A stretch of 64,000 bases of DNA. Source: Dysgonomonas sp. BGC7. Its GTDB lineage: Bacteria; Bacteroidota; Bacteroidia; Bacteroidales; Dysgonomonadaceae. Numbering within the stretch: position 1 is the stretch's first letter; every line of letters starts with the position of its first letter. Positions 1 to 64,000 of this stretch are shown here, piece after piece. A model generated the notes under the pieces. The model made no database searches and had not been told where the DNA came from. It saw only the letters and a list, made by a program, of their open reading frames with translations. Location: positions 62,001-126,000 of the forward strand of contig NZ_CVRP01000011.1 in assembly GCF_001261735.1 (NCBI RefSeq), read 5' to 3'. Made by a program: the position numbers and the translations under genes.

Positions 1-174
1 TACAAAGTACATTATCGTTTTCAAGACACTGTTTATCATATTACGTTCAATCGAGGCGAAGATTCTATAGAACCCTATCTTATTTTAGATGGGCAGAAGC
101 AGAATGATTTAAACACTCTACATATGAAGAATGATTGTACAGAACATTTTGTGGACATGTGGATTAGAAAGTAA
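1..174 (+). CDS. C-terminal end of a probable GH94 glycoside phosphorylase (partial)
   Basis: An open frame enters from the left edge and ends at a TAA at 172-174, giving 58 residues. The pattern YRFQDTVYHITF, then a short loop with LDG and a final EHFVDMWI strand, resembles the C-terminal beta-domain of GH94 phosphorylases and cyclic beta-1,2-glucan enzymes, where YHI and LDG are recurrent. GH94 enzymes phosphorolyse beta-glucosidic bonds. Only the tail is visible, so neither catalytic residues nor substrate can be judged. A bidirectional terminator follows at 237-259. Confidence 0.5.
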   Translation, partial: YKVHYRFQDTVYHITFNRGEDSIEPYLILDGQKQNDLNTLHMKNDCTEHFVDMWIRK

Positions 175-236
175 CAATATGTGAATTATAGAGCCTCTAG
201 AAGAATAAACATAAAAGCTTCATTCAACGGTCAAAT

Positions 237-259
237 AAAAGCCTTTGGAGGAGGCTTTT
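237..259. terminator. Bidirectional Rho-independent terminator
   Basis: An 8-bp stem, AAAAGCCT (237-244) with AGGCTTTT (252-259) and a 7-nt loop, carries an A tract on one side and a T tract on the other. It lies between the convergent GH94 fragment and the AraC-type gene and overlaps the stop codon of the latter. Confidence 0.7.
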
Positions 260-818
260 ATAAATTCTCAATATTATTGCGACGTTTATTTTTAAGGTTT
301 TTGTAAAAAGTAGGAGTTAATCCGGTCACTTTTTTAAATTGATTGGATAAGTGAGCAGCACTACTATAATGTAATTTGTAGGAAATTTCGGCAAGGTTCA
401 ATTCATCATAAAGAATTAATTCTTTAACTTTTTCTATTTTATGTATAATAATAAAATGTTCTATCGTAATACCTTCAGCCTCCGAAAATAAATTGGCTAG
501 ATAAGTGTAGTTGTTATTTAATTTTTTACTCAGATAATCAGAAAAGTTTACTTTTAATCCTTCTCTAGAGTGATGTATAAGTTCTATAATTATAGTTTTT
601 ATTTGTTCTATCTGGATTGCCTTTTTATCATCCATCAATTCAAGTCCCGATTTCAATAGTATTGTACGAAGCTGCTCTTGCTGTTGAATTGAAATTTTCT
701 CTAAAGTCTCTATTTCGCCTAACTGAACGCTAGAATATTTGATTCCAATCTCCTCAAGATTGGCTTTCACCATCATTATACAACGGCGACTAACCATATA
801 TTTGATATATATCTTCAT
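258..818 (-). CDS. Small AraC-family transcriptional regulator
   Basis: 186 residues. The C-terminal half (about 95-180) is an AraC-type double helix-turn-helix: the segment LAEISYKLHYSSAAHLSNQF followed by KKVTGLTPTFYK is the canonical second helix-turn-helix and its tail. There is no sugar-binding cupin domain. The N-terminus (YMVSRRCIMMVKANLEEIG) has the beta-alpha look of a heavy-metal-associated fold, but the usual first Cys of the CxxC pair is replaced, leaving one Cys. This short architecture is common in Bacteroidetes, where these proteins act as cytoplasmic DNA-binding regulators. It is monocistronic, and its target and ligand are unknown. Confidence 0.8.
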   Translation of the reverse strand: MKIYIKYMVSRRCIMMVKANLEEIGIKYSSVQLGEIETLEKISIQQQEQLRTILLKSGLELMDDKKAIQIEQIKTIIIELIHHSREGLKVNFSDYLSKKLNNNYTYLANLFSEAEGITIEHFIIIHKIEKVKELILYDELNLAEISYKLHYSSAAHLSNQFKKVTGLTPTFYKNLKNKRRNNIENL

Positions 819-911
819 AGGAGTGTTTATTTGATTGTAATATGCTGATTTATTCAGGCTTATTTGAAGGAGGATATAAAATATCTTGTTTTATATTCTA
901 AATGAGTACAA

Positions 912-942
912 AAAACGGGTAAGTAATTACACCTACCCGTTT
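912..942 (-). terminator. Terminator downstream of the RRM gene
   Basis: Perfect 9-bp stem AAACGGGTA (913-921) with TACCCGTTT (934-942), 12-nt loop, with T residues following on the minus strand. It lies 25 bp after the stop of the RRM gene. Confidence 0.75.
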
Positions 943-966
943 GAAATTATACATCAGTTCGTTTGA

Positions 967-1257
967 TTAGTAACGATTTCCACCACGGTTGTTATAACTT
1001 CCGCTAGCTCTATCCGTTTTAGGACGAGCAATAGTTACAGTAATCGTCTTGCCTTCATAATCAGCATTGTTTAGCTCATCGATAGCTTTTTGCCCTTCTG
1101 CATCATTAGGCATTTCAACAAAGCCGAATCCACGCGATCTTCCGGTTTCTCTGTCTGTAATAATCTTAGTCGATTCTACTTCGCCATAGGTTGTAAATAA
1201 CTCTTGTAAACTCTCGCTTGTTGTACTAAAGTTTAGATTCGATACGTAAATGTTCAT
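967..1257 (-). CDS. RNA-binding protein, single RRM domain
   Basis: 96 residues. One RNA recognition motif fills residues 1-77: RNP2 is IYVSNL at the N-terminus and RNP1 is RGFGFVEM near residue 45, with the aromatic positions kept. The tail is a short Gly/Arg/Asn-rich stretch (SGSYNNRGGNRY). This is the Bacteroidetes and cyanobacterial cold-inducible RRM type, which binds single-stranded RNA and is thought to act on mRNA structure or stability in the cytoplasm. It is monocistronic and has its own terminator. The family call is secure; the RNA targets are not known. Confidence 0.92.
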   Translation of the reverse strand: MNIYVSNLNFSTTSESLQELFTTYGEVESTKIITDRETGRSRGFGFVEMPNDAEGQKAIDELNNADYEGKTITVTIARPKTDRASGSYNNRGGNRY

Positions 1258-1409
1258 TCTTTTTATTATTAATTATTATTGGAGACATCCTTATTGGTTA
1301 GGCCGATCCTTATAGCATTCATCATGCCTCTTAGACCACTTTTCAAATTGGATGTTACCATATTATTGCTAAAATATCTTTGTTTATATAGAAATAGCTG
1401 TTCTGCGAT

Positions 1410-1715
1410 TTATATCTTTGATTTATGCAATCTGATATATTTATCCACTCGGGCATTTATTTCCTCCTGAGACAAATGCGCCGGCAGTTCAATTGTCGTC
1501 CTTTCGCTAATTATGACATGAATAACAGACCCATTTTTTTCCTTTACATTTTTCAATACAGATTCAGCCTGCTGAGTGGCCGAAGTTCTTTCAGAGCGAG
1601 TTATCTCGCCCTCTTTCCTGTTTATCGAAGAGCTTTGTTTTGCTGCCATTTTTGTTTTTTTTAATCTGCCTTTTCTATTTTTACAAATACGAAAGAGTTG
1701 TTCAATAGCTATCAT
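1410..1715 (-). CDS. Small protein of unknown function, coupled to the RelA/SpoT-fold gene
   Basis: 101 residues, basic at the N-terminus (KNRKGRLKKTKMAAKQ) and polar overall, with no signal peptide or membrane segment. I do not recognise a family. The ATG overlaps the upstream gene's stop by 4 bp (ATGA), typical of translational coupling, so I kept this start; an internal Met at residue 23 (MAAKQSS) is the alternative. The last third (ERTTIELPAHLSQEEINARVDKYI) looks like a short alpha/beta unit. Its placement makes it a candidate partner of the RelA/SpoT-fold protein, for instance an antitoxin, but that is inference from position only. Confidence 0.6.
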   Translation of the reverse strand: MIAIEQLFRICKNRKGRLKKTKMAAKQSSSINRKEGEITRSERTSATQQAESVLKNVKEKNGSVIHVIISERTTIELPAHLSQEEINARVDKYIRLHKSKI

Positions 1716-2758
1716 TTCATCTGTTTTTCAGAAACCATATCTTTATATATTTGAGCTATTCGCAATAAGCGGGATGAACGATCATTTTCCGAAATAACAG
1801 GGTGATCTTTAAGTATAGTTATAATTTTTTTTCTTAATAGAACTAATAACAAGAGGTCTGAAGATGTTTTATCTATTGTTATATTTATATTTCTTCTTGC
1901 TATATATTGGGTCAGTTTGTCATATTCATATTTTGCAACATCAATAAGAGTTTCCCCTTTAGTAAGTAGTTCAGAGATAATTGTTTCGGGAGAATCCAAT
2001 TTTAAGTTTAAAAACTCATCGTATAATAACCCCGCATTATTTGCAAATAATTCCCCAATATTCAGAAATTCTCCCATTCTCACAGTAAAATCATGTACAT
2101 CGACAAACTCACCTTCCTGAAGTTTCAATCTTTCATTTGTAGCTTCCAATAATCGTTGAATAGTTATATCTCCCGATTTTGTTATAAGCCCTAACTGATC
2201 GATCAAAAGCTTTTCATCTTTTGATAAATTTCCTTTCCGGGGCTTATATTGTAAGTCATGTTCGATCTCATTATATACATGCGACAACAAACTGCAAACC
2301 TGAATTTCGCATGTTGTATTTTTCAAATTGAAATTGTCTGTCAGATACTCGGAAGGTAAAGCTACCTGACAGTGAGTCGCTTTATAGTATTTGCCATTAT
2401 CGCCATTCTTGTCTTTAACTTCAATTCTGATTTTATCATTACCCTTACCAATAAAAGTTCGCCGAATCTCCTCTACGACTTTCGGCCTGTCTGTTTCCTG
2501 ATAAGTTATAATACGCACACCTGCAAGGTCGCTAATTCCATCAAATACACTGTTTACAGTTTGGTATTTGCTGCTTTTCCTTAATTTCTCTGTCAGACTT
2601 GTCGGACTTTTAGCTCTGTGTTGAACAGTAGCTCTGACAGTCAGATTCTTTTCGACTATGATCTGGCATATATCAAAAACTATATCGGCCAGTTTTTTAT
2701 AACGATCATATTCTCTGATGTATCTTTTGACGGTTTCTTCTATCAAATTATCATCCAT
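1712..2758 (-). CDS. RelA/SpoT-fold nucleotidyl (pyrophospho)transferase
   Basis: 348 residues. Residues about 45-175 carry the synthetase-fold signatures: RAKSPTSLTEKLRK near 48-61, DLAGVRIITY with Asp77-Leu-Ala-Gly (78-86), YKATH at 125-129, CEIQV at 150-154 and EHDLQYK at 166-172. These match the RelA/SpoT synthetase motifs (K-S, D..G.R, Y.S.H, E.Q, EH.L.YK). No HD hydrolase, TGS or ACT domain is present, so it is not the housekeeping Rel. Residues 180-348 form a helical extension I do not recognise. Family members make (p)ppGpp or, as toxSAS toxins, pyrophosphorylate nucleotides or tRNA. It overlaps the flavoprotein gene upstream by 8 bp and the small gene downstream by 4 bp. Confidence 0.8.
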   Translation of the reverse strand: MDDNLIEETVKRYIREYDRYKKLADIVFDICQIIVEKNLTVRATVQHRAKSPTSLTEKLRKSSKYQTVNSVFDGISDLAGVRIITYQETDRPKVVEEIRRTFIGKGNDKIRIEVKDKNGDNGKYYKATHCQVALPSEYLTDNFNLKNTTCEIQVCSLLSHVYNEIEHDLQYKPRKGNLSKDEKLLIDQLGLITKSGDITIQRLLEATNERLKLQEGEFVDVHDFTVRMGEFLNIGELFANNAGLLYDEFLNLKLDSPETIISELLTKGETLIDVAKYEYDKLTQYIARRNINITIDKTSSDLLLLVLLRKKIITILKDHPVISENDRSSRLLRIAQIYKDMVSEKQMK

Positions 2759-3845
2759 GAGATAGAACTATTGCTGATAATGCTACTTTTTCTGCTATAG
2801 CAAATTCTTCTTTCAATTTGCACACAACTTCTTTAACGCTACTTATTTTCTGTGCCAGATGTGCATTTACTCCGGCAAAAGCATACCCTTTTTTCATATC
2901 GCCTTTAGATGCATTGAATAATGCTTTCATTATACAATAGGGGCTCTTAGTATAGTCACAAGTCTTTATACAATGTACAGGACAGGTTTTAGGTATTTCC
3001 AACCCTTCGGAAACACGTTTGAGAAATTCTCCTTTGATGGCACGCCCGGGCATCCCTACGGGACTGTTGATTATCATTAAGTCGTCTTCTTTAGCTGTAA
3101 GATAGACCTGCTTGAAGGCTTCTGAAGCATCGCATTCCTCTGTAGTAACAAATATTGTTCCCATCTGTACAGCTGATGCTCCCATTTCGATAAAACGGTA
3201 TATATCCCCTCCTGAAGATATCCCACCTGCGGCAATAACTGATATCGTTTTTATTTCTTTATATGAAGCTACCGTTTTTATAACTTCTGGAATTATTTGT
3301 TCAAGAGAATACTGCTCATTATCAAGTTGGTCTCTTTTAAATCCTAAATGCCCTCCAGCTTTTGGACCCTCTACAACTATCGCATCCGGCAAATAACTGT
3401 AGTTATTATACCATTTCTCACAAATTATCTTTGCGGCACGGGCTGAGGAAACAATAGGCACTAATTTAGTTTTGCTATCGGCAGTTTGATAGGATGGTAA
3501 ATCCAACGGAAGTCCTGCACCTGCAAATATTATATCTGCTTTTTCAGCGATGGCGGTACGTGCCATATCTGCAAAATTAGATAAGGCAACCATTATATTG
3601 ACACCAATTATACCTTTTGTCTTTTCTCTGGCTAAACGCAATTCTTCTTTCAGGCCCCAAATACTATTCTTTATGAAATTTCCGTGACCTTTGTGAATGA
3701 GACCTAAACCAGCACATGATATAACACCTATACCTCCTTCATTAGCCATCGCCGATGCTAAACCTGACAAAGATACTCCTACACCCATTCCTCCTTGGAT
3801 AACCGGAAGTTTTACTTCCATATTCCCTATAAAAAATGATTTCAT
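2751..3845 (-). CDS. Nitronate monooxygenase / 2-nitropropane dioxygenase-like flavoprotein
   Basis: 364 residues forming an FMN-binding TIM barrel of the NPD family: IQGGMGVGVSLSGLASAMA near the N-terminus, VVEGPKAGGHLGF in the middle and the phosphate-binding segment IAAGGISSGGDIYRFIEMGA near 205-225, followed by VQMGTIF. The C-terminal part has a Cys cluster (CPVHCIKTCDYTKSPYC) seen in many Bacteroidetes members. The family includes nitronate monooxygenases, FabK-type enoyl reductases and uncharacterised flavin oxidoreductases, so the substrate is not assigned. It is the first gene of a three-gene leftward operon whose other members are a RelA/SpoT-fold protein and a small unknown protein, an unusual pairing. 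Confidence 0.85.
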   Translation of the reverse strand: MKSFFIGNMEVKLPVIQGGMGVGVSLSGLASAMANEGGIGVISCAGLGLIHKGHGNFIKNSIWGLKEELRLAREKTKGIIGVNIMVALSNFADMARTAIAEKADIIFAGAGLPLDLPSYQTADSKTKLVPIVSSARAAKIICEKWYNNYSYLPDAIVVEGPKAGGHLGFKRDQLDNEQYSLEQIIPEVIKTVASYKEIKTISVIAAGGISSGGDIYRFIEMGASAVQMGTIFVTTEECDASEAFKQVYLTAKEDDLMIINSPVGMPGRAIKGEFLKRVSEGLEIPKTCPVHCIKTCDYTKSPYCIMKALFNASKGDMKKGYAFAGVNAHLAQKISSVKEVVCKLKEEFAIAEKVALSAIVLSHG

Positions 3846-4467
3846 CTTATTTACAAAAATGTGTTATGATCAACCGCATTATAGGCTCTCATAACTGATT
3901 AATACTATAAACAAGCGAGTTGATTTTGCTGTCGATTTTGACGATGGGAAGATCCGCTAACAGAGGCGGAGCAAATCATTGTGAAGAAAAGATACAATAA
4001 AAACTATATTGTTAGACATGTAAGATACGGAAACAAATCGACTTATTTGTTGTTTTGTAATATCTTATTAAAATATTTTCGTTTTTTTATTTATAACTTT
4101 AGCATAAACATTGATATATTCGATCATTTTGGTAATACTATCAACCTGAATCTCGCTGAAAGGAATAAAATTCTGAAATAATAAGGGAGCATATGAAAGT
4201 ATATATTCTTAGAAAGCCCCAAAAGACATGCAAAATACCTTTTGAAGAAATGAAAATTGTATAGAAATGCTTGTTCATATACAACAGAATTCTTATCTAT
4301 AGTTTGCGACCAACTTCTTCAAGTGAAAATTAGAAAAAAGTACAGAAAAAGAAACATTAGAATAAAGCATTTTATATCTTTGCTAAAGATAAGTAGCTCT
4401 TTGTATAGTGAGGAAATTAAGCATATCTAAGAACTAAGCTGGTTTCTAAATCGTTACCTATTGAAGG
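3846..4467. other. Intergenic region without a supported gene
   Basis: About 620 bp, AT-rich. The longest open frame (66 codons from 3981) is low-complexity, rich in Ile, Asn and Phe, and shows no family pattern. I see no tRNA, strong terminator or clear TAnnTTTG promoter here. Confidence 0.5.
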
Positions 4468-5553
4468 TCAAACACTGCGTAATCGATTGATTAATAGATA
4501 ATAATGGGCTTTGCTATGTCTTTGTATGTGATATGTCAGATTCTTGCGAATCCCACATATGTCAGCAAGTTCCTTCAGGTATGAATTCATTTTCTGATTA
4601 CTCATAACCGGAAGCAACTTTATACCATTCTCATTAGCATACTTGTCAATCATTTTCCTAGGAATGGTAAAAAGCGGGATCCGGACGTCATTATCTGTCT
4701 TTATGCGCCGAGTTACAATCCAATATCTATCATCGTGCTTTTCTATGTTGTCTTGTGTAAGATTGAGAGTGTCTATGTATGATAATCCGCAAAAGCAACT
4801 GAAAACAAAAATATCCCTTACCACAGCTAATCGTTTTATTGTGATTTCCTTGTTAATGATTGACTCTAATTCAAAATGAGTGAGATATTTGGGATCGGAA
4901 TGTTTCCACTTAATTTTGTGTTGAAAAAATGGGTCTTTACGAATAAGACCTAAATTGCGAGCATAACTAACTATACGTTTGAGATATTGGATCATCTTGA
5001 ATGTCGTATTGTGACCTAAGTAACATTTTGTCCTTAAATATACTTCATAGTCATTTACAAAGCCCAGTGTTAAATGGTCTAGAAAAATATCTTCTTTTCC
5101 ATACTTATATTTAAGAAACTCTTTAAGTCGGCGATAGGATAAATCATATTTCTTATACGTCGATTCTGATTTTCCTCGCCCAATCAATTCAAATTGGTCT
5201 TCATTGTGTTTTTTGAATAACTCTAATAGCGTTTGTGGGAATCTCCCTATTTGAAGATAAGTGTTCTTAACCGAATCTGCGGTAATAATATCGCCATGTT
5301 CGTGCAAGTCTCGATAAGCAATATGTAGGCTCATCCTAATCGAATCTAAAGTTTCATTGATAAACTTAACATCATTACTGCGCCCAATAGCACGATTGCT
5401 TGGTACACTCCATTTTGGAGCTTCAATGTCTAATTGTGTAGCTAATTCAACCTTGTCTCCATTAATTGTAATTCGGCATACGATAGGGGATTTCCCGTTT
5501 TTCTTTTCCTTACTTTTCTTCACGAAAAAAGAAATGCTAAATGTACTTCTCAT
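4468..5553 (-). pseudogene. Truncated tyrosine recombinase (integrase remnant)
   Basis: 361 residues. It has the Bacteroidetes integrase layout: an N-terminal Arm-type DNA-binding region (FVKKSKEKKNGKSPIVCRI), a SAM-like core-binding domain (about 100-215) and the start of the catalytic domain. The Arg-I segment reads FVFSCFCGLSYIDTLNL, the beta-sheet segment VTRRIKTDNDVRIPL and box II LTYHIQRHSK. Homology stops right after box II: the normal continuation with the third His and the Tyr nucleophile is replaced by AHYYLLINRLRSV and a stop. The enzyme should be inactive. The point of divergence lies on a 15-bp sequence that also occurs in the tRNA-Asp terminator at 6041-6055, suggesting a deletion or recombination event next to the tRNA. 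Confidence 0.75.
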
Positions 5554-6032
5554 AACTTTTTTATTGGAAATATATAGATTAATAATTCATAAACCACTAT
5601 TTGTCAACAGGTTTAACATCGCTTTATTCTATACGTCAAATTACCTCTCGGTCCCTGTCGGACTCGCAGGTAGCTCATATCTGCTTTGTTTACAGGGAAA
5701 TACAAAATTTAAATATTCATCTCCACCGCCTGCTCCACCAAATAGCAATTATTGAATATTTCTGCAATATCGAGGCAGTCGTCTATCTTATACCTTATAT
5801 TTAAGGCTCATATCAAGCAATATTATCATATAACACGCATTTGTCCAGCCATTTGTGTAGTAGTGGCCTATTTGTTGATAAAATAAGAAAGGGTCATGAT
5901 TAGCACACTGAAGAGTTTATCGAAAATCGCAGTATTTTCAATGAAATGTGGCCAAAATGAAGATTTAAATAGAATAACAGACTTATTATCAGTGTTGTAT
6001 GGCTTAAAGTTCAGTTCCCAGTTTGTAAAAAG
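5554..6032. other. Intergenic region between integrase remnant and tRNA-Asp
   Basis: About 480 bp. Short open frames at 5357-5755 and 5601-5804 on the plus strand show no recognisable family; one ends in a Pro-rich stretch (SSPPPAPPNSNY), which could be gene debris. No promoter or RNA gene is evident. It may be leftover material of an older insertion. Confidence 0.4.
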
Positions 6033-6066
6033 AAAATCCTCGTAATCGATTGATTCCGAGGATTTT
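6033..6066 (-). terminator. Terminator of the tRNA-Asp gene
   Basis: Perfect 10-bp stem AAAATCCTCG (6033-6042) with CGAGGATTTT (6057-6066), 14-nt loop, giving a T tract on the minus strand just past the tRNA 3' end. The first 13 nt of the loop, with the two last stem bases, match 4478-4492 inside the broken integrase. Confidence 0.8.
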
Positions 6067-6073
6067 AGATTAT

Positions 6074-6150
6074 TGGCGGTATGGACGGGACTCGAACCCG
6101 CGACCCCCTGCGTGACAGGCAGGTATTCTAACCAACTGAACTACCACACC
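6074..6150 (-). tRNA. tRNA-Asp (anticodon GTC)
   Basis: 77 nt including an encoded CCA. The acceptor stem GGTGTGG pairs with CCATACC (one G-T wobble), with G73 and CCA at 6074-6076. The anticodon stem-loop CCTGCCTGTCACGCAGG gives anticodon GTC at 6114-6116. The T loop is GGGTTCGAGTCCC. It is the target of the element at 6112-20792: the direct repeat begins two bases 3' of the anticodon, so the 5' half belongs to the duplicated sequence while the gene here stays intact. Confidence 0.97.
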
Positions 6151-6300
6151 ATTTTGCTTTGCTATTTATTAGCAGCATTTCCTCTCAAATGCGATGCAAA
6201 GATAGGACAAGGATTTCAATTCTGCAATAGCTTTGAGAAGTTTTTTCAGAAGAAAATTTAATATCATTGGATTTCAGAGGATTAAAAATGAAATAAGATT
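6112..6300. repeat. Left att repeat (attL core, 189 bp)
   Basis: Identical base for base, by reading, to 20604-20792. It covers the tRNA-Asp anticodon and 5' half (6112-6150) plus 150 bp upstream including the tRNA promoter. Identity breaks at TGCG/TTTG on the left and after AAATAAGATT on the right. Confidence 0.95.
6197..6227 (-). promoter_or_regulatory. Promoter of tRNA-Asp
   Basis: Read on the minus strand: -33 TTG (6225-6227), 20-bp spacer, -7 TATCTTTG (6197-6204), matching the Bacteroides housekeeping consensus. Transcription would start near 6190, about 40 nt before the tRNA. The whole promoter lies inside the duplicated att core, so it also exists in the right-hand copy. Confidence 0.75.
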
Positions 6301-6359
6301 GAGATTAGTGGAATAGAAAGGAGTTTAAGAGGGAGAATATTAATAAAGTCTACTAAGTA

Positions 6360-6387
6360 TTGAGTTTATCTTAATGAAATATATTTG
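6360..6387 (+). promoter_or_regulatory. Possible integrase promoter
   Basis: -7-like TATATTTG at 6380-6387 with TTG at 6360-6362; the 17-bp spacer is shorter than the usual 19-20 bp, so this is tentative. It lies about 100 bp upstream of the integrase. Confidence 0.35.
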
Positions 6388-6448
6388 ATTTTTTGAGGAA
6401 GACTAAAACATATAAAAACCTTCATAAATAAAGGCTTTTGAAGATTAT

Positions 6449-6470
6449 GTTTGAACCAGTGTTTGAACCA
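6449..6470 (+). promoter_or_regulatory. Left-end tandem GTTTGAACC sites (candidate integrase arm sites)
   Basis: GTTTGAACC occurs at 6449-6457 and 6461-6469, a 12-bp period. The same motif pair with the same period is at the other end of the element (20512-20532). Paired direct repeats at both ends of an integrase-borne element are the expected form of arm-type binding sites for the integrase N-terminal domain. Confidence 0.5.
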
Positions 6471-6489
6471 AGACTTAAATTATTAAGTC

Positions 6490-7698
6490 ATGAGTACAAC
6501 AGTAAATGTAGTATGCTACAGAAACAAGAAGTTATCAAATGGAGAAAGTCCTATAATGGTTAGGGTTTGTAAAGACAGAAAAACAAAGTATAAGAGTTTA
6601 GGTATATCAGTAAATCCTATTTATTGGGATTTTGATAAGAATAGACCTAAAACAAATTGTCCTAATAGAGACTATATTTTAAAGATTATCATAGATAAAG
6701 AAGCTGAACTACAGAAGCAAATCCTAGAGCTAAAAGCAGAGGAAAAAGAGTTTACAGCCTCAACACTAATTAAATCTAAAGAAGAAAGAAAAGTAAAAAC
6801 TGTTCATGATTTTTATAGTGAGCTTATAGAAGAAATGGAACTAGCTGGAAAGATTGGTAATTCAAGAGTATATAAAGATTCTTTGAGGTCTTTGGAGAGC
6901 TATTATAAAGACAAATTAGATATTCCTTTCTCAGATATTGATATGGAGTTTTTATTAAGTTATGAGAAATGGCTTAGATTAAGAAATTGTAAAGAAAGCT
7001 CTATGAATTTATTTTTTAGGACATTGAGGAGTACCTATAATAAGGCTATAGAAAGGAAATATGCTAAAAAAGGAACTTACCCTTTCAATGATTTTAAAGT
7101 CTCTAAATTCAGTATTAAAACAGATAAAAGAGCTATTTCAAAAGATAATATTAAGCTCATTATGAATCTAGACCTATCTAAAGAGAAAGAATACATTCAA
7201 TTGAGTAGGGATTTATTTGTGTTCAGCTATTTTTGTAGTGGCATTAGTTTTTCTGATATGGCAAATCTAAAAGCTAGTAATATAGCTAATGATAGGCTTA
7301 TATACACCAGACAGAAAACTCATAGAAAAATTAATGTGCCTATTCTTGATGAAGCTAAAGAAATTATGAGGAAATATATTGATTCAAATAATGAATATAT
7401 CTTTCCTATCCTCAATCATATCATACATAAAACTAAAATGCAGCAATACAATAGAAAGAAAAAAGTCATATTGAAAGTGAATAGATATTTAAAGATAATA
7501 TCTCAAATGGTAGGTGTGGAAGTAAATTTAACAACATATGTCAGTAGACACTCATATGCTACTGTATTAAAGAACTCTGGTGTAAATATTGCTTTGATTG
7601 GAGAGACTTTAGGTCATTCAGATTTAAAAACTACTCAGATTTATTTAGATAGCTTTGAAAATAGTCAGATTGATGAAGCAATGAAGAATTTGTTGTAG
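6490..7698 (+). CDS. Tyrosine recombinase / integrase of the element
   Basis: 402 residues, full length for the Bacteroidetes integrase family. The N-terminal arm-binding domain (NVVCYRNKKLSNGESPIMVRV) is followed by a SAM-like core-binding domain (about 105-200) and the catalytic domain. The Arg-I region reads FVFSYFCSGISFSDMANL, with no Arg at the usual site, as in IntDOT-like enzymes. The sheet Lys lies in TRQKTHRKINVPI; box II is TYVSRHSYAT (Arg353, with Tyr in place of the usual His); His376 is in LGHSD and the nucleophile is Tyr385 in TTQIYL. It should catalyse integration and excision at the anticodon-loop core. I read no CG dinucleotide in the entire gene. Confidence 0.93.
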   Translation: MSTTVNVVCYRNKKLSNGESPIMVRVCKDRKTKYKSLGISVNPIYWDFDKNRPKTNCPNRDYILKIIIDKEAELQKQILELKAEEKEFTASTLIKSKEERKVKTVHDFYSELIEEMELAGKIGNSRVYKDSLRSLESYYKDKLDIPFSDIDMEFLLSYEKWLRLRNCKESSMNLFFRTLRSTYNKAIERKYAKKGTYPFNDFKVSKFSIKTDKRAISKDNIKLIMNLDLSKEKEYIQLSRDLFVFSYFCSGISFSDMANLKASNIANDRLIYTRQKTHRKINVPILDEAKEIMRKYIDSNNEYIFPILNHIIHKTKMQQYNRKKKVILKVNRYLKIISQMVGVEVNLTTYVSRHSYATVLKNSGVNIALIGETLGHSDLKTTQIYLDSFENSQIDEAMKNLL

Positions 7699-7795
7699 CA
7701 ATGAAGAATATCTTTACTAAAATATAAATAATATAAACAGTAGAGATATTCTAACAAAATAAACTATTTTTGTTAAAAACATAACCTATATATCT

Positions 7796-9769
7796 ATGGA
7801 AGAAACAGCTTTAAAAGAGGTCGTATCAACCCTTATGAAAGAATTAGTAATACCATTCATTAAGAACTTTACAAGTAAAGCAAAACTTGACTATAAGAAG
7901 AATTTCGTACCAACAGAGAAACATTTTAGAGAGTATTTCGCTAGAACCTATGATAAATTATCTAGTCTAAATACAATAGCATTAAAGAATACTAATAAAT
8001 CATTAAAAGAGATTTATATTCCTCTGAGTATAGTTCAAAAAGATAATGAAAAAAAGAAGAAAATTAAAATTAATTCATATCCTAAAGCACTTATAAGTAA
8101 GTATAGGAATATTTTGATAACAGATACAGCTGGGATGGGGAAGTCTACATTAATGAAAAGAATATTTCTTGACATTGTAGAAAAACACTCAGGAATACCT
8201 CTTTTTATAGAACTAAGAAGATTATCAAAAGATAAAAGTCTAATATCTGAAATTTATGAACAACTTAGTTCAATAAACAAACAATTTGATGAAACTCTAT
8301 TTCTAGAGTTATTAGCAGAAGGAGGATTTATTATAATCTTAGATGGATATGATGAAATTTCAATAAATGACAAATCCACAGTAACTGCTGATATACAGGA
8401 TTTTATAAATAAGACAAAGAAGAATAACTTCATATTGACATCTAGACCTGAGCAGAGTTTAGCAAGTTTTGGTAGTTTTAAAGAATTCAATATTGAACCA
8501 CTAACTAAAGAAGAAGCATTTAGACTGTTAAAAAAATACGATAAAAGTGGAAAAATATCAACTCTTTTAATAAATAAGCTTGAAGAAACAAATTTGGCTG
8601 GTATAAAAGAGTTTCTTACAAACCCTCTTCTAGTATCCTTACTTTTCACAGCTTTTGAATACAAACAAAAAATTCCTTTGAAAAAACACCTGTTTTACAG
8701 GCAAGTTTTTGATGCTTATTTTGAAATGCATGATATAACAAAAGGAGAATCTTATACTCATGATAAATATACGAATTTAGGTGTAGATGAATTTGACAGA
8801 ACATTAAGATATTTAGGATTTCTTTGTTTAAAAAGACAAAAGATAGAATTTTCAAAAGATGAAATTTTATCTCTTTTGGATGAATGTAATAAGTTTTGTG
8901 TAGGAATAGAGTTTCATAGTGATGATTTTTTAAAAGATATCACAACAATGGTTCCTCTTTTTGCAAGAGATGGTATATATTATAAGTGGTCTCATAAATC
9001 ATTACAAGAATATTTTGCAGCACAATTTATCTATAGGGATGCAGGAAACAATAGAGATAACTTATTACTTGCAATTTATAATAACCCTAATATTGAAAAG
9101 TTTGAAAATGTCTTAGATTTATACTATGACATTGATTATAAAACTTTTCGAAATACAATAGAGTATGAATTTATAAAAAAATATCTTGAGTTTTCAAAAG
9201 ACAATTATACACAACAACAACTGCCTCATATCCCTGAAAAAGAGTTAATAAAGAGAAAAGAACTTTCTTTTGGCAGAAACTTCTACCTGATTATTACTCA
9301 ATCAGGAAAGGACAGTGAAAGCATTGAACATAAAGACTTTCAAGAAGCTATCAATAAACTTCCTAAAGGAAATTTAGATTATGGACTTAATCTTAAATTA
9401 ATTATTCAAAATCATAGAGAGGATTATATATATTTTGCATGCAATTATATAAGTCAAATCATTGTTGTGAGTCAAATTTTATTTAACAAACAAAGTAACC
9501 TAGTAAGAAAATCTATTAAGTCAGAAGAGTTTAAAGAAATTGATGTTGAAAATTTCAATTATAACTACCCTATTGATTGTGATGCTCAAAATAAATATAA
9601 CTCTTTGGATAATTTTCTATTAATAAATCATGGAATAGAATCTTCTAATTTTCTTTTTACTGGAATAGCTATTCCTCTTAATCATGAAAATATTTATAAA
9701 ACATTGAATGAAATAGAAAATGATCTGTCAATAAATGATGAAAGCATTTTCCTATTCAATGGATTCTAA
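7796..9769 (+). CDS. NACHT-domain NTPase, probable antiphage defence protein
   Basis: 657 residues. An N-terminal helical region of about 105 residues precedes a NACHT module: Walker A DTAGMGKST at 110-118, extended Walker B IIILDGYDE at 179-187, the sensor-like segment FILTSRPEQ near 220 and a winged-helix region ending in WSHKSLQEYFAAQFIYRD, typical of NACHT proteins. About 230 further residues carry no recognisable repeat or enzymatic domain. Bacterial NACHT proteins of this stand-alone form are known to give phage resistance. The gene stands alone between the integrase and two small exported-protein genes. The NACHT call is secure; a defence role is inferred from family and island context, and the effector mechanism is not visible. 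Confidence 0.88.
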   Translation: MEETALKEVVSTLMKELVIPFIKNFTSKAKLDYKKNFVPTEKHFREYFARTYDKLSSLNTIALKNTNKSLKEIYIPLSIVQKDNEKKKKIKINSYPKALISKYRNILITDTAGMGKSTLMKRIFLDIVEKHSGIPLFIELRRLSKDKSLISEIYEQLSSINKQFDETLFLELLAEGGFIIILDGYDEISINDKSTVTADIQDFINKTKKNNFILTSRPEQSLASFGSFKEFNIEPLTKEEAFRLLKKYDKSGKISTLLINKLEETNLAGIKEFLTNPLLVSLLFTAFEYKQKIPLKKHLFYRQVFDAYFEMHDITKGESYTHDKYTNLGVDEFDRTLRYLGFLCLKRQKIEFSKDEILSLLDECNKFCVGIEFHSDDFLKDITTMVPLFARDGIYYKWSHKSLQEYFAAQFIYRDAGNNRDNLLLAIYNNPNIEKFENVLDLYYDIDYKTFRNTIEYEFIKKYLEFSKDNYTQQQLPHIPEKELIKRKELSFGRNFYLIITQSGKDSESIEHKDFQEAINKLPKGNLDYGLNLKLIIQNHREDYIYFACNYISQIIVVSQILFNKQSNLVRKSIKSEEFKEIDVENFNYNYPIDCDAQNKYNSLDNFLLINHGIESSNFLFTGIAIPLNHENIYKTLNEIENDLSINDESIFLFNGF

Positions 9770-9772
9770 ACT

Positions 9773-9811
9773 CTCACTTACTTTCTAATAATATTTATAA
9801 ATCTAAGTGAG
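9773..9811. repeat. Dispersed inverted repeat, copy 1
   Basis: Arms CTCACTTA (9773-9780) and TAAGTGAG (9804-9811) with a 23-nt spacer. It is followed by a stretch (to about 9846) closely similar to the one after copy 2 (CTCAGATAATnTAAAAATAAAAT). It lies just after the NACHT stop and about 105 bp before the next gene. Confidence 0.7.
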
Positions 9812-9915
9812 CAATATATAGTCTCAGATAATATAAAAATAAAATACATAGTATGTAGAATTATTTATGAAGGATAAGTACTTTTATAAGACTTTAAACT
9901 TTTAGACCTTTTATT

Positions 9916-10425
9916 ATGAAAAATATAATTCTAATATTTCTATTCTTTTTTGGAGTTCATCTGTATGCTCAAACTTCTTCTAAGTATGAATTTAAACCTC
10001 AATATAGCATAGCTTTACCTTCTGAAACAGGTAAGATAATGATGGTTCAATGCTCTAGAAGTGTTCCTGAAAATATTGAAAAGTATTTTGATTTAACAAA
10101 TACAGACATAGCTTCACTAGAAGATAACTATAAAAAAATACTATCAATAAAAGCTACTGAATGCTGTTTACAAGGGTGGAAAATCCCCAAACTTGATGAT
10201 TATGCTTTTCAATATGTTGGAGTTGTAATTAACAGTCGAAAGTATATCTACATAAATGCATTTTTAATTGATATTTCATATGGACAAGATAGTTTCAAAA
10301 CTTGGCATAAAGATTGGAAAACAAAACCAATAATAGCTTGTGATGGAGGTGATGGTTTTTGGGGTGCATTATTTGACTTAGAAAAGAAAACATTTTCACG
10401 ATTATCTGTAAATGGGTTTGGATAG
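9916..10425 (+). CDS. Exported protein of unknown function
   Basis: 169 residues with a clear Sec signal peptide (MKNIILIFLFFFGVHLYAQ, cleavage after LYAQ or AYAQ-type site). The mature part of about 150 residues contains a Cys pair (CC near residue 80) and two more Cys, and patches such as WKIPKLDDYAFQYVGVVINSRKYIYINAF and CDGGDGFWGALFDLEKK that look like a compact beta-rich domain. I recognise no family. It follows inverted-repeat copy 1 and precedes a lipoprotein gene in the same direction, so both are probably periplasmic or envelope cargo of the element. Confidence 0.7.
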   Translation: MKNIILIFLFFFGVHLYAQTSSKYEFKPQYSIALPSETGKIMMVQCSRSVPENIEKYFDLTNTDIASLEDNYKKILSIKATECCLQGWKIPKLDDYAFQYVGVVINSRKYIYINAFLIDISYGQDSFKTWHKDWKTKPIIACDGGDGFWGALFDLEKKTFSRLSVNGFG

Positions 10426-10534
10426 AATGAATGTTTAATATAAAAAAGAGAGAACCTCATATGCACTTATTGTCTAGAAAGAATATTACAAATATAGTTT
10501 ATGGAAAAAAGTATTCATTTGTCTCTACTTTACA

Positions 10535-10551
10535 TAACTTAATCTAAGTTA
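10535..10551. repeat. Short palindrome at a start codon
   Basis: TAACTTA (10535-10541), a 3-nt spacer, TAAGTTA (10545-10551), ending one base before the ATG of the lipoprotein gene. It shares the AATCTAAGT core with copies 1 and 4 of the dispersed inverted repeat. Confidence 0.45.
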
Positions 10552-10552
10552 A

Positions 10553-11098
10553 ATGAAATATTTATATTTATTACTTTTTACATCTCTATTATATCATTCC
10601 TGTAAATATCAGAATGAAGTGCCTTCCAATTTCAACTTTATAATAAATGATGGAGCAAATGATTCTTATAATTCAGAAAAGGGTTTGTTTTATAGAGAAT
10701 CCCTTATAGAATCTAAATTTTATGATGATGACTCTATTTTGACAAAAGGCTATATAATAGATAAGAAAGAATACTCTATAAAATTAAAAGAGAATGACTA
10801 TAAAAGGGTCTATAAATTGTATAAAAGCATTAATTTTCAAAGCTTTCCATCTAAATTTGAAATCGAATGGGATAACCCTGAAATAATTATAACATCACCA
10901 AGCTTTGAAAGCTCTTTAGAAATATACGAAAATAATAATTGTAAGAAAGTAATAGCTGATATTCCCAATATAAACAACCCCATAAAAGACAGAAAACAAA
11001 GTATAAAGTATCTGGAACTATATGATTTGATATGGGAAATCATCAAAGAAAAGGAAGAATATAAGATTACTCCAAAATCAAATATGGTTTATTTTTAA
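10553..11098 (+). CDS. Small lipoprotein of unknown function
   Basis: 181 residues beginning with a lipoprotein signal (MKYLYLLLFTSLLYHSC), so the likely acylated Cys is residue 17. The mature protein is acidic and Asn/Ser-rich, with a central segment KLKENDYKRVYKLYKSINF and a C-terminal YLELYDLIWEIIKEKEE helix. No family is recognised. It follows the exported-protein gene and precedes inverted-repeat copy 2. Its location in the envelope is supported by the signal; the function is unknown. Confidence 0.7.
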   Translation: MKYLYLLLFTSLLYHSCKYQNEVPSNFNFIINDGANDSYNSEKGLFYRESLIESKFYDDDSILTKGYIIDKKEYSIKLKENDYKRVYKLYKSINFQSFPSKFEIEWDNPEIIITSPSFESSLEIYENNNCKKVIADIPNINNPIKDRKQSIKYLELYDLIWEIIKEKEEYKITPKSNMVYF

Positions 11099-11176
11099 TT
11101 TAATCAATAAAATAGTATTTTTTACAGAGAGAGAGTCTGTATTTACATATTACAATAGTCTACCCCATGAGGAAAA

Positions 11177-11211
11177 CACTTACATCTTAGTGATATTCAA
11201 AACCTAAGTGA
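11177..11211. repeat. Dispersed inverted repeat, copy 2
   Basis: Arms CACTTA (11177-11182) and TAAGTGA (11205-11211). The right arm ends 33 bp before the helicase-like gene, nearly the same spacing as copy 3 to the DUF3871 gene. The downstream stretch (CTCAGATAATCTAAAAATAA) matches that after copy 1. Confidence 0.6.
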
Positions 11212-11244
11212 ACAAAATACATTCTCAGATAATCTAAAAATAAA

Positions 11245-13419
11245 ATGGCTAAAACTACAGACTTATTTGAACACTTAAAAAAGTATGGGACAGCAAAAGA
11301 AGAAGAAACAACACCCAAAGCTATAGTAGAAAATCAAGTCAAGGATTTATTTTCAGAAGCAATCTTAGATACTCTGGCAGGAGCAAATCCAAAAGAAACA
11401 GTCACTTCCATTCATAAAGATTATATTGAGACCAGAAGTTTATCCAATTTCTTCTCAGAAGAATACAGACTTTCTAATTTTATCCAAAAGATGCCTCATG
11501 GCATTGTAGACAAGAAAGCTACAGGAGTAGGTGCAACAACCTTAGAACTCAAAGCACCCAGACATTCAATAATAGTAGTACCCACCAAGAAACTAGCCTA
11601 TAGTAAGTTTAAGTGGGCTGAAAACAATCTGAATCCTAAAAAAGTACTATATATTGGTACTTCCATAGGAGAATTTAGAGACAGGGTAAGTAGAAGTGAG
11701 ATCATTAAATATATTGAGCAAAACCCTACTCAATCTCTAAAGTTTTTGGTTGTAGCAGACAGCTTAAATTATTTAATGAATATACTAGGAGAAGAAGCCT
11801 ATAAACACTATTTCTTAATGATAGATGAAATAGACCTTCTTCAAGCAGACAGTAACTACAGACCTAATTTAGAAACAGTAATAGACCACTATTTTAAGTT
11901 TGATGTAAAGAACAGGTGTATTGTAACTGCTACAATGGGAGAATTCTCTAATCCTCTATTCCAGAATGAATGCAAATTTGAAATAGAAGAACTGTCCCAC
12001 AAGAAAAGAGATATAAGCCTTATACATATCAATGAGTCTGACAGCATAAATCATGCAGTCATAGATAAAATAAAAAAGTATCCAGAAGATAAGATACTGA
12101 TAGCCTATAATACAGTCTCACAGGTAAAGAATATTATATCTATGCTGGATGAACCCATACAAAGGGAATGTGCTATTATGTGCAGTGAATCAAGCAGGAA
12201 TGATGCAGGAGCTTATTATTACCCATTGAATGATGATTCTACCCTACCCAAGAGAATAAATTTTGTGACTTGCAGTTATTTCTCTGGAATAGATATAAAT
12301 GATACATACCATCTTATAACTGTTTCTAATGTAAAGTATGCACACCAAATGCTTACTACAAAAAAGATAACTCAAATCTATGGAAGATGCAGGGTTAAAG
12401 ATGGCATATTAAGTGATACTATAATCTATAATACTACTAGCTATGAACCTCAATTTAAAAGGTCTACAGCAAATTATAGAAATATACTGATAAAGAAAGC
12501 TAATAAGGTATTGGATTTGATAAAGGCAGCCCATATTATACAGGGAGAAGATAAAGATTTAATAGATTTATTCAATGTAATGAAACTTGCCATATTGGAT
12601 AAAGCACTTGAAACCCCATTCAGAGGTCAGCCAATTCGACTTATAAGACCTACTATTAATAGAGGAGAATATGATATAGCCTACCTTAATATTGATTTTC
12701 TGGTAGAAAGGGAACAGCTATTCAATGAACTATATATTAATCAAGAGAAATTGTATAAAGTTCTAATTTCAGAAGGACATCAGGTCACAGAGATAGAATA
12801 TGAAGATAATAGAACTGATGAAGAAAAATCAACAGAACAAGGAGCAGACAGTTATCTCACAGAGGACAGACAAAAATTAATAGATTCATTACAGGCTGCA
12901 TTAGTATCAGACTTAAAAAAGAAAGCTAAGAAACTTACACCTAAAGTTTTTAATCAGTATATATCTGGGAGGTTAAGAACCTGCACCAAAGAAGAAACAC
13001 CTATTCTTGAAAGATTTAGATATTTGCATAGATATGTAGAATCAGACAAACTATTGGACTATCTCTATGAAATAAGACACAAGAATATAAAAGCCTTTAA
13101 GAGTCTCAACAATACAATTATGTTCTGGTGTCTGGCGGAAGATCATCCTCTAAGAATAAGTATGAGAGAAGCCTTTCAAACAGGCAAAGAATATACACCA
13201 GAAGAAATACATGAGAAGATAGAACCAATAGTCAAATATCATTTTCATAAGACTATAAAACCAAGAACCTCTATCAGCTTATTTAAGGCTTATTTTGAAG
13301 TCTCAAGACCAAGACAGAGCTATGTAGTCATAAAAGAAAATCCTCTCAATTTTGAAGAGAGAAAGACCTCTATAGGCAAGAAAGAGAATAACCTTTTGAG
13401 ATATTTCGTTATTAATTAA
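11245..13419 (+). CDS. SF2 helicase-like protein, putative replication protein of the element
   Basis: 724 residues. Helicase-like signatures appear in order: a P-loop-like TGVGATT near 93-99 without the usual Lys, IIVVPTK (motif Ia-like) at 109-115, LMIDEID at 191-197 (Walker B), TATMG (motif III-like) near 238, and a second RecA-like half with KILIAYNT, the segment TCSYFSGIDI and KITQIYGRCR (motif VI-like) near 380-390. About 300 C-terminal residues are helical and unrecognised. Bacteroidetes mobile elements often carry such proteins near replication or mobilisation genes, so a replication role is inferred. I read only three CG dinucleotides over 11221-13440. Confidence 0.65.
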   Translation: MAKTTDLFEHLKKYGTAKEEETTPKAIVENQVKDLFSEAILDTLAGANPKETVTSIHKDYIETRSLSNFFSEEYRLSNFIQKMPHGIVDKKATGVGATTLELKAPRHSIIVVPTKKLAYSKFKWAENNLNPKKVLYIGTSIGEFRDRVSRSEIIKYIEQNPTQSLKFLVVADSLNYLMNILGEEAYKHYFLMIDEIDLLQADSNYRPNLETVIDHYFKFDVKNRCIVTATMGEFSNPLFQNECKFEIEELSHKKRDISLIHINESDSINHAVIDKIKKYPEDKILIAYNTVSQVKNIISMLDEPIQRECAIMCSESSRNDAGAYYYPLNDDSTLPKRINFVTCSYFSGIDINDTYHLITVSNVKYAHQMLTTKKITQIYGRCRVKDGILSDTIIYNTTSYEPQFKRSTANYRNILIKKANKVLDLIKAAHIIQGEDKDLIDLFNVMKLAILDKALETPFRGQPIRLIRPTINRGEYDIAYLNIDFLVEREQLFNELYINQEKLYKVLISEGHQVTEIEYEDNRTDEEKSTEQGADSYLTEDRQKLIDSLQAALVSDLKKKAKKLTPKVFNQYISGRLRTCTKEETPILERFRYLHRYVESDKLLDYLYEIRHKNIKAFKSLNNTIMFWCLAEDHPLRISMREAFQTGKEYTPEEIHEKIEPIVKYHFHKTIKPRTSISLFKAYFEVSRPRQSYVVIKENPLNFEERKTSIGKKENNLLRYFVIN

Positions 13420-13448
13420 ACTGCTTATTATCAATTAAATACATCTTT

Positions 13449-13473
13449 AAATATTTGGAAAATTCAAATATTT
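13449..13473 (+). terminator. Hairpin after the helicase-like gene
   Basis: Perfect 9-bp stem AAATATTTG (13449-13457) with CAAATATTT (13465-13473), 7-nt loop, followed by a T. All-AT arms make it a weak terminator, and it overlaps the -33 element of the next promoter. Confidence 0.45.
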
Positions 13474-13485
13474 TACTTATATTTG
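13454..13485 (+). promoter_or_regulatory. Promoter for the winged-helix-like gene
   Basis: -33 TTTG (13454-13457), 20-bp spacer, -7 TATATTTG (13478-13485): a full match to the Bacteroides promoter form. Transcription would start near 13492, leaving a leader of about 190 nt that contains the palindrome at 13588-13652. Confidence 0.6.
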
Positions 13486-13587
13486 TATTTCTAAATCAAG
13501 AAGATAGACTATTCTATAGAAATGCCTCTTTATTCTAAGGGGAATAGATTCAAAAGATTTCATTTAACTAAGGGTATGCAAATTGTA

Positions 13588-13652
13588 TGTCATACTATAC
13601 TACCTACTATTTAATATAGTATATAATAAGTAGGTAATATAGTATAGCATAT
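13588..13652. repeat. Long imperfect AT-rich palindrome
   Basis: Left arm around 13591-13610 (CATACTATACTACCTACTAT) pairs imperfectly with 13627-13652 (AATAAGTAGGTAATATAGTA and beyond). The octamer ATACTATA or its complement appears in the left arm, the centre (ATATAGTATAT) and the right arm. It lies in the leader of the winged-helix-like gene and could be an operator or a replication origin. Confidence 0.6.
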
Positions 13653-13681
13653 GTTTTGAACACCCTGCAAAAGTAAATGAG

Positions 13682-14317
13682 ATGAAGTCTTATACTATTA
13701 TCCCAAATGAAGCAGGAAAAATATTTAAACCAGAAGATTTATACACTATTACTTGTATGTATCTGACAGCTAAAGATGACTACACAACTAATTCTACAAG
13801 AGAATAGTTAGCTGAAATTACAGGATTATCCTTTGCCTATATAAAAGATAAGTTCCTTCCCAGATTAAGAAGTACAAAATTCTGTGAAATAGAAGAATAT
13901 ACAGAATTTCCAGATAGCCAGATAAAAAAGAGGAACAAGTATATATTACCTCAACCTCAAACCAATTACAGAATTATAAGTAAAGAAATATTGGAAGATA
14001 CAAATCTTACTCCTACAGAGAAAGGTATTATAATTGGCTTATCCTCTTTGAGTGTAAATAACTCTTTTAACATTGGACTCAATAAGAGTCAAATATCAAA
14101 GTCTTTAAATATAAGTAGAAACTCGTATCTAAAATATGAAAAATCTTTGATTGAGAAAGGCTATATAACACCTCTTTCAGAAGATATTACCAATAGCAGA
14201 CATGAAGACTTTAGTCAAGGGATAGTATTAAAATGCAGTTGGTTAGGAACTAAAGAACTGAATAAAAAGGTGCATGAATCAACCCATAATAATGTGAATT
14301 CACAAGAATTAGAGTAA
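13682..14317 (+). pseudogene. Winged-helix-like protein interrupted by an amber codon
   Basis: Reading from the ATG at 13682 gives one continuous 212-codon frame except for a TAG at 13805-13807 (codon 42). The text reads TNSTRE-stop-LAEITGLSFAYIKDKFLPRL, where Gln (CAG to TAG, one transition) would restore a helix-turn-helix of the TREQLAEITGLS type. The second half has another helix-turn-helix (NKSQISKSLNISRNSYLKYEKSLIEKGYI), as in replication-initiator or regulator proteins with two winged helices. A 108-residue product starting at 13991 could still be made and would keep the second domain. It has its own promoter and a palindromic leader, suggesting a regulator or initiator of the element. 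Confidence 0.65.
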
Positions 14318-14508
14318 ATGCTTAAATTCTACCATTAGTATAACTTAACTATTTCTACTCTTTTAAAAAATTGTAAGAAAAAATTTTATTATTTTTTTTT
14401 CAAAAAGATTCTGTATATCCACAAGCACTCAATAATCAAACTACACCCCCTCCATCTTTTGCAGAGATGGGATAGTCCCCCTGCACAACAACAATAATAT
14501 TTAGAATT

Positions 14509-14778
14509 ATGAATGGACTAACATTTTTAGAAAGTTGGAGTGTGAGCCAATTTAAGCAAAACCACCATGTAGAAAAAATTGAGATTAAGAAAAATGAAGC
14601 TACAGGGAAATGCTTCTTTGTCTATGGATTTGAAACAGGGGCTTGCAGTAGTAAAGTAAAAACAGGGGAGTTGAATAATCCTGTAATATCACAAGTATGT
14701 GTTTCTGAGACAGGAGAAATGTTTTATCTTCTGCATCAGAAGGGAGAAAGCAAAGCCATGACTTTAGCAGTATTATAA
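14509..14778 (+). CDS. Small conserved-type protein of mobile elements, function unknown
   Basis: 89 residues, soluble, no signal peptide. The pattern EKIEIKKNEATGKCFFVYGFETGACS, then NPVISQV and EMFYLLHQKGE, is of a kind I associate with small proteins on Bacteroidetes mobile elements, but it has no assigned function. It is monocistronic with a strong terminator 13 bp downstream. No CG dinucleotide was seen in the gene. Confidence 0.7.
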   Translation: MNGLTFLESWSVSQFKQNHHVEKIEIKKNEATGKCFFVYGFETGACSSKVKTGELNNPVISQVCVSETGEMFYLLHQKGESKAMTLAVL

Positions 14779-14790
14779 TAACTAGATACA

Positions 14791-14815
14791 GGGAAGATTT
14801 AGGTCTTCCCTTTTT
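14791..14815 (+). terminator. Rho-independent terminator
   Basis: Perfect stem GGGAAGA (14791-14797) with TCTTCCC (14804-14810), 6-nt loop, then TTTTT. Ends the small gene at 14509-14778. Confidence 0.85.
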
Positions 14816-14832
14816 ATTTTAAAGTATATTCT

Positions 14833-14872
14833 GCTCACTTAGGTATATAAATAATATAGAAACAAAGTGAGC
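14833..14872. repeat. Dispersed inverted repeat, copy 3
   Basis: Arms GCTCACTT (14833-14840) and AAGTGAGC (14865-14872), 24-nt spacer, 31 bp before the DUF3871 gene. Confidence 0.7.
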
Positions 14873-14903
14873 ATATTAATCACTAATAAAAAATTTACTC
14901 CAT

Positions 14904-15932
14904 ATGGAAACAATGCAATTAATTACAGTAAAGAGTAATCATACAGATGTAATGATTCCTCAACCCCTTCCCCTTCAAAATGCAATAGAAAATACATATA
15001 TCTGTGACAACAATCCAAGCCCTTTTATAGAAGCCAATACCAAAGAAGCAAGTTTACATCATTTGAAGCATGAATGTATTGTACCTGTCTTCTCTAAGGA
15101 TAATGAGGTTACTATCAGCCATACTAATTTCATAGAAACTGTTTGGGATGCTGCAAGTAGTTTCTTTCCAAATGAGACAATCTTACAGCCAGACATAAGG
15201 GTTTCTCATGTAGTGAAGGGAAGAGTTCCAGAAGCTATAAATAAACCTGTCAGTCAGCTTTTAGAGAGTGATAAGACTGTCTATTATGAAAGGATGGCTT
15301 TCTGCTTTGAAGTACCTACAATCTTTCAGGATATAGAAGGAAACAGGCTTAATCTTTCCATTGGTGGAGTAAGAGCTTTAAACCATGAAAACCTCTATTC
15401 TAAAAAGAGTATAGAGAAATTCAAGATATTTATAGGCTTTAAAAATCTAGTCTGTACAAATCTATGTGTATCTACAGATGGGTATAAGTCTGAATTAAGA
15501 GTTATGAGTTTGGAAGAATTATTTAAGGCTACATTATTACTATTTCAGCAATATAACCCTAACAGGCATCTGGAATTAATGTCTTCTTTTCAGAACTCTT
15601 ATCTAACAGAACATCAGTTTGCACAGTTGATTGGTAAAAGTAAATTCTATCAATGCTTACCTAATGCACAAAAGAAGCTATTACCTAACATGGAGTTTGG
15701 AGATACTCATATCAATGCAGTAGCCAAAGCCTATTACAATGATAAGAATTTCAGAATAGAGGAAGGTACAGATGCTATTAACCTCTGGAAGGTCTATAAT
15801 CTGTTTACAGGGGCTAATAAGAACAGTTATATAGATAATATATTAGATAGGTCTTTGAATGCAACTGAATTATTGGAAGGCATTAATAGGGCTTTGCATG
15901 GAGATAGAGAATATAGATGGTTTATTGAGTGA
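14904..15932 (+). CDS. DUF3871 family protein
   Basis: 342 residues. The middle and C-terminal part carries the DUF3871 pattern: MAFCFEVPTIFQDIEGN, NLSIGGVRAL, KFKIFIGFKNLVCTNLCVSTDGY, then LELMSSFQNSYLTEHQFAQLIGK and INAVAKAYYND. The family is confined to Bacteroidetes, mostly in mobile elements, and resembles phage-type DUF932 proteins in being of unknown function. It follows inverted-repeat copy 3 with the same spacing as the helicase-like gene has to copy 2, suggesting joint control. No enzymatic motif is visible. Confidence 0.82.
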   Translation: METMQLITVKSNHTDVMIPQPLPLQNAIENTYICDNNPSPFIEANTKEASLHHLKHECIVPVFSKDNEVTISHTNFIETVWDAASSFFPNETILQPDIRVSHVVKGRVPEAINKPVSQLLESDKTVYYERMAFCFEVPTIFQDIEGNRLNLSIGGVRALNHENLYSKKSIEKFKIFIGFKNLVCTNLCVSTDGYKSELRVMSLEELFKATLLLFQQYNPNRHLELMSSFQNSYLTEHQFAQLIGKSKFYQCLPNAQKKLLPNMEFGDTHINAVAKAYYNDKNFRIEEGTDAINLWKVYNLFTGANKNSYIDNILDRSLNATELLEGINRALHGDREYRWFIE

Positions 15933-15962
15933 AATTTTCTATTTTTATGAGAAATATAAATA

Positions 15963-16541
15963 TTGAATACCATGAATTATAAAACATGCATTTTAGAAAA
16001 AGGGAAGCAGTATGAGACATTAGAAGATATTCTTCCTAAAAGTGGAAATTTAGACATTCTTTTTATTGCAAAAACTCCTGCAACTATAAGTGTAAATAAA
16101 GGTCATTATTTTCAGGGTAAGCAAGGTAGAATGTTTTGGAATAAGTTAGCTGATTATCACATATTAAATGTTCCTTATGGTGAATATGAGGATAATTATC
16201 TGTTAAAAAACAATTATGGTATAACAGATATAGTAAAGATTCCAAGAGATTTTGGCAATGAACCTTCTAAAGAAGAATATAGAGAAGGCTATCTCAGAAT
16301 TTTGGAGATAATTGAAAGATATAAACCTAAGGTAATTATTTTTGTCTATAAAAAAGTCTTAGATGAAATCTTATCTATAAAACATGGATTTAAAATAAAA
16401 TCTGACTATGGATTTAACCCTCAATATGATTCAGATTTTAATTCTAAAGTATTTGTCTTTCCAATGCCAGGGACACCATGTACAAGAGAAACCTCTGAAT
16501 TAGCAATGAATGAATTGTCCAAAATCATAATAAAGAAATAA
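15963..16541 (+). CDS. Uracil-DNA glycosylase superfamily-like protein
   Basis: 192 residues. The order LDILFIAKTPATISVNKGHYF, GRMFWNKLAD, GITDIVKIP, KPKVIIFVYKKVLDEIL and FPMPGTPCTR follows the UDG fold (motif A strand and loop, a GHYF...FW segment as in MUG/TDG-type enzymes, and a C-terminal loop). The motif A GxNPG is replaced by AKTPAT, and the C-terminal HPSP-type loop by PMPGTPC, so base excision may be altered or lost. It could be a glycosylase that attacks modified phage DNA, or a binding protein; this is inference. It follows DUF3871 by 30 bp and precedes inverted-repeat copy 4. Confidence 0.6.
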   Translation: MNTMNYKTCILEKGKQYETLEDILPKSGNLDILFIAKTPATISVNKGHYFQGKQGRMFWNKLADYHILNVPYGEYEDNYLLKNNYGITDIVKIPRDFGNEPSKEEYREGYLRILEIIERYKPKVIIFVYKKVLDEILSIKHGFKIKSDYGFNPQYDSDFNSKVFVFPMPGTPCTRETSELAMNELSKIIIKK

Positions 16542-16555
16542 GGATTAATCACCCT

Positions 16556-16592
16556 CTCACTTACATTTATAAAAACAAAGAATCTAAGTGAG
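16556..16592. repeat. Dispersed inverted repeat, copy 4
   Basis: Arms CTCACTTA (16556-16563) and TAAGTGAG (16585-16592), 21-nt spacer, 14 bp after the UDG-like gene. The inner right side AATCTAAGTGAG equals that of copy 1, and a lone half-site AATCTAAGTGA recurs at 17155-17165. Confidence 0.7.
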
Positions 16593-16673
16593 ATATTAGG
16601 ATAAAAAGAGATAGCTTTTGATTGCTGATGTAATGCAATTAGAAATTTATCCCTTTTTTATTATTGTTGTATT

Positions 16674-16703
16674 AGCCTCATTCAGTAATGGATGGGGCTT
16701 TTT
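16674..16703 (+). terminator. Rho-independent terminator in the intergenic region
   Basis: Stem AGCCTCAT (16674-16681) with ATGGGGCT (16692-16699), one T-G wobble, 10-nt loop, then TTTTT. Probably ends a transcript from the UDG-like gene or a short RNA after copy 4. Confidence 0.6.
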
Positions 16704-16715
16704 AATTATGCTTTT

Positions 16716-16814
16716 ATGCGAACATTTTTACAAATAATAGGTCACATTATTATAGGATATATCATTATGTATGTAATATGCTATGAAGATAGACCTACCA
16801 GAAAGAAGAAATAG
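16716..16814 (+). CDS. Candidate 32-residue membrane microprotein
   Basis: ATG at 16716 and TAG at 16812-16814. The product starts MRTFLQIIGHIIIGYIIMY, a single hydrophobic helix, and ends in a basic tail (RPTRKKK). The composition is what one expects of a real small membrane protein, for example a type I toxin-like peptide, but there is no homology evidence. The start lies 13 bp after a terminator, which makes expression uncertain. Confidence 0.35.
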   Translation: MRTFLQIIGHIIIGYIIMYVICYEDRPTRKKK

Positions 16815-16914
16815 TAAATAGAGAAAGTATTATTTAATGAATTTATTATTACCCTAACTCACAGCCACACCTATATATGAATTGGAAGGACTTAATTCAA
16901 AAAGTAATTGAATA

Positions 16915-16948
16915 TTTGATGTATATCTGCTTAAATCTTGTATTTTTG
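16915..16948 (+). promoter_or_regulatory. Possible promoter for the structured leader and cargo operon
   Basis: TTTG (16915-16918), 22-bp spacer, TATTTTTG (16941-16948). The spacer is slightly long. A start near 16955 would give a leader of about 235 nt containing the structured RNA at 17040-17152. Confidence 0.4.
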
Positions 16949-17039
16949 CAGTATAACTGAAAATTAAATAATTGCGAATGAATATATAAGTTTAACTAAG
17001 ACATATTTTTAGAAAGAAGTATTTGCTTTTTACTCGTGC

Positions 17040-17152
17040 AGTCCTAAAATACCACATCAAGACATCACAACAGTAACAAAGTAGGTGCTACATCTTTTAT
17101 AGGTGTGGTTTTCCTTATTTTGTGTGATGTGGGTAGTGGTATACCTAGGACT
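17040..17152 (+). ncRNA. Candidate structured RNA / leader (unclassified)
   Basis: Three nested helices are separated by small internal loops: AGTCCTA (17040-17046) with TAGGACT (17146-17152); ATACCAC (17049-17055) with GTGGTAT (17136-17142); ACATCACA (17062-17069) with TGTGATGT (17123-17130). The apical region holds two mutually exclusive hairpins, GTAG/CTAC (17081-17091) and ACATC/GGTGT (17090-17106). This much nested complementarity is not expected by chance. It lies upstream of the cargo operon. Alternatives are a riboswitch-like leader, a free small RNA, or a DNA structure such as an oriT or single-strand origin. I match it to no known RNA family. Confidence 0.55.
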
Positions 17153-17167
17153 CCAATCTAAGTGATA

Positions 17168-17196
17168 AGCCACATCTTCTTTTTGTAGGTATGGCT
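17168..17196 (+). promoter_or_regulatory. Hairpin covering a possible start codon
   Basis: AGCCACATC (17168-17176) pairs with GGTATGGCT (17188-17196) with one mismatch and one wobble. The right arm contains the ATG at 17191. It follows the structured RNA by 15 nt and could hide that start. Confidence 0.45.
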
Positions 17197-17820
17197 ACTA
17201 AAAAAAGAAAAAGTATGAGAAAAATTTTAATTATCACAGTTTTAACCATGTTTACATTCACACAGTGTGATTATAAGCCTTCTAATCAGAAAAATGCAGA
17301 GATTACAACCCAACAAGAAGAACCAGAACCAGAGGATTTCACAGAGGACAAGCCTGTCTTAGATACAAAGAAGTATAAAACTTATTCTGTTTCTGGCTTA
17401 GGAACATTTACTATTGCATATCCTAAAAAATGGGAAGTTATGGAAAGACCTAATCCACAAGTTTCTGCTATAATGATAGAACCTGAAAATGGGGATAAGT
17501 TCAGAAGCAATGTGAATATAATTGTAACATTGAGAGGTGAAGATCTTTCTTCTGCTGTTACAGGTAATTCAGAAAAGCAAATGAGGCAAGTATTTCCAGA
17601 TTATAAAATTCTATCTAAAGAAATGACAAAACTTAGAGGGAAAAAATGTTTGGAGTTATTGACTAGTTGTACTATGCAAGGTTATCCTGTAATACAAAAC
17701 CAATATATATTTAAAAAGGAGAACATAGCCTATATAATATCCTTCACTATCTCAAAAGATAGATATAATCAAGAAAAAGATACAATCAAAGACATTATTA
17801 ACTCAATCACATTTAATTAA
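17191..17820 (+). CDS. Lipoprotein with a PsbP/DcrB-like fold, first gene of the cargo cluster
   Basis: 209 residues. A lipoprotein signal (MRKILIITVLTMFTFTQC) begins at the second Met, residue 9 (position 17215), so the true start may be there. The Cys is followed by an acidic Glu/Pro-rich linker (QQEEPEPEDFTEDKP). From about residue 65, SVSGLGTFTIAYPKKWEVMERPNPQ, then a strand-rich region with KKCLELLTSCTM and a final IAYIISFTISKDRYNQEKDTIKDIINSI, recalls DcrB/PsbP-type lipoproteins (DUF1795-like). Only 2 bp separate it from the next gene. Function within the element is unknown. Confidence 0.7.
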   Translation: MATKKRKSMRKILIITVLTMFTFTQCDYKPSNQKNAEITTQQEEPEPEDFTEDKPVLDTKKYKTYSVSGLGTFTIAYPKKWEVMERPNPQVSAIMIEPENGDKFRSNVNIIVTLRGEDLSSAVTGNSEKQMRQVFPDYKILSKEMTKLRGKKCLELLTSCTMQGYPVIQNQYIFKKENIAYIISFTISKDRYNQEKDTIKDIINSITFN

Positions 17821-17822
17821 TT

Positions 17823-18575
17823 ATGATACTTACTATACTATTAAAATATTCAAGTACAGGTGAAGCTTTTTTTGTTGGAGGATTACAAGGTCTACTTATA
17901 GCAGGAATTTTTGGCTTATATTATTGGATAAAAGGTAAAAGAAAGAAAAAAAAGGAGGAAATAATTCCATATTCTAATAAAATCCATGTAGCAATAGATA
18001 TGGAGGCTGAAAAAGAAGAAAAGTTAAAAAGACTTCAATCTATTGAAAATCAAAAAGAATCTACAGAAGATATAGATAGTGTAATTTCTCAAAGATTAAT
18101 ACTGTTAGTAAAAGAGCTATCTGATTTAACATCTGAATTAGAAACAGGTAAAAATGAGAAAATGATTTCCTGTGAAACTAATATGTTATTTTTCATTCTT
18201 GTATGGTTAGTTTTAGCAGAAGAAACAACTGATAACAGTGAAATACATTCTTTATTTGTGCAGAACCTTCCAGATTTTGAAGATTTTATAAATACTGAAT
18301 ATGAAGGCTTGTTTAGAAATAATGGTATAAATGCAGATAAATATTTTTCTAATAGGATAGATTTATTTAGAGATGAACTAAGAAAATATACCCAAAACTC
18401 AACTTATGCCTTTCCTAAAGTTACAGCAGCCTTTTATAAAACTCCATTAGAATTGAATCTAAAAGATTACTTTGGAATGGAGAATCTATTTATCAGCAAC
18501 TGTATTCCTCTGTGGAAAGATGCAATGAGAGAACCTATTAAAATATTATTGGCTTATAAAAACCTAAAAGAATAA
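17823..18575 (+). CDS. Membrane protein of unknown function, cargo cluster gene 2
   Basis: 250 residues. One N-terminal membrane helix (AFFVGGLQGLLIAGIFGLYYWI, about 14-35) is followed by a strongly basic stop-transfer sequence (KGKRKKKKEE) and a cytoplasmic part. A hydrophobic stretch, MLFFILVWLVLAEE near 122-135, may be a buried helix or a second segment. The rest is helical, acidic and unrecognised. It starts 2 bp after the lipoprotein gene, so the two are certainly co-transcribed and may form an envelope-spanning pair. Confidence 0.7.
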   Translation: MILTILLKYSSTGEAFFVGGLQGLLIAGIFGLYYWIKGKRKKKKEEIIPYSNKIHVAIDMEAEKEEKLKRLQSIENQKESTEDIDSVISQRLILLVKELSDLTSELETGKNEKMISCETNMLFFILVWLVLAEETTDNSEIHSLFVQNLPDFEDFINTEYEGLFRNNGINADKYFSNRIDLFRDELRKYTQNSTYAFPKVTAAFYKTPLELNLKDYFGMENLFISNCIPLWKDAMREPIKILLAYKNLKE

Positions 18576-18590
18576 AATTTATATTTATAT

Positions 18591-18606
18591 AATGAAATAG
18601 TAAGTA
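18591..18606 (+). repeat. 16-bp intergenic repeat, copy A
   Basis: AATGAAATAGTAAGTA, identical to 19166-19181. Both copies lie in gaps between genes of the cargo cluster, which points to a regulatory or processing site. Confidence 0.55.
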
Positions 18607-18650
18607 ACTATAGAATCAATTGCTATTTATATAATTAAGAAGCAGAGACA

Positions 18651-19106
18651 ATGAAAATAGAATTTTCAGAAAAAATAAAAGCTAGAATAAAAAAAAATGT
18701 TTCAGCTAGATTTGGAAACTCGAATCAGACCATATTACTTGTAAGTATTGGTAATATGGGATTTCTATTTTCAAAAGCCTCAAATTTAGAATGTAATTTA
18801 ATATCTCCTTGTCTGGTTCAATTTATAACGAATAATCAGTCTATTAGAGAGATTAACTCCTTTTTCAAATTAACAGGTATAGAGAATCCTGAAGATTATA
18901 TTCACTTATCTGAACAAAAATATGTAAAGAAAGGGGAAAAGGAAATATATTATAAAAAAGGTCAGAAAAGGAAAATGGAAGAAATAGAATTGACCTTTAA
19001 ATTAAATAATAAGACCTACACGGATTTATTCTATATTGATGAAAACTTAGATAATCATCTGATGGAAGGGAAGAGGATAGTTGGGCTATTAAGAAGAGAT
19101 TTTTAA
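18651..19106 (+). CDS. Unknown small protein, possibly degenerate retropepsin-like
   Basis: 151 residues, no signal peptide. The C-terminal half (EIELTFKLNNKTYTDLFYIDENLDNHLMEGKRIVGLLRRDF) resembles the closing strands of Bacteroidetes retropepsin-like aspartic protease domains, which end in a GILG-x-x-F-type turn. The position where these have a D-T/S-G triad holds VSIGNMGFLFSK instead, so no catalytic Asp is seen and activity is unlikely. The resemblance is weak and by eye. It lies 75 bp after the membrane-protein gene, behind a 16-bp repeat. Confidence 0.6.
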   Translation: MKIEFSEKIKARIKKNVSARFGNSNQTILLVSIGNMGFLFSKASNLECNLISPCLVQFITNNQSIREINSFFKLTGIENPEDYIHLSEQKYVKKGEKEIYYKKGQKRKMEEIELTFKLNNKTYTDLFYIDENLDNHLMEGKRIVGLLRRDF

Positions 19107-19169
19107 GGAAATATAGAAATATTATAAATCACAACTTAAAATAAATATACCTTCTGTAGTAGTTAAATG

Positions 19170-19216
19170 AAATAGTAAGTAGTCTTTAATGAAATGTTAA
19201 ATATTACTTACTATTT
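19170..19216. repeat. 12-bp inverted repeat before cargo gene 4 (overlaps 16-bp repeat copy B, 19166-19181)
   Basis: AAATAGTAAGTA (19170-19181) and TACTTACTATTT (19205-19216), perfect arms with a 23-nt spacer. The left arm is part of the 16-bp repeat also found at 18591-18606. The spacing resembles that of the CTCACTTA family, with a different arm sequence. Confidence 0.6.
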
Positions 19217-19256
19217 TTGTGTAGATATTATCATAGTTTATTATAAATCTTATACT

Positions 19257-20477
19257 ATGGCTTTTGAACAAATTCTTTTGATTGTATTATTAGTTGGCAT
19301 TATACTAATTTTTCTGACAAGATTATTTTCTGAGAAAAAGAAAAAAAATATTGAAGAACCAGAACCACCTAAGAAAGAAGATGGGGAGACTGCCCCTAAA
19401 GAAGAGCCTGTTGAAAATGGAAGAACTACTAATGAGGTTAAAATAGAAAATGATATTAAAGATTCAGAACCTTCCATAAATATTAATAATGAATTATCTG
19501 AGAGTGAACCAAACCATACTACAGTAAAATCTGAAAAAGAAAATACAGCTGAATCAGTTAAAGATGAAACAGAAGTAATAATAGATAATTCTCCTGTAGA
19601 AAAAATAGATCCTTTTATTGACCTTGAAAGTAATAATTACAATAGTGATATAAAAAAAATCTCACTAGAAGGTCATAATCTTAGAAATATCAAAGAAAGA
19701 GATTACTATCTGTTTTATCATAGAGATACAGATTCATACTACCATAATAAAGAATATCTTTTAACCCCTGTCAGAGATATAATAGGAGGCTTTTTTCCTT
19801 TCAATTTAGAAGAAAATGCAAAAAGGAAAGCTGCTCAAGAAAATTGTAGTACACAAGAAATAAAGGATAGATGGAAACATGATGGCAATCTGGCAAAAGA
19901 ATTAGGAAGACACCTACATATGCAAATTGCAAATTATTTTCTAAATAAAGAAACTGATATGAAATATTCTTTCAACTTTTATAGCCAGAATATAAAAGTC
20001 TCTAATAGAGGATATGATATATCTAAAGAGTTTTCAATTTTTAAAAATCTGGCAGACAAACAAATAAAACCTTCTGTTTATAAAACAGATTGGCTTATAT
20101 ATAGTCCTGAACATGAAGTTATAGGTTCAGTTGATATAGTTTTCAAAGAGCCTGATGCAGAACTTTACTATATGGTTGATTGTATTAGATCAAATAAATT
20201 ATTTGATGAAGAAAGAGATGTAATTCCATGTAGAGAATTTGGTACAGGGTTACATGAAATGAATAAGACTCCTAATAGTGAATATCACAAAGCATGTTTA
20301 AAACAAAATATTCATAAATATATATTGGAAAAATATTATGATCTAAAAATTGAAAAGATGGTACTATTAATCTTACATCCTGACTTTTCAAAGTATCATA
20401 CTTTAGCAGTTTTAGATATGCAAGAAGAAGCTGAATATATGTTACAGAATAAACATTTAGTTATAGAAGAAAAATAA
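19257..20477 (+). CDS. Membrane-anchored PD-(D/E)XK nuclease-like protein, catalytic Lys absent
   Basis: 406 residues from the ATG at 19257; an upstream ATG at 19194 would lie inside an inverted repeat and add an unlikely leader, so I chose the later start. An N-terminal membrane helix (EQILLIVLLVGIILIFL) is followed by a basic patch, about 100 acidic linker residues, then a C-terminal domain of about 260 residues. That domain has KELGRHLHMQIANYF, YSPEHEVIGSVDIVF, YYMVDCIRSNKLF, KACLKQNIHKYILEKYYDLKIEKMVLLILHPD, the order seen in PD-(D/E)XK nucleases of the GxxxH, GxxD, DWK, QLxxYxxxL type. The usual Asp-Trp-Lys reads Asp-Cys-Ile, so cleavage activity is doubtful. Confidence 0.65.
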   Translation: MAFEQILLIVLLVGIILIFLTRLFSEKKKKNIEEPEPPKKEDGETAPKEEPVENGRTTNEVKIENDIKDSEPSININNELSESEPNHTTVKSEKENTAESVKDETEVIIDNSPVEKIDPFIDLESNNYNSDIKKISLEGHNLRNIKERDYYLFYHRDTDSYYHNKEYLLTPVRDIIGGFFPFNLEENAKRKAAQENCSTQEIKDRWKHDGNLAKELGRHLHMQIANYFLNKETDMKYSFNFYSQNIKVSNRGYDISKEFSIFKNLADKQIKPSVYKTDWLIYSPEHEVIGSVDIVFKEPDAELYYMVDCIRSNKLFDEERDVIPCREFGTGLHEMNKTPNSEYHKACLKQNIHKYILEKYYDLKIEKMVLLILHPDFSKYHTLAVLDMQEEAEYMLQNKHLVIEEK

Positions 20478-20511
20478 ATTATTAATCCAAAAATCTTGGA
20501 AAAGAGCACTT

Positions 20512-20532
20512 GTTTGAACTATAGTTTGAACC
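20512..20532 (+). promoter_or_regulatory. Right-end tandem GTTTGAACY sites (candidate arm sites)
   Basis: GTTTGAACT (20512-20520) and GTTTGAACC (20524-20532), the same 12-bp period and orientation as the pair at 6449-6470 next to the integrase. Confidence 0.5.
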
Positions 20533-20541
20533 AAAAGAAAA

Positions 20542-20569
20542 AAGCAACTACATTTCATTGTAATTGCTT
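20542..20569. terminator. Hairpin between cargo gene 4 and attR
   Basis: AAGCAACTACA (20542-20552) pairs with TGTAATTGCTT (20559-20569) with one mismatch and a 6-nt loop. An A tract on the left gives U residues on the minus strand, so it could stop leftward transcription from the tRNA promoter copy in attR. Confidence 0.5.
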
Positions 20570-20603
20570 GATATATTGAGTTGTATTTTAAACTTGTTAC
20601 TTT

Positions 20604-20792
20604 GTGACAGGCAGGTATTCTAACCAACTGAACTACCACACCATTTTGCTTTGCTATTTATTAGCAGCATTTCCTCTCAAATGCGATGCAAAGATAGGAC
20701 AAGGATTTCAATTCTGCAATAGCTTTGAGAAGTTTTTTCAGAAGAAAATTTAATATCATTGGATTTCAGAGGATTAAAAATGAAATAAGATT
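20604..20792. repeat. Right att repeat (attR core, 189 bp)
   Basis: Second copy of the 189-bp repeat. It contains the 5' half of tRNA-Asp (20604-20642) without the 3' half, plus the tRNA promoter. A transcript from this copy would run left into the element. Confidence 0.95.
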
Positions 20793-21222
20793 AGTAATCA
20801 TATAATAAAAGAGAATTTGAGACGATAAGTATTAAGAAAACCATTTTAAAATCAAGCTTACCTCAACACAATATATAACAAAAACCTTTATTAAATCAAT
20901 CTATCCTCGATTTAATCAAAAATAAATAACAAAAACACAAACGCAAGATATGCCAGCCTAACACCACTAATTACTCGTTTATCGTTTATAAAAATGCATT
21001 TTAAGAGTGAATGACATCAAATAGACACAAAATAGCAAATTTAGACATCATATCTTTCGTTTTACGATACAATAAAATTACAACCGATCAAAATAGAAAT
21101 ATCTACTAACAAAATAGTCTATTATTGTTCTAAAAAAAACATGGAGTTTCTATAGGTTTGCACAAGAATTTTTAAGACTTCTCAACTTAATACATGTGTT
21201 ATAAAACTATTTACAATAGGAT
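20793..21222. other. Intergenic region right of the element
   Basis: 430 bp of AT-rich DNA in front of the paralog operon. A near-consensus -7 element (TATCTTTC, around 21050) lacks a clear -33. A short inverted repeat AACAAAATA-N3-TATTATTGTT lies at 21108-21129. No gene is supported. Confidence 0.4.
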
Positions 21223-22179
21223 ATGATAGATAAAGGTAAAGTAATAAAAAGTTCAATACTTTTTATAATAATAATATTATTAAGTTCAACTCTTAACGCA
21301 CAAGTTACAATAGGAGCCGCATTAGAGCCTGACACAGATGCCCTGTTAGACCTAAAAGAACAGATTACAGGGAAATCGAACAAAGGGCTTTTATTACCCC
21401 GAGTTTCGTTAAAAGCATCTACAAACAGTTACCCGTGCAGCACACATGTAGCCGGTATGATCGTATATAATACAGCAACTGTAGCAGATGTTAATAAAGG
21501 CTTATATTACAATAACGGAACAAAATGGCTTCGCATGGGATTACCCGATGGAGGTTTACCAGAACAAGTACTAGCCCTATCATCCAGTTCTCAACCTCAA
21601 TGGGTAACCCTAAATATTCCAGATATTAAAAATGACAATTATGTTTTAACAAGTTCAAATATTCATATACTGGAAGGGGGCGGTGTTCAACTAGGAACAA
21701 CAAACAACGGATTGACAATTTGTGCCAATGGTTATACATTCGACAGTAAATGGAAACAGTTAGGAACAGACTTCGTTATACAACCTAAATATAAGCGAAA
21801 TAGACTATATATAACAATGCAAACTGTGGTGCAAAAAGCCAATACAAGTTCCGAAAACTGGGTATCGTATGCAGGAGGAGTGTTTATAAACTCGAAACTA
21901 AAAGTAGCAAACATTGATCAGATTATAGGTACTGACGCTTCAAATTTCACATCATTCTTTGTACATGGAATAGTAGAAAATATAGGAAATGACACACCGG
22001 GAGATCAAATAGTCAGAGTTGCGGTAACAAGAGTATTAGGAAGTAGCCAAGGTACGACTAGCAGTATGAATATACATGTAGGAACTCCTTTTTCGGGAGC
22101 AACAAACCTTAATGATTTTATGGCAAGACCATCTATATATTTACAATATTACGAAGATCCCACATCCGACCCTTTATAA
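21223..22179 (+). CDS. Exported protein, tandem paralog 1
   Basis: 318 residues with a signal peptide (SSILFIIIILLSSTLNAQ). The first 110 mature residues follow a Bacteroidetes-specific pattern: VTIGAALEPDTDALLDLKE, GLLLPRVSL, HVAGMIVYNTA, GLYYNNGTKWLRM. A linker (EQVLALSSSSQPQWVTL) leads to a distinct C-terminal beta-rich domain of about 170 residues containing NWVSYAGGVFINSKLKVANI. The N-terminal module is common on secreted proteins of this phylum with no assigned role, perhaps in surface attachment or anchoring. It heads a three-gene run of paralogs. Their C-terminal domains share the WVSYxGGxFI motif, so the function is probably shared. Confidence 0.75.
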   Translation: MIDKGKVIKSSILFIIIILLSSTLNAQVTIGAALEPDTDALLDLKEQITGKSNKGLLLPRVSLKASTNSYPCSTHVAGMIVYNTATVADVNKGLYYNNGTKWLRMGLPDGGLPEQVLALSSSSQPQWVTLNIPDIKNDNYVLTSSNIHILEGGGVQLGTTNNGLTICANGYTFDSKWKQLGTDFVIQPKYKRNRLYITMQTVVQKANTSSENWVSYAGGVFINSKLKVANIDQIIGTDASNFTSFFVHGIVENIGNDTPGDQIVRVAVTRVLGSSQGTTSSMNIHVGTPFSGATNLNDFMARPSIYLQYYEDPTSDPL

Positions 22180-22195
22180 CCAACACAATATAGTA

Positions 22196-23101
22196 ATGAT
22201 AGACATCTATAAAATAATAATTTTGAATCTTCTTCTATGTGCATACGTACAAATGAATGCGCAGATTACAATAGGTTCAACAAGCGTACCTAATGCAAAT
22301 GCAATGCTCGAGCTTCGAGAACAGGGAACTACCACGACCAAAGGATTATTACTTCCCAGAGTAGAGTTGGTAGCCCCTACAAATCCATCGCCTCTTGCTG
22401 TGCATATAGAAGGTATGGTGGTGTACAACACTACAACAAATGCAACTTTACTACCCGGATTATATCAAAACAATGGAAGCAAATGGATTTCTGCCGAAAT
22501 ACCAGAAGGAAGCAGCCAAGGGCAGTTTCTGGTTATAGATAAAGAAACATTAACTCCAAAATGGATTACAAAAATCATCCCGGTAGTCAGAAATGGAGAA
22601 TATAAACTAATAGAAGTAGGCGCTTTTACTCAAGATATAGGACCTGTTATAAGTTCAAACTCGGGTAGTGACAAATATGATGAAAATTTCACTAAGACTA
22701 CAAGCAGCAACTGGAAATCAATCATTACCCCCTTTACAATTAAGGTAAATACAAGCGAGAACAGATTAGTCTTATTCATTCAGACTTCTATTATACAAAA
22801 TCAATACGGAGTAGCAGGCTGGACTTCCTATGCCGGAGGTATATTTATCGACAACTTATTAAAAGGTGTTCGGGTAGGTACTCTTAATGCAACAGGAAAT
22901 GATGCAGAACTATCTAAAGCCGAAACTTTATTTTTTGTTATCCAAGGCCTACAACCAGGTACCCACACTATAGATATAGCATTTATACGTAGAAATAGCT
23001 CTCCTAACGAAGCAGACAACTCTCCCCTATATATAGGTAAATCCTTCAACACCAATTCTCCCGGAGCGGCATCTTTATCTTATCAGTATTATGAAAAATA
23101 G
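22196..23101 (+). CDS. Exported protein, tandem paralog 2
   Basis: 301 residues from the ATG at 22196, which directly precedes the signal peptide (IIILNLLLCAYVQMNAQ); an ATG at 22112 would lie inside the previous gene. The N-terminal module reads ITIGSTSVPNANAMLELRE, GLLLPRVEL, HIEGMVVYNTT, GLYQNNGSKWI. The C-terminal domain has WTSYAGGIFIDNLLKGVRVG and ends SLSYQYYEK. Architecture and motif order match the neighbours, so this is tandem duplication with strong sequence divergence. Confidence 0.75.
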   Translation: MIDIYKIIILNLLLCAYVQMNAQITIGSTSVPNANAMLELREQGTTTTKGLLLPRVELVAPTNPSPLAVHIEGMVVYNTTTNATLLPGLYQNNGSKWISAEIPEGSSQGQFLVIDKETLTPKWITKIIPVVRNGEYKLIEVGAFTQDIGPVISSNSGSDKYDENFTKTTSSNWKSIITPFTIKVNTSENRLVLFIQTSIIQNQYGVAGWTSYAGGIFIDNLLKGVRVGTLNATGNDAELSKAETLFFVIQGLQPGTHTIDIAFIRRNSSPNEADNSPLYIGKSFNTNSPGAASLSYQYYEK

Positions 23102-24011
23102 AGCATCATACAAGGGTAAAGCCCTTTACATACTTATAATATTCTGTTATCTTTCGGTATCTGTCAAATCGCAAGTAACAATAGGGGCCAGTATAACTCC
23201 AAATCCGAACGCATTATTAGACCTAAAAGAAGCAATGGACGGAAGTTCTACAAAAGGACTATTACTACCACGGGTAAACCTTACCAACAGCACACAAGCT
23301 GCACCTCTATCTAAGCATGTGGAGGGAATGATGGTCTATAGCTTAAGCAATTCGGATGGAGTATGTATTAACGATGGAAGCAAATGGAGAAGCACAACTC
23401 TAGCACAAGGTTCTGTTTCGGGACAATTTCTTCGTATAAACTCTTCACTCAAACCCGTTTGGGAAGTAGTAAGTATTCCTCTTGCTCAGGAGAATAAATT
23501 TATATTGATAGAAACAAAATCCATTTCTGTACCAAAAGCTCAAGGACTAACTCTAACCTCTAACGATCAGGTCTGGAATATATATGGTAATTCTTTTTCA
23601 GTAACGCCTACAAGCAATAAAAACCGGCTGATTGTTACAGTACAAACCATCGTTTCGAAAGAATATCAGACTGGAAGCAGTTATCTTAATGGTTGGGTAT
23701 CTTACAATGGAGGAATATTTATAAATAATGATTTGAAAGCATCCCGCATAGGACGTTTAGCATTCAAAACTGTAAACAACAGGGAGACCTTTCAAACTGT
23801 AACACTACATTTTGTTATAGAAGATCTACCTATATCGCAACAAGATATACAGATCAAATTCAGAAGAAAAAATAGCAGCGGCATGCAAAGTGGCAAAGCC
23901 ATATATATAGGAACAAGAGCTAATATTACAGATTCGGCACAGGGGTTGAACGACTTCCTCACCAATTCTATTATCTCTTACCAATATTACGAAGATAAAG
24001 GGGGACTGTAA
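23091..24011 (+). CDS. Exported protein, tandem paralog 3
   Basis: 306 residues. The ATG overlaps the end of paralog 2 by 11 bp, giving translational coupling. A signal peptide (ALYILIIFCYLSVSVKSQ) is followed by VTIGASITPNPNALLDLKE, GLLLPRVNL, HVEGMMVYSL, NDGSKWRS and a C-terminal domain with GWVSYNGGIFINNDLKASRIG and IISYQYYEDK. The three genes form one operon of secreted paralogs; differences concentrate in the C-terminal loops, which may bind different ligands. Function is not known. Confidence 0.75.
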   Translation: MKNRASYKGKALYILIIFCYLSVSVKSQVTIGASITPNPNALLDLKEAMDGSSTKGLLLPRVNLTNSTQAAPLSKHVEGMMVYSLSNSDGVCINDGSKWRSTTLAQGSVSGQFLRINSSLKPVWEVVSIPLAQENKFILIETKSISVPKAQGLTLTSNDQVWNIYGNSFSVTPTSNKNRLIVTVQTIVSKEYQTGSSYLNGWVSYNGGIFINNDLKASRIGRLAFKTVNNRETFQTVTLHFVIEDLPISQQDIQIKFRRKNSSGMQSGKAIYIGTRANITDSAQGLNDFLTNSIISYQYYEDKGGL

Positions 24012-24093
24012 CAAGTATTGTATACCTCGGCACAAACAGGTATACATAACCTTACAATGAGCCCCGAAGGACAGTTATGTAGTTTGTAAATTG

Positions 24094-24122
24094 ATTATGA
24101 CAAAAGTCATAATGTAATTTTT
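24094..24122 (+). terminator. Probable terminator of the paralog operon
   Basis: Perfect ATTATGAC (24094-24101), AAAA, GTCATAAT (24106-24113), then GTAATTTTTT. The TGACAAAAGTCA core also looks like a CRP/FNR-type dyad; see the similar half at 26521. Confidence 0.5.
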
Positions 24123-24229
24123 TAAAGTTTGTGTTAAAAAGGGAAATTATAAGTCGTGAGATTAGATGGTTTTTCCATTCTAGTATCTTGCAAATTCAAA
24201 AAGGATTTTGCAAATTTTGTCTTCAATCC

Positions 24230-24262
24230 AAAACCTGTGAGTCGTGATGATTCATGGGTTTT
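24230..24262. repeat. Hairpin in the structured intergenic region
   Basis: AAAACCTGTGA (24230-24240) pairs with TCATGGGTTTT (24252-24262), 11 bp with two G-U wobbles, 11-nt loop. It is one of four hairpins between 24019 and 24337. Confidence 0.5.
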
Positions 24263-24305
24263 ACATTTTAAGGAAAGGCTAATAAAATAAATTGTATTAA
24301 AGCAG

Positions 24306-24337
24306 AGAAAGCCTGAGAATAGCATCTCAGGCTTTCT
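24306..24337. terminator. Strong bidirectional hairpin terminator
   Basis: Perfect 13-bp stem AGAAAGCCTGAGA (24306-24318) with TCTCAGGCTTTCT (24325-24337), 6-nt loop, followed by a pyrimidine tract. It lies 22 bp past the stop of the DUF1858/DUF2249 gene on the minus strand. Confidence 0.75.
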
Positions 24338-24358
24338 TCTTCTCTCAATTATATATGC

Positions 24359-24868
24359 TTATCTGTACACAAAAAAGCTATTGTCATCTCTTATCCATAC
24401 AGCAAAACCTTTCGATCTGAGAATATCTATAACAGGAATAGTCCTGAAAGGAGTTGCAACTTCCATTATCGAACCTTTCTCTAATTCTGAAGACAGTTTC
24501 AATATATCTTGCATAGGAGCTTTTCCAGCCTCTATCAATGGACGAGCATCGAAACGAATCTCGATTTTGCTTTCATCATACCAGTCAGGCATTGCTTCCG
24601 TACCATCTACCCCACCCTCTTCGCCACTGTACTGAAAGACAGACAAACCTGCTGCCAATCGAAGTTCTTGTATAAGTAGTGCTGGCACTATACCTGCCAC
24701 AGAAGCTGCTTGCTGCAAAGAAGTAACTTTCGCTATGGTACGGCGAAGCACAGGGTTTTTCAGCTTGGCAAAAGCCGGAGACAGCTCTATAAGTTTACTC
24801 TCCAGTTCGGGGTAATCTTCCAGTAAGGCTGCCACCTTCGTTTGCAGATTGATGTCGAGCTTCATCAC
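24359..24868 (-). CDS. DUF1858-like plus DUF2249 protein
   Basis: 169 residues. The N-terminal helical part (about 5-65: TKVAALLEDYPELESKLIEL, AFAKLKNPVLRRTIAKVTSLQQAASVAGI) is DUF1858-like. The C-terminal part (about 103-165: IRFDARPLIEAGKAPMQDIL, TPFRTIPVIDILRSKGFAVWI) is DUF2249, a TusA-like small alpha/beta domain. Such pairs occur in anaerobes next to hemerythrin and DUF438 proteins and are linked to nitric oxide or redox metabolism by context only. It overlaps the DUF438 gene by 4 bp (ATGA) and is the last gene of a three-gene operon. Confidence 0.8.
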   Translation of the reverse strand: MMKLDINLQTKVAALLEDYPELESKLIELSPAFAKLKNPVLRRTIAKVTSLQQAASVAGIVPALLIQELRLAAGLSVFQYSGEEGGVDGTEAMPDWYDESKIEIRFDARPLIEAGKAPMQDILKLSSELEKGSIMEVATPFRTIPVIDILRSKGFAVWIRDDNSFFVYR

Positions 24869-26100
24869 CTATCTGCATATGAAAGCAATCGCTGATCTCC
24901 TTCCAAAGCTCTCATTTCTGTTATATTCTGAGTGACTTCCATTACGCCCAAATATTCATTATCTTTTCCTCTAAGGGCAGTATACTCTATATAAACGAAC
25001 TGTCCCATAAATGAAGATATCCAAAATGCCGCTTTATTTTCTTTACCGCTTTTGAAATCATTAATTATTTGCTCTACAATGTGTACACTTCCGGGAGGAT
25101 GACATAGTCGTACATCTCTGCCTATTATAGAGCGATTGCGGTCAAACACTTTTTTAGTTCCATGCGAAAAGAATTTAACCTTATCGTTTTTGTCTACAAA
25201 TGTGATATCTACAGGCAACATCCTAAACATTGCTTCCAATTCTTTTACAGTAAAGCTTCCGGACGAAACCCGAATAGCATCTCCTTCGATATAGTCAGGC
25301 TCGCTCACTTCTATTTCGGCGGGCTTCCATTCATCCTGAGGGTCGTACAGTGCAAAACCAAACTGAGGTGTTTCGCGATAGATCTGATACCAATCTTCAT
25401 CCTTGAGCGTATCGAGGCTCATCGGCAATAAAATCTCTTCCTCTTTCATTATCATACCTTCTATAGCCTCCACCGCAGGCAGAAGGAGCATCAATATAAG
25501 TTCGGGCACTTCTTCTGCTGCTACATCCTCATTCGAAGAAAGAGCTTCATGTGCTGCATTTAACAGAGCTCGTGTTTCGTCATGTTTGCCCCACATCACT
25601 TTAGGAGGCCCTGTTATACCAGCTTTTTCCAGGAAAGGAAACAGAAGATATTCTTTTCTTTTATAGTGCTTGTCTACATCCGACAGAAAATTGAAGATTC
25701 CTTTCAATTGCAGTAAATATCCTTTTACTTCCTCATCCTTAAGCTTATTTCCTCTATTGAACAAATCTTTAGCTTTCTGTATATACTCTTCCAATGCTCG
25801 GTTTTCACGTTTAAAAGTATCGACAGGATGTCCGGCAGGCACTGTTTTTGCAGCCGATGTATCTATATTGCCATCCAGTACCATAGCATGTATATCGCAT
25901 AGGCGTAAAACTTCTTCTTCGGGCAATCCTTCCGAAATAAGCTCTTGCTCTACCTCTACAACTTCGTTATATGGTACAGAGCGCAATAATTCTACCAATC
26001 GGTTTTTCACCACCTCGGGTGCCTCATTATTGTGAAGTTGAAGGATAAGATGCTTCAACAGTTCTTTCCTTTTCTGTGAATTATTTATAATCTCGCTCAT
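24865..26100 (-). CDS. DUF438 / hemerythrin HHE / PAS protein
   Basis: 411 residues with three parts: DUF438 (about 10-85: KHLILQLHNNEAPEVVKNRL, LCDIHAMVLDG), a hemerythrin-like four-helix HHE domain (about 90-245) with His in HPVDTFKRE, HYKRKEYLLFPF and KHDETRALL plus Glu in KEEEILLP, and a C-terminal PAS domain (about 290-400: VDITFVDKNDKVKFFSHGTK, GRDVRLCHPP, MGVMEVTQNI). The HHE domain is expected to bind a di-iron site and the PAS domain to sense redox or gas. It is a cytoplasmic sensor or NO/oxygen-handling protein in an operon with a cupin and DUF2249. Confidence 0.88.
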   Translation of the reverse strand: MSEIINNSQKRKELLKHLILQLHNNEAPEVVKNRLVELLRSVPYNEVVEVEQELISEGLPEEEVLRLCDIHAMVLDGNIDTSAAKTVPAGHPVDTFKRENRALEEYIQKAKDLFNRGNKLKDEEVKGYLLQLKGIFNFLSDVDKHYKRKEYLLFPFLEKAGITGPPKVMWGKHDETRALLNAAHEALSSNEDVAAEEVPELILMLLLPAVEAIEGMIMKEEEILLPMSLDTLKDEDWYQIYRETPQFGFALYDPQDEWKPAEIEVSEPDYIEGDAIRVSSGSFTVKELEAMFRMLPVDITFVDKNDKVKFFSHGTKKVFDRNRSIIGRDVRLCHPPGSVHIVEQIINDFKSGKENKAAFWISSFMGQFVYIEYTALRGKDNEYLGVMEVTQNITEMRALEGDQRLLSYADR

Positions 26101-26106
26101 AATGTT

Positions 26107-26433
26107 TTAGCCTCTAATCATTGTTAATAACATCTTAAATCTTTCTACTGCCGATAAAGCATGTGTGATATTGGCAGGCATAATGATTGTTTCCCCTTGT
26201 CCTAAAAGGAAAGGTGTACCCCCAATTCTAATTTCGGCTTTTCCATCCAGTATTTGCACCATGGCATCGAACGGAGCAGTATGCTCACTCAACCCCTGCC
26301 CTTTGTCAAAAGAAAACAAAGTTATATTTCCGGCACTGCTCTTAAGAATTTGTTTGCTGACAATACCACCTTCCGAGTAATCGACAAGAGCTTCTAATGT
26401 TAAAATTTTACCTTTTTCAAATATATCATTCAT
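26107..26433 (-). CDS. Single-domain cupin
   Basis: 108 residues forming one cupin barrel: the segment LFSFDKGQGLSEHTAPFDAMVQILDG with EHTAPFDA (metal-ligand region), then GQGETIIMPANITHAL (second cupin motif with PANITHAL). The conserved His pattern is partial: one His in each motif. First gene of the cupin / DUF438 / DUF2249 operon, ending 6 bp before the next gene. Such stand-alone cupins are often redox-linked or ligand-binding; no substrate can be named. Confidence 0.85.
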   Translation of the reverse strand: MNDIFEKGKILTLEALVDYSEGGIVSKQILKSSAGNITLFSFDKGQGLSEHTAPFDAMVQILDGKAEIRIGGTPFLLGQGETIIMPANITHALSAVERFKMLLTMIRG

Positions 26434-26517
26434 AATTAATTGTTTTTAATGCGAATCAGAAATTGATTTCCTTTAAAATGACTATTTTATCCGTAGCTGC
26501 AGTCTATATTTTAACTA

Positions 26518-26566
26518 AAAAGTGACAAAAGTTACACTTTCCTCTGGTTTTTCACTTGTCACTTTT
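26518..26566. promoter_or_regulatory. Candidate operator upstream of the cupin operon
   Basis: AAAAGTGACAA (26518-26528) and TTGTCACTTTT (26556-26566) form perfect 11-bp arms. The left arm is also part of a local dyad, GTGACAAAAGTTAC. TGAC-N4-GTYA resembles sites of CRP/FNR-family regulators such as HcpR, which would suit a redox or NO operon. It lies about 85 bp before the cupin start. The rest of 26434-26867 shows no gene. Confidence 0.45.
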
Positions 26567-26818
26567 AACATTATACGGAAAAAGATATTTTCTTTACAGA
26601 TAAAGTTTACTGATTCCAATAATGAATAGTGATTATACACTGCACAAAAATAATTTCAACTACCGATTCACGTTTTTTATAACTTTACAAGACAAATGTA
26701 TACTCTTAAAAACAAATAATCTGTCACATTTGTTTCACTATGAGATAAACTTCAGAATATTTTAATCCTGAACTACAAGCCGTTTTCTTTCATATTCTCT
26801 ATTATATACTAACACAAA

Positions 26819-26847
26819 AAAGCCCATGAGAAATTCATGAGCTTTTA
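26819..26847. terminator. Terminator of the sulfatase-maturase gene
   Basis: AAAAGCCCATGA (26819-26830) pairs with TCATGAGCTTTT (26836-26847), one mismatch, 5-nt loop, with A and T tracts, 21 bp beyond the maturase stop. Confidence 0.7.
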
Positions 26848-26867
26848 TATCTTAATTATGGATATAT

Positions 26868-28061
26868 CTATCTAAAACTGCCGGATTTCAGAGCCTTCAT
26901 TATATTGGCTGGTGAACGCTGATTTTTCAGCTCATTCTTCATAAATTCCATGTAAGGGGCTACATGATTAAAGAATTTGTAATAGCCTTTACATAGATAA
27001 TTTAGTCCTTTTTCGCCCGTTGCAGTTTCTATTATTCTATTCTTAGGACATTCTCCATAGCAGGCAAAAAGGAAATTGCAACTTTTACATTGAGCCGGAA
27101 GTTTATCAAACTTATCGTTTCCGAAATTAACCTGTTTCTCGGAATACATCATTTCTGTGAGCGTATTATTTTTTATATTACCTATCTTATATTCGGGAAA
27201 TACAAAATGGTCGCAGGCATATACATCGCCGTTAAACTCCATTACTCCGGCGTGTCCGCATGTTTTAGCTAAAGTGCAGACTCCGGGTTGCTCCCCTACC
27301 CAATTGGCCAGAGTAGAATCGAAGTATTGTATATAGTAATTACCTACATCTTCTTTTACCCATTCGTCGAAAATAGCAATAAGGAAGTCTCCCCATTTTT
27401 CGGAAGGAACGCTCCATGACGCTAATTTACCATCAATCTTCTCAACGATGGGAGCAAACTGAATATAATGGCAATCTATACTCTTAAAGAAGTTATAAAA
27501 TTCTAATGGAAAATCGACATTATAGTCATTCACCACTCCCATTATATTGAATTCTACATCATGTTTTTTGAGAAGAGAGATACCCTTCATTACATTGAAA
27601 AAAGAAGGACGATTATCTCTTGTCCGACGATATACATCGTGACAATGTTGAGGTCCATCGACAGAAATACCTACAAGGAAATTATTGTCTTTAAAGAAGC
27701 GACACCAGTCGTCTGTCAGCAATGTTCCGTTGGTTTGTATAGCATTATCTATTTGCCTACCTCTTGCATATTTTTTTTGAAAAGCCAATGCCTTCACATA
27801 AAAATCTTTATTGCGCATAAGGGTTTCACCTCCATGCCAAGTGAAAAGCACCTGCTGCATTGTCTGCGAATTGAGATACTGTTCGATAAACTTTTCCAGT
27901 ATTTCGTCTCTCATCACATAATTTTTCGCTTCGGGATATAAATCTTTCTTCTCCAGATAATAACAATACTTACACCTCAGATTGCATACCGCACCTATCG
28001 GTTTAAGCATTACATATAAAGGACGAGCAAAGGGAGATATGAAGTTAGCGTATGCAGACAT
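26868..28061 (-). CDS. Anaerobic sulfatase-maturating enzyme (radical SAM, SPASM)
   Basis: 397 residues. The radical SAM cluster motif CNLRCKYC has Cys26, Cys30 and Cys33; WHGGETLM and the segment AIQTNGTLL follow. The C-terminal SPASM region carries CTLAKTCGHAGVMEFNGDVYACD and CKSCNFLFACYGECPKNR, ligating two further iron-sulfur clusters. These enzymes oxidise a Ser or Cys in sulfatases to formylglycine without oxygen, in the cytoplasm; the Bacteroides homologue is known as chuR/anSME. It stands a short distance from a glycosaminoglycan utilisation region whose sulfatase (48002-49525) has the Ser-type motif and would need it. Confidence 0.93.
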   Translation of the reverse strand: MSAYANFISPFARPLYVMLKPIGAVCNLRCKYCYYLEKKDLYPEAKNYVMRDEILEKFIEQYLNSQTMQQVLFTWHGGETLMRNKDFYVKALAFQKKYARGRQIDNAIQTNGTLLTDDWCRFFKDNNFLVGISVDGPQHCHDVYRRTRDNRPSFFNVMKGISLLKKHDVEFNIMGVVNDYNVDFPLEFYNFFKSIDCHYIQFAPIVEKIDGKLASWSVPSEKWGDFLIAIFDEWVKEDVGNYYIQYFDSTLANWVGEQPGVCTLAKTCGHAGVMEFNGDVYACDHFVFPEYKIGNIKNNTLTEMMYSEKQVNFGNDKFDKLPAQCKSCNFLFACYGECPKNRIIETATGEKGLNYLCKGYYKFFNHVAPYMEFMKNELKNQRSPANIMKALKSGSFR

Positions 28062-28198
28062 GTTTAATTTATTATTTCAGGAAAATACGAAAATCAATAC
28101 TTAGCCATTATTTAAAGACTGTCGAAAAATAATGATAATACTTGGTACAAACAAGCTTCGATTCCTCTTTAAGGAAAATACACATATAAAAACAAATA

Positions 28199-28220
28199 AG
28201 GCGCCCTAAATCGGACGCCT
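28199..28220. terminator. Terminator of the histone-like gene
   Basis: AGGCGCC (28199-28205) with GGACGCCT (28213-28220), stem broken by one G-T wobble, with T-rich DNA on both sides. It lies about 20 bp past the histone-like gene. Confidence 0.65.
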
Positions 28221-28242
28221 CTTGTTTTTTTAGAAACAGCTA

Positions 28243-28419
28243 TTATTTCTTTGAAGCTTCAACCGAAACTTTACGGAATTCTTTTAATGCTTTTTCGATA
28301 GCCAAAGACGTTTTTCTTGCACGTGTACCGGCTGCTTTGTTTCCACTTTCTACTTGCGATGCTGCATCTTTTGCAAACTCGGCAAACAGTTCATTCAAAT
28401 TGTCTGTTAATTGTTTCAT
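28243..28419 (-). CDS. Histone H1-like protein (Bacteroidetes Hc1 type)
   Basis: 58 residues, too short for a standard ORF cutoff. It begins MKQLTDNLNELFAEFAKDAA and continues with GNKAAGTRARKTSLAIEKAL and a basic end (EFRKVSVEASKK). This is the short, Lys/Arg- and Ala-rich helical protein found across Bacteroidetes and annotated as histone H1-like; it is thought to bind DNA as a nucleoid protein. A full consensus promoter lies 25 bp upstream and a terminator lies downstream, so the gene is well framed. Confidence 0.9.
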   Translation of the reverse strand: MKQLTDNLNELFAEFAKDAASQVESGNKAAGTRARKTSLAIEKALKEFRKVSVEASKK

Positions 28420-28443
28420 ATGTTTGTTTTATTTAATGAGTCA

Positions 28444-28474
28444 CAAAGATAATTTCAAGCCCGATACGAACAAA
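28444..28474 (-). promoter_or_regulatory. Promoter of the histone-like gene
   Basis: On the minus strand: -33 TTTG (28471-28474), 19-bp spacer, -7 TATCTTTG (28444-28451), full consensus. Confidence 0.8.
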
Positions 28475-28582
28475 AACCTATAATGTTAATTTAATCAAAA
28501 AATTCACTTTTATTAATTAAAAGAGAAAGAATAATCCCGTAACAGGAATCTGCTATAGCATGTATATTTACGGATTTTTATC

Positions 28583-30925
28583 TTAATTAATTTCTATCTC
28601 GTCTACAAAAAGCATGGCCTTCTGACCTTTACCATCATGCCAAGAAGGAATATCTCTTGTGTTCTCTACTGTTATTTTCACATAGCGGGTTTTAACCTGA
28701 TTGAAATTGATATTTGTGTTTACAGGCTGAGGCTTAAAATCTACTGGTACCACAGGATATGTCTTTTGAGCTATTCTTTGAAATACCTTATTATCATCCG
28801 ACACCTCTACAACAATACCTGTAGCTCCAAAAATCCATTCGGTAGTATTTACAAGAGTACCTACACGAACAGACGATATCTCTTTTCCTGTACCTAAGTC
28901 GACAACCGCCTGCATACCATTTCCACTAAATCCTACCCATGTGCCATCATCATAGTTGACACCGCCGCGAAAACCATCTGTAAGAAGAGCAGCTCCGGTA
29001 TATGTATACTTCGGATTAGGATTGGTTAATAAAGAAACGCTACTCAATGTTGCCTTATTATAAATAAAGTCTTTGGTATATACCTTACTCTTATAGTCAG
29101 GATGCAGTGCTATTGCCTTCAGTTGAGTATCAGTAGAGATGAGAATAGGCTCACTATATTGCACACTGTTTTTGGTAGGTTCAGTACCATCCAATGTATA
29201 ATAGATTGGTGAATTACCTACAGATGCCAGAGTAACTGACATACTCTTATTATCCCTGTCTTTATCTATTTTTGCATATACTTCATAAACATGTTTTGCC
29301 GTATTATATCCTGCCTTAGTGTAAAAAGAAAAAAGATTGCCCAAACGGGACAAAAAGAATACATAATTTTTCTTCTCAGACATTGTCCACTGTATTTCTG
29401 ACAAAGCCGCAATACGAGGCAAAACCATATATTCGATACCTTCATCCGTATTTCTGTATTCGGTCCACATATTAGCCTGCACTCCGATTATATATTTTTT
29501 CTCTTCATCGCTCAATATCTCAGGAACAGGCTCATAGTTATATACTTTTTCGATAGGTACATAGCCTCCGATAGTTAACGGCTCATTCGCTTTATCTTCC
29601 GACTGGTAATAGTCGAAATACAGATTGTAGTGAGGTGTCATTATAGCATCGTGATGCAGCCTTGCAGCAGCAATTCCACCTTCGGTTCCCCGCCACGACA
29701 TTACTGTGGCATTCGGAGCCAATCCTCCTTCGAGAATCTCGTCCCATCCTATAATTTCACGTCCTTTGCTATTCAGAAATTTTTCGACACGGCTAATACA
29801 ATAGCTTTGTAATTTATTTTCCACTGAATGATCCTTATCGGCTTTCAAACCCAGCGCTTTTACTCTGGCTTGGCATTTAGGACACGTTTTCCATTTGGTT
29901 TTGGGGCACTCATCTCCTCCAACATGAATATATTTGGAAGGGAACAATTCTACAATCTCGCTAAATACATCTTCAAGAAAGTTAAATACTTCATCATTGC
30001 CAACACATAACACATCATCAAAGACACCCCATTTGGTAGCTACTTCGTAAGGGCCACCTGTACATCCCAATTCAGGGTATGCAGTGAGTGCTGCCAGCAT
30101 GTGACCAGGCAGATCTATTTCAGGAATTACAGTGATAGAACGCTCTTCAGCATATTTCACTACCTCCTTAATCTCTTCCTGTGTATAGAATCCGCCATAA
30201 GGCTTACCATCATATTGCTGAGGCTTGTCATATAGAAGTCCTATGAGAGTCTCTTTTCGCTTCGATCCGACTTCAGTAAGTAACGGGCGTTTCTTAATCT
30301 CTATACGCCACCCCTGATCATCGCTCAGATGCCAGTGGAAACGATTGAGATTATGCAATGCTAATATGTCTATGTATTTCTTCACAAATTCGACCGAATA
30401 AAAATGGCGAGCAACATCCAGCATCATCCCCCGATATGCAAAGCGGGGATAGTCCGTAATTTCTACTGCCGGAAGTAAAACATTCCTATCTTTCGTCTCT
30501 GCTGTTATAGATTTTCTCAAAGTCTGCACACCATAAAACGTACCAGCTTCGCTACTTCCATTTATAATGACATGGCTATGATCGACCGAAATTTTATAAG
30601 CCTCGCTGTTTGCATTCGCAAAATTTGTTTTCAAAACGATTGCATCTTCCTGTCTTTCTTCATCAGTTACAGACAAGGATAGCCCTGTAGAATAAAGAAT
30701 ATATTCAGCAAGAAAACCAGCTGTCTTTTTCAATTTCTCATTTCCCTGTTGAAATACAATAACTGTAGATTTTTTAATCATAAATGGACTACCATCTTTC
30801 ATCTCAATTTGCTGAGGCAGAGGGATAACGTTATAATCTGCCGTTATTGTTTCCTTTTGGCAGGATGTAAATATAGTCAGGCCAATAAGTATAATGCCCC
30901 AAGTAAATAAAGAGAATCTTCGCAT
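28583..30925 (-). CDS. GH20 beta-N-acetylhexosaminidase lipoprotein
   Basis: 780 residues. A lipoprotein signal (LIGLTIFTSC) is followed by a GH20b N-terminal domain (about 30-155) and the GH20 barrel (about 160-510): RFAYRGMMLDVARHF, NRFHWHLSDDQGWRIEI, and the catalytic pair HVGGDECP with Asp338-Glu339. The C-terminal part has a chitobiase-type Ig-like domain (ITLDGTEPTKNS near 565) and an F5/8-type discoidin-like carbohydrate-binding domain (about 640-780). It removes terminal beta-GlcNAc or GalNAc; in this locus, GalNAc from chondroitin-derived fragments is a reasonable substrate. It lies 25 bp after the arylsulfotransferase-like gene and closes the leftward operon. Confidence 0.93.
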   Translation of the reverse strand: MRRFSLFTWGIILIGLTIFTSCQKETITADYNVIPLPQQIEMKDGSPFMIKKSTVIVFQQGNEKLKKTAGFLAEYILYSTGLSLSVTDEERQEDAIVLKTNFANANSEAYKISVDHSHVIINGSSEAGTFYGVQTLRKSITAETKDRNVLLPAVEITDYPRFAYRGMMLDVARHFYSVEFVKKYIDILALHNLNRFHWHLSDDQGWRIEIKKRPLLTEVGSKRKETLIGLLYDKPQQYDGKPYGGFYTQEEIKEVVKYAEERSITVIPEIDLPGHMLAALTAYPELGCTGGPYEVATKWGVFDDVLCVGNDEVFNFLEDVFSEIVELFPSKYIHVGGDECPKTKWKTCPKCQARVKALGLKADKDHSVENKLQSYCISRVEKFLNSKGREIIGWDEILEGGLAPNATVMSWRGTEGGIAAARLHHDAIMTPHYNLYFDYYQSEDKANEPLTIGGYVPIEKVYNYEPVPEILSDEEKKYIIGVQANMWTEYRNTDEGIEYMVLPRIAALSEIQWTMSEKKNYVFFLSRLGNLFSFYTKAGYNTAKHVYEVYAKIDKDRDNKSMSVTLASVGNSPIYYTLDGTEPTKNSVQYSEPILISTDTQLKAIALHPDYKSKVYTKDFIYNKATLSSVSLLTNPNPKYTYTGAALLTDGFRGGVNYDDGTWVGFSGNGMQAVVDLGTGKEISSVRVGTLVNTTEWIFGATGIVVEVSDDNKVFQRIAQKTYPVVPVDFKPQPVNTNINFNQVKTRYVKITVENTRDIPSWHDGKGQKAMLFVDEIEIN

Positions 30926-30949
30926 GATATTCTATGTATAATTAGTTTT

Positions 30950-32323
30950 TCAATATTTAATTTCCGGTATATAATCAGCTCTAAAAGGAGGATAATTACA
31001 TCCGATAACGCGCAATACTTTTCCCTCAAAGTCGGTAAATACGACAGACATTGCTGTACTGGATCCAAGCACAATAAGGTTATCTTTTATTATTTGAGCA
31101 TTACTTCTGTTGGCTGATCCATACTTTTTAGGAAAAGCAACTTCGAAAGAGACTGTTGCTTTCTTTGCAGTCTGATCAACCGAGTAGACTAGTGCACGGG
31201 ATGTTCCTGTATTGCTGCCGTTATCTAACACCAGAATCTTGTTCACATCAAGGAGATAAGGGCTATGCAAGCCATTAGCAAAGCCCGCAGCATCCATTGC
31301 AACATTTCCTTTTCGGCCAACACGATAATAGACTGCACCTGTTTGTTTGTCTATTTTCCACAATTCGCTGGGAGCATTGAATGTCATATAATAGTTACCT
31401 TCCGAATCGTAGTTGACAGAATTTGCGTGCAACCAATCTCCTTTCGTCTTCATTATATCCGGATCATTTTGTGGGTTTAACTCATTAAAGCAATCCCATT
31501 GTTTCTTTATGTTACCATTTATATCCATAATAGTATATCCATCGCCCCATACAATATCCTCTGTTCCACCACCCTGAGAAGACAAGTCATATTTCTTAGG
31601 CACATAATTTACCAGAATAATATCTCCATCGGGCAATAGACGACTGTCGTGATGAGGATAAAGCTTTTTAGATTCTCTGTCTAAGATCACATTTCCACAA
31701 AGGTCTACAACGAAAACCCCATCTCCGGCATATGCCTTTTCGGAATTCCCACCTGTAATGGCCACAAAATACTTTGTTTTTGGATCGTAGTTAACAACCC
31801 TCACACCCTTAGGTACACTTTCGTACCATACTACAGTGCCTTTTGTATCGGTAACAGCGATAAAACCGGGACTATCTCTTTTTGCTAACAATATATAACC
31901 GGGTAAATCAGTTTCCATATTATCTACAGGCAATGTATATGTCGATATGTTGCCCGGGAGTGTTCCGGTACGGAATGTATAGACTTCCGATATCGTGCTG
32001 GCACTTTCAGTAGAAGCCAGAATCTGAAAATCGTAGAACATGTTAGGTTCTAAAAAGACTAAAGTAGACAGAGCCGAAGAAGAAGCATCTACAGCCAATG
32101 TTGTTTTTTTATTCTTATCGCTGCCTTGTTTCCAATATTCAATCTGATAAGTAACTTTCTTTCGAAATTCAATAGCTACATCTACTCTGAGGGCATTACT
32201 GCTGTTCACAGAGGCATTTACCGATTTTATAAGTTCTGCCGGAGCTACAGATCCGCTTTGCTCATCAGAACATGATACAAGTATCACAGCAAAGATTAGT
32301 ATAGTATATTTCAATAATTTCAT
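30950..32323 (-). CDS. Arylsulfotransferase (ASST)-like lipoprotein
   Basis: 457 residues. A lipoprotein signal (LIFAVILVSCSDEQ) precedes an Fn3-like domain (about 30-125) and a beta-propeller of the ASST type. Key segments are PHHDSRLLPDGDIILVNY, DWLHANSVNYDSEGNYYMTF and GLHSPYLLDVNKILVLDNGS, giving the three conserved His with the repeated H..x..L..DG/N-I pattern. ASST enzymes move a sulfate group from a phenolic sulfate to an acceptor through a His intermediate, in the periplasm or at the surface. Its position among glycan enzymes for sulfated polymers suggests sulfate handling; the actual donor and acceptor are unknown. Confidence 0.82.
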   Translation of the reverse strand: MKLLKYTILIFAVILVSCSDEQSGSVAPAELIKSVNASVNSSNALRVDVAIEFRKKVTYQIEYWKQGSDKNKKTTLAVDASSSALSTLVFLEPNMFYDFQILASTESASTISEVYTFRTGTLPGNISTYTLPVDNMETDLPGYILLAKRDSPGFIAVTDTKGTVVWYESVPKGVRVVNYDPKTKYFVAITGGNSEKAYAGDGVFVVDLCGNVILDRESKKLYPHHDSRLLPDGDIILVNYVPKKYDLSSQGGGTEDIVWGDGYTIMDINGNIKKQWDCFNELNPQNDPDIMKTKGDWLHANSVNYDSEGNYYMTFNAPSELWKIDKQTGAVYYRVGRKGNVAMDAAGFANGLHSPYLLDVNKILVLDNGSNTGTSRALVYSVDQTAKKATVSFEVAFPKKYGSANRSNAQIIKDNLIVLGSSTAMSVVFTDFEGKVLRVIGCNYPPFRADYIPEIKY

Positions 32324-32387
32324 AATAGTTCTCTTTATTTAATGTAGCTACCCTCTTCTATTCAGGTAGCTACATTTATTGTTCAAA

Positions 32388-33851
32388 TTAATATGAAGTA
32401 TATTTCACATAGTCGAATTTGCCTGTATTACTACGAGTCATATCTTTGTCTCCCCACCACTTCAACTGTCCTGACGAACATATTATTTTGAAGTTTACAT
32501 CTGAAGGACCATACCATAGATCTTTTGTATAAATAGATTCTCCGTCAAGTAACCAGCTAGCTTTATATTTTCCATCTACGACAGTCAGCTCGATAACAAA
32601 CTCATATTCACCCGGTGCAATAGGTTTATACACTTCCATTTCGGGAGATTGGTCTGAAGAAAGGCGCAGAACCAGTTTATCGGCAGGAATACTATAATCG
32701 GCTCTGTTGCCTGCTGTTCCATACATGGCAGTCATACCTAAAGCATGATACCCTTTATCTTCATTAGATGTGTACAACATACCACCTGTAGTAAAACGTG
32801 CGGCAGTTTCCATTTCAGGAATTATTACTTTCCAAACATATTTACCCGTACCATAGGCAGTAAGCGATTCCAGATTATTTCGGCTCATACCCACATAAGC
32901 AGGATCGATAGTGAGAGAAACTATTCCATTTTCGAATTTTATGAAGTCTTTTCCATCAGCCCCAATATTACTACTCTGCTGCCATCCATCAATGTTATTA
33001 AAATCCCATATAACAGTTTCGTCCGGCATAGGTTCCGGTTCCGGATCAACCGGAGTTATTGGATCTGTCGGAGTTACAGGCTCCATTGCATAATCGTACG
33101 GTATGTATTTCACATAGTCATAGAGTGCATAATTGTCTTGTTTAGGCCAATGATCTCCTACAAATTTCAGATTCTCGACACTGCAAAATATAAAAAAAGG
33201 ATATTCTTCACCAAAGGTCTGTTGTATAAGTACAGCCGGAGCTCCGTCAATGATCCATTTCACAAGATACTTTCCATCCACTAAAGACAAATCTATTTCA
33301 AAAGTATGCCATGCATTCTTCTTTATTTTAGTTTTCACATGATTGTGCGGATTAGCCTGAGTGGTCATATAAGCAACGACTTCGTCATCTGCTGCATTAA
33401 GTTCTGCTCTATCGGCCGCAGTTCCTGAACCAATTTCGAAGTCTATCTCGTGCTCGTCATCATTGTAAAGCCAAGCTCCAATACTAGCCCTGTCTCCCAT
33501 ACCTAAATCGGAAACATATACACGCCAAATATATCGTCCTGCCCCATATTGCTGAGGGGTTCGCACTTTCTTACGCTCTTGTGTACGTGCATGGGTAAAT
33601 ATTTTAAGCTTGCCATCCTCTATAAAGGATTGTGGAACATCTGCATTTTCTCCTTGATTAGCATGCACCCACCCATCTAAAGTATTAAAATCCCATGTTT
33701 TAGCCTTAGCCTCATTGTAAGTTCCTTGTTTTACAGCAGTGCCGGGATCGTCTGTGTAAAGACTGTCTTTGTCTCCATCATTGCATGCTGTACTCAGCCC
33801 CAGAAAGCCGATCACAGATATTGCAAGTACATATTTGTATATTTCTTTCAT
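32388..33851 (-). CDS. Lipoprotein with two GH16-like jelly-roll domains
   Basis: 487 residues from the Met before the lipoprotein signal (MKEIYKYVLAISVIGFLGLSTAC); an ATG 30 bp upstream overlaps the previous gene and is less likely. Domain 1 (about 45-265) has WDFNTLDGWVHANQGEN, YGAGRYIWRVYVSDLG and EHEIDFEIG, whose E-I-D-F-E matches the GH16 catalytic ExDxE form. A Pro-rich linker (TPTDPITPVDPEPEPMPDE) leads to domain 2 (about 285-485), which has the same fold pattern but reads DKGYHALGM where the motif should be, so it is probably binding only. A lipoprotein outer-membrane location fits surface glycan capture or cleavage. The gene follows a single-domain paralog. Confidence 0.7.
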   Translation of the reverse strand: MKEIYKYVLAISVIGFLGLSTACNDGDKDSLYTDDPGTAVKQGTYNEAKAKTWDFNTLDGWVHANQGENADVPQSFIEDGKLKIFTHARTQERKKVRTPQQYGAGRYIWRVYVSDLGMGDRASIGAWLYNDDEHEIDFEIGSGTAADRAELNAADDEVVAYMTTQANPHNHVKTKIKKNAWHTFEIDLSLVDGKYLVKWIIDGAPAVLIQQTFGEEYPFFIFCSVENLKFVGDHWPKQDNYALYDYVKYIPYDYAMEPVTPTDPITPVDPEPEPMPDETVIWDFNNIDGWQQSSNIGADGKDFIKFENGIVSLTIDPAYVGMSRNNLESLTAYGTGKYVWKVIIPEMETAARFTTGGMLYTSNEDKGYHALGMTAMYGTAGNRADYSIPADKLVLRLSSDQSPEMEVYKPIAPGEYEFVIELTVVDGKYKASWLLDGESIYTKDLWYGPSDVNFKIICSSGQLKWWGDKDMTRSNTGKFDYVKYTSY

Positions 33852-33877
33852 ATTATTTTCATTAAAAGTTAATTCTA

Positions 33878-34561
33878 TCAATCGTGAAACACGTATTTTA
33901 CATAGTCATAAAGCGCATAATTCTCTTTCGAAGAAATATGGTCTCCGATAAACTTAAGATTCTCGACACTACAGTATATAAAGAATGGATATTCTGTTCC
34001 ATATGTTTGTTGTACAGACGAAACCACTACATTATTTATAATCCATTGCACCAAATATTTACCCTCTACAAGAGTCAGATCTATCTCAAACGTATGCCAT
34101 CCTTTTTTCAGAAGTACGGGGGTAGACTGAAAGGGGTTAGCCTGTGTAGTCATATATGCAACCAAATCGTCGGATTGGGCTTTGAGCTGATCTCTGACTT
34201 CTTTCTTACCATAACCTATTTCAAAATCTATTTCGTGTTCATCGTCATGGTATACCCATGCCCCTATACTTGCCTGATCGCCAATACCCATATCCGAGAT
34301 ATAGACTCTCCATGTATATCGTCCCGTAGTATATATTTTGTCAAGAGTGCGTACTTTCTTTCTATCCACAGAACCCGCTCTGGTGTATATACGGAGTTTA
34401 CAATCTTCTATACCGGTCTGATTGTTAGGATTGTCATCCTGATGGGCATAAACCCACCCATCAAGCGAATCGAAATCCCAGCGGTTGTCTTTAGTCTGCT
34501 GAGCTACAACAGGTATTGACATGATAGACAGAATAGTAATAAGTAACAGAATACTTCTCAT
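33878..34561 (-). CDS. Exported single-domain GH16-like protein
   Basis: 227 residues with a Sec signal peptide (MRSILLLITILSIMSIPVVAQQ). The rest is one jelly-roll domain nearly parallel to domain 1 of the downstream neighbour: WDFDSLDGWVYAHQDDNPN, YTTGRYTWRVYISDMG, DEHEIDFEIG, WHTFEIDLTLVEGKYLVQWII and NYALYDYVKY. The E-I-D-F-E motif of GH16 is kept. It is not a lipoprotein, so it should be periplasmic or released, unlike its two-domain paralog. Substrate is unknown; the locus suggests a glycosaminoglycan or a mucin-type glycan. Confidence 0.72.
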   Translation of the reverse strand: MRSILLLITILSIMSIPVVAQQTKDNRWDFDSLDGWVYAHQDDNPNNQTGIEDCKLRIYTRAGSVDRKKVRTLDKIYTTGRYTWRVYISDMGIGDQASIGAWVYHDDEHEIDFEIGYGKKEVRDQLKAQSDDLVAYMTTQANPFQSTPVLLKKGWHTFEIDLTLVEGKYLVQWIINNVVVSSVQQTYGTEYPFFIYCSVENLKFIGDHISSKENYALYDYVKYVFHD

Positions 34562-34582
34562 TTCTCTATTTTTATTTATTTT

Positions 34583-36235
34583 TTATTTGGTAAAGGTTCG
34601 GCAATTAAGTAATGCGGGATTCAAATCCGACTCTCGTTTAGGAACGGGGAAATATCTCCTTATATCATTTTCTTTCAAATCGTTAGGATAGACTTTCCAT
34701 TCGGAACTAAAATCGGCATTAGGATCTGTACTATTCTGCTTGCGCCACTCCGATTTTGTCTTGATCTGAGCGATGTAGCCATCCATCCGGTTTTTCCACA
34801 GCCCCATTCTTATAAGATCGGGACGTCTCGAACCTTCATTATTTAATTCGAACAGACGTTCGTCACAGATAGCGCTACGCAACCCTTCTTTCGAAGTGTA
34901 GTTTATCAGTTGTAGGTTATGCGTGGTGTTTTGGAAAGCACGTTCACGTATATTATTCACCAGATTCAAGGCATCCTGAGATGGTCCATTCAGTTCGTTT
35001 AATATTTCGGCTTTGCATAAGATGATATCGGCTAAACGCAAGATTACCATATTATTATTAGTGTTATAATTATAGCTTCCAGGACGCAAATATTTATATT
35101 TCTTGGTATAGGCAGCATCTAACTCAAGAGTCCTTTCCCCAGCGGAAGGAACATTCAAAGCATATACTTTTCCTACTTCTTCTATAGATGCAGGTATCCT
35201 ATAATAGATAGGTTCATCGTATACGTTTTTAAAATTTGTCACCAACAATTCTGTAAAACGCTGATCGGCTTTATCAAATTTCCAAGCAAGTTCGAGAGGA
35301 ACACTAAACAAATCCCAACCCATGTCGTAATTCCAAGGAGTAAAATTCATCCCTATATCAGAACTTCCATTTGGCAGATCTTTGCGTGAGCGTACAGCAA
35401 AAAGAATTTCATTGTTGTATAAAGTCTCGTCTTTCGACGGATCAAATACATTCCAAACTTTTGGCTGCAACGAATACACGCCTTTATCACGCAGTGTTAA
35501 TACTTCATTTGCATAATGCAAAGCCGATTGCCATTTAGCCGTTGCATCTCCTCCATTAAGTCTGGTTCTACCGGCAGCACGCATGTATAATCGACAAAGC
35601 ATACCATAGGTGGCCCCTAAAGTCGGACGCCCTGCATCTGCCGTAGTACCATAATCTTGAGGTAGAGAATTTTTTGCCATCAGCAAGTCATATTCTATTT
35701 GCTGCTCAATATCTTCGATAGAGGATGGCGGAATCTTGGTGTCGACAGCTATCTTACTGTTAACAATAAGAGGCACTGTATAAAACAGATCGGTTAACTG
35801 ATAATAGGCAAATGCTCTCATAAAGTGAGCCTCAGCTATAAGTCTGTTTTTAGCAGGCTTAGCAGCGACAAATCTTTCGTCGGGTATAGTAGGAATATTA
35901 TCAATAGCGATATTAGCCCTGCCCACCATTTGGTAGTACCCTAACCAAGAATTGGCAACATCACCGTTATCGCTCATTTTCAGCTCATTTAGCAGCTCTG
36001 TATCCATTTCTTTTTTAAAACATGCATCGGTAGTCATATCGTTGAGATAGAAAATAGCTCTTGCCGATACGGAATGTAAAGGCTGATAGATACCATTTAC
36101 AGCTTCTATAGCATTATCTTGAGTCACAAAAGCATTTTGGTCGGTATAGGTATATATTACTTCATCCAAGTCGTTGCACGAATATATTATTCCGGCTAGA
36201 AACAATATGGTGATATATATTTTTTTCATAGTCAT
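34583..36235 (-). CDS. SusD-like surface glycan-binding lipoprotein (left arm)
   Basis: 550 residues. A lipoprotein signal (KKIYITILFLAGIIYSC) is followed by the SusD/RagB fold: NAFVTQDNAIEAVNGIYQPL, AEAHFMRAFAYYQLTDLFYTVPL, TPR-like helices, and the C-terminal LADIILCKAEILNEL, ICDERLFELNNEGSRRPDLIRMG and RRYFPVPKRE. It caps the SusC transporter at the cell surface and binds glycan. It starts 7 bp after the SusC stop and precedes the GH16-like genes. MTMKK and MKK starts two codons apart are equally possible. Confidence 0.94.
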   Translation of the reverse strand: MTMKKIYITILFLAGIIYSCNDLDEVIYTYTDQNAFVTQDNAIEAVNGIYQPLHSVSARAIFYLNDMTTDACFKKEMDTELLNELKMSDNGDVANSWLGYYQMVGRANIAIDNIPTIPDERFVAAKPAKNRLIAEAHFMRAFAYYQLTDLFYTVPLIVNSKIAVDTKIPPSSIEDIEQQIEYDLLMAKNSLPQDYGTTADAGRPTLGATYGMLCRLYMRAAGRTRLNGGDATAKWQSALHYANEVLTLRDKGVYSLQPKVWNVFDPSKDETLYNNEILFAVRSRKDLPNGSSDIGMNFTPWNYDMGWDLFSVPLELAWKFDKADQRFTELLVTNFKNVYDEPIYYRIPASIEEVGKVYALNVPSAGERTLELDAAYTKKYKYLRPGSYNYNTNNNMVILRLADIILCKAEILNELNGPSQDALNLVNNIRERAFQNTTHNLQLINYTSKEGLRSAICDERLFELNNEGSRRPDLIRMGLWKNRMDGYIAQIKTKSEWRKQNSTDPNADFSSEWKVYPNDLKENDIRRYFPVPKRESDLNPALLNCRTFTK

Positions 36236-36242
36236 TAATGTT

Positions 36243-39200
36243 TTAGAAAGTTATTTTTGCTCCGAAATTAAACATCCTGTATGCCGGATAAGAACTAAAA
36301 TCAAGCCCCTGTGACACAGCACTTCCTCCATTGGTACTAACATCGGGGTCGAAGCCCTTGTAGCCAGTTATAGTAATTAAATTCTGAGCACCGACAAATA
36401 CCCTCATATTTTTAATATATTTGCTCATATTACCCCATTTTCGTAATGGTAAAGAATAGCCCATTTCTATATTCTGAAGTCTTACATAGCTGGCATCTTC
36501 CACAAAACGTGAATTGATATAAGAACCATACTTCATGCCGGCAAACTTATTATATCCGTTGCGAGGGATAGTTGTAGATGGATTTCGCTGTGTCCATCTG
36601 TCGGCAGATTCCTGTAATCTGTTCTGATCTTCGAGCAGAATACGAGTAAGATTTAGCAGTTCATTACCTATGGACGATTCTATGAAGAATGAGAAGTCGA
36701 AATCTTTATAAGTAAAATTGTTTCCTAAACCGATTATTACATCCGGATTGCCATCTCCAATTACCTTTCGGTCGTTATTAGTTATAATGCCATCTCCATC
36801 CAGATCTTTAAACTTAACATCTCCGGGTACAGAAGTCGGTTGAGCAGAATAAGTCTCTCCTGTCTGAATTATGCCATCGAAAACATATCCATATAGCGAG
36901 CTTAGAGGAAAACCTTCTTTGAGCATCACATATTCTTGAAATTCATAATTTCCATGAGGACGTAACGATTCGAAACGAGCTTCACCCTTATTCAGTTTCA
37001 GCACCTTATTTTTGTTTCGGGAAAGATTAAGAGATGTAGACCAACTCCAGTCTTTACTTTTCAGATTGTTTGATTTCACAAATAATTCGAACCCTTTATT
37101 TTCTATCTCCCCATTATTTCCCATCATAGTAGTCAATCCACCTGTAGAAGATGAAACAGCTATAGGGTTCAATAAATCTTTTGTCTTTTTACGATAGTAG
37201 TCAAAATTGACCTCGATACGCTTATTCAACAGCGAAAAATCAATTCCTAAATCGAGTTGTGCTGTAGACTCCCATTTCAAATTAGCATTTTCAGGATTGG
37301 AAGGAAACATACCTTTTACCAACACATCGCCACCTAAATATACGTCTCGCACCGAAAACTGGAATAAAGACTGATAGTAACGTATACCGTCATTACCTGT
37401 TATTCCGTAACTAGCTCTGAGTTTCAGATCGTAAAATGTAGGTTTAATAAAATTCATAAACGATTCGTCTCCAAGTTGCCACGCAAAAGATCCTGAAGGA
37501 AAATATCCCCATTTGTTGCCAGCACCAAAGTGAGAAGCTCCATCGGCTCTGAAAGAGGCATTAAATATATATTTATCATTCAATACATATTCGAGACGTG
37601 AAAAGAATGATTGCTTAGTGTTCTCAGCCTTACCCGAACCTATCCAGCCTATATTTTGAGCTAAGCCAATGTTATTGTAACCAAACTGGTCGGTAGAAAA
37701 ACCGGTTGCCTGCATCTCGTTAGCCTCACTTACTAATTTGGTATGATTGAAACCTCCCAATAACTTTATGTCGTGCATATCTGCAAATTTCTGATGCCAT
37801 GTAAGTAGTGCATCTAATTGGCCTTTATCGTATTGTTCGTTAGAAATAAAAGCTATTCCTCCTTCGGCCAATCCTACATTTGTAGACTGAGGATAATATT
37901 GTTGTTGTTTCGACTGGTCGTGACTATATGTATACTGTACTCTCGCTGTAAGTGATTTCAGAATATCTACTTCACTATACAATGTGGCATATACATTGTT
38001 ACCGGTCTGCTTTTGATCCAGATCATTTATTTCATCAAATATAGCCGGCTTTCTTTCTCTCTCGCCAAATACATTCATACCATCAGGATATACCAAAGGT
38101 GAGAGCATAAATATGCGGTACATGATATTATTGTTCGCCGCATTAGTTCCCATATTCTGATATGTCTTCTTATTTTTCACCAAAAACATACTTGCTCCAA
38201 AACGAGCTGCGCTATTTAGTTTGTAATCAAGATTCATACGACCGCTAAAGCGATTATAATCTGTATTTAAAAGAATTCCCTCATCGTCAGTATAGTTTGC
38301 TGAAATAAACATGGTCATCCTATCACTACCTCCACTGATAGAAACCTGATGGCTCTGAGTCTGCCCATCGCGTGTAGTCAGTTTCAGCCAATCGGCACCT
38401 GCTCCTGTATATTTAAGTTGTTCTTCTGTATATGGTGGATTTCCTGAACTCCCATTATCTTCCCAAACCTTCATATTATAATTAATCACATCTCTCGCTC
38501 CCATCAATTCCCATGGGTTCTTCAATTTTTTGATAGAAGAATTATAAGAATATTCAACACTATATTGATCTCTTACTCCTCTTTTAGTAGTAATAAGAAC
38601 TACTCCGTTTGCGCCCCTCGATCCGTAAATTGCGGTTGCTGCAGCATCCTTTAATATTTCTATAGATTGTATATCCTCCGGATTTATTTGGTAAGAATTA
38701 TCTGTCTGAAAACCATCTATTACATAAAGCGGCTCGTTATTAGAACTTACTGACGAAGCTCCACGAACCCGTATAGATATACTTCCTCCGGGCTCTAAAG
38801 AGTTTTGTTTTACCTGTACTCCTGCCGCACGTCCTTTCAGAAATTGGGACATATCAGTTACTACCCCGGCTTTTATCTCGTTAGTTTTTAGAGAAGTGAT
38901 GGCTCCTGCTAAATCCCGTTTTCGGGTAGTACCATATCCGACTACGACGACTTCGTCTATATCCATTGTTTCGGGCAACAATGTTATGTTTACAGAAGAC
39001 ATATTCTGTGTTACATCTATTTCTTGTGTAGCCATACCAATAAAAGAGACGACTAGGACTTGCCCAGAAGAAGCCTTAATCGTAAACTTACCATTGATAT
39101 CGGTCGATTGTCCGTTGGTGGTTCCTTTTACTACAACCGAAGCTCCGGGCAACGGTTCCATAGAAGGAGATTCCAGAACAAGGCCATTTATTATTTGCTG

Positions 39201-39272
39201 CTGGGCAAAAGCCGGACAGCTAAATATGACCAGTAAAAGAAGATAATAAAGTTTTTTCATAGAAATTTTCAT
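36243..39272 (-). CDS. SusC-like TonB-dependent transporter (left arm)
   Basis: About 1009 residues; the start is one of several in-frame Met before the signal peptide (MKKLYYLLLLVIFSCPAFAQ), and 39287 and 39260 are alternatives. The order is a CNA-B-like carboxypeptidase domain (QIINGLVLESPSMEPLPGAS), the DEVVVVGYGTTRKRDLAGAI TonB-linked segment, a plug (LKGRAAGVQVKQNS, YVIDGFQTDN, AATAIYGSRGANGVVLITTK) and a 22-strand barrel ending in YRMFNFGAKITF. It imports oligosaccharides through the outer membrane with the SusD partner. It is divergent from the sensor gene at 39590, which may control it. Confidence 0.94.
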   Translation of the reverse strand: MKISMKKLYYLLLLVIFSCPAFAQQQIINGLVLESPSMEPLPGASVVVKGTTNGQSTDINGKFTIKASSGQVLVVSFIGMATQEIDVTQNMSSVNITLLPETMDIDEVVVVGYGTTRKRDLAGAITSLKTNEIKAGVVTDMSQFLKGRAAGVQVKQNSLEPGGSISIRVRGASSVSSNNEPLYVIDGFQTDNSYQINPEDIQSIEILKDAAATAIYGSRGANGVVLITTKRGVRDQYSVEYSYNSSIKKLKNPWELMGARDVINYNMKVWEDNGSSGNPPYTEEQLKYTGAGADWLKLTTRDGQTQSHQVSISGGSDRMTMFISANYTDDEGILLNTDYNRFSGRMNLDYKLNSAARFGASMFLVKNKKTYQNMGTNAANNNIMYRIFMLSPLVYPDGMNVFGERERKPAIFDEINDLDQKQTGNNVYATLYSEVDILKSLTARVQYTYSHDQSKQQQYYPQSTNVGLAEGGIAFISNEQYDKGQLDALLTWHQKFADMHDIKLLGGFNHTKLVSEANEMQATGFSTDQFGYNNIGLAQNIGWIGSGKAENTKQSFFSRLEYVLNDKYIFNASFRADGASHFGAGNKWGYFPSGSFAWQLGDESFMNFIKPTFYDLKLRASYGITGNDGIRYYQSLFQFSVRDVYLGGDVLVKGMFPSNPENANLKWESTAQLDLGIDFSLLNKRIEVNFDYYRKKTKDLLNPIAVSSSTGGLTTMMGNNGEIENKGFELFVKSNNLKSKDWSWSTSLNLSRNKNKVLKLNKGEARFESLRPHGNYEFQEYVMLKEGFPLSSLYGYVFDGIIQTGETYSAQPTSVPGDVKFKDLDGDGIITNNDRKVIGDGNPDVIIGLGNNFTYKDFDFSFFIESSIGNELLNLTRILLEDQNRLQESADRWTQRNPSTTIPRNGYNKFAGMKYGSYINSRFVEDASYVRLQNIEMGYSLPLRKWGNMSKYIKNMRVFVGAQNLITITGYKGFDPDVSTNGGSAVSQGLDFSSYPAYRMFNFGAKITF

Positions 39273-39589
39273 TTGAGGTTTATGCACAATTTGTTTTTCA
39301 TTCTTCAGTATTTTAAAGATCTTATAGAAAATCTTCGCTTAACGGCATCATTACTTATGTATGTAAAAGTATTCTTTGATAATGTTAAATAAGTCTTGTA
39401 TCGTCTAAAATACATCCTGATTTGTATAATTAGACATTTGCTACTATTTATTTATATTATATTTGACATAGTTTTGAGGGGAGGCTTCCGTTAAGGTCTC
39501 AAACCTATTTTTTGCTCATTCATGTATAGCACTAATTGTTGGTTAGGGTTTTTAAAATGCGGCATTAAATATTAATACGTACTTAATGT
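39273..39589. other. Divergent regulatory region between SusC and sensor 1
   Basis: About 315 bp with no gene. A minus-strand -7-like TAGGTTTG (complement of 39500-39507) lacks a clear -33. I find no obvious operator repeat. Confidence 0.4.
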
Positions 39590-42500
39590 ATGAAAAAACA
39601 CACCGGCCTATTATCTATTTTTATATCTATATTGTTTTCATTGACTACAACAGGAAATAATAAGATCAATTATTATTTCAAACAGATTAATATAGAACAA
39701 GGTTTGTCTCAGTCGAGTGTAACTTCACTGATGAGAGACCACAGAGGTATTTTATGGATTGGTACCCGATCGGGGCTAAACAGCCTTGACAGAAACGAAC
39801 TAAAATCGTATTTCAACGACAAGAAGAATAAGAAATCTCTACCGGGAAACTATATTTATCATATTGCAGAAGACTCGATCGGGAATATATGGATATCGGG
39901 GAATGGTGGATTAGCCATGTACAGTTACGAAAAAGATGAATTTACATTAATCACCCAAGAGGCTATCTTTACCTCAGCTCTTGTTGACAACGGTATCATC
40001 TTTGGAGGGAAAAAGGTCATTTACAAATACAGATATGATACAAAACAAATAGAGAATATATTTATCAAAGGTATTGACGATTTCAACGTATCTGAGGATT
40101 ATGATATTATAGAACTACACAAAACAAAAGAAAACAAAGTATTGGTAGGAACCAGAGAAAAAGGGCTATTCTTATGTGACCTGCCGAATAAACAAATAAA
40201 CAAGTTGTCTTTTGGCACATTTCCCGGTCTTATGTCTATGTACGTTGACAATGACAAGTATATATACATATCCGTCTATAAGAAAGGTTTGTATTGTATA
40301 GACCACACCGGCAAACAAATAGCACACTATACAACTGAAAACTCACAACTAAATAACGATATTATTCTGGATATAACCGAAAAGGACGGAAATATCTGGA
40401 TGGCAACAGACGGCGGTGGAATAAATATACTGAACAAAAAGAATAAGTCATTCTCTGCAATACAGCATATACCCGGCGATGCTGCTTCTCTTCCTGTAAA
40501 CTCTATCACAGTATTGTATAACGACAGAGGGAACAACTTATGGGCAGGAAGCGTAAGAGGAGGGTTGCTGGGAATAAAAGAGACACACATCAATGTATAT
40601 AAAGATGTAACATTGAGTAACACGAACGGAATCAGTGAAAAGGTCGTAATAAGCCTTTTTGAGGACGAGGAGGAAATATTATGGATTGGAACGGATGGTG
40701 GCGGAATAAACGCATACAATCCTCATTCAGGACAGTTTAAACATTTCACATCTACATATGGAGATAAGATAGCATCTATCACAGATCTGTCAAAGAGTGA
40801 ACTTTTAATATCCGTATATGGCAAAGGAGTGTTTTCGTTCAATAAATCGACCGGAGTATACAAGCCTTTTACAATTATAGACAAAGCAACAAATGCAAGA
40901 GAATGTTTTTCAGGCTTCCTTCCTTTGGTACATCGGGTAGCCGATGACAAAATCTACATCCTTTCTCAAAAAGCAATAATATATAATCCTATCAAGAAAA
41001 ATTTCAGTTATGTAAAAGTAGACGAAAATAAGATAAATCCGAGTGCAATGTATCTTACATATACTGATAAAAATAGTTCTTTTCTAATAAAAAAGAATCA
41101 GGTCTTCGAAATCAAACAACAGGATGATAGCCTGCGTATATTATTTTCTTTACCACCTCAGGAAGTTATAAACTCGGCATGCTACGATGGCAAAGGAATA
41201 TTTTGGATAGGCTCCAATCAGGGTTTAAGCTATTTTGATATAAACAGAAATGTACAAAAGCGAATAGACACCAACCTATTTACCAATATATCCAACTTGT
41301 TTTTAGACAAAAACGGTAAATTATGGATCAGTGCGCAAAATATGCTTTTCTCTTACATAATAGATGAAAAACGATTTATAATATGGGGCGAATCGGATGG
41401 CTTCTCTTCTAATGAAGTACTGTTTATGTATCAAAAGCCTTCAATCACAGAAAACATATATCTGGGAGGAACAAACGGCCTTGTGAAGATAAACAAAAAT
41501 ATCTCGTACGACGACGCCACTCATCCCAACATACAATTATCGGATATTATACTCAATGGAAAATCCTATCTGAGCAAGAGAGATAAAAATAAGATTCTCT
41601 CGGTACCATCCGGCTACACTTCGTTGGAGATAAAAGTGAACCTGAACGAAAAAGATGTATTTCAGAAAACTTTGTTCAGATATAGTATAGAGGGTACAAA
41701 TAATCTGTATATAGAATCATATAATCATAACCTAAGCCTGCCTCTTCTTCCTCCCGGAAATTATTTGATAAAAGTCTCATGCAATACCAAAAGTGGAGAA
41801 TGGACTAATCCGGTAACGATAGTATCACTTACTGTATCGCCGCCCTGGTATAAGACCTCAATGTTTTTCAGTATGGCTCTACTCTGTCTTATATTTCTTA
41901 TCATCTATATTTCATATGCGATTATAAAGAAAAAAGAACGCAGGCTAAAATGGAGAATGCGGGCATACGAACAGACTATAAACGAAGAAAAAATACGCTT
42001 CCTTATCAATATCAGTCATGAACTAAGAACCCCTCTATCACTTATCTATGCTCCTCTGAAAAGATTGCTGGACAACAACGATGCTATAAAGGACAATATT
42101 TTAAAGAAGCAACTTTCAGCCATATTTAGACAAGCTGCACAGATGAAAGACATCATCAATATGGTACTCGACATCAACAAGTCGGAAGCAGGCTTGGAAG
42201 CATTACAAATGTTTCCCCATTCATTAAATACCTGGATAAAGAAGATAATTGAAGATTTCAGTACCGAATTTGAAGAACGAAACATCAAAATAATCTACGA
42301 TCTCGACAACAGCATAGAGCAGGTATGGCTGGATGAGGCTAAGTCAAGAATTGTACTCTCCAACCTATTGATGAATGCATTAAAGTTTAGTGAACCCGAT
42401 ACCGAAATAACAGTATCTACGATCAATGAAGGCAATAATGCAAAAATCTCTATCGCCGATCAGGGAATAGGACTGAACAATGTTGATATCAATAAGCTAT

Positions 42501-43507
42501 TTACCCGTTTTTATCAAGGCAATCACAACAAGAAAGGAAGTGGTATAGGACTTTCGTATGCGAAAAAACTAATAGAGAAACAAGGCGGAACAATAGGTGC
42601 ATACAACAACGAGCAAGGCGCTACATTTTTCTTCGAACTCCCATTGCAACCCAATATGAAAATACAAAATGTTTCGGAAATAGAACAAACTATAGATGAA
42701 ATAGCTTCGACACAAGGGTCTAGCGATTCTATATTCCTTACTGATTCATATTCCCTCCTAATTGTAGAAGACAATGCCGATTTTCGTAATTTTCTGAAAG
42801 ATTCTTTAAGTAACATTTTCAAAAATGTATATACATCAGAAAACGGGAAAGACGCAATCAACAAAATAGAAGATAAGCATCCTGATATAATAGTAAGTGA
42901 TGTGATGATGCCTCAAGTGAATGGCTACGAGCTTTGTCGGTATGTAAAGAGTAACATAGACATAAGTCATATTCCAGTAATTCTATTAACTGCACGCAGC
43001 GATGCGGACAGTACCTATTTAGGGTACAAACTAGGAGCAGACTCCTATTTGTCTAAACCTTTTGATGTGAAGGTATTGATCGCAGTAATAAGAAACCTTC
43101 TGAAAAACAAAGAAGCTATAAAATTGAAATATAAGAAAAGTGTGGACGGCCTGTCCCCGGCTGATATTACATTCAGTAATGCGGATGAAGAATTTATGAC
43201 CAAACTGAAAAGCCTTATCGACACTAACATGAGTAATCCTGATCTGGATGTAAAATTCCTCACCGATAATATGGCTATGAGCAGAGCATCTCTTTACAAC
43301 AAAGTAAAAGCCCTGACTGATATGGGAGTAAATGACTACATAAATAAATTGAGAATAGAGCGTGCTATATTCCTTTTGCTTAAATCAGACTATGGCATCA
43401 CTGAAATAGCCTACGAAACAGGGTTTACCTATCAGCGCTATTTCAGTACGATGTTTAAACAGATAACAGGAACAACTCCGTCTGAGTATAGAAGAATCAA
43501 CAGATAG
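39590..43507 (+). CDS. Hybrid two-component sensor-regulator (HTCS) 1
   Basis: 1305 residues. A signal peptide and a periplasmic sensor of two beta-propellers built from reg_prop repeats (ILWIGTRSGLN, ILWIGTDGGGINAYN), then a Y_Y_Y domain (about 690-755), a membrane helix (SMALLCLIFLIIYISYAII), HisKA (NISHELRTPLSL, phospho-His about 810), HATPase (GIGLSYAKKL), a receiver (DIIVSDVMMPQVNGYEL, Asp about 1104) and a C-terminal AraC helix-turn-helix (ITEIAYETGFTYQRYFSTMFKQITGTTPSEYR). HTCS bind unsaturated or short oligosaccharides in the periplasm and activate the adjacent locus. It diverges from the left-arm SusC. Confidence 0.94.
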   Translation: MKKHTGLLSIFISILFSLTTTGNNKINYYFKQINIEQGLSQSSVTSLMRDHRGILWIGTRSGLNSLDRNELKSYFNDKKNKKSLPGNYIYHIAEDSIGNIWISGNGGLAMYSYEKDEFTLITQEAIFTSALVDNGIIFGGKKVIYKYRYDTKQIENIFIKGIDDFNVSEDYDIIELHKTKENKVLVGTREKGLFLCDLPNKQINKLSFGTFPGLMSMYVDNDKYIYISVYKKGLYCIDHTGKQIAHYTTENSQLNNDIILDITEKDGNIWMATDGGGINILNKKNKSFSAIQHIPGDAASLPVNSITVLYNDRGNNLWAGSVRGGLLGIKETHINVYKDVTLSNTNGISEKVVISLFEDEEEILWIGTDGGGINAYNPHSGQFKHFTSTYGDKIASITDLSKSELLISVYGKGVFSFNKSTGVYKPFTIIDKATNARECFSGFLPLVHRVADDKIYILSQKAIIYNPIKKNFSYVKVDENKINPSAMYLTYTDKNSSFLIKKNQVFEIKQQDDSLRILFSLPPQEVINSACYDGKGIFWIGSNQGLSYFDINRNVQKRIDTNLFTNISNLFLDKNGKLWISAQNMLFSYIIDEKRFIIWGESDGFSSNEVLFMYQKPSITENIYLGGTNGLVKINKNISYDDATHPNIQLSDIILNGKSYLSKRDKNKILSVPSGYTSLEIKVNLNEKDVFQKTLFRYSIEGTNNLYIESYNHNLSLPLLPPGNYLIKVSCNTKSGEWTNPVTIVSLTVSPPWYKTSMFFSMALLCLIFLIIYISYAIIKKKERRLKWRMRAYEQTINEEKIRFLINISHELRTPLSLIYAPLKRLLDNNDAIKDNILKKQLSAIFRQAAQMKDIINMVLDINKSEAGLEALQMFPHSLNTWIKKIIEDFSTEFEERNIKIIYDLDNSIEQVWLDEAKSRIVLSNLLMNALKFSEPDTEITVSTINEGNNAKISIADQGIGLNNVDINKLFTRFYQGNHNKKGSGIGLSYAKKLIEKQGGTIGAYNNEQGATFFFELPLQPNMKIQNVSEIEQTIDEIASTQGSSDSIFLTDSYSLLIVEDNADFRNFLKDSLSNIFKNVYTSENGKDAINKIEDKHPDIIVSDVMMPQVNGYELCRYVKSNIDISHIPVILLTARSDADSTYLGYKLGADSYLSKPFDVKVLIAVIRNLLKNKEAIKLKYKKSVDGLSPADITFSNADEEFMTKLKSLIDTNMSNPDLDVKFLTDNMAMSRASLYNKVKALTDMGVNDYINKLRIERAIFLLLKSDYGITEIAYETGFTYQRYFSTMFKQITGTTPSEYRRINR

Positions 43508-43517
43508 TTACAGAACT

Positions 43518-46500
43518 CTATTCCTCACTTATATTATCACCTCTATATTGGAGCGGGCGAATATGATAGATATCTTTAAAGCATTTACTAAAATAACGGG
43601 GAGAATTAAAGCCTACTATTATAGATATTTCGGAGATAGTCAGTTCAGGATTGTTCTTCAATAAAAGGGCAGCCTTCTTCAAGCGTATTATCAATATAAA
43701 GTCGTTAGGAGTCTGCCCTGTAATACTCTTCAACTTAGTAAACAATTTGGAACGGGACATTCCTATTTCCGATGCAAAATCATTTACTGAGAATTCGGAA
43801 TTATCGAGATTATTTTCGACTATAGAAGTAGCCTTATCCAAAAAACTCTTGTCCAGAGCATTAGTCGCTAACATTTGAGGTGTAACCTGTGGCTGTTTAC
43901 TAAATTTCTCCTGAAGAACAATACGACTATTTACCAAATTGTTACATCTGGAAATAAGAATACTTACATTAAATGGTTTAGCAATATAATCATCTGCACC
44001 TATACGCAATCCCTCTATATTATATTCTACAGAAGCTCTAGCAGTGAGTAATACGACAGGAATATGACATGTTTCGATATTCGATTTTATATTTTTGCAC
44101 AATTCTGTTCCTGTCATTTTTGGCATTACGATATCACTAAGTACTATATTAGGCATTTCCGCATTTACTTTCTCCAAACCTTCTTCTCCATCGGCGGCTG
44201 TTACAATTTCATAAAACGGTTCGAAGATACCAACCAACATGTCTCTGAGAGATTCGTTATCCTCTACAATCAGCATTTTTGCTCCTTTTATGTGCTCTTG
44301 CAAATACATGTCGCTCTCAGCATCTTCAAGTTCTTCGGTTTGCACAAGAGGTAGGTCCTGTCTATTTTCATCCAGACTTGTACCATCACCTCCCTCTTCA
44401 CTTATTTCATTTTCGGAAAAATGACTTTTCCCTAGCTTCAATCTTACACGAAAGACCGAACCTTCATTCAGTGAACTCTCTATTTCTATTTCGCCATGAT
44501 GTAGCTCAACAACACCTTTCGACAATGCCAATCCAATTCCAGTACCTGTATTTGCCGATTCGGGCATATCAATCTGATAGAAACGCTCAAATATTTTATT
44601 TAATTCTTTACCGGCTATTCCTACCCCTGTATCTGTTACCTCTATTATTATTTCTTTCTCAGTCTTTATTATGTTTATAGAAATAGTGTCACCCGGATTA
44701 GTATATTTAAAAGCATTGGATAGAAGATTGTTGAGGACTTTTTGCATTTGCTTTTCATCATACCATACTTTTATATCTTCATCATTCTTATTGAATATAA
44801 AATTTATCTGCTTCATGGCAGCATATTCTTCAAACAACAAATAATTTCCATACAAGAAGTCCACTATATTGTGTTCAGAGACAATTATATGCATATGTCC
44901 CTGCTCTTGCTTCCTAAAGTCAAGCAATTCGGAGATTAGCTCTTTCATCTGCAAGCTATTATTGTATACCTTCAATATCTTATTATATACCCCCGGTGTG
45001 AAACGTTGTACATTCAGCAAAAGTTCCAGTTGCCCCACAATAAGAGTCAACGGGGTTCTGAATTCGTGAGATATATTTGTAAAGAAACGAAGTTTAGCCT
45101 GATTCAGGTCTTCAATATCTTGTAAATGTCGCTGTTCGTATTCCAAAGACGCTTGCAACTTTATTCGCTGCTTATAGGAACGGATAAAATAAAACAAAAT
45201 AGAGGCAACAAGTATAATGTAAATAAAATATGCCAATGTTGTCTTATAGAATGGAGGTAATACCTCTATATTGAGGCTGGCTTCCTCCACATTAGAGTTA
45301 TCGGGATTGCTGCTTCTGATGGTAAGCACATATTTTCCCGGACTGAGATTAGTATATGTTATATTATTTAGGTCTCGTACGGGTGTCCATTCGTCAGAAA
45401 AGCCCTCGAGACGATATACTAATTCATCCTTATTGGCCAGAATATAATTTGACGTTGCAAATTCAATATTAATTATCGAATGATTACTTTTCAATGTAAT
45501 AGCAGTTGTTTCCGAAAACGAATTATCGAGAATACCACTTTCATCTCCGGTCTTCACTTCTTCTCCATTGATAAATAACTTTGAAAAAACAATATTATAG
45601 GGCTTCTTCGTAAAACTAAGATTTCGTTCGTGAAAAGACACCATTCCTTCTACTCCCCCGAGAAATATTTCCTTATCCTGAGTCAGATATAAAGCATTTT
45701 CGTTAACAGCAGACAAAGGAAATCCATTTCTTTTACTATAGTTGTGAAACTGCTTTTTCTCCAGATCGAAAGTAGAGAATCCCATATTGGTGATAACAAG
45801 CAGTTCACCGGGACGAGATTCACAGACATTATACACACAGTCGCTGGATAAACCATTTTCCTGAGAATCGAAATTTTCAAAATCATTGGTTTCGTATCTG
45901 TACATATCCAATCCCCGACCAGAGGTGCAGAAGTAAAGATTATTGTTACTATCCTGCGTTATACTATTAATATTATTATTGCTTATACTTTTAGGATCAG
46001 CAGGATCGTGACGATAATTAATCAACTTTTGAGTAATAAAATCATAAGCAAACACACCTTCTCCTAAAACAGAAATCCATAACGTTTTCTTATGGTCTAC
46101 ATAGATATCGAATACATTTTTGACCAAGAGATTGGTTTTGTCATCTTTGAATAAAGAAACACTCTTTCCTGTCTTGGAATCGAAAATGTAAACACCATTG
46201 CCAGTGGCTAAAATCAACTTATCGTCATATGGTTCAATATCGCGAACAATGTCTGTGAACACAGAAGTAGAATCGGTGCGGCTATGCCGGTAATGAGTAA
46301 ATTTATTTGTCCGTAGATCCAATCGGTTCAGACCTCCCAAATGCGTACCAAACCACATAAGGTCATTTTCTTTATCATAATATATAGCCTTCACATTATT
46401 TTCGGAAATACTATTCCCCTTACTATCGGGACGATACCACTTGAATGTTTTAGAGGTTCTACTATATACATTTACTCCACTGCCTTCAGTACAGATCCAT

Positions 46501-47552
46501 AGATTTTTATGCTTATCTTCGACCATTCGCCCGACAATAGGTGAACTCAGCCCATTTTTTTCATCTAACGCAGGTTTGTACCATGTATATATTTCATATT
46601 CGGGGTTGAAGTAATTTACTCCACCAAAATAAGTCCCAAGCCACAATGTTCCCTGATGATCTTTTATAATACACCAAATAGAAGAATTGGTAAGTCCATC
46701 CGGTTTATTATTCACTCGATAATGCCTGAACTCTCCTGTATGTTTATTGTATTTATCCAGTCCGGTAAATGTTCCAATCCAGATATTGCCTTGATTATCT
46801 TCACAACAAGATCTGACAAAATTGGACATAATACTATTCCTGTCATTCGCATTATTCACAAAGTTTGTCACATTTCCCTTAGATATCATAAACAACCCAT
46901 GTTCCCAGCTGCCAATCCAAATATCACCGGAAGAATCTTCATAAATACCGGCAATACTACTTTTTATAGAAATAATATGTTCTATCTGTTTATTACTCTT
47001 TAAGATATAGACTCCATCATTTGTTGTACCTACATATAAAGTTCCATATTCGTCCATATGTAAAGCAGAGATAGACAACTTGGGAGAATTGAAGTGATAA
47101 TACAGCTCAAACTTTCCGGTCTTATCATCAAAGGTATATACCTCATTACCCTTACCAATAAACAGTTTATTATGATAATGCACAGCAGTAATATCCACAT
47201 CCTCCCACAAAGTAGTGAACCTGTCATGCTTCATATCATATTCACAAATCCCCTCTGTGGTTAATACAAATATTTTACCTTTCTGATCACCTGCTAGTCT
47301 GAATATATTATTACAAAATAAACTATTGGGATCATTTTTCCTCAACTTGTAGGTTTTTATACCATTACCATTATACCTGTTGAGACCTTCTCGGGTGCCA
47401 ATCCATATAAATCCAATCTCATCCTTATACATGGTGACAGCTGAAGACTGAGAAAGACCATCATCTGTAGTTAAATGATGGAATGTAATATCCTGTGCCA
47501 AGATATTAGAAAATATACAGCTAAATATTATTATAAAAAGGGTCTTTTGCAA
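43518..47552 (-). CDS. Hybrid two-component sensor-regulator (HTCS) 2
   Basis: 1344 residues with the same architecture as HTCS 1: signal peptide (IIFSCIFSNILAQ), reg_prop propellers (FIWIGTREGLNRYN, NIWIGTFTGLDKYN), Y_Y_Y, a membrane helix (YFIYIILVASILFYFI), HisKA (NISHEFRTPLTL, His about 829), HATPase (GIGLALSKGV), receiver (NIVLSDIVMPKMTGTEL, Asp about 1140) and AraC domain (ISEISIIVGFNSPRYFSKCFKDIYHIRPLQYR). It ends 10 bp from HTCS 1, tail to tail, and diverges from the right-arm sulfatase, so it is the best candidate activator of the right arm. Confidence 0.94.
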   Translation of the reverse strand: MQKTLFIIIFSCIFSNILAQDITFHHLTTDDGLSQSSAVTMYKDEIGFIWIGTREGLNRYNGNGIKTYKLRKNDPNSLFCNNIFRLAGDQKGKIFVLTTEGICEYDMKHDRFTTLWEDVDITAVHYHNKLFIGKGNEVYTFDDKTGKFELYYHFNSPKLSISALHMDEYGTLYVGTTNDGVYILKSNKQIEHIISIKSSIAGIYEDSSGDIWIGSWEHGLFMISKGNVTNFVNNANDRNSIMSNFVRSCCEDNQGNIWIGTFTGLDKYNKHTGEFRHYRVNNKPDGLTNSSIWCIIKDHQGTLWLGTYFGGVNYFNPEYEIYTWYKPALDEKNGLSSPIVGRMVEDKHKNLWICTEGSGVNVYSRTSKTFKWYRPDSKGNSISENNVKAIYYDKENDLMWFGTHLGGLNRLDLRTNKFTHYRHSRTDSTSVFTDIVRDIEPYDDKLILATGNGVYIFDSKTGKSVSLFKDDKTNLLVKNVFDIYVDHKKTLWISVLGEGVFAYDFITQKLINYRHDPADPKSISNNNINSITQDSNNNLYFCTSGRGLDMYRYETNDFENFDSQENGLSSDCVYNVCESRPGELLVITNMGFSTFDLEKKQFHNYSKRNGFPLSAVNENALYLTQDKEIFLGGVEGMVSFHERNLSFTKKPYNIVFSKLFINGEEVKTGDESGILDNSFSETTAITLKSNHSIINIEFATSNYILANKDELVYRLEGFSDEWTPVRDLNNITYTNLSPGKYVLTIRSSNPDNSNVEEASLNIEVLPPFYKTTLAYFIYIILVASILFYFIRSYKQRIKLQASLEYEQRHLQDIEDLNQAKLRFFTNISHEFRTPLTLIVGQLELLLNVQRFTPGVYNKILKVYNNSLQMKELISELLDFRKQEQGHMHIIVSEHNIVDFLYGNYLLFEEYAAMKQINFIFNKNDEDIKVWYDEKQMQKVLNNLLSNAFKYTNPGDTISINIIKTEKEIIIEVTDTGVGIAGKELNKIFERFYQIDMPESANTGTGIGLALSKGVVELHHGEIEIESSLNEGSVFRVRLKLGKSHFSENEISEEGGDGTSLDENRQDLPLVQTEELEDAESDMYLQEHIKGAKMLIVEDNESLRDMLVGIFEPFYEIVTAADGEEGLEKVNAEMPNIVLSDIVMPKMTGTELCKNIKSNIETCHIPVVLLTARASVEYNIEGLRIGADDYIAKPFNVSILISRCNNLVNSRIVLQEKFSKQPQVTPQMLATNALDKSFLDKATSIVENNLDNSEFSVNDFASEIGMSRSKLFTKLKSITGQTPNDFILIIRLKKAALLLKNNPELTISEISIIVGFNSPRYFSKCFKDIYHIRPLQYRGDNISEE

Positions 47553-47856
47553 TCGTCCTCCTTCTCCCTCTGCGGGACTTATGTTTTACTGGTTAATATA
47601 CATAGTATTATTTCAACTAGGCAATGCAATATTAATAGTTTGAAATGACATAAATGGCCTCTTTATACTCCATTTTCTTTTTTTAATACAGGCACACAGA
47701 AAATATTAACATAAATTAACAACCAGAAAGTATTAGAAGATAGTATTACGCAACTTGGACTATTTTGTACGTTTTTTACCATTTTTTACCCCCTATTATG
47801 ACATCTTATAATATACTTTTGTTTAAATAAGAATGTAAAGAACCTGCAATATCATC
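47553..47856. other. Divergent regulatory region between sensor 2 and the right arm
   Basis: About 300 bp with no gene. It holds the tandem TTTTTTACC repeats and the promoter described at 47772-47821. Confidence 0.5.
47772..47821 (+). promoter_or_regulatory. Right-arm promoter with tandem operator-like repeat
   Basis: Direct repeat TTTTTTACC at 47772-47780 and 47782-47790 (10-bp period), then a -7 element TACTTTTG at 47814-47821 with no good -33. A direct repeat in place of a -33, at one helical turn spacing, is what an AraC-type activator such as the HTCS output domain would use. Confidence 0.5.
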
Positions 47857-47964
47857 ATGAAAGTAAAAAAAACACAATATTCCTTATTTTATATTATTGG
47901 AATAGCAATTAATACTTTTGCATGTGATACAGAAAAAACTCTTAAGATTATTTTTTGGCAATAA
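47857..47964 (+). CDS. Possible 35-residue leader peptide or gene remnant
   Basis: ATG at 47857, TAA at 47962-47964. It reads as a lipoprotein-like signal (MKVKKTQYSLFYIIGIAINT, then FACDTEKT) and stops soon after. It overlaps the extended form of the sulfatase frame and lies between the promoter and the sulfatase start. It could be a remnant 5' end of a deleted lipoprotein gene or a leader; nothing else supports it. Confidence 0.3.
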   Translation: MKVKKTQYSLFYIIGIAINTFACDTEKTLKIIFWQ

Positions 47965-48001
47965 AATCATCAGCAACCCCGCATCGAAGCAAAAGAGAAT
48001 T

Positions 48002-49525
48002 ATGACTAAATCATCAATAATATCATCAGTAATAACAGGTATTTGTTTCTCAGGAAGCTTATATGCTCAAACAGACAAACACCCAAATGTTATATACATA
48101 TTCCCCGATCAGTTCAGAAATCATGCTATGCAGTTCTGGAACAACAAAGGGTTTAAGGAGCATGTAGACTTTGTTGCCGATCCTGTACATACACCCAATA
48201 TAGATAAGTTTGCAAAAGAATCGGTTGTATTATCCTCTGCACAAAGCAATTGCCCTCTTAGCAGTCCGCACAGAGGGATGTTCCTTACAGGAATGTACCC
48301 TGACAAAAGCGGTATAACCCTCAACTGTAATGAGAGCAGACCTATCAGTTCGCTGAACAAAGAAGCAACTACTATCAGCGATGTTTTCAACAACAACGGA
48401 TATCAATGTGCCTATATAGGAAAGTATCATGCCGATTTTCCAACCCCTAACAATCCTCAGAATCCGGGAACTTATGTGAGTGACGAAAAACCGGTCTGGG
48501 ATGCCTACACATCTCCAGAACATCGTCATGGCTTTAGTTATTGGTACTCTTATGGAACTTTCGATGTACACAAATCGCCTCATTATTGGGACACAGAGGG
48601 AAAAAAACACGAAATAAAAGAATGGAGTCCTAAGCATGAGGCCGACAAAGTAATAGAATATCTGAAAGAAAAACGTAGTGCTGACAAACCATTCTTCTTG
48701 GTTTGGAGTATAAATCCTCCTCACAGTCCCTACAGATCGGTTAATGATTGCATGGAGGAAGACTATAACTTATATAAAGATATACCACTCAGCGAATTAT
48801 TAATACGTCCTAATGTAAATCCTGCTCTGAAAGAAAAACAAGAGTGTGCACCTTTCTATTTTGCATCCGTAACGGGAGTAGACAGAGAATTTGGAAGGGT
48901 ATTGGAAGCTTTAAAAGAATTGAACTTAGACAAAAATACTATTGTTGTTTTCTCTTCCGATCATGGAGAAACAATGGCCAGTCATGTACTGGATCCCAAA
49001 AACTCTCCATACACAGAGTCGATGAATGTACCTTTCATCGTACGTTACCCTAAAGTATTGAAACCACAGGTGAGCCCATTGTTACTCTCCTCGCCGGATA
49101 TTATGCCAACATTATTGTCTCTGTCCGGATTAAAGAAAGAAATACCTGAAGAAGTACAAGGTAAAGACCTATCAAGCTATCTAAAAAGAAAAAACTCAAA
49201 AAAAGGAATGCCTCAAGGAGTTCTCTATATAAGAAATGTGGATGGAGAAAAAACCAAGGAAGGAATAGTCACATCATACTTTCCAGTAGCAAGAGGAATA
49301 AAGACAGAACGCTATACTTTAGCCATCACAATAGACAAGAAAAAACAAATAAAAGACATATTATTTTTTGACGACAAACAAGATCCTTATCAATTAAATA
49401 ACCTGTCAGTAGAAGAACATAAAACTGAATTCGAAATACTTTGCAAGCAAATGGGCCTATTGCTCAAAGAGGCCGGAGATCCATGGTATAAAGAAAAGAT
49501 CTTATCTGATAAGATTATATATTAA
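48002..49525 (+). CDS. Secreted sulfatase, serine-type formylglycine motif
   Basis: 507 residues from the Met directly before the signal peptide (IISSVITGICFSGSLYAQ); the longer frame from 47918 adds an improbable basic leader. The S1-family sulfatase core includes NVIYIFPDQFRNHAM (metal-binding Asp), SNCPLSSPHRGMFLTGMYP with S-x-P-x-R where Ser87 is the formylglycine precursor, GKYHADFP, INPPHSPY and FSSDHGETMASH. It hydrolyses sulfate esters, here probably of unsaturated glycosaminoglycan disaccharides, in the periplasm. Ser-type motifs need the anaerobic maturase, present at 26868-28061. It is the first gene of the right arm. Confidence 0.93.
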   Translation: MTKSSIISSVITGICFSGSLYAQTDKHPNVIYIFPDQFRNHAMQFWNNKGFKEHVDFVADPVHTPNIDKFAKESVVLSSAQSNCPLSSPHRGMFLTGMYPDKSGITLNCNESRPISSLNKEATTISDVFNNNGYQCAYIGKYHADFPTPNNPQNPGTYVSDEKPVWDAYTSPEHRHGFSYWYSYGTFDVHKSPHYWDTEGKKHEIKEWSPKHEADKVIEYLKEKRSADKPFFLVWSINPPHSPYRSVNDCMEEDYNLYKDIPLSELLIRPNVNPALKEKQECAPFYFASVTGVDREFGRVLEALKELNLDKNTIVVFSSDHGETMASHVLDPKNSPYTESMNVPFIVRYPKVLKPQVSPLLLSSPDIMPTLLSLSGLKKEIPEEVQGKDLSSYLKRKNSKKGMPQGVLYIRNVDGEKTKEGIVTSYFPVARGIKTERYTLAITIDKKKQIKDILFFDDKQDPYQLNNLSVEEHKTEFEILCKQMGLLLKEAGDPWYKEKILSDKIIY

Positions 49526-49617
49526 ACTAAAACACTATCAAAAACTAAAACCGTATGACAAAACATCAATCAACTTTTCATTTTAGACAATCAAAATATA
49601 ACCTTAAATAATTTTTT

Positions 49618-52600
49618 ATGAAAAAAAAGCGAATGTTATTTAAAACTATTCTCCTCTTTTTATTCATTTTCTCAACCTCCACTTTAAGCGCACAAGTGCT
49701 TATCACCGGTCAGGTAGTAGATGAAAAAGGAGAAACTCTCATAGGTGTTACTATAAAAGTAAAAAATGATGAGAAAAAGGGTACTGTAACTGATATAGAC
49801 GGAAAATTCAGTATCAGCGTAGCTAAGAAAACCGATATACTGATGTTTTCATACGTTGGATATACCCCATTAGAAAAACAAGTAACCCCAGCAAAACCGA
49901 TGTCTATAGCAATGGTAGAAGATTCCAAATTTTTGGATGAAGTTGTGGTTATAGGTTATCAGAATATCCGCAGACGCGACCTTACAGGATCTGTAGCCAA
50001 AGCAAATCTGGATGATATGCTCAAAGCCCCTGTTCCTAGTTTCGACCAAGCCTTGGCCGGACGTCTTGCAGGTGTTCAGGTTTCGTCTTCGGAAGGTACT
50101 CCCGGAGGAACTATGAATATAGTTATTCGAGGTAATAACTCAATCACACAAGAGAATTCTCCGTTATATGTTATTGATGGCTTTCCGGTAGAAGATCCAA
50201 CAGTTAGTGCATCTATCAACCCTAACGACATAGAATCTATCGATGTCTTAAAAGATGCATCAGCCACAGCTATTTATGGAGCTCGTGGAGCTAATGGTGT
50301 GATTATGATTACCACGAAGAAAGGGAAAGTAGGAGCACCTCAAATCAATTACGATTTCAGTGCAGGAGTACAATGGTTATCCAACAAAATAAAGATGATG
50401 GATGCCTATGAGTTTGTAAAACTTCAGTCGGAAATATATACAACAGCAGAAATGTCAGGAAATTTTGGTTATTACCAAACTTACGAAGGACATACTTATT
50501 CTCTCGAAGACTATCGCAATGTTCCTCAATACGACTGGCAAGACAAAATATTTCGCGATGCCTGGCAACAGAGCCACAATCTGTCAGTCACAGGAGGAAC
50601 TACAGAAGCCAGATATAATGCTTCTCTATCGTACTTTGACCAAAATGGTATAGTTTTGAGATCTAACTATAATAAGATGCAAGGACGACTTGGGTTTAAC
50701 GTAAGAAAGAAAAAACTTAACACAAACCTATCAGTCAATTACAACAGATCGGTAACCACAGGAGCAAGCCCTTCGCAGAACTCATATAGCGGGATGAACA
50801 ACCTCTTTTATAGTGTATGGGGATATCGCCCGGTAACTCAACCAAGTACACCTTTGTCAAGCCTGCTAGACAATATTAGGGATGAGGGCATAGAAACAGT
50901 AAACGATTATCGTTTCAATCCTATTATGTCTCTTCAAAATGACTATCGGAAAAACTATATAACTTATCTACAGTTTAACGGTTTTGCCGAATACGAAATA
51001 ATAAACAACCTCAGACTAAAAGTTTCGGGAGGATATACCACAGACAACAGACGTGGCGAAACATTCAACAACTCTAAAACCCGCTATGGATATCCAGGAT
51101 CGACCAGTGGAGTGAATGCAACACTTACAACTTCAGAAAAGGCTACGTGGCTGAATGAAAATACCATATCTTATAGCAAGACATTCAACAAAAAGCATAA
51201 TATAAACGGAGTAGCAGGTATTACTGCACAAGAATCCTTATATAAATACAACAGCGTATCGACAATACAAATTCCTTACGAGTCTCTTGGTATGGCAGGT
51301 ATGGATCAAGGAACACCAAGTATCATAGATGCTGTTATACAAAGTGAGTCACTATTATCTTATTTAGGCAGATTCAACTATGACTATGCTTCTAAATATT
51401 ATCTTACAGCATCGTTTCGTGCCGACGGTTCTTCTAAGTTTGATAAAAGTAACAGATGGGGATATTTCCCTTCCATGTCAGCCGCATGGACATTTACTGA
51501 AGAATCATTCCTAAAAGACAAAAAAACGATACTAGATTCTGGTAAATTCCGCTTCGGATGGGGACAGACTGGTAATAACCGTATAGGGGCTTACGACCGA
51601 TTCGCTCGTCTGGATATGCTTTTTGCTACTTCGGGAAATTATACCACACCTAATGGTGTTTCGCATGGAGTATATCCTGTAGGCAATAATGTAAACTCGG
51701 TAGGTGTAGTTCCTATCAGCCTTCCTAACAAAGGATTGAAATGGGAAACAACTTCACAGACCAATGCAGGTATAGACCTAGTTTTTTTGAAAGATCGTAT
51801 AAATTTCACAGCAGACTGGTATGACAAGACTACCTCCGATCTATTGTTCTTTACAGAACTACCTTTATCTTCCGGATACGGAGGCGCAATGAGAAATATT
51901 GGTAAAGTTCGTAATAGAGGATGGGAATTTACAATTAATACAATGAATGTGAATACAAAAGATTTCAAATGGTCATCTAACTTCAATATTGCATTTAATA
52001 CTAATAAGGTTTTAAATCTGGCAGAAAATGTAGAGTCAAAAACAACTATTGCTACATTCGACCAGAATTTCAACTCCACACCAAGTTATATTGCCAAAGT
52101 GGGTATGCCTATCGGCATGATGTACGGATACTTGTATGATGGTACGTATAAATTGGAAGAGTTCGATTATGTAGGAGGGAACTATATATTAAAACCGGGA
52201 ATAGCTAATTATTCGTCAGAAGCTAATACTCAACCCGGATATCCTAAATATCGTGATATAAACGGAGATGGGGTTATTGACTCTAACGACCGTACTATTA
52301 TCGGACGTGGAGATCCTAAGCATATTGGAGGTTTCACAAACAACTTTGAGTATAAGGGCTTCGACTTAAGTGTTTTCCTACAATGGAGTTACGGAAATGA
52401 TATATTAAATGCGAATCGTTTGATGTTCGAAAACGGGTTCAATAAGAAAAAAGACTTAAATCAGTTTGCTTCTTATGCCAATCGTTGGACATTCGACAAT
52501 CCGAATAGTGATATTCCTCGAGTAAGCTCATCTTCTTCCAATTTGGTTATGTCTTCACGTATAGTCGAAGACGGATCGTATCTTCGTATCAAAACTATAG

Positions 52601-52815
52601 CACTAGGATATACCATCCCGGCCAAACTATTGAAGAAATTGCAAATAAGCAAAGCTCGTGTTTATGTATCGGCTCAAAACCTTTATACATTTACAAATTA
52701 TTCAGGCTACGATCCTGAAGTATCAATTAAGAATAATGCTCTTACTCCGGGACTCGACTTCTCTGCTTACCCACGATCAGCATCATTCAACTTTGGATTA
52801 AATCTTAGTTTTTAA
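49618..52815 (+). CDS. SusC-like TonB-dependent transporter (right arm)
   Basis: 1065 residues. A signal peptide (ILLFLFIFSTSTLSAQ), a carboxypeptidase-like domain (LITGQVVDEKGETLIGVTIK, GKFSISV), the linker DEVVVIGYQNIRRRDLTGSV, a plug (LAGRLAGVQVSSSEGTPGG, YVIDGFPVED, ASATAIYGARGANGVIMITT) and a barrel ending RSASFNFGLNLSF. It imports oligosaccharides, probably chondroitin or dermatan sulfate fragments given the lyase and GH88 genes downstream. The SusD gene follows after 17 bp. Confidence 0.94.
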   Translation: MKKKRMLFKTILLFLFIFSTSTLSAQVLITGQVVDEKGETLIGVTIKVKNDEKKGTVTDIDGKFSISVAKKTDILMFSYVGYTPLEKQVTPAKPMSIAMVEDSKFLDEVVVIGYQNIRRRDLTGSVAKANLDDMLKAPVPSFDQALAGRLAGVQVSSSEGTPGGTMNIVIRGNNSITQENSPLYVIDGFPVEDPTVSASINPNDIESIDVLKDASATAIYGARGANGVIMITTKKGKVGAPQINYDFSAGVQWLSNKIKMMDAYEFVKLQSEIYTTAEMSGNFGYYQTYEGHTYSLEDYRNVPQYDWQDKIFRDAWQQSHNLSVTGGTTEARYNASLSYFDQNGIVLRSNYNKMQGRLGFNVRKKKLNTNLSVNYNRSVTTGASPSQNSYSGMNNLFYSVWGYRPVTQPSTPLSSLLDNIRDEGIETVNDYRFNPIMSLQNDYRKNYITYLQFNGFAEYEIINNLRLKVSGGYTTDNRRGETFNNSKTRYGYPGSTSGVNATLTTSEKATWLNENTISYSKTFNKKHNINGVAGITAQESLYKYNSVSTIQIPYESLGMAGMDQGTPSIIDAVIQSESLLSYLGRFNYDYASKYYLTASFRADGSSKFDKSNRWGYFPSMSAAWTFTEESFLKDKKTILDSGKFRFGWGQTGNNRIGAYDRFARLDMLFATSGNYTTPNGVSHGVYPVGNNVNSVGVVPISLPNKGLKWETTSQTNAGIDLVFLKDRINFTADWYDKTTSDLLFFTELPLSSGYGGAMRNIGKVRNRGWEFTINTMNVNTKDFKWSSNFNIAFNTNKVLNLAENVESKTTIATFDQNFNSTPSYIAKVGMPIGMMYGYLYDGTYKLEEFDYVGGNYILKPGIANYSSEANTQPGYPKYRDINGDGVIDSNDRTIIGRGDPKHIGGFTNNFEYKGFDLSVFLQWSYGNDILNANRLMFENGFNKKKDLNQFASYANRWTFDNPNSDIPRVSSSSSNLVMSSRIVEDGSYLRIKTIALGYTIPAKLLKKLQISKARVYVSAQNLYTFTNYSGYDPEVSIKNNALTPGLDFSAYPRSASFNFGLNLSF

Positions 52816-52832
52816 TATAAAAAAGACGAAAT

Positions 52833-54584
52833 ATGAAAACTATAAAATATATTATATTATCCCTGTTTCTGGTCGTAAGCATCACATCGTGTAGCGATTT
52901 CCTCGACAAGGAACCAAACGGAGAATTGACTCCCGAAACCTATTTTAATAACGAAAACGAACTAAACAGTTTCTTGCTAGGCGTGTATAGCCCTCTTATG
53001 CAAGAGTTCTTTTATGGCAGTTATTATCCTCTGTATATAGCAGGAGGTGACGATCTTACATTCTATCAGCGTTCTACTGCTTATACAAGTATATTGTGTG
53101 CTAATGCAAATAGTGGAACAGCAGATATTACTACATTTTGGAGAGTTTTATACGAAGGCATAAACAGAGCCAATATGCTCCTTGAAGGAGCAGACAAGAA
53201 TCCAGAAATAAGCTCTACTGCACGCGAAAAAGTAAAAGCTCAGGCGCTGTTTCTTCGTTCATTCTATTATTTTCACCTTATACAAGGTTGGGGAGATGTT
53301 CCATTCAAGCTGGAGTCTACCAAAAGTGTAGAAGGGCTAAGCATCCCTCGTACTAATAAACAAGTAATTTATGACCAAATAATAACAGATATAGAAACTG
53401 CAATTCCTCTTCTGTCAAGAGCAGATGAGCTGAATCCGATCTCAGCAGAGGGTAAATCGACCGGTCATATGGGAACAATCAGCCAAACAGCAGCACAAGG
53501 AATTTTGGCTCGTATCTATCTTTTCAGAGCAGGAGAACATTATCGAGACAATCTGCCGGCAGATGCAAATGTTCCTAAATACTTCGAACGGGCTAAACAT
53601 TGGGCAGAGCAAGTAAAATTGAGTAAGTTACACGACCTTACACCTTCATACAGCAGAGTTTTTCTCGATCTGAGTGAAGACAAATATAACAGCAGCGGTA
53701 TGCGCGAAAGTATGTGGGAAGCCGAAGAAGCAGGAAACAGAGTAAACTCCCCTAATTATTCAGCCGGAAGAATCGGGAATACAATAGGATTCGGAAGTAC
53801 TCAGGACTATTCTGCGTCAGACACATACAAAAATGAAATAGGAATGAAAAATCCCGGATACAGCTATAGATTTGCTTATGCATCTCTTAAGCTATACGAA
53901 ATGTACGAAAAGGCCAAAGATACTGAAAGAGGAAACTGGAATATAGCTCCTTACGAGTATAATTACGGAACATCTCCGGGTGCAGGACAACCTGCTCCTG
54001 TCATAGGACGTATCTACTATGATGGAAAACGCCCTGACGGATTAACCAGCGTAGATGGCATGCCTTGTACAGACTACACAGCAACACAAAGCGTTAACAA
54101 AACTCGATGTGCAGCTAAATACCGTCGCGAGCATGAGGTAGTAGCACCAAAGAACAAAAATTACACACCTATTAACTTTCCCATACTACGTTATAGCGAT
54201 GTGTTACTTATGTTAGCTGAAGCCGAAAATGAAATTAATGGACCTACTACATTAGCTTATGAGTGTATAAATGAAGTACGTGACAGAGCCGGACTCAAAA
54301 CACCTTTATCAGGCTTAAGTCCCGAAGAATTTAGAGATGCAGTAAAAGATGAACGAGCAATGGAGCTATGCTTCGAAGGATTGCGCCGTTGGGATCTCAT
54401 TCGTTGGGGGGAGTTTTACTCAAAAATGCAAGACATGGTAAACTATACATCTCGTGAAGGATGGAATAGCGGACACCGATATGCTGCAAACTACTATAAA
54501 GTAACACCTAACTATGTTTATTTTCCTATTCCCGATTGGGAAATATCTACCAACAAAGCTATAACACAAAATACTGGTTGGTAA
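52833..54584 (+). CDS. SusD-like surface glycan-binding lipoprotein (right arm)
   Basis: 583 residues. A lipoprotein signal (YIILSLFLVVSITSCSDFLD), then the SusD fold: LTPETYFNNENELNSFLLGVY, KAQALFLRSFYYFHLIQGWGDVP, and the C-terminal LRYSDVLLMLAEAENEI, CINEVRDRAGL, KDERAMELCFEGLRRWDLIRWGE and YFPIPDWE. It is the surface partner of the SusC just upstream. A middle insertion (about 270-350, rich in Tyr and Gly) may form part of the glycan site. It is followed after 30 bp by a surface glycan-binding lipoprotein gene. Confidence 0.94.
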   Translation: MKTIKYIILSLFLVVSITSCSDFLDKEPNGELTPETYFNNENELNSFLLGVYSPLMQEFFYGSYYPLYIAGGDDLTFYQRSTAYTSILCANANSGTADITTFWRVLYEGINRANMLLEGADKNPEISSTAREKVKAQALFLRSFYYFHLIQGWGDVPFKLESTKSVEGLSIPRTNKQVIYDQIITDIETAIPLLSRADELNPISAEGKSTGHMGTISQTAAQGILARIYLFRAGEHYRDNLPADANVPKYFERAKHWAEQVKLSKLHDLTPSYSRVFLDLSEDKYNSSGMRESMWEAEEAGNRVNSPNYSAGRIGNTIGFGSTQDYSASDTYKNEIGMKNPGYSYRFAYASLKLYEMYEKAKDTERGNWNIAPYEYNYGTSPGAGQPAPVIGRIYYDGKRPDGLTSVDGMPCTDYTATQSVNKTRCAAKYRREHEVVAPKNKNYTPINFPILRYSDVLLMLAEAENEINGPTTLAYECINEVRDRAGLKTPLSGLSPEEFRDAVKDERAMELCFEGLRRWDLIRWGEFYSKMQDMVNYTSREGWNSGHRYAANYYKVTPNYVYFPIPDWEISTNKAITQNTGW

Positions 54585-54614
54585 AACTATTTAATATAAA
54601 AAAATAGAAATATT

Positions 54615-55622
54615 ATGCGCAACAAAATATATTTATTGGCAGCTTATACATTTGCCCTATTGTTAACAGCATGTGATAAAAGGCTCGACGAAGATGTAAA
54701 ACTAGATATGAAAGTAACATCGGAAGAAGCATATAATATCGGAGATACTTTGGTGGTAAAAAGATCAACAGACGTTGTCTTCAACTTCTCAGGGAATCCC
54801 GATTTTATAACATTCTATAGTGGAGAAAATGGTCGAGAATATAGTAAACGTCATCTGACCGAGTCTCCAGTAGACCAAATTACTTCACGACTGGAATTGG
54901 CTACAAAAACACAATATGGCTCTAATGCCACTGTAGCCGGCACTCTGAAGGTTTATATATCAACTGAGTTTACAGGCATGGTAAAAAACAATAAAAAAAC
55001 AGACTCTATAGCTGTAGAAAAAACAAACTGGATAGACATAACTGATTTATGTCAAATACCTCAAAAACCGGGAGGAGCATCTCCTCGTGTGAACGTTCCG
55101 TTAGACCAATATTTAGGTAAGCAACGATTAACTGTTGCATTCGAATATCATACAACAGATAATTCATCAGCTCAACCTGTATGGGAAATATACGATCTTA
55201 AAGTAGTGAACACTCTAATATCGAATGGTATCGAATCCAACATCAAAGCTGTTAATATGGGTTTTACGCCTCTCGATATGTATGCTGTAGGAAATGCAGC
55301 TTATAATACTGTAAGTGACCAAACTCCTGGTGTTTGGAATGTTAGTAATATTTCCAACGCTTCCGATCCTAAAATAAGAATCCACTCTACTTCGACCGGA
55401 GGTATTCTAAACCACGACTGGCTTGTATCTAACCCCTTTATTATCAACGCTCGTACTCCTGATTCGGGTATAGGAATTAAAACGATAACTACAAGACTGG
55501 ATAGCTACAAATATCGTTACGATACAACAGGCGTTTATGTAGTGACTGTGATTGGACGTAATAGTAATTTCGAGTCAACATCGGAAGTAGTCAGAGAGGT
55601 TGTACTAAAAGTAATAGACTAA
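54615..55622 (+). CDS. Surface glycan-binding lipoprotein, DUF5017-like
   Basis: 335 residues with a lipoprotein signal (AAYTFALLLTACDKRLDED). The N-terminal region DVVFNFSGNPDFITFYSGENGREYSKR is the DUF5017 pattern; a second part (about 140-335) is beta-rich with LTVAFEYHTTDNSSAQP and a discoidin-like NHDWLVSNPFIINAR and ends in KYRYDTTGVYVVTVIGRNSN. In Sus-like loci the gene after SusD commonly encodes a surface glycan-binding protein, which fits. It lacks enzymatic motifs. A hairpin (55663-55699) separates it from the enzyme genes. Confidence 0.75.
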   Translation: MRNKIYLLAAYTFALLLTACDKRLDEDVKLDMKVTSEEAYNIGDTLVVKRSTDVVFNFSGNPDFITFYSGENGREYSKRHLTESPVDQITSRLELATKTQYGSNATVAGTLKVYISTEFTGMVKNNKKTDSIAVEKTNWIDITDLCQIPQKPGGASPRVNVPLDQYLGKQRLTVAFEYHTTDNSSAQPVWEIYDLKVVNTLISNGIESNIKAVNMGFTPLDMYAVGNAAYNTVSDQTPGVWNVSNISNASDPKIRIHSTSTGGILNHDWLVSNPFIINARTPDSGIGIKTITTRLDSYKYRYDTTGVYVVTVIGRNSNFESTSEVVREVVLKVID

Positions 55623-55662
55623 CAGTTTTCAAAGTTTATCTTTAATCAGATTTTTTATAATG

Positions 55663-55699
55663 CCGGATATTCAAATCAATGGTTACCTGTTATATCCGG
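55663..55699 (+). repeat. Hairpin between transport genes and enzyme genes
   Basis: CCGGATAT (55663-55670) pairs with ATATCCGG (55692-55699), perfect, extended by A-T pairs; 21-nt loop; no long T run. It may act as an attenuator or RNA-processing site that lowers enzyme gene expression relative to SusC/SusD. Confidence 0.45.
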
Positions 55700-55761
55700 T
55701 ATTATAAAGAGAGACTATTACCCTATAAAAAACTAATTTTTATATATTTGAAAAGAAACAC

Positions 55762-56964
55762 ATGAAAAAATTCTTATTAATCGCAAGTATATCTTTTTTG
55801 ATATTTTCATGCAATACAGACAATAAAACATCAGAAACGTTTACTTGTCAAAAAATTACAGAAAACGTAGATATTGCATCACAACAATTAGGTTTTCAAG
55901 TAAAACTTATCGAAGAATCAGGAAAAATTCTAAATCCGAGGACTGTCTACAATAACAAAATAGAATATATTCCGATAGACGACTGGACAAGCGGTTTCTT
56001 TCCAGGTAGTATGTGGTATATGTACGAACTGACCAAGGATGAGAAATGGAAAACAACAGGAACGAAATATACAGAAGCTCTGGATTCAGTCAAATACCTT
56101 AAATGGCACCACGACATAGGTTTCATGATATATTGCAGTTATGGAAATGCTTATAGACTCACTCAAAACCCTGCTTATAAAGATGTAATTATTGAAGCAG
56201 CTAAATCTCTTTCTACTCGTTTTCGTCCGGCTGCCGGAGTCATCCAATCGTGGGACGAAGACAGAGGATGGCAAGGGACTAAAGGCTGGATGTGCCCGGT
56301 TATTATTGATAATATGATGAACCTCGAACTTCTTTTCGAAGCTTCCAAAATGGCTAACGATACTACATTCAGGCATATTGCCATCAGCCATGCAAATGCG
56401 ACAATGGAACATCAATATAGAAAAGACAACAGTTGCTACCATGTAGTAGACTATGATAAAATAAACGGAGATGTAAGAGGTAAATGTACAGCACAGGGGT
56501 ATGCCGACGAATCGGCATGGGCTCGTGGTCAGGCATGGGGATTATACGGATTTGCAGTATGTTACAGAGAAACAAAAGATCCTCGTTATCTTGAAATGGC
56601 AGAAAAAATTTATAACTTTATATTCAATCATAAAAATATGCCTGCCGATCTTATTCCATACTGGGATTTTGATGCGCCAAATATACCAAACGAGCCCCGT
56701 GATGCTTCGGCAGCTGCCGTAATAGCATCAGGACTGTATGAGCTTAGCGAATATAAACCAGAATATAAGAAAACGGCAGATAAGATTATGGCTTCTCTAT
56801 CCAGTGACGCATACAGAGCAATAGTAGGCACTAACGGTAATTTCATTCTGATGCACTCGGTAGGTAGTATTCCTCACGATGCAGAAATAGACGTTCCACT
56901 CAACTACGCCGATTACTATTTTCTTGAAGCACTAATGAGAAAAAGAAATCTGGATTGTAAATAA
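55762..56964 (+). CDS. GH88 unsaturated glucuronyl hydrolase
   Basis: 400 residues. A lipoprotein signal ([16 protein letters not shown]), then a GH88 alpha6/alpha6 barrel: [37 protein letters not shown] with Asp118, [15 protein letters not shown] with Asp183 (the catalytic pair, matching Asp88 and Asp149 of the Bacillus enzyme), [18 protein letters not shown] and [14 protein letters not shown]. It hydrates and cleaves the 4,5-unsaturated uronate from disaccharides left by the PL8 lyase. The -7-like TATATTTG at 55743-55750 is so near the start that it is probably not a promoter. The PL8 gene follows after 20 bp. Confidence 0.93.
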
Positions 56965-56984
56965 TTATTATACAGCAAGACATA

Positions 56985-59900
56985 ATGAATTTTTGGAAAA
57001 GTATATTTACGGTTATCATTCTCATTGTTCCATACGTATGCCACTCTCAAATAGTGCAAAGCGAAAGACTTCTATCATTTGAAGAAAAGGAAGTTCCGTC
57101 CTTCATCTCATGTAAGCAGTCTGACTTAAAAATATCTGACAAGCACTACAAAGATGGACAAAACTCTTTACAGTGGACATTCGAGCCAAATGCTACGTTA
57201 AGTATAAAAAGAGATTTGAAATTCGAGAAAAAAGATCCTAGTGGAATCGACACCTATCTCTCTACTTTTATAATATGGATTTATAATGAAAATCCGATAG
57301 ACGATTTTATACAGTTCGAGTTTCTTAAAGATGGGCGTAAATATACTTCTTTCCCTTTTCGCATCAATTATTCGGGTTGGCGTGCAGCATGGGTATGCTA
57401 CGAACGCGATATGGCAGGTTCTCCTAAAGAAGGTATGAACGAAATAAGAATTACAGCTCCAGACGTAAAAGGAAGCTTGTATATAGATCACTTACTTACA
57501 GCTGCAAAAATGGACAGACGCCATCAGACAGCCGATCAGCAAGTACCTTTTGTGAATGCAGAGACTAATAGCCATTGGCTCGTAGTCTTGAAAAGATCAC
57601 TATTGAAACCGGATATACAACTGAAGAATGTGGTATCTTCTGAGCAACGAAAAGAAATTAATGAGATAGAATCTCGCTTTAGAGAGCTGATATACACCCC
57701 CTCTTTGTTCAAAGATAAAGACATGCAGGATATACGGCAAACCTATCTAAAATATGACATAAAATATACAGATGGAAAAATAAGCGGATTACCTATCTTT
57801 TTTAGCAGAGCAGCCGAAGCCTACGAACGACTTATCCCTAATTGGGACAAGAATATGATAACACAGCAAGGAATAGAGGTAAAAGACTATTTCGACTTCA
57901 TGAATCGAGTTGCCACAGGATACAATAATGCTAAAGATGCTGAGACAAAAGAAGAATTGAAGAATATTTTTCTCAATCTCTACGATCATATTACCGATCA
58001 AGGCTTTGTATATGGCAGTTGCCTAGGAAATTTCACCCATTATGGCTACAGTTTTCGTAATCTTTATACTGCATATTTTCTGATGAAAAACGTGTTGTCT
58101 CTGTCCGGCAAATTGGAACAAGCAAGACAAACAATGCAGTGGTATGCTATGACCAATGAAGTATATCTGAAACCATCTATGCCGGGAATGGATATAGACT
58201 CGTTCAACACTGTTACAAGCGGACGAATGGCTAGTATTCTCATTATGAACGATTCTCCTGAAAAGGTGCAGTATCTTAAATCTTTTTCGAGATGGATAGA
58301 TAATGGTTGTCTGCCTGCACCCGGACTAGCAGGTTCTTTCAAGTCCGACGGTGCTATTTTTCATCATTGCAATAATTATCCGGCGTATGCGGTAGGAGGC
58401 TTGACCGGAGCAACAGATATGATTTACGTATTAAGCAATACCGAGTTTTCCGTATCGGAAATTGCACACCAAACAGTAAAGAATTCTCTTCTTACAATGC
58501 GTTTCTATTGTAACAAAAAACATTTTCCGCTATCAATGTCAGGGCGCCATCCTGATGGTAGAGGGCAGCTTGTTCCTATCCATTTTGCCCGTATGGCAAT
58601 GGCCGGCACACCCAACAAGCAAAAGGTAACAGATGAAGAAATGGCCGCAGCCTTTTTACGTCTGGCAGGAGACGACTCCAATAGCGATATTCCTGAGTAT
58701 GTACCGAAAACACTTAATAGAACAGAAAAGAGCATATATGAATCTTTGGTAAAGAAAGATATTAAAGCAGAAGAAAATCCGAGAGGCAACATCGCCTTGG
58801 GATATGGCTGTATATCTGTTCAACGCAGAAGTAACTGGGCAGCAGTAGTACGTGGACACTCTCGTTACCTGTGGGCTGCCGAACATTATATCAAAGAGAA
58901 TCTTTATGGAAGGTACTTGGCACATGGCAGTTTACAAATAATGACCGCGAAGGGCAAGGAGACTGTAACTCCCACTACCAGCGGCTGGCAACAAGAAGGA
59001 TTCGACTGGGGGCGTATACCCGGAACGACAGCAATCCATCTCCCTGTAGAACAGATAAAGGCCAATATACTGAATGTTGATACATATTCAGGATTCGAGG
59101 AAATGCTATATTCGGATGAAGCTTTTGCCGGAGGAATATCTCAAAAGAAAGAGAATGGAGCATTTGGGATGAAGCTCCACGAACATGATAAATACAACGG
59201 TTCGCACAGAGCACGCAAATCATATCACTTCTTCGACAACAAAATAATATGTTTAGGTACAGACATCGAAAACAACAATGCGAACTATAATACCGAAACG
59301 ACAATATTTCAGTTAGCAGTAACAGAGAAAGACAACAATTATTATCGGAACGATAATTTACTAAAAGACAATTATATAGTCGATCACATTGGCACGGGTT
59401 ATTATATTCCTAGCAAAAAGAATAAAGACTATATACGCTTCGAAAAGAATTCTCCTCAATATTCCCGAAAGCAGAATACAGGAGAAGAAACCGAAGGTAA
59501 TTGGGTTTCATTAACGATTGATCATGGTAAAGTTCCCAAAGGTAAATCTTATGAGTATGTAGTTATTCCCGGCACAGAAGAAAACGTAATGAAAACATTT
59601 GCGAAGAAACCTGACTACAAAGTATTGAGACAAGACAGGAATGCACATATAGTAAAAGACATAATTTCTAATACAACTTCATTTATTGTTTTCGAAACAC
59701 TGGATAGAATAAAAGAGGGCATTATTGAAAAAGTGGATACAGCATGTTTGATTATGTTGAAACAAGACAAACAACAGACGATACTGACTGTATGCAATCC
59801 TGATTTAGCTCTTTATAGAGGAGCTTCGGATGAGGCTCTCGATAAGAATGGCAAACGAACAGAACGTAGTATCTATTCACGCCCTTGGAAAGATAATGAG

Positions 59901-60053
59901 AGTAAAGAGATTCCTGTTAGAATAACATTGAAAGGCAAATGGAATATAAAAGAAACTCCAAATTGCAAAGTATTAAACAGTACTAAAAAAGAGACTGTTC
60001 TACAATTTACATGCAAAGATGGGAAGAGTTATGATGTAGAAATCACCAAATAA
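56985..60053 (+). CDS. PL8 chondroitin sulfate ABC lyase
   Basis: 1022 residues with a signal peptide ([17 protein letters not shown]). An N-terminal jelly-roll (about 25-200), an incomplete helical toroid (about 210-600) and C-terminal beta-sandwiches make the PL8 form of chondroitinase ABC type. The catalytic segment [14 protein letters not shown] gives His461 and Tyr468, the same 7-residue spacing as His501 and Tyr508 of the Proteus enzyme, and Arg521 lies in [10 protein letters not shown]. It cleaves chondroitin and dermatan sulfate by beta-elimination to unsaturated products that feed the GH88. Last gene of the right arm, with a strong terminator after it. Confidence 0.9.
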
Positions 60054-60071
60054 ACCTTATCTTATGCAATC

Positions 60072-60112
60072 AAAAAAAAGACCGGATAGTTGAACTGTCC
60101 GGTCTTTTTTTA
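60072..60112. terminator. Strong bidirectional terminator
   Basis: GACCGGA-containing stem (60080-60086 with 60098-60104, extended through AGTT/AACT) framed by an A tract (60072-60079) and a T tract (60105-60111). It serves the PL8 operon and the convergent dnaB gene. Confidence 0.9.
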
Positions 60113-60162
60113 TAAGCTTTTTCTCTATTCCATCCATCGTAAAATGCAATGAAAAGATAATA

Positions 60163-61695
60163 TCAAAACGGAACAAAGTCGTTCCCTCCTCCCGACATAG
60201 GATCAAATCCTGCTGAAACGGAAGAGGATGGATTTGCGTCTGTATTTATTTTAGATGTAAAGTTCTGACCTGCACCAAAATTATAGTCATCATCAACATT
60301 CTGGAATCGGGCAAACTCACTCTTAAATCTCAACAGTACATCTCCTGTGGCACCATTACGGTGTTTTGCAATAATGATCTCAGCTAGCCCGATAAGAGAG
60401 TTTCCCTTATCGTCCTCCAGTATTTTATAATATTCGGGGCGGTGTATAAAGCAGACCATATCGGCATCCTGCTCAATAGCTCCCGATTCACGTAAATCCG
60501 ACAACTGAGGGCGTTTACCTTCCGCTCCTGCACGACCTTCAACTCCACGATTGAGCTGCGACAAGGCAATGATAGGAATATTAAGCTCTTTGGCAAGACC
60601 TTTCAATGAACGGGATATCATACTCACCTCTTGCTCGCGGCTACCGTAATTCATACCACTTGCGTTCATCAACTGCAAATAGTCAATAATTAACATCTTG
60701 ATACCATGCTCACGTACCAAACGACGAGCCTTTGTCCTTAACTCAAACACAGACAAACTCGGGGTATCGTCTACAAATAATGGAGCCTCATACAATTCTT
60801 TTATCTTAAAGTCGAGTTGTTCCCATTCATAAGGTTCCAGACGTCCGTTCTTAATCTTTTCGCCCGGTATCTCGCAAGTATTCACTATCAGACGATTTAC
60901 CAACTGCACGTTCGACATTTCGAGAGAAAACAATGCTACAGGATATTTGTACGAAACAGCCATATTTTTTGCCATAGATAAAACGAATGCCGTTTTTCCC
61001 ATTGCCGGACGAGCTGCTATAATAACCAAGTCGGAGTTTTGCCAACCCGATGTCATTTTATCCAAAGCCGTAAATCCCGTTTGTAAGCCACTAAGACCAT
61101 CCGAACGACTAGCGGCTTTATCAAGCAAATCCAACGCTTCCTTAATGACAGGGTCTATCTGGGTAAAATCTTTTTTTACATTACCCTGCGATATTTCAAA
61201 CAAACGAGCTTCAGCTTCTTGCATAAGATCGTCTACATCGGAGGTTTCGTCAAAAGCTTTATTTGTTACCTGCGAAGAAAAAGATATAAGCTCTCTCGCC
61301 AAATACTTTTGTGCAATAATGCGGGCATGGAACTCAATATGTGCAGCAGACGCCACTTTCTCTGTTAGTTGTGCTATATAAACAGGACCTCCAACAGCTT
61401 CCAATTGGCCTTCCTTTTTTAGTTCTTCTACTACAGTAAGCATGTCGATAGGAGCCTGACGCACAGCCAGACTCAGTATTGCATGATATACTATTTGATG
61501 TATTGTATCGTAGAAGCTTTCAGGCTTCAAAATATCACTAACAAGCGAATAAGCATCTTTTTCCAACATTAATGCACCCAGAACAGCTTCCTCCAGCTCC
61601 CGAGCTTGAGGTTGTATTCTTCCTATATCGGGCATTAAGTTGGTTTCTTTCGGTTTTCGCCTTCCTTGATTTTTATTATTATTTGCGTCAGCCAT
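60163..61695 (-). CDS. dnaB: Replicative DNA helicase DnaB
   Basis: 510 residues, usual length. The N-terminal DnaB domain (about 30-135: ELEEAVLGALMLEKDAY, GGPVYIAQL) is followed by the RecA-like C-terminal domain with Walker A RPAMGKT (about 225-232), LFSLEMSNVQLVNRLI, Walker B MLIIDYLQLM and ALSQLNRGVEGR...RPQLSDLRESGAIEQDADMV. The C-terminal tail is Asn/Ser/Gly-rich and ends DFVPF. It unwinds DNA at the replication fork. The start is supported by a consensus promoter 32 bp upstream. Confidence 0.97.
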   Translation of the reverse strand: MADANNNKNQGRRKPKETNLMPDIGRIQPQARELEEAVLGALMLEKDAYSLVSDILKPESFYDTIHQIVYHAILSLAVRQAPIDMLTVVEELKKEGQLEAVGGPVYIAQLTEKVASAAHIEFHARIIAQKYLARELISFSSQVTNKAFDETSDVDDLMQEAEARLFEISQGNVKKDFTQIDPVIKEALDLLDKAASRSDGLSGLQTGFTALDKMTSGWQNSDLVIIAARPAMGKTAFVLSMAKNMAVSYKYPVALFSLEMSNVQLVNRLIVNTCEIPGEKIKNGRLEPYEWEQLDFKIKELYEAPLFVDDTPSLSVFELRTKARRLVREHGIKMLIIDYLQLMNASGMNYGSREQEVSMISRSLKGLAKELNIPIIALSQLNRGVEGRAGAEGKRPQLSDLRESGAIEQDADMVCFIHRPEYYKILEDDKGNSLIGLAEIIIAKHRNGATGDVLLRFKSEFARFQNVDDDYNFGAGQNFTSKINTDANPSSSVSAGFDPMSGGGNDFVPF

Positions 61696-61726
61696 TTATT
61701 AGAAATGTATCTTCTTATTTTTTACT

Positions 61727-61756
61727 CAAAGATAAGAGAAATAACCCTTAATTCAA
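61727..61756 (-). promoter_or_regulatory. Promoter of dnaB
   Basis: On the minus strand: -33 TTG (61754-61756), 19-bp spacer, -7 TATCTTTG (61727-61734). Confidence 0.8.
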
Positions 61757-61851
61757 TATTATATTTTTAAACAGGTTGTTAATAACTTTAGTGCCCAACT
61801 CACGTTAGATAAGTAGAGGAGTAAGAAAACAGTACACTTTTTTTGAATTAA

Positions 61852-62844
61852 TCAGGGGTTATATTTTGCTTCTTTCAATATTGTTTGAGCATCAGTATTA
61901 AGTATTTCTTGTAATGATGCGTTTTTCTTTTTAGCGTATTGGTTCACGATCTGCCAACCCAGCCAGCATCCTACCCTACCGGGAGATTCGGGTGAAACAA
62001 TCGACGTATGAGCAGCATCATTAACAAAACGTGTAATCACCATATTATCAGCAGAAAACAAATAATTTTGCTTAACAACAGTCTGCCACAGTATTTTCTC
62101 ATTTTGTTTACACCATATCAATTGATCTTCTGAGTATCCGATATAATATCCATCTTCCTTTTGGGGAAGTAACATAGATAGTGCATACAAGGTCTTTCCT
62201 TCGGCAATTATAGTTGATAATAAATTTTGCTCCTCTGTTCCCATTTTCACGACATCGCTCATTAGCCATGCTTTCAGATAATCGCGTGTTATATATTCGG
62301 GCTTCATCTGCTCACGTTCGTATACTTGAAAAAACTCTTTATACATCGAATACTCACTACCCAGATATTTATCTATAGATATGGATATAAGATTATTCAA
62401 GACAATCACATTTTCTCTAAATCCTGATACATGCATAGCCAATTCGGGCAGTTTACGACCAGACAAATATTGAGAAACAAGAACATTGGCCTCACTAAGC
62501 TCTTTTTCATAAGTACTTACATCGGTATAGTGTGACTCGGCATCTTTATAGATCTGCATAAGTATAGGATGAGAAAAATATTCTCTCAGAGACGGATAGA
62601 ATGTAACAGGATCGCTGTTGTCCATCGCTATTCTTCCAAAGGCAGGGAGCAATAAAGGATATTTCTCTTTTAGTGCAGCTTCTTTAATCGACTCAGGATG
62701 CTCTAAATACTCATATACTTCTCTATCGAAACGAACTATTACAATATCTTCTTTTTCACCTAAGCCGTTCTTTTCCTTTGTAGTTCCCGAACAGCCGACA
62801 AATGAAACGACCGTAAATATTATGAGATATATTATATTTTTCAT
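61852..62844 (-). CDS. gldB: Gliding-motility lipoprotein GldB-like protein
   Basis: 330 residues. A lipoprotein signal (IIYLIIFTVVSFVGC) and a DUF2268-like mature part: IVRFDREVYEYL, KYPLLLPAF, VSGFRENVIVLNNLISISID, KYLGSEYSMYKEFFQVYEREQMKPEYI, and a C-terminal AHTSIVSPESPGRVGCWLGWQIVNQY. This order is that of GldB. GldB is needed for gliding in Flavobacteria; in Bacteroidales the homologue is kept without known gliding. Located on the periplasmic side of a membrane. Confidence 0.85.
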   Translation of the reverse strand: MKNIIYLIIFTVVSFVGCSGTTKEKNGLGEKEDIVIVRFDREVYEYLEHPESIKEAALKEKYPLLLPAFGRIAMDNSDPVTFYPSLREYFSHPILMQIYKDAESHYTDVSTYEKELSEANVLVSQYLSGRKLPELAMHVSGFRENVIVLNNLISISIDKYLGSEYSMYKEFFQVYEREQMKPEYITRDYLKAWLMSDVVKMGTEEQNLLSTIIAEGKTLYALSMLLPQKEDGYYIGYSEDQLIWCKQNEKILWQTVVKQNYLFSADNMVITRFVNDAAHTSIVSPESPGRVGCWLGWQIVNQYAKKKNASLQEILNTDAQTILKEAKYNP

Positions 62845-62866
62845 TTGACCATATTAAAATAAGTTC

Positions 62867-62897
62867 TTTGCGAAGGTAATTATATTTCTTAACTTTG
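62867..62897 (+). promoter_or_regulatory. Promoter of the small gene at 62940
   Basis: -33 TTTG (62867-62870), 19-bp spacer, -7 TAACTTTG (62890-62897), full consensus; a start near 62904 leaves a leader of about 36 nt. Confidence 0.8.
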
Positions 62898-62939
62898 TAT
62901 GTCTTAACATTAACTATAAAATTATAAACGAAAAAGATT

Positions 62940-63287
62940 ATGCTTTATTTCAAAAGTTCTGACTACGAGTCGTCTGAAAGATTCGTTTACTCATACTCCG
63001 GCTGTTCAGTTGACGAATTAGAAAAAGCTGTAAGCGATTCCTTAATTTCGCTAGGTTATAAACACTTGGGAAATGGTGTTTTTGAAAAAGGAAGTCGCAC
63101 TATGCGCTTACTTTTTGGCGCATTTTGTAAATATTTCAAATTTCAGATTGCTATAGATAGCAACAATCCTGAACTATTGAAACTTGAAATAAAAAAAGCC
63201 TCGACCGGTGCTTCCGGAGGTCTTATCGGTGTTAATCAAATAAAAAAAGAAATGGAATACATGAAAAAAGTATTTCAAACAATATAA
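62940..63287 (+). CDS. Conserved-type small protein of unknown function
   Basis: 115 residues, soluble, no signal. An N-terminal region (RFVYSYSGCSVDELEKAVSDSLISLGYKHL) reads as strand-helix, then GNGVFEKGSRTMRLLFGAFCKYFKFQIAI forms strands, and a Gly-rich turn (TGASGGLIGVNQIKKEMEYM) ends in a helix. I recognise no named family. A perfect promoter and its position between gldB and tsaD support it as a real chromosomal gene. Confidence 0.75.
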   Translation: MLYFKSSDYESSERFVYSYSGCSVDELEKAVSDSLISLGYKHLGNGVFEKGSRTMRLLFGAFCKYFKFQIAIDSNNPELLKLEIKKASTGASGGLIGVNQIKKEMEYMKKVFQTI

Positions 63288-63346
63288 CGTATTCGGGTGT
63301 TTATATACATCTTGATTTTTTTAAATAAAAAAAGGCATTATACCAA

Positions 63347-64000
63347 ATGGTAACTATACTTGGCATTGAATCTTCCTGCGACGACACTGCTGCGGCAGTA
63401 ATACAGGATGGGGTTCTTCTATCTAATATTATATCCAGTCAGAAAGTACACGAAAGCTATGGTGGAGTAGTTCCCGAGTTAGCTTCAAGGGCACATCAAC
63501 AGAATATAATCCCTGTAGTAAATGAGGCACTGAAGAAAGCCGGCATAAACAAAGAAGAACTTACGGCCATAGCCTTTACTCGTGGGCCGGGACTGATGGG
63601 GTCGTTGTTGGTTGGTACTTCCTTTGCCAAAGGATTATCTTCGGCTCTTGATATTCCGATGATAGACGTAAACCACTTGCACGCACATGTGCTGGCGCAC
63701 TTTATCAAAGAGAATAAAGAAGACGATAATCAGCCGAAATATCCGTTCCTATGCCTATTGGTTTCGGGTGGAAACTCACAAATAATTCTGGTCAAGTCGT
63801 ATAAAGACATGCAAATTATCGGGCAGACAATCGATGATGCTGCCGGAGAGGCTTTCGACAAATGTGCGAAGGTGATGGGACTAGGCTATCCCGGAGGCCC
63901 TGTTGTAGACAGACTTGCCAAAATAGGAAATCCTGATAAGTTTAAACTCAACAAACCTCATATACAGGGTTACGACTATAGCTTTAGCGGACTAAAAACT
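63347..64000 (+). CDS. tsaD: tRNA N6-adenosine threonylcarbamoyltransferase TsaD (partial, runs off the edge)
   Basis: The first 218 residues are visible. The start MVTILGIESSCDDTAAAVI is the TsaD signature, followed by VHESYGGVVPELASRAH, TRGPGLMGSLLVG, the metal-binding HLHAH in DVNHLHAHVLAH, LLVSGGNSQIIL and DDAAGEAFDKCAKVMGLGYPGGP. TsaD transfers the threonylcarbamoyl group to A37 of tRNAs that read ANN codons, working with TsaB and TsaE. It is cut off by the window end within YDYSFSGLKT. Confidence 0.98.
   Translation, partial: MVTILGIESSCDDTAAAVIQDGVLLSNIISSQKVHESYGGVVPELASRAHQQNIIPVVNEALKKAGINKEELTAIAFTRGPGLMGSLLVGTSFAKGLSSALDIPMIDVNHLHAHVLAHFIKENKEDDNQPKYPFLCLLVSGGNSQIILVKSYKDMQIIGQTIDDAAGEAFDKCAKVMGLGYPGGPVVDRLAKIGNPDKFKLNKPHIQGYDYSFSGLKT

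Follow-up and report, generated by a model that had tools for sequence, protein, structure and literature searches.

Near-complete loss of CG dinucleotides in a family of mobile Bacteroidota islands, probably maintained by DNA-cleaving enzymes

Within the window analysed here, a 64,000-nucleotide stretch of the Dysgonomonas sp. BGC7 genome, an integrative element at positions 6301–20603 (+ strand) contains 20 CG dinucleotides where base composition predicts 290.0 (observed/expected ratio, O/E, 0.069), which confirms that it is CG-depleted. The depletion is conserved between diverged sibling islands, and its signature is common to several crAss-like phages. We consider it probable that CG is held out of this mobile Bacteroidota island family by purifying selection through DNA-cleaving enzymes, not by mutational loss.

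Results

The GpC ratio of the element is normal (1.01), and the flanking chromosome has an O/E of 0.950 at 1–6300 and 0.913 at 20604–64000. The first-pass annotation had described a near-total CG loss running through the whole element between flanks that use CG freely, and this description holds: the ratio is neither near 1 nor like that of the flanks, the loss extends across 14 kb, and all three counts given there were exact on recount, namely 0 CG in the integrase gene (6490–7698; 23.1 expected), 3 in 11221–13440 (57.8 expected) and 0 in 17161–18720 (30.2 expected). As a control, the 5.2-Mb chromosome of a congener (G003) was sampled over 1.2 Mb with two-kb windows in 1-kb steps; the 1197 windows gave a mean O/E of 0.97 (sd 0.13) and a lowest value of 0.48. 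The near-exclusive use of AGA and AGG for arginine was likewise confirmed. These two codons account for 98% of 865 Arg codons in the genes of seven islands (that of the window and the six siblings described below), and for 44% of the 2163 counted in genes of the flanks; Arg itself makes up 0.038 and 0.040 of the residues, respectively.

Integrated at tRNA-Asp in a genome of the Dysgonomonas group, the island belongs to a helicase/DUF3871 family with defence-type cargo. The tRNA-Asp gene lies at 6074–6150 (− strand), and an exact 189-bp direct repeat lies at both ends; the left copy (6112–6300) starts within the anticodon-loop region of the tRNA gene, and the right copy (20604–20792) holds the 5′ part of tRNA-Asp and the region upstream. 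In an empty-site comparison, other species matched over the tRNA part alone. All genes named below are on the + strand. The tyrosine integrase carries Arm-DNA-bind_5, Phage_int_SAM_5 and Phage_integrase domains, and is followed by a NACHT STAND ATPase with a SNaCT5 C-terminus (7796–9769), which is defence-type cargo by family assignment and had no PADLOC match. Further cargo comprises a 169-aa protein (9916–10425; 72% identical to a copy in the G003 element), a 181-aa lipoprotein-like protein with no family over the cut-off (10553–11098), a PsbP/DcrB-like lipoprotein (17191–17820), a 250-aa ORF (17823–18575) and a 151-aa ORF (18651–19106), whose CG O/E of 0.39 is the top value among the element's listed ORFs. 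The core includes a 724-aa SF2-helicase-like protein (11245–13419), which has no family match and was recognised by eye from Walker-like and QIYGRCR motifs. Downstream lie an ORF (13991–14317) whose match is to 105 aa of an HTH/replication-initiation-like protein (208 aa) encoded in the G022 element, the conserved 89-aa protein p89 (14509–14778; 6/7 islands), a DUF3871 protein (14904–15932; PF12987, E 1.8e-143; 6/7 islands), a gene of the Mug-like uracil/thymine-DNA glycosylase superfamily (15963–16541), for which blastp gave no match in the six sibling islands, and an exonuclease-like protein (19194–20477; PHROG 298) with a copy 73% identical in the G011 element.

Pfam and PHROGs gave no hit to capsid, tail, portal or terminase families for ten of the 13 window ORFs, the other three being searched with NCBIfam only. 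Weak matches to structural families were seen for two ORFs. A relaxase, the mark of an integrative mobilizable element, was recognised neither in 10 of the 13 window ORFs, including the largest (Pfam), nor in 20 sibling ORFs.

The 724-aa helicase-like protein served as the query by which six sibling islands were retrieved, and its presence in 7/7 islands follows from that retrieval. All seven islands are AT-rich (GC 0.27–0.31) and have a CG O/E of 0.00–0.12, with sharp edges against flanks of 0.89–1.02; the G017 element has 0 CG over 8.9 kb. The siblings are inserted at tRNA-Ser (48-bp repeat), twice at tRNA-Met (16 and 44 bp) and at tRNA-Phe (no repeat longer than 12 bp), and neither a tRNA nor a repeat was found at the ends of the G003 and G022 islands. 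Full-length integrase is present in 5/7 islands, with a remnant in G003 and none seen in G022. The depletion is kept among helicase relatives of 35–84% identity, and comparable losses occur in Bacteroidaceae, Prevotella and one further clade. In a DUF3871 tree of 107 rows (L060, L061, L074 and L140 left out), extreme depletion falls in at least three clades and an Alistipes clade is CG-normal; the pattern may reflect either repeated gain of depletion or its loss in the Alistipes clade.

A foreign host lineage, which the first-pass annotation had offered as one cause, was rejected, given that the depletion follows the element family while the host flanks are CG-normal, and that the DUF3871 genes of two elements in one strain, B. 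congonensis Marseille-P3132T, have a CG O/E of 0.03 (L090) and 0.63 (L143). A single causal element gene is also unsupported: helicase, p89, DUF3871, integrase and glycosylase are each missing somewhere. The helicase was undetected in L068, L078, L092, L102, L145 and L147 (some of these contigs are short), p89 was undetected in G017, L147 and L145, and G017 lacks DUF3871 as well.

CG is not the only word avoided (counts below are observed/expected). In the seven islands GGCC stands at 0/42 (flanks 176/335) and GATC at 50/243 (flanks 488/695), and six Bacteroides-group elements have GATC 1/132 and GGCC 3/62. CTGCAG (PstI) is at 0/12 and 0/15, with six elements per group, although the flanks are low too (0.60 and 0.73). 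GC-containing 6-bp palindromes are avoided in three of four groups (0.67, 0.54 and 0.45 versus flanks of 0.86, 0.72 and 0.91), and mirror controls are near 1. Thus GATC, GGCC, CTGCAG and 6-bp palindromes are rare relative to both Markov expectation and host. L147 counts against restriction, with 6-bp palindromes at 0.85 (flank 0.76) and GATC at 21/44. All ten NCGN contexts are depleted in 16 pooled elements (0.045–0.118; heterogeneity p 0.06), and partly depleted relatives show word-specific losses, such as CCGN 0/108 with normal flanks in L105 and CCGR 4/61 in L153. The earlier suggestion of selection against a CG-containing restriction site therefore pointed in the right direction and was too narrow, since CG is low in all ten contexts, and GGCC, GATC and CTGCAG are low too.

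Matching nuclease families were found in 120 relatives: HaeIII-type in 5 (4 over the cut-off), DpnII in 7, BsuBI/PstI in 10 and HpaII in 9 (8 over the cut-off), that is, each in 4–8% of the relatives, with some matches partial or broken. None of these four families was found in the BGC7 genome itself.

Discussion

Given the joint avoidance of CG and of independent restriction words, together with the word-specific losses, we read the pattern as selection by DNA-cleaving enzymes. The family would consist of small, mostly tRNA-integrated islands that move horizontally among Bacteroidota, and a naked element entering a cell or replicating in it would meet DNA-cleaving enzymes, chiefly host restriction endonucleases. 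Copies bearing cuttable words would fail to establish, and over repeated passages GATC, GGCC, CTGCAG and further short palindromes would be purged, CG-containing words most of all. A similar pressure would act on the crAss-like phages that infect these hosts. We infer a nucleolytic agent and transfer in double-stranded form, with CG recognised by one or more agents of little flanking specificity; a hypothetical CG-wide agent is possible. Several observations count against selection by DNA-cleaving enzymes as drawn here. It is not obvious that the Type II sites known sum to a loss in all ten NCGN contexts, A outnumbers T before G (see below) by more than C removal alone predicts, and A and T are up equally in the non-NCN boxes of the Bacteroides group. 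The low frequency of each matching nuclease family among the relatives counts in the same direction, as does the behaviour of CG O/E over 92 loci, which shows no correlation with avoidance of 6-bp palindromes.

The strongest rival, which we regard as rather unlikely, is that a single agent reads CG. It would be a defence system of Bacteroidota or a nuclease with which crAss-like phages destroy the CG-containing host genome and spare their own CG-free DNA, the islands being phage satellites or passengers that need CG-free DNA to persist in infected cells. The nearly context-free pooled depletion would fit one agent, as would DAC15 (CG 15/517, O/E 0.03), in which contexts are alike (p 0.2), and so would the CG-normal flanks of the seven islands and the CG-normal congener chromosome. 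CG loss is also separable from GGCC and GATC avoidance: L206 has GGCC 54/59 at a CG O/E of 0.19, and phage cr128_1 has CG at 0.30, 6-bp palindromes at 0.85 and GGCC at 17/14, from which it follows that CG loss is possible without general palindrome loss. Against one agent stand the word-specific losses in partly depleted elements and the context heterogeneity of two extremes, L147 (p 5e-6) and crAss001 (p 1e-5, partly owing to tRNA genes).

The crAss-like phages bear directly on this reading. crAss001 has CG 84/3021, GATC 1, GGCC 0 and CTGCAG 0, and uses only AGA/AGG for Arg in nine genes counted; FpV4 has an O/E of 0.05, and 6 of the 15 phages tested exceed 0.5. Among 50,697 phage records, full-length p89 matches were found in crAss-like phages and in one faecal element fragment. 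The protein goes with CG-poor elements (O/E below 0.55 in 24/24 elements with p89 and 13/63 without), and a portion of one of these elements, at 94%, is present in a faecal "Bacteriophage sp." record, which is at most suggestive of phage mobilisation. However, p89 is dispensable, as its absences above show; DAC15 and FpV4 are not among its phage matches, three additional p89 loci in 393 genomes have O/E of 0.52, 0.51 and 1.02, and a scan of IMG/VR with p89 gave four contigs only, three of them analysed as islands.

Phage satellites and defence islands such as PICI and P4-like elements are small and tRNA-integrated, with integrase, replication-type genes and swappable defence cargo. The islands share these features, with no relaxase recognised, and the window element combines an integrase and a 189-bp repeat at tRNA-Asp with the absence of its own virion gene set within the ORFs scanned. 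Such satellites also have a helper, a packaging module and induction; in the islands no packaging gene was identified. A fuller version, in which the islands are crAss-like phage satellites and both live under a CG-based self/non-self rule, an infection-time agent destroying CG-containing DNA while CG-free genomes survive and are packaged, with p89 as part of the shared lifestyle, seems to us distinctly unlikely. crAss001 does share the loss of CG, GATC, GGCC and the PstI site, and some crAss-like phages carry a p89 homologue; in contrast, these phages (crAss001, DAC15; Steigviridae/Asinivirinae) are ~90–100 kb with virion genes, whereas the islands are integrated and without recognised virion genes.

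CpG suppression in vertebrates arises through deamination of 5-methylcytosine. Such erasure, in a former host or a replicating form, would hit every context, as the strong CG depletion of the islands does, and CA/TG is raised in four crAss-like phages (1.15–1.19) and in L206 (1.33), which counts against selection by cleavage. Nevertheless, CA/TG in the seven islands is 0.98–1.13 (flanks 0.95–1.04; CT/AG in the islands 1.23–1.34), and their intergenic DNA gives 0.99, with a weaker result in the Bacteroides group (1.13). Before G, the missing C is replaced by A, not T: the T/A ratio at four-fold sites is 0.68, against predictions of 1.55–1.61 from a C-to-T model and 1.24 from plain C removal. 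The losses of GATC and GGCC speak against deamination as well. Given the unraised TG/CA and the replacement by A, we judge this route very improbable, and the CpG-methylating host proposed earlier is unsupported, its fingerprint being absent from the seven islands; a single PF00145 C5-methyltransferase gene was found in the BGC7 genome, on a separate contig (C22). In favour of purifying selection, among G000, G003 and G011 orthologues (seven genes, overlapping pairs, uniform weights), CG is involved at 3/167 differing four-fold sites, while 28% of possible single changes create CG. Ordinary composition of AT-rich foreign DNA has next to no probability: CG O/E does track GC content over 92 loci (rho 0.67, the best correlate; palindrome avoidance rho 0.17, p 0.11) and the islands are AT-rich, but distant helicase relatives at GC 0.28–0.33 hold O/E of 0.53–1.05, 0/1197 congener windows fall below 0.48, and the GpC control already refutes it for the extremes.

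Selection by DNA-cleaving enzymes has precedents. Rusinov 2018 (PMC6286503) and Shaw 2023 (PMC10359461) describe restriction-site avoidance in phages and plasmids, with Type II words including GATC purged from mobile DNA, as in the islands; site elimination is described in Rusinov 2018 as chiefly a trait of non-temperate phages and notably less of temperate ones. Unlike in that avoidance, the islands lose a whole dinucleotide across 7–18 kb, and are integrated. Titles and abstract openings, mostly outside subscription journals, mentioned neither CG-free integrative elements nor CG loss in crAss-like phages; "CpG", "dinucleotide" and "restriction" are absent from the main text of the crAss001 paper (PMC6235969), as is "CpG" from that of the crAss002 paper (PMC8042965). 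In PMC13037316, CPGD is an acronym.

CG-free islands can be looked for by composition alone. The purge acts at the dinucleotide level, spans deep divergence and is seen in islands as well as in crAss-like phages of the gut. It points to a strong DNA-entry barrier in Bacteroidota that reads CG-containing words, and such a barrier would bear on gut gene flow and phage range.

CG loss in the element and its relatives

The first-pass annotation had claimed a near-total loss of CG dinucleotides from the element at 6301-20603 (+ strand), and an exact recount bore this out: 20 CG were present vs 290 expected, with observed/expected ratios (O/E) of 0.950 and 0.913 in the flanks, and its three sub-counts were all reproduced. 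The CG loss is real and extreme, with GpC at an O/E of 1.01 over the same interval, and none of 1197 2-kb windows (1.2 Mb) of the congener chromosome G003 fell below 0.48. Across genes of the element and its siblings, arginine was encoded by AGA or AGG in 98% of its codons, while its share of residues was normal. Elsewhere in the window, a further CG-poor chromosomal stretch was noticed at 46751-48250 (0.37-0.40 in 1-kb windows).

The element is integrated at a tRNA-Asp gene (6074-6150, minus strand) and bounded by exact 189-bp repeats (6112-6300 and 20604-20792). It encodes a tyrosine integrase, an ATPase of NACHT-SNaCT5 type, a helicase-like protein of 724 aa with no family match, the conserved 89-aa protein p89, a DUF3871 protein, a Mug-like glycosylase, lipoprotein-like ORFs and a protein resembling exonucleases. 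The Mug-like uracil/thymine-DNA glycosylase gene lies at 15963-16541; uracil-DNA glycosylases are also annotated in the phages crAss001, cr85_1 and cr128_1, none of which gave a convincing match to it. Just beyond the element, a second integrase-like ORF (361 aa, by eye) lies on the opposite strand at 4468-5553.

With the helicase as query, six sibling islands were found in other genomes, one of them (G011) in the same host genus as the window's strain. Across all seven islands CG O/E was 0.00-0.12, with zero CG in the 8.9 kb of G017, and coding and intergenic DNA were both depleted (intergenic O/E 0.06, pooled). An integrase of full length lies at one end in five of the seven; a remnant is left in G003, and none was seen in the G022 island. 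Both p89 and DUF3871 are present in six, G017 having neither, and variable cargo, including defence-type genes (SIR2, Abi-alpha, TIR, OLD-like AAA, Schlafen AlbA), is placed between and after the core genes. A Sak4-like ATPase adjoins p89 in G054 and G038. The sibling sites were tRNA-Ser (one), tRNA-Phe (one) and tRNA-Met (two), while no tRNA or repeat longer than 12 bp was found at the G003 and G022 islands.

The DNA encoding helicases of just 35-47% identity was still CG-poor, and that around remoter matches (24-33%) had an O/E of 0.53-1.52. CG O/E of the DUF3871 gene spanned 0.00-1.36 over 94 encoding loci, two of which repeat others. In a DUF3871 tree of 107 rows, extreme values fell into at least three clades: one of Dysgonomonas and Prevotella, one of Bacteroidaceae, and one with L147, L145 and three genomes of a single family. 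Among these sits an Alistipes/Rikenellaceae clade with normal CG (16 rows, 0.93-1.36). L145 and L147 are two DUF3871 genes of one contig (IMGVR_UViG_2847593706_000001), on which CG O/E lies at 0.0-0.5 for the greater part of some 30 kb. In B. finegoldii, a circular record of 15.5 kb (NZ_OY725960.1) that is CG-normal at 0.95 carries genes for two integrases, an Eco57I-type methylase and DUF3871; it probably represents an element of this kind in free form, which suggests that DUF3871/integrase elements occur as free circles.

Mutation or avoidance of restriction words

Deamination of 5-methylcytosine is an unlikely cause in the islands, since CA/TG was not raised (0.98-1.13 vs 0.95-1.04 in flanks) and A rather than T replaces C before G. 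At four-fold sites of the seven islands, C, A and T stood at 0.005, 0.573 and 0.388 before G and at 0.139, 0.369 and 0.456 elsewhere. The T/A ratio before G was 0.68, compared with 1.55-1.61 predicted by a C-to-T model and 1.24 by C removal alone, so that the surplus of A exceeds the prediction of either. Host flanks show a weaker lean of the same kind, with 0.83 before G and 1.01 at other sites. CT/AG was 1.23-1.34 in the islands, the rise in AG being partly forced by the arginine codons. Prevotella elements repeated the replacement pattern; in six Bacteroides-group elements A rose more than T in NCN boxes and both rose to a like degree in other boxes, with intergenic CA at 1.13, and the pattern was less clear in the single element L147. 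Some crAss-like phages have raised CA/TG (1.15-1.19), as does the phage contig L206 (1.33), and therefore the case against deamination, clean for islands, is weaker for phages.

The CG loss is best read as restriction-type purging. GGCC was found 0 times against 42 expected in the seven islands vs 176/335 in flanks, and GATC 50/243 vs 488/695; the window's island alone has seven GATC and no GGCC. In the six Bacteroides-group elements GATC was 1/132 and GGCC 3/62, with corresponding counts of 21/44 and 0/7 at locus L147, 6/33 and 1/7 at L068, and 6/20 and 0/4 at L102. CTGCAG was absent from the islands and from the Bacteroides group (six elements of each; 0/12 and 0/15, flanks 0.60 and 0.73), and CTGAAG, GATATC and CCAGG were low in both. 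These words come top among 1376-1389 six-mers and 384 five-mers ranked, so that the evidence lies in the agreement of the two groups. GC-containing 6-bp palindromes stood at 0.67, 0.54 and 0.45 in three of four groups, whose flanks gave 0.86, 0.72 and 0.91, and their mirror controls at 0.98-1.07; L147 deviated with 0.85 vs 0.76 in its flank. Across 92 loci, CG O/E correlated with GC content (0.67), GGCC (0.52) and GATC (0.44), and no correlation was found with 6-bp palindromes (0.17, p 0.11).

In the DUF3871 element of Bacteroides oleiciplenus (L105, 4000-16000), CCGN (CCG/CGG) was 0 of about 108 expected, ACGC was 31/39, other CG contexts persist and the flanks are normal; L153 had CCGG 0/14 and CCGA 4/47, but CCGC 19/27. 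Loss so specific to particular words would not result from a simple mutation process acting on CG. Closely related siblings differed at 167 four-fold sites, of which 3 involved CG, although a CG would arise from 28% of the possible changes; this comparison has overlapping pairs and uniform weights, so its p value is indicative only. Nuclease families of fitting specificity occurred in a few each of 120 relatives (HaeIII-type 5, DpnII 7, BsuBI/PstI 10, HpaII 9; some partial), and none of these families was found in the strain's own genome. CTAG was absent from the Bacteroides-group elements L078, L092 and L087 (19.5, 26.8 and 42.4 expected), whose flanks are CTAG-poor too, and is kept in L090 of B. 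congonensis (25/35).

When 16 depleted elements were pooled, all ten NCGN contexts stood at 0.045-0.118 and did not differ clearly from one another (p 0.06). Taken singly, the loss looks even in DAC15, FpV4, L090 and L087, and uneven in L147 and crAss001. CG loss can be separated from avoidance of other words, as in L206 (CG 0.19 yet GGCC 54/59) and cr128_1 (CG 0.30, GGCC 17/14, palindromes 0.85). Therefore, the loss is either the sum of many specificities that contain CG, or the work of a putative agent that reads CG itself.

CG loss and p89 in crAss-like phages

In 100 kb of crAss001 there are 84 CG vs 3021 expected, one GATC and no GGCC or CTGCAG. Within its first 50 kb, 18 of the 44 CG fall in the 23 tRNA genes there (L155 1683-5807), many T-loops having TTCA instead of TTCG. 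Among 15 named phages, surveyed over parts of 10-50 kb each, CG O/E was 0.03 in crAss001 and DAC15, 0.05 in tikkala and FpV4, 0.10 in bajarodcaudo virus (classed as crAss-like by gene order), 0.17-0.40 in cr85_1, cr116_1, cr128_1 and cr10_1, and 0.53-0.86 in six. Viral contigs with a related terminase (n = 50) ranged over 0.03-0.82 (median 0.20), and relatives of phage B40-8 (33 contigs) over 0.43-1.98 (median 1.03).

p89 matched 37 of 50,697 phage records (E up to 10). Near-full-length matches in crAss-like phages made up 33, of which 25 are one PhiCrAssBcn set and three genomes are listed twice. The remaining four comprised one fragment of an element (MT839478), two entries for crAss001 in which the copy is broken (E 4), and a match no better than chance. 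The crAss001 gp1 is a p89 homologue split over two reading frames at the record's circular junction (end of L302 to start of L155). An IMG/VR scan with a p89 alignment gave four contigs, three being islands already in this analysis. In cr85_1, tikkala and cr128_1 the p89 gene opens the block that extends to the replication genes. A bold reading of low probability would make the islands satellites of crAss-like phages.

Sufficient upstream DNA was available at 87 DUF3871 loci, among which related ones are not independent. The 24 with p89 were all below 0.55 in CG O/E, as were 13 of the 63 lacking it. A causal role of p89 in the CG loss is countered by three further p89 loci in a sample of 393 genomes (0.52, 0.51 and 1.02), and by several extreme elements and phages without p89.

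Restriction-site avoidance is already known in phages and plasmids, and Rusinov 2018 (PMC6286503) places site elimination chiefly in non-temperate phages. In the papers listed by our literature searches, no description was found of avoidance of a whole dinucleotide that integrated islands have in common with crAss-like phages. Compared with the known avoidance of restriction sites, the probable avoidance described here extends to a whole dinucleotide, and does so in integrated islands.
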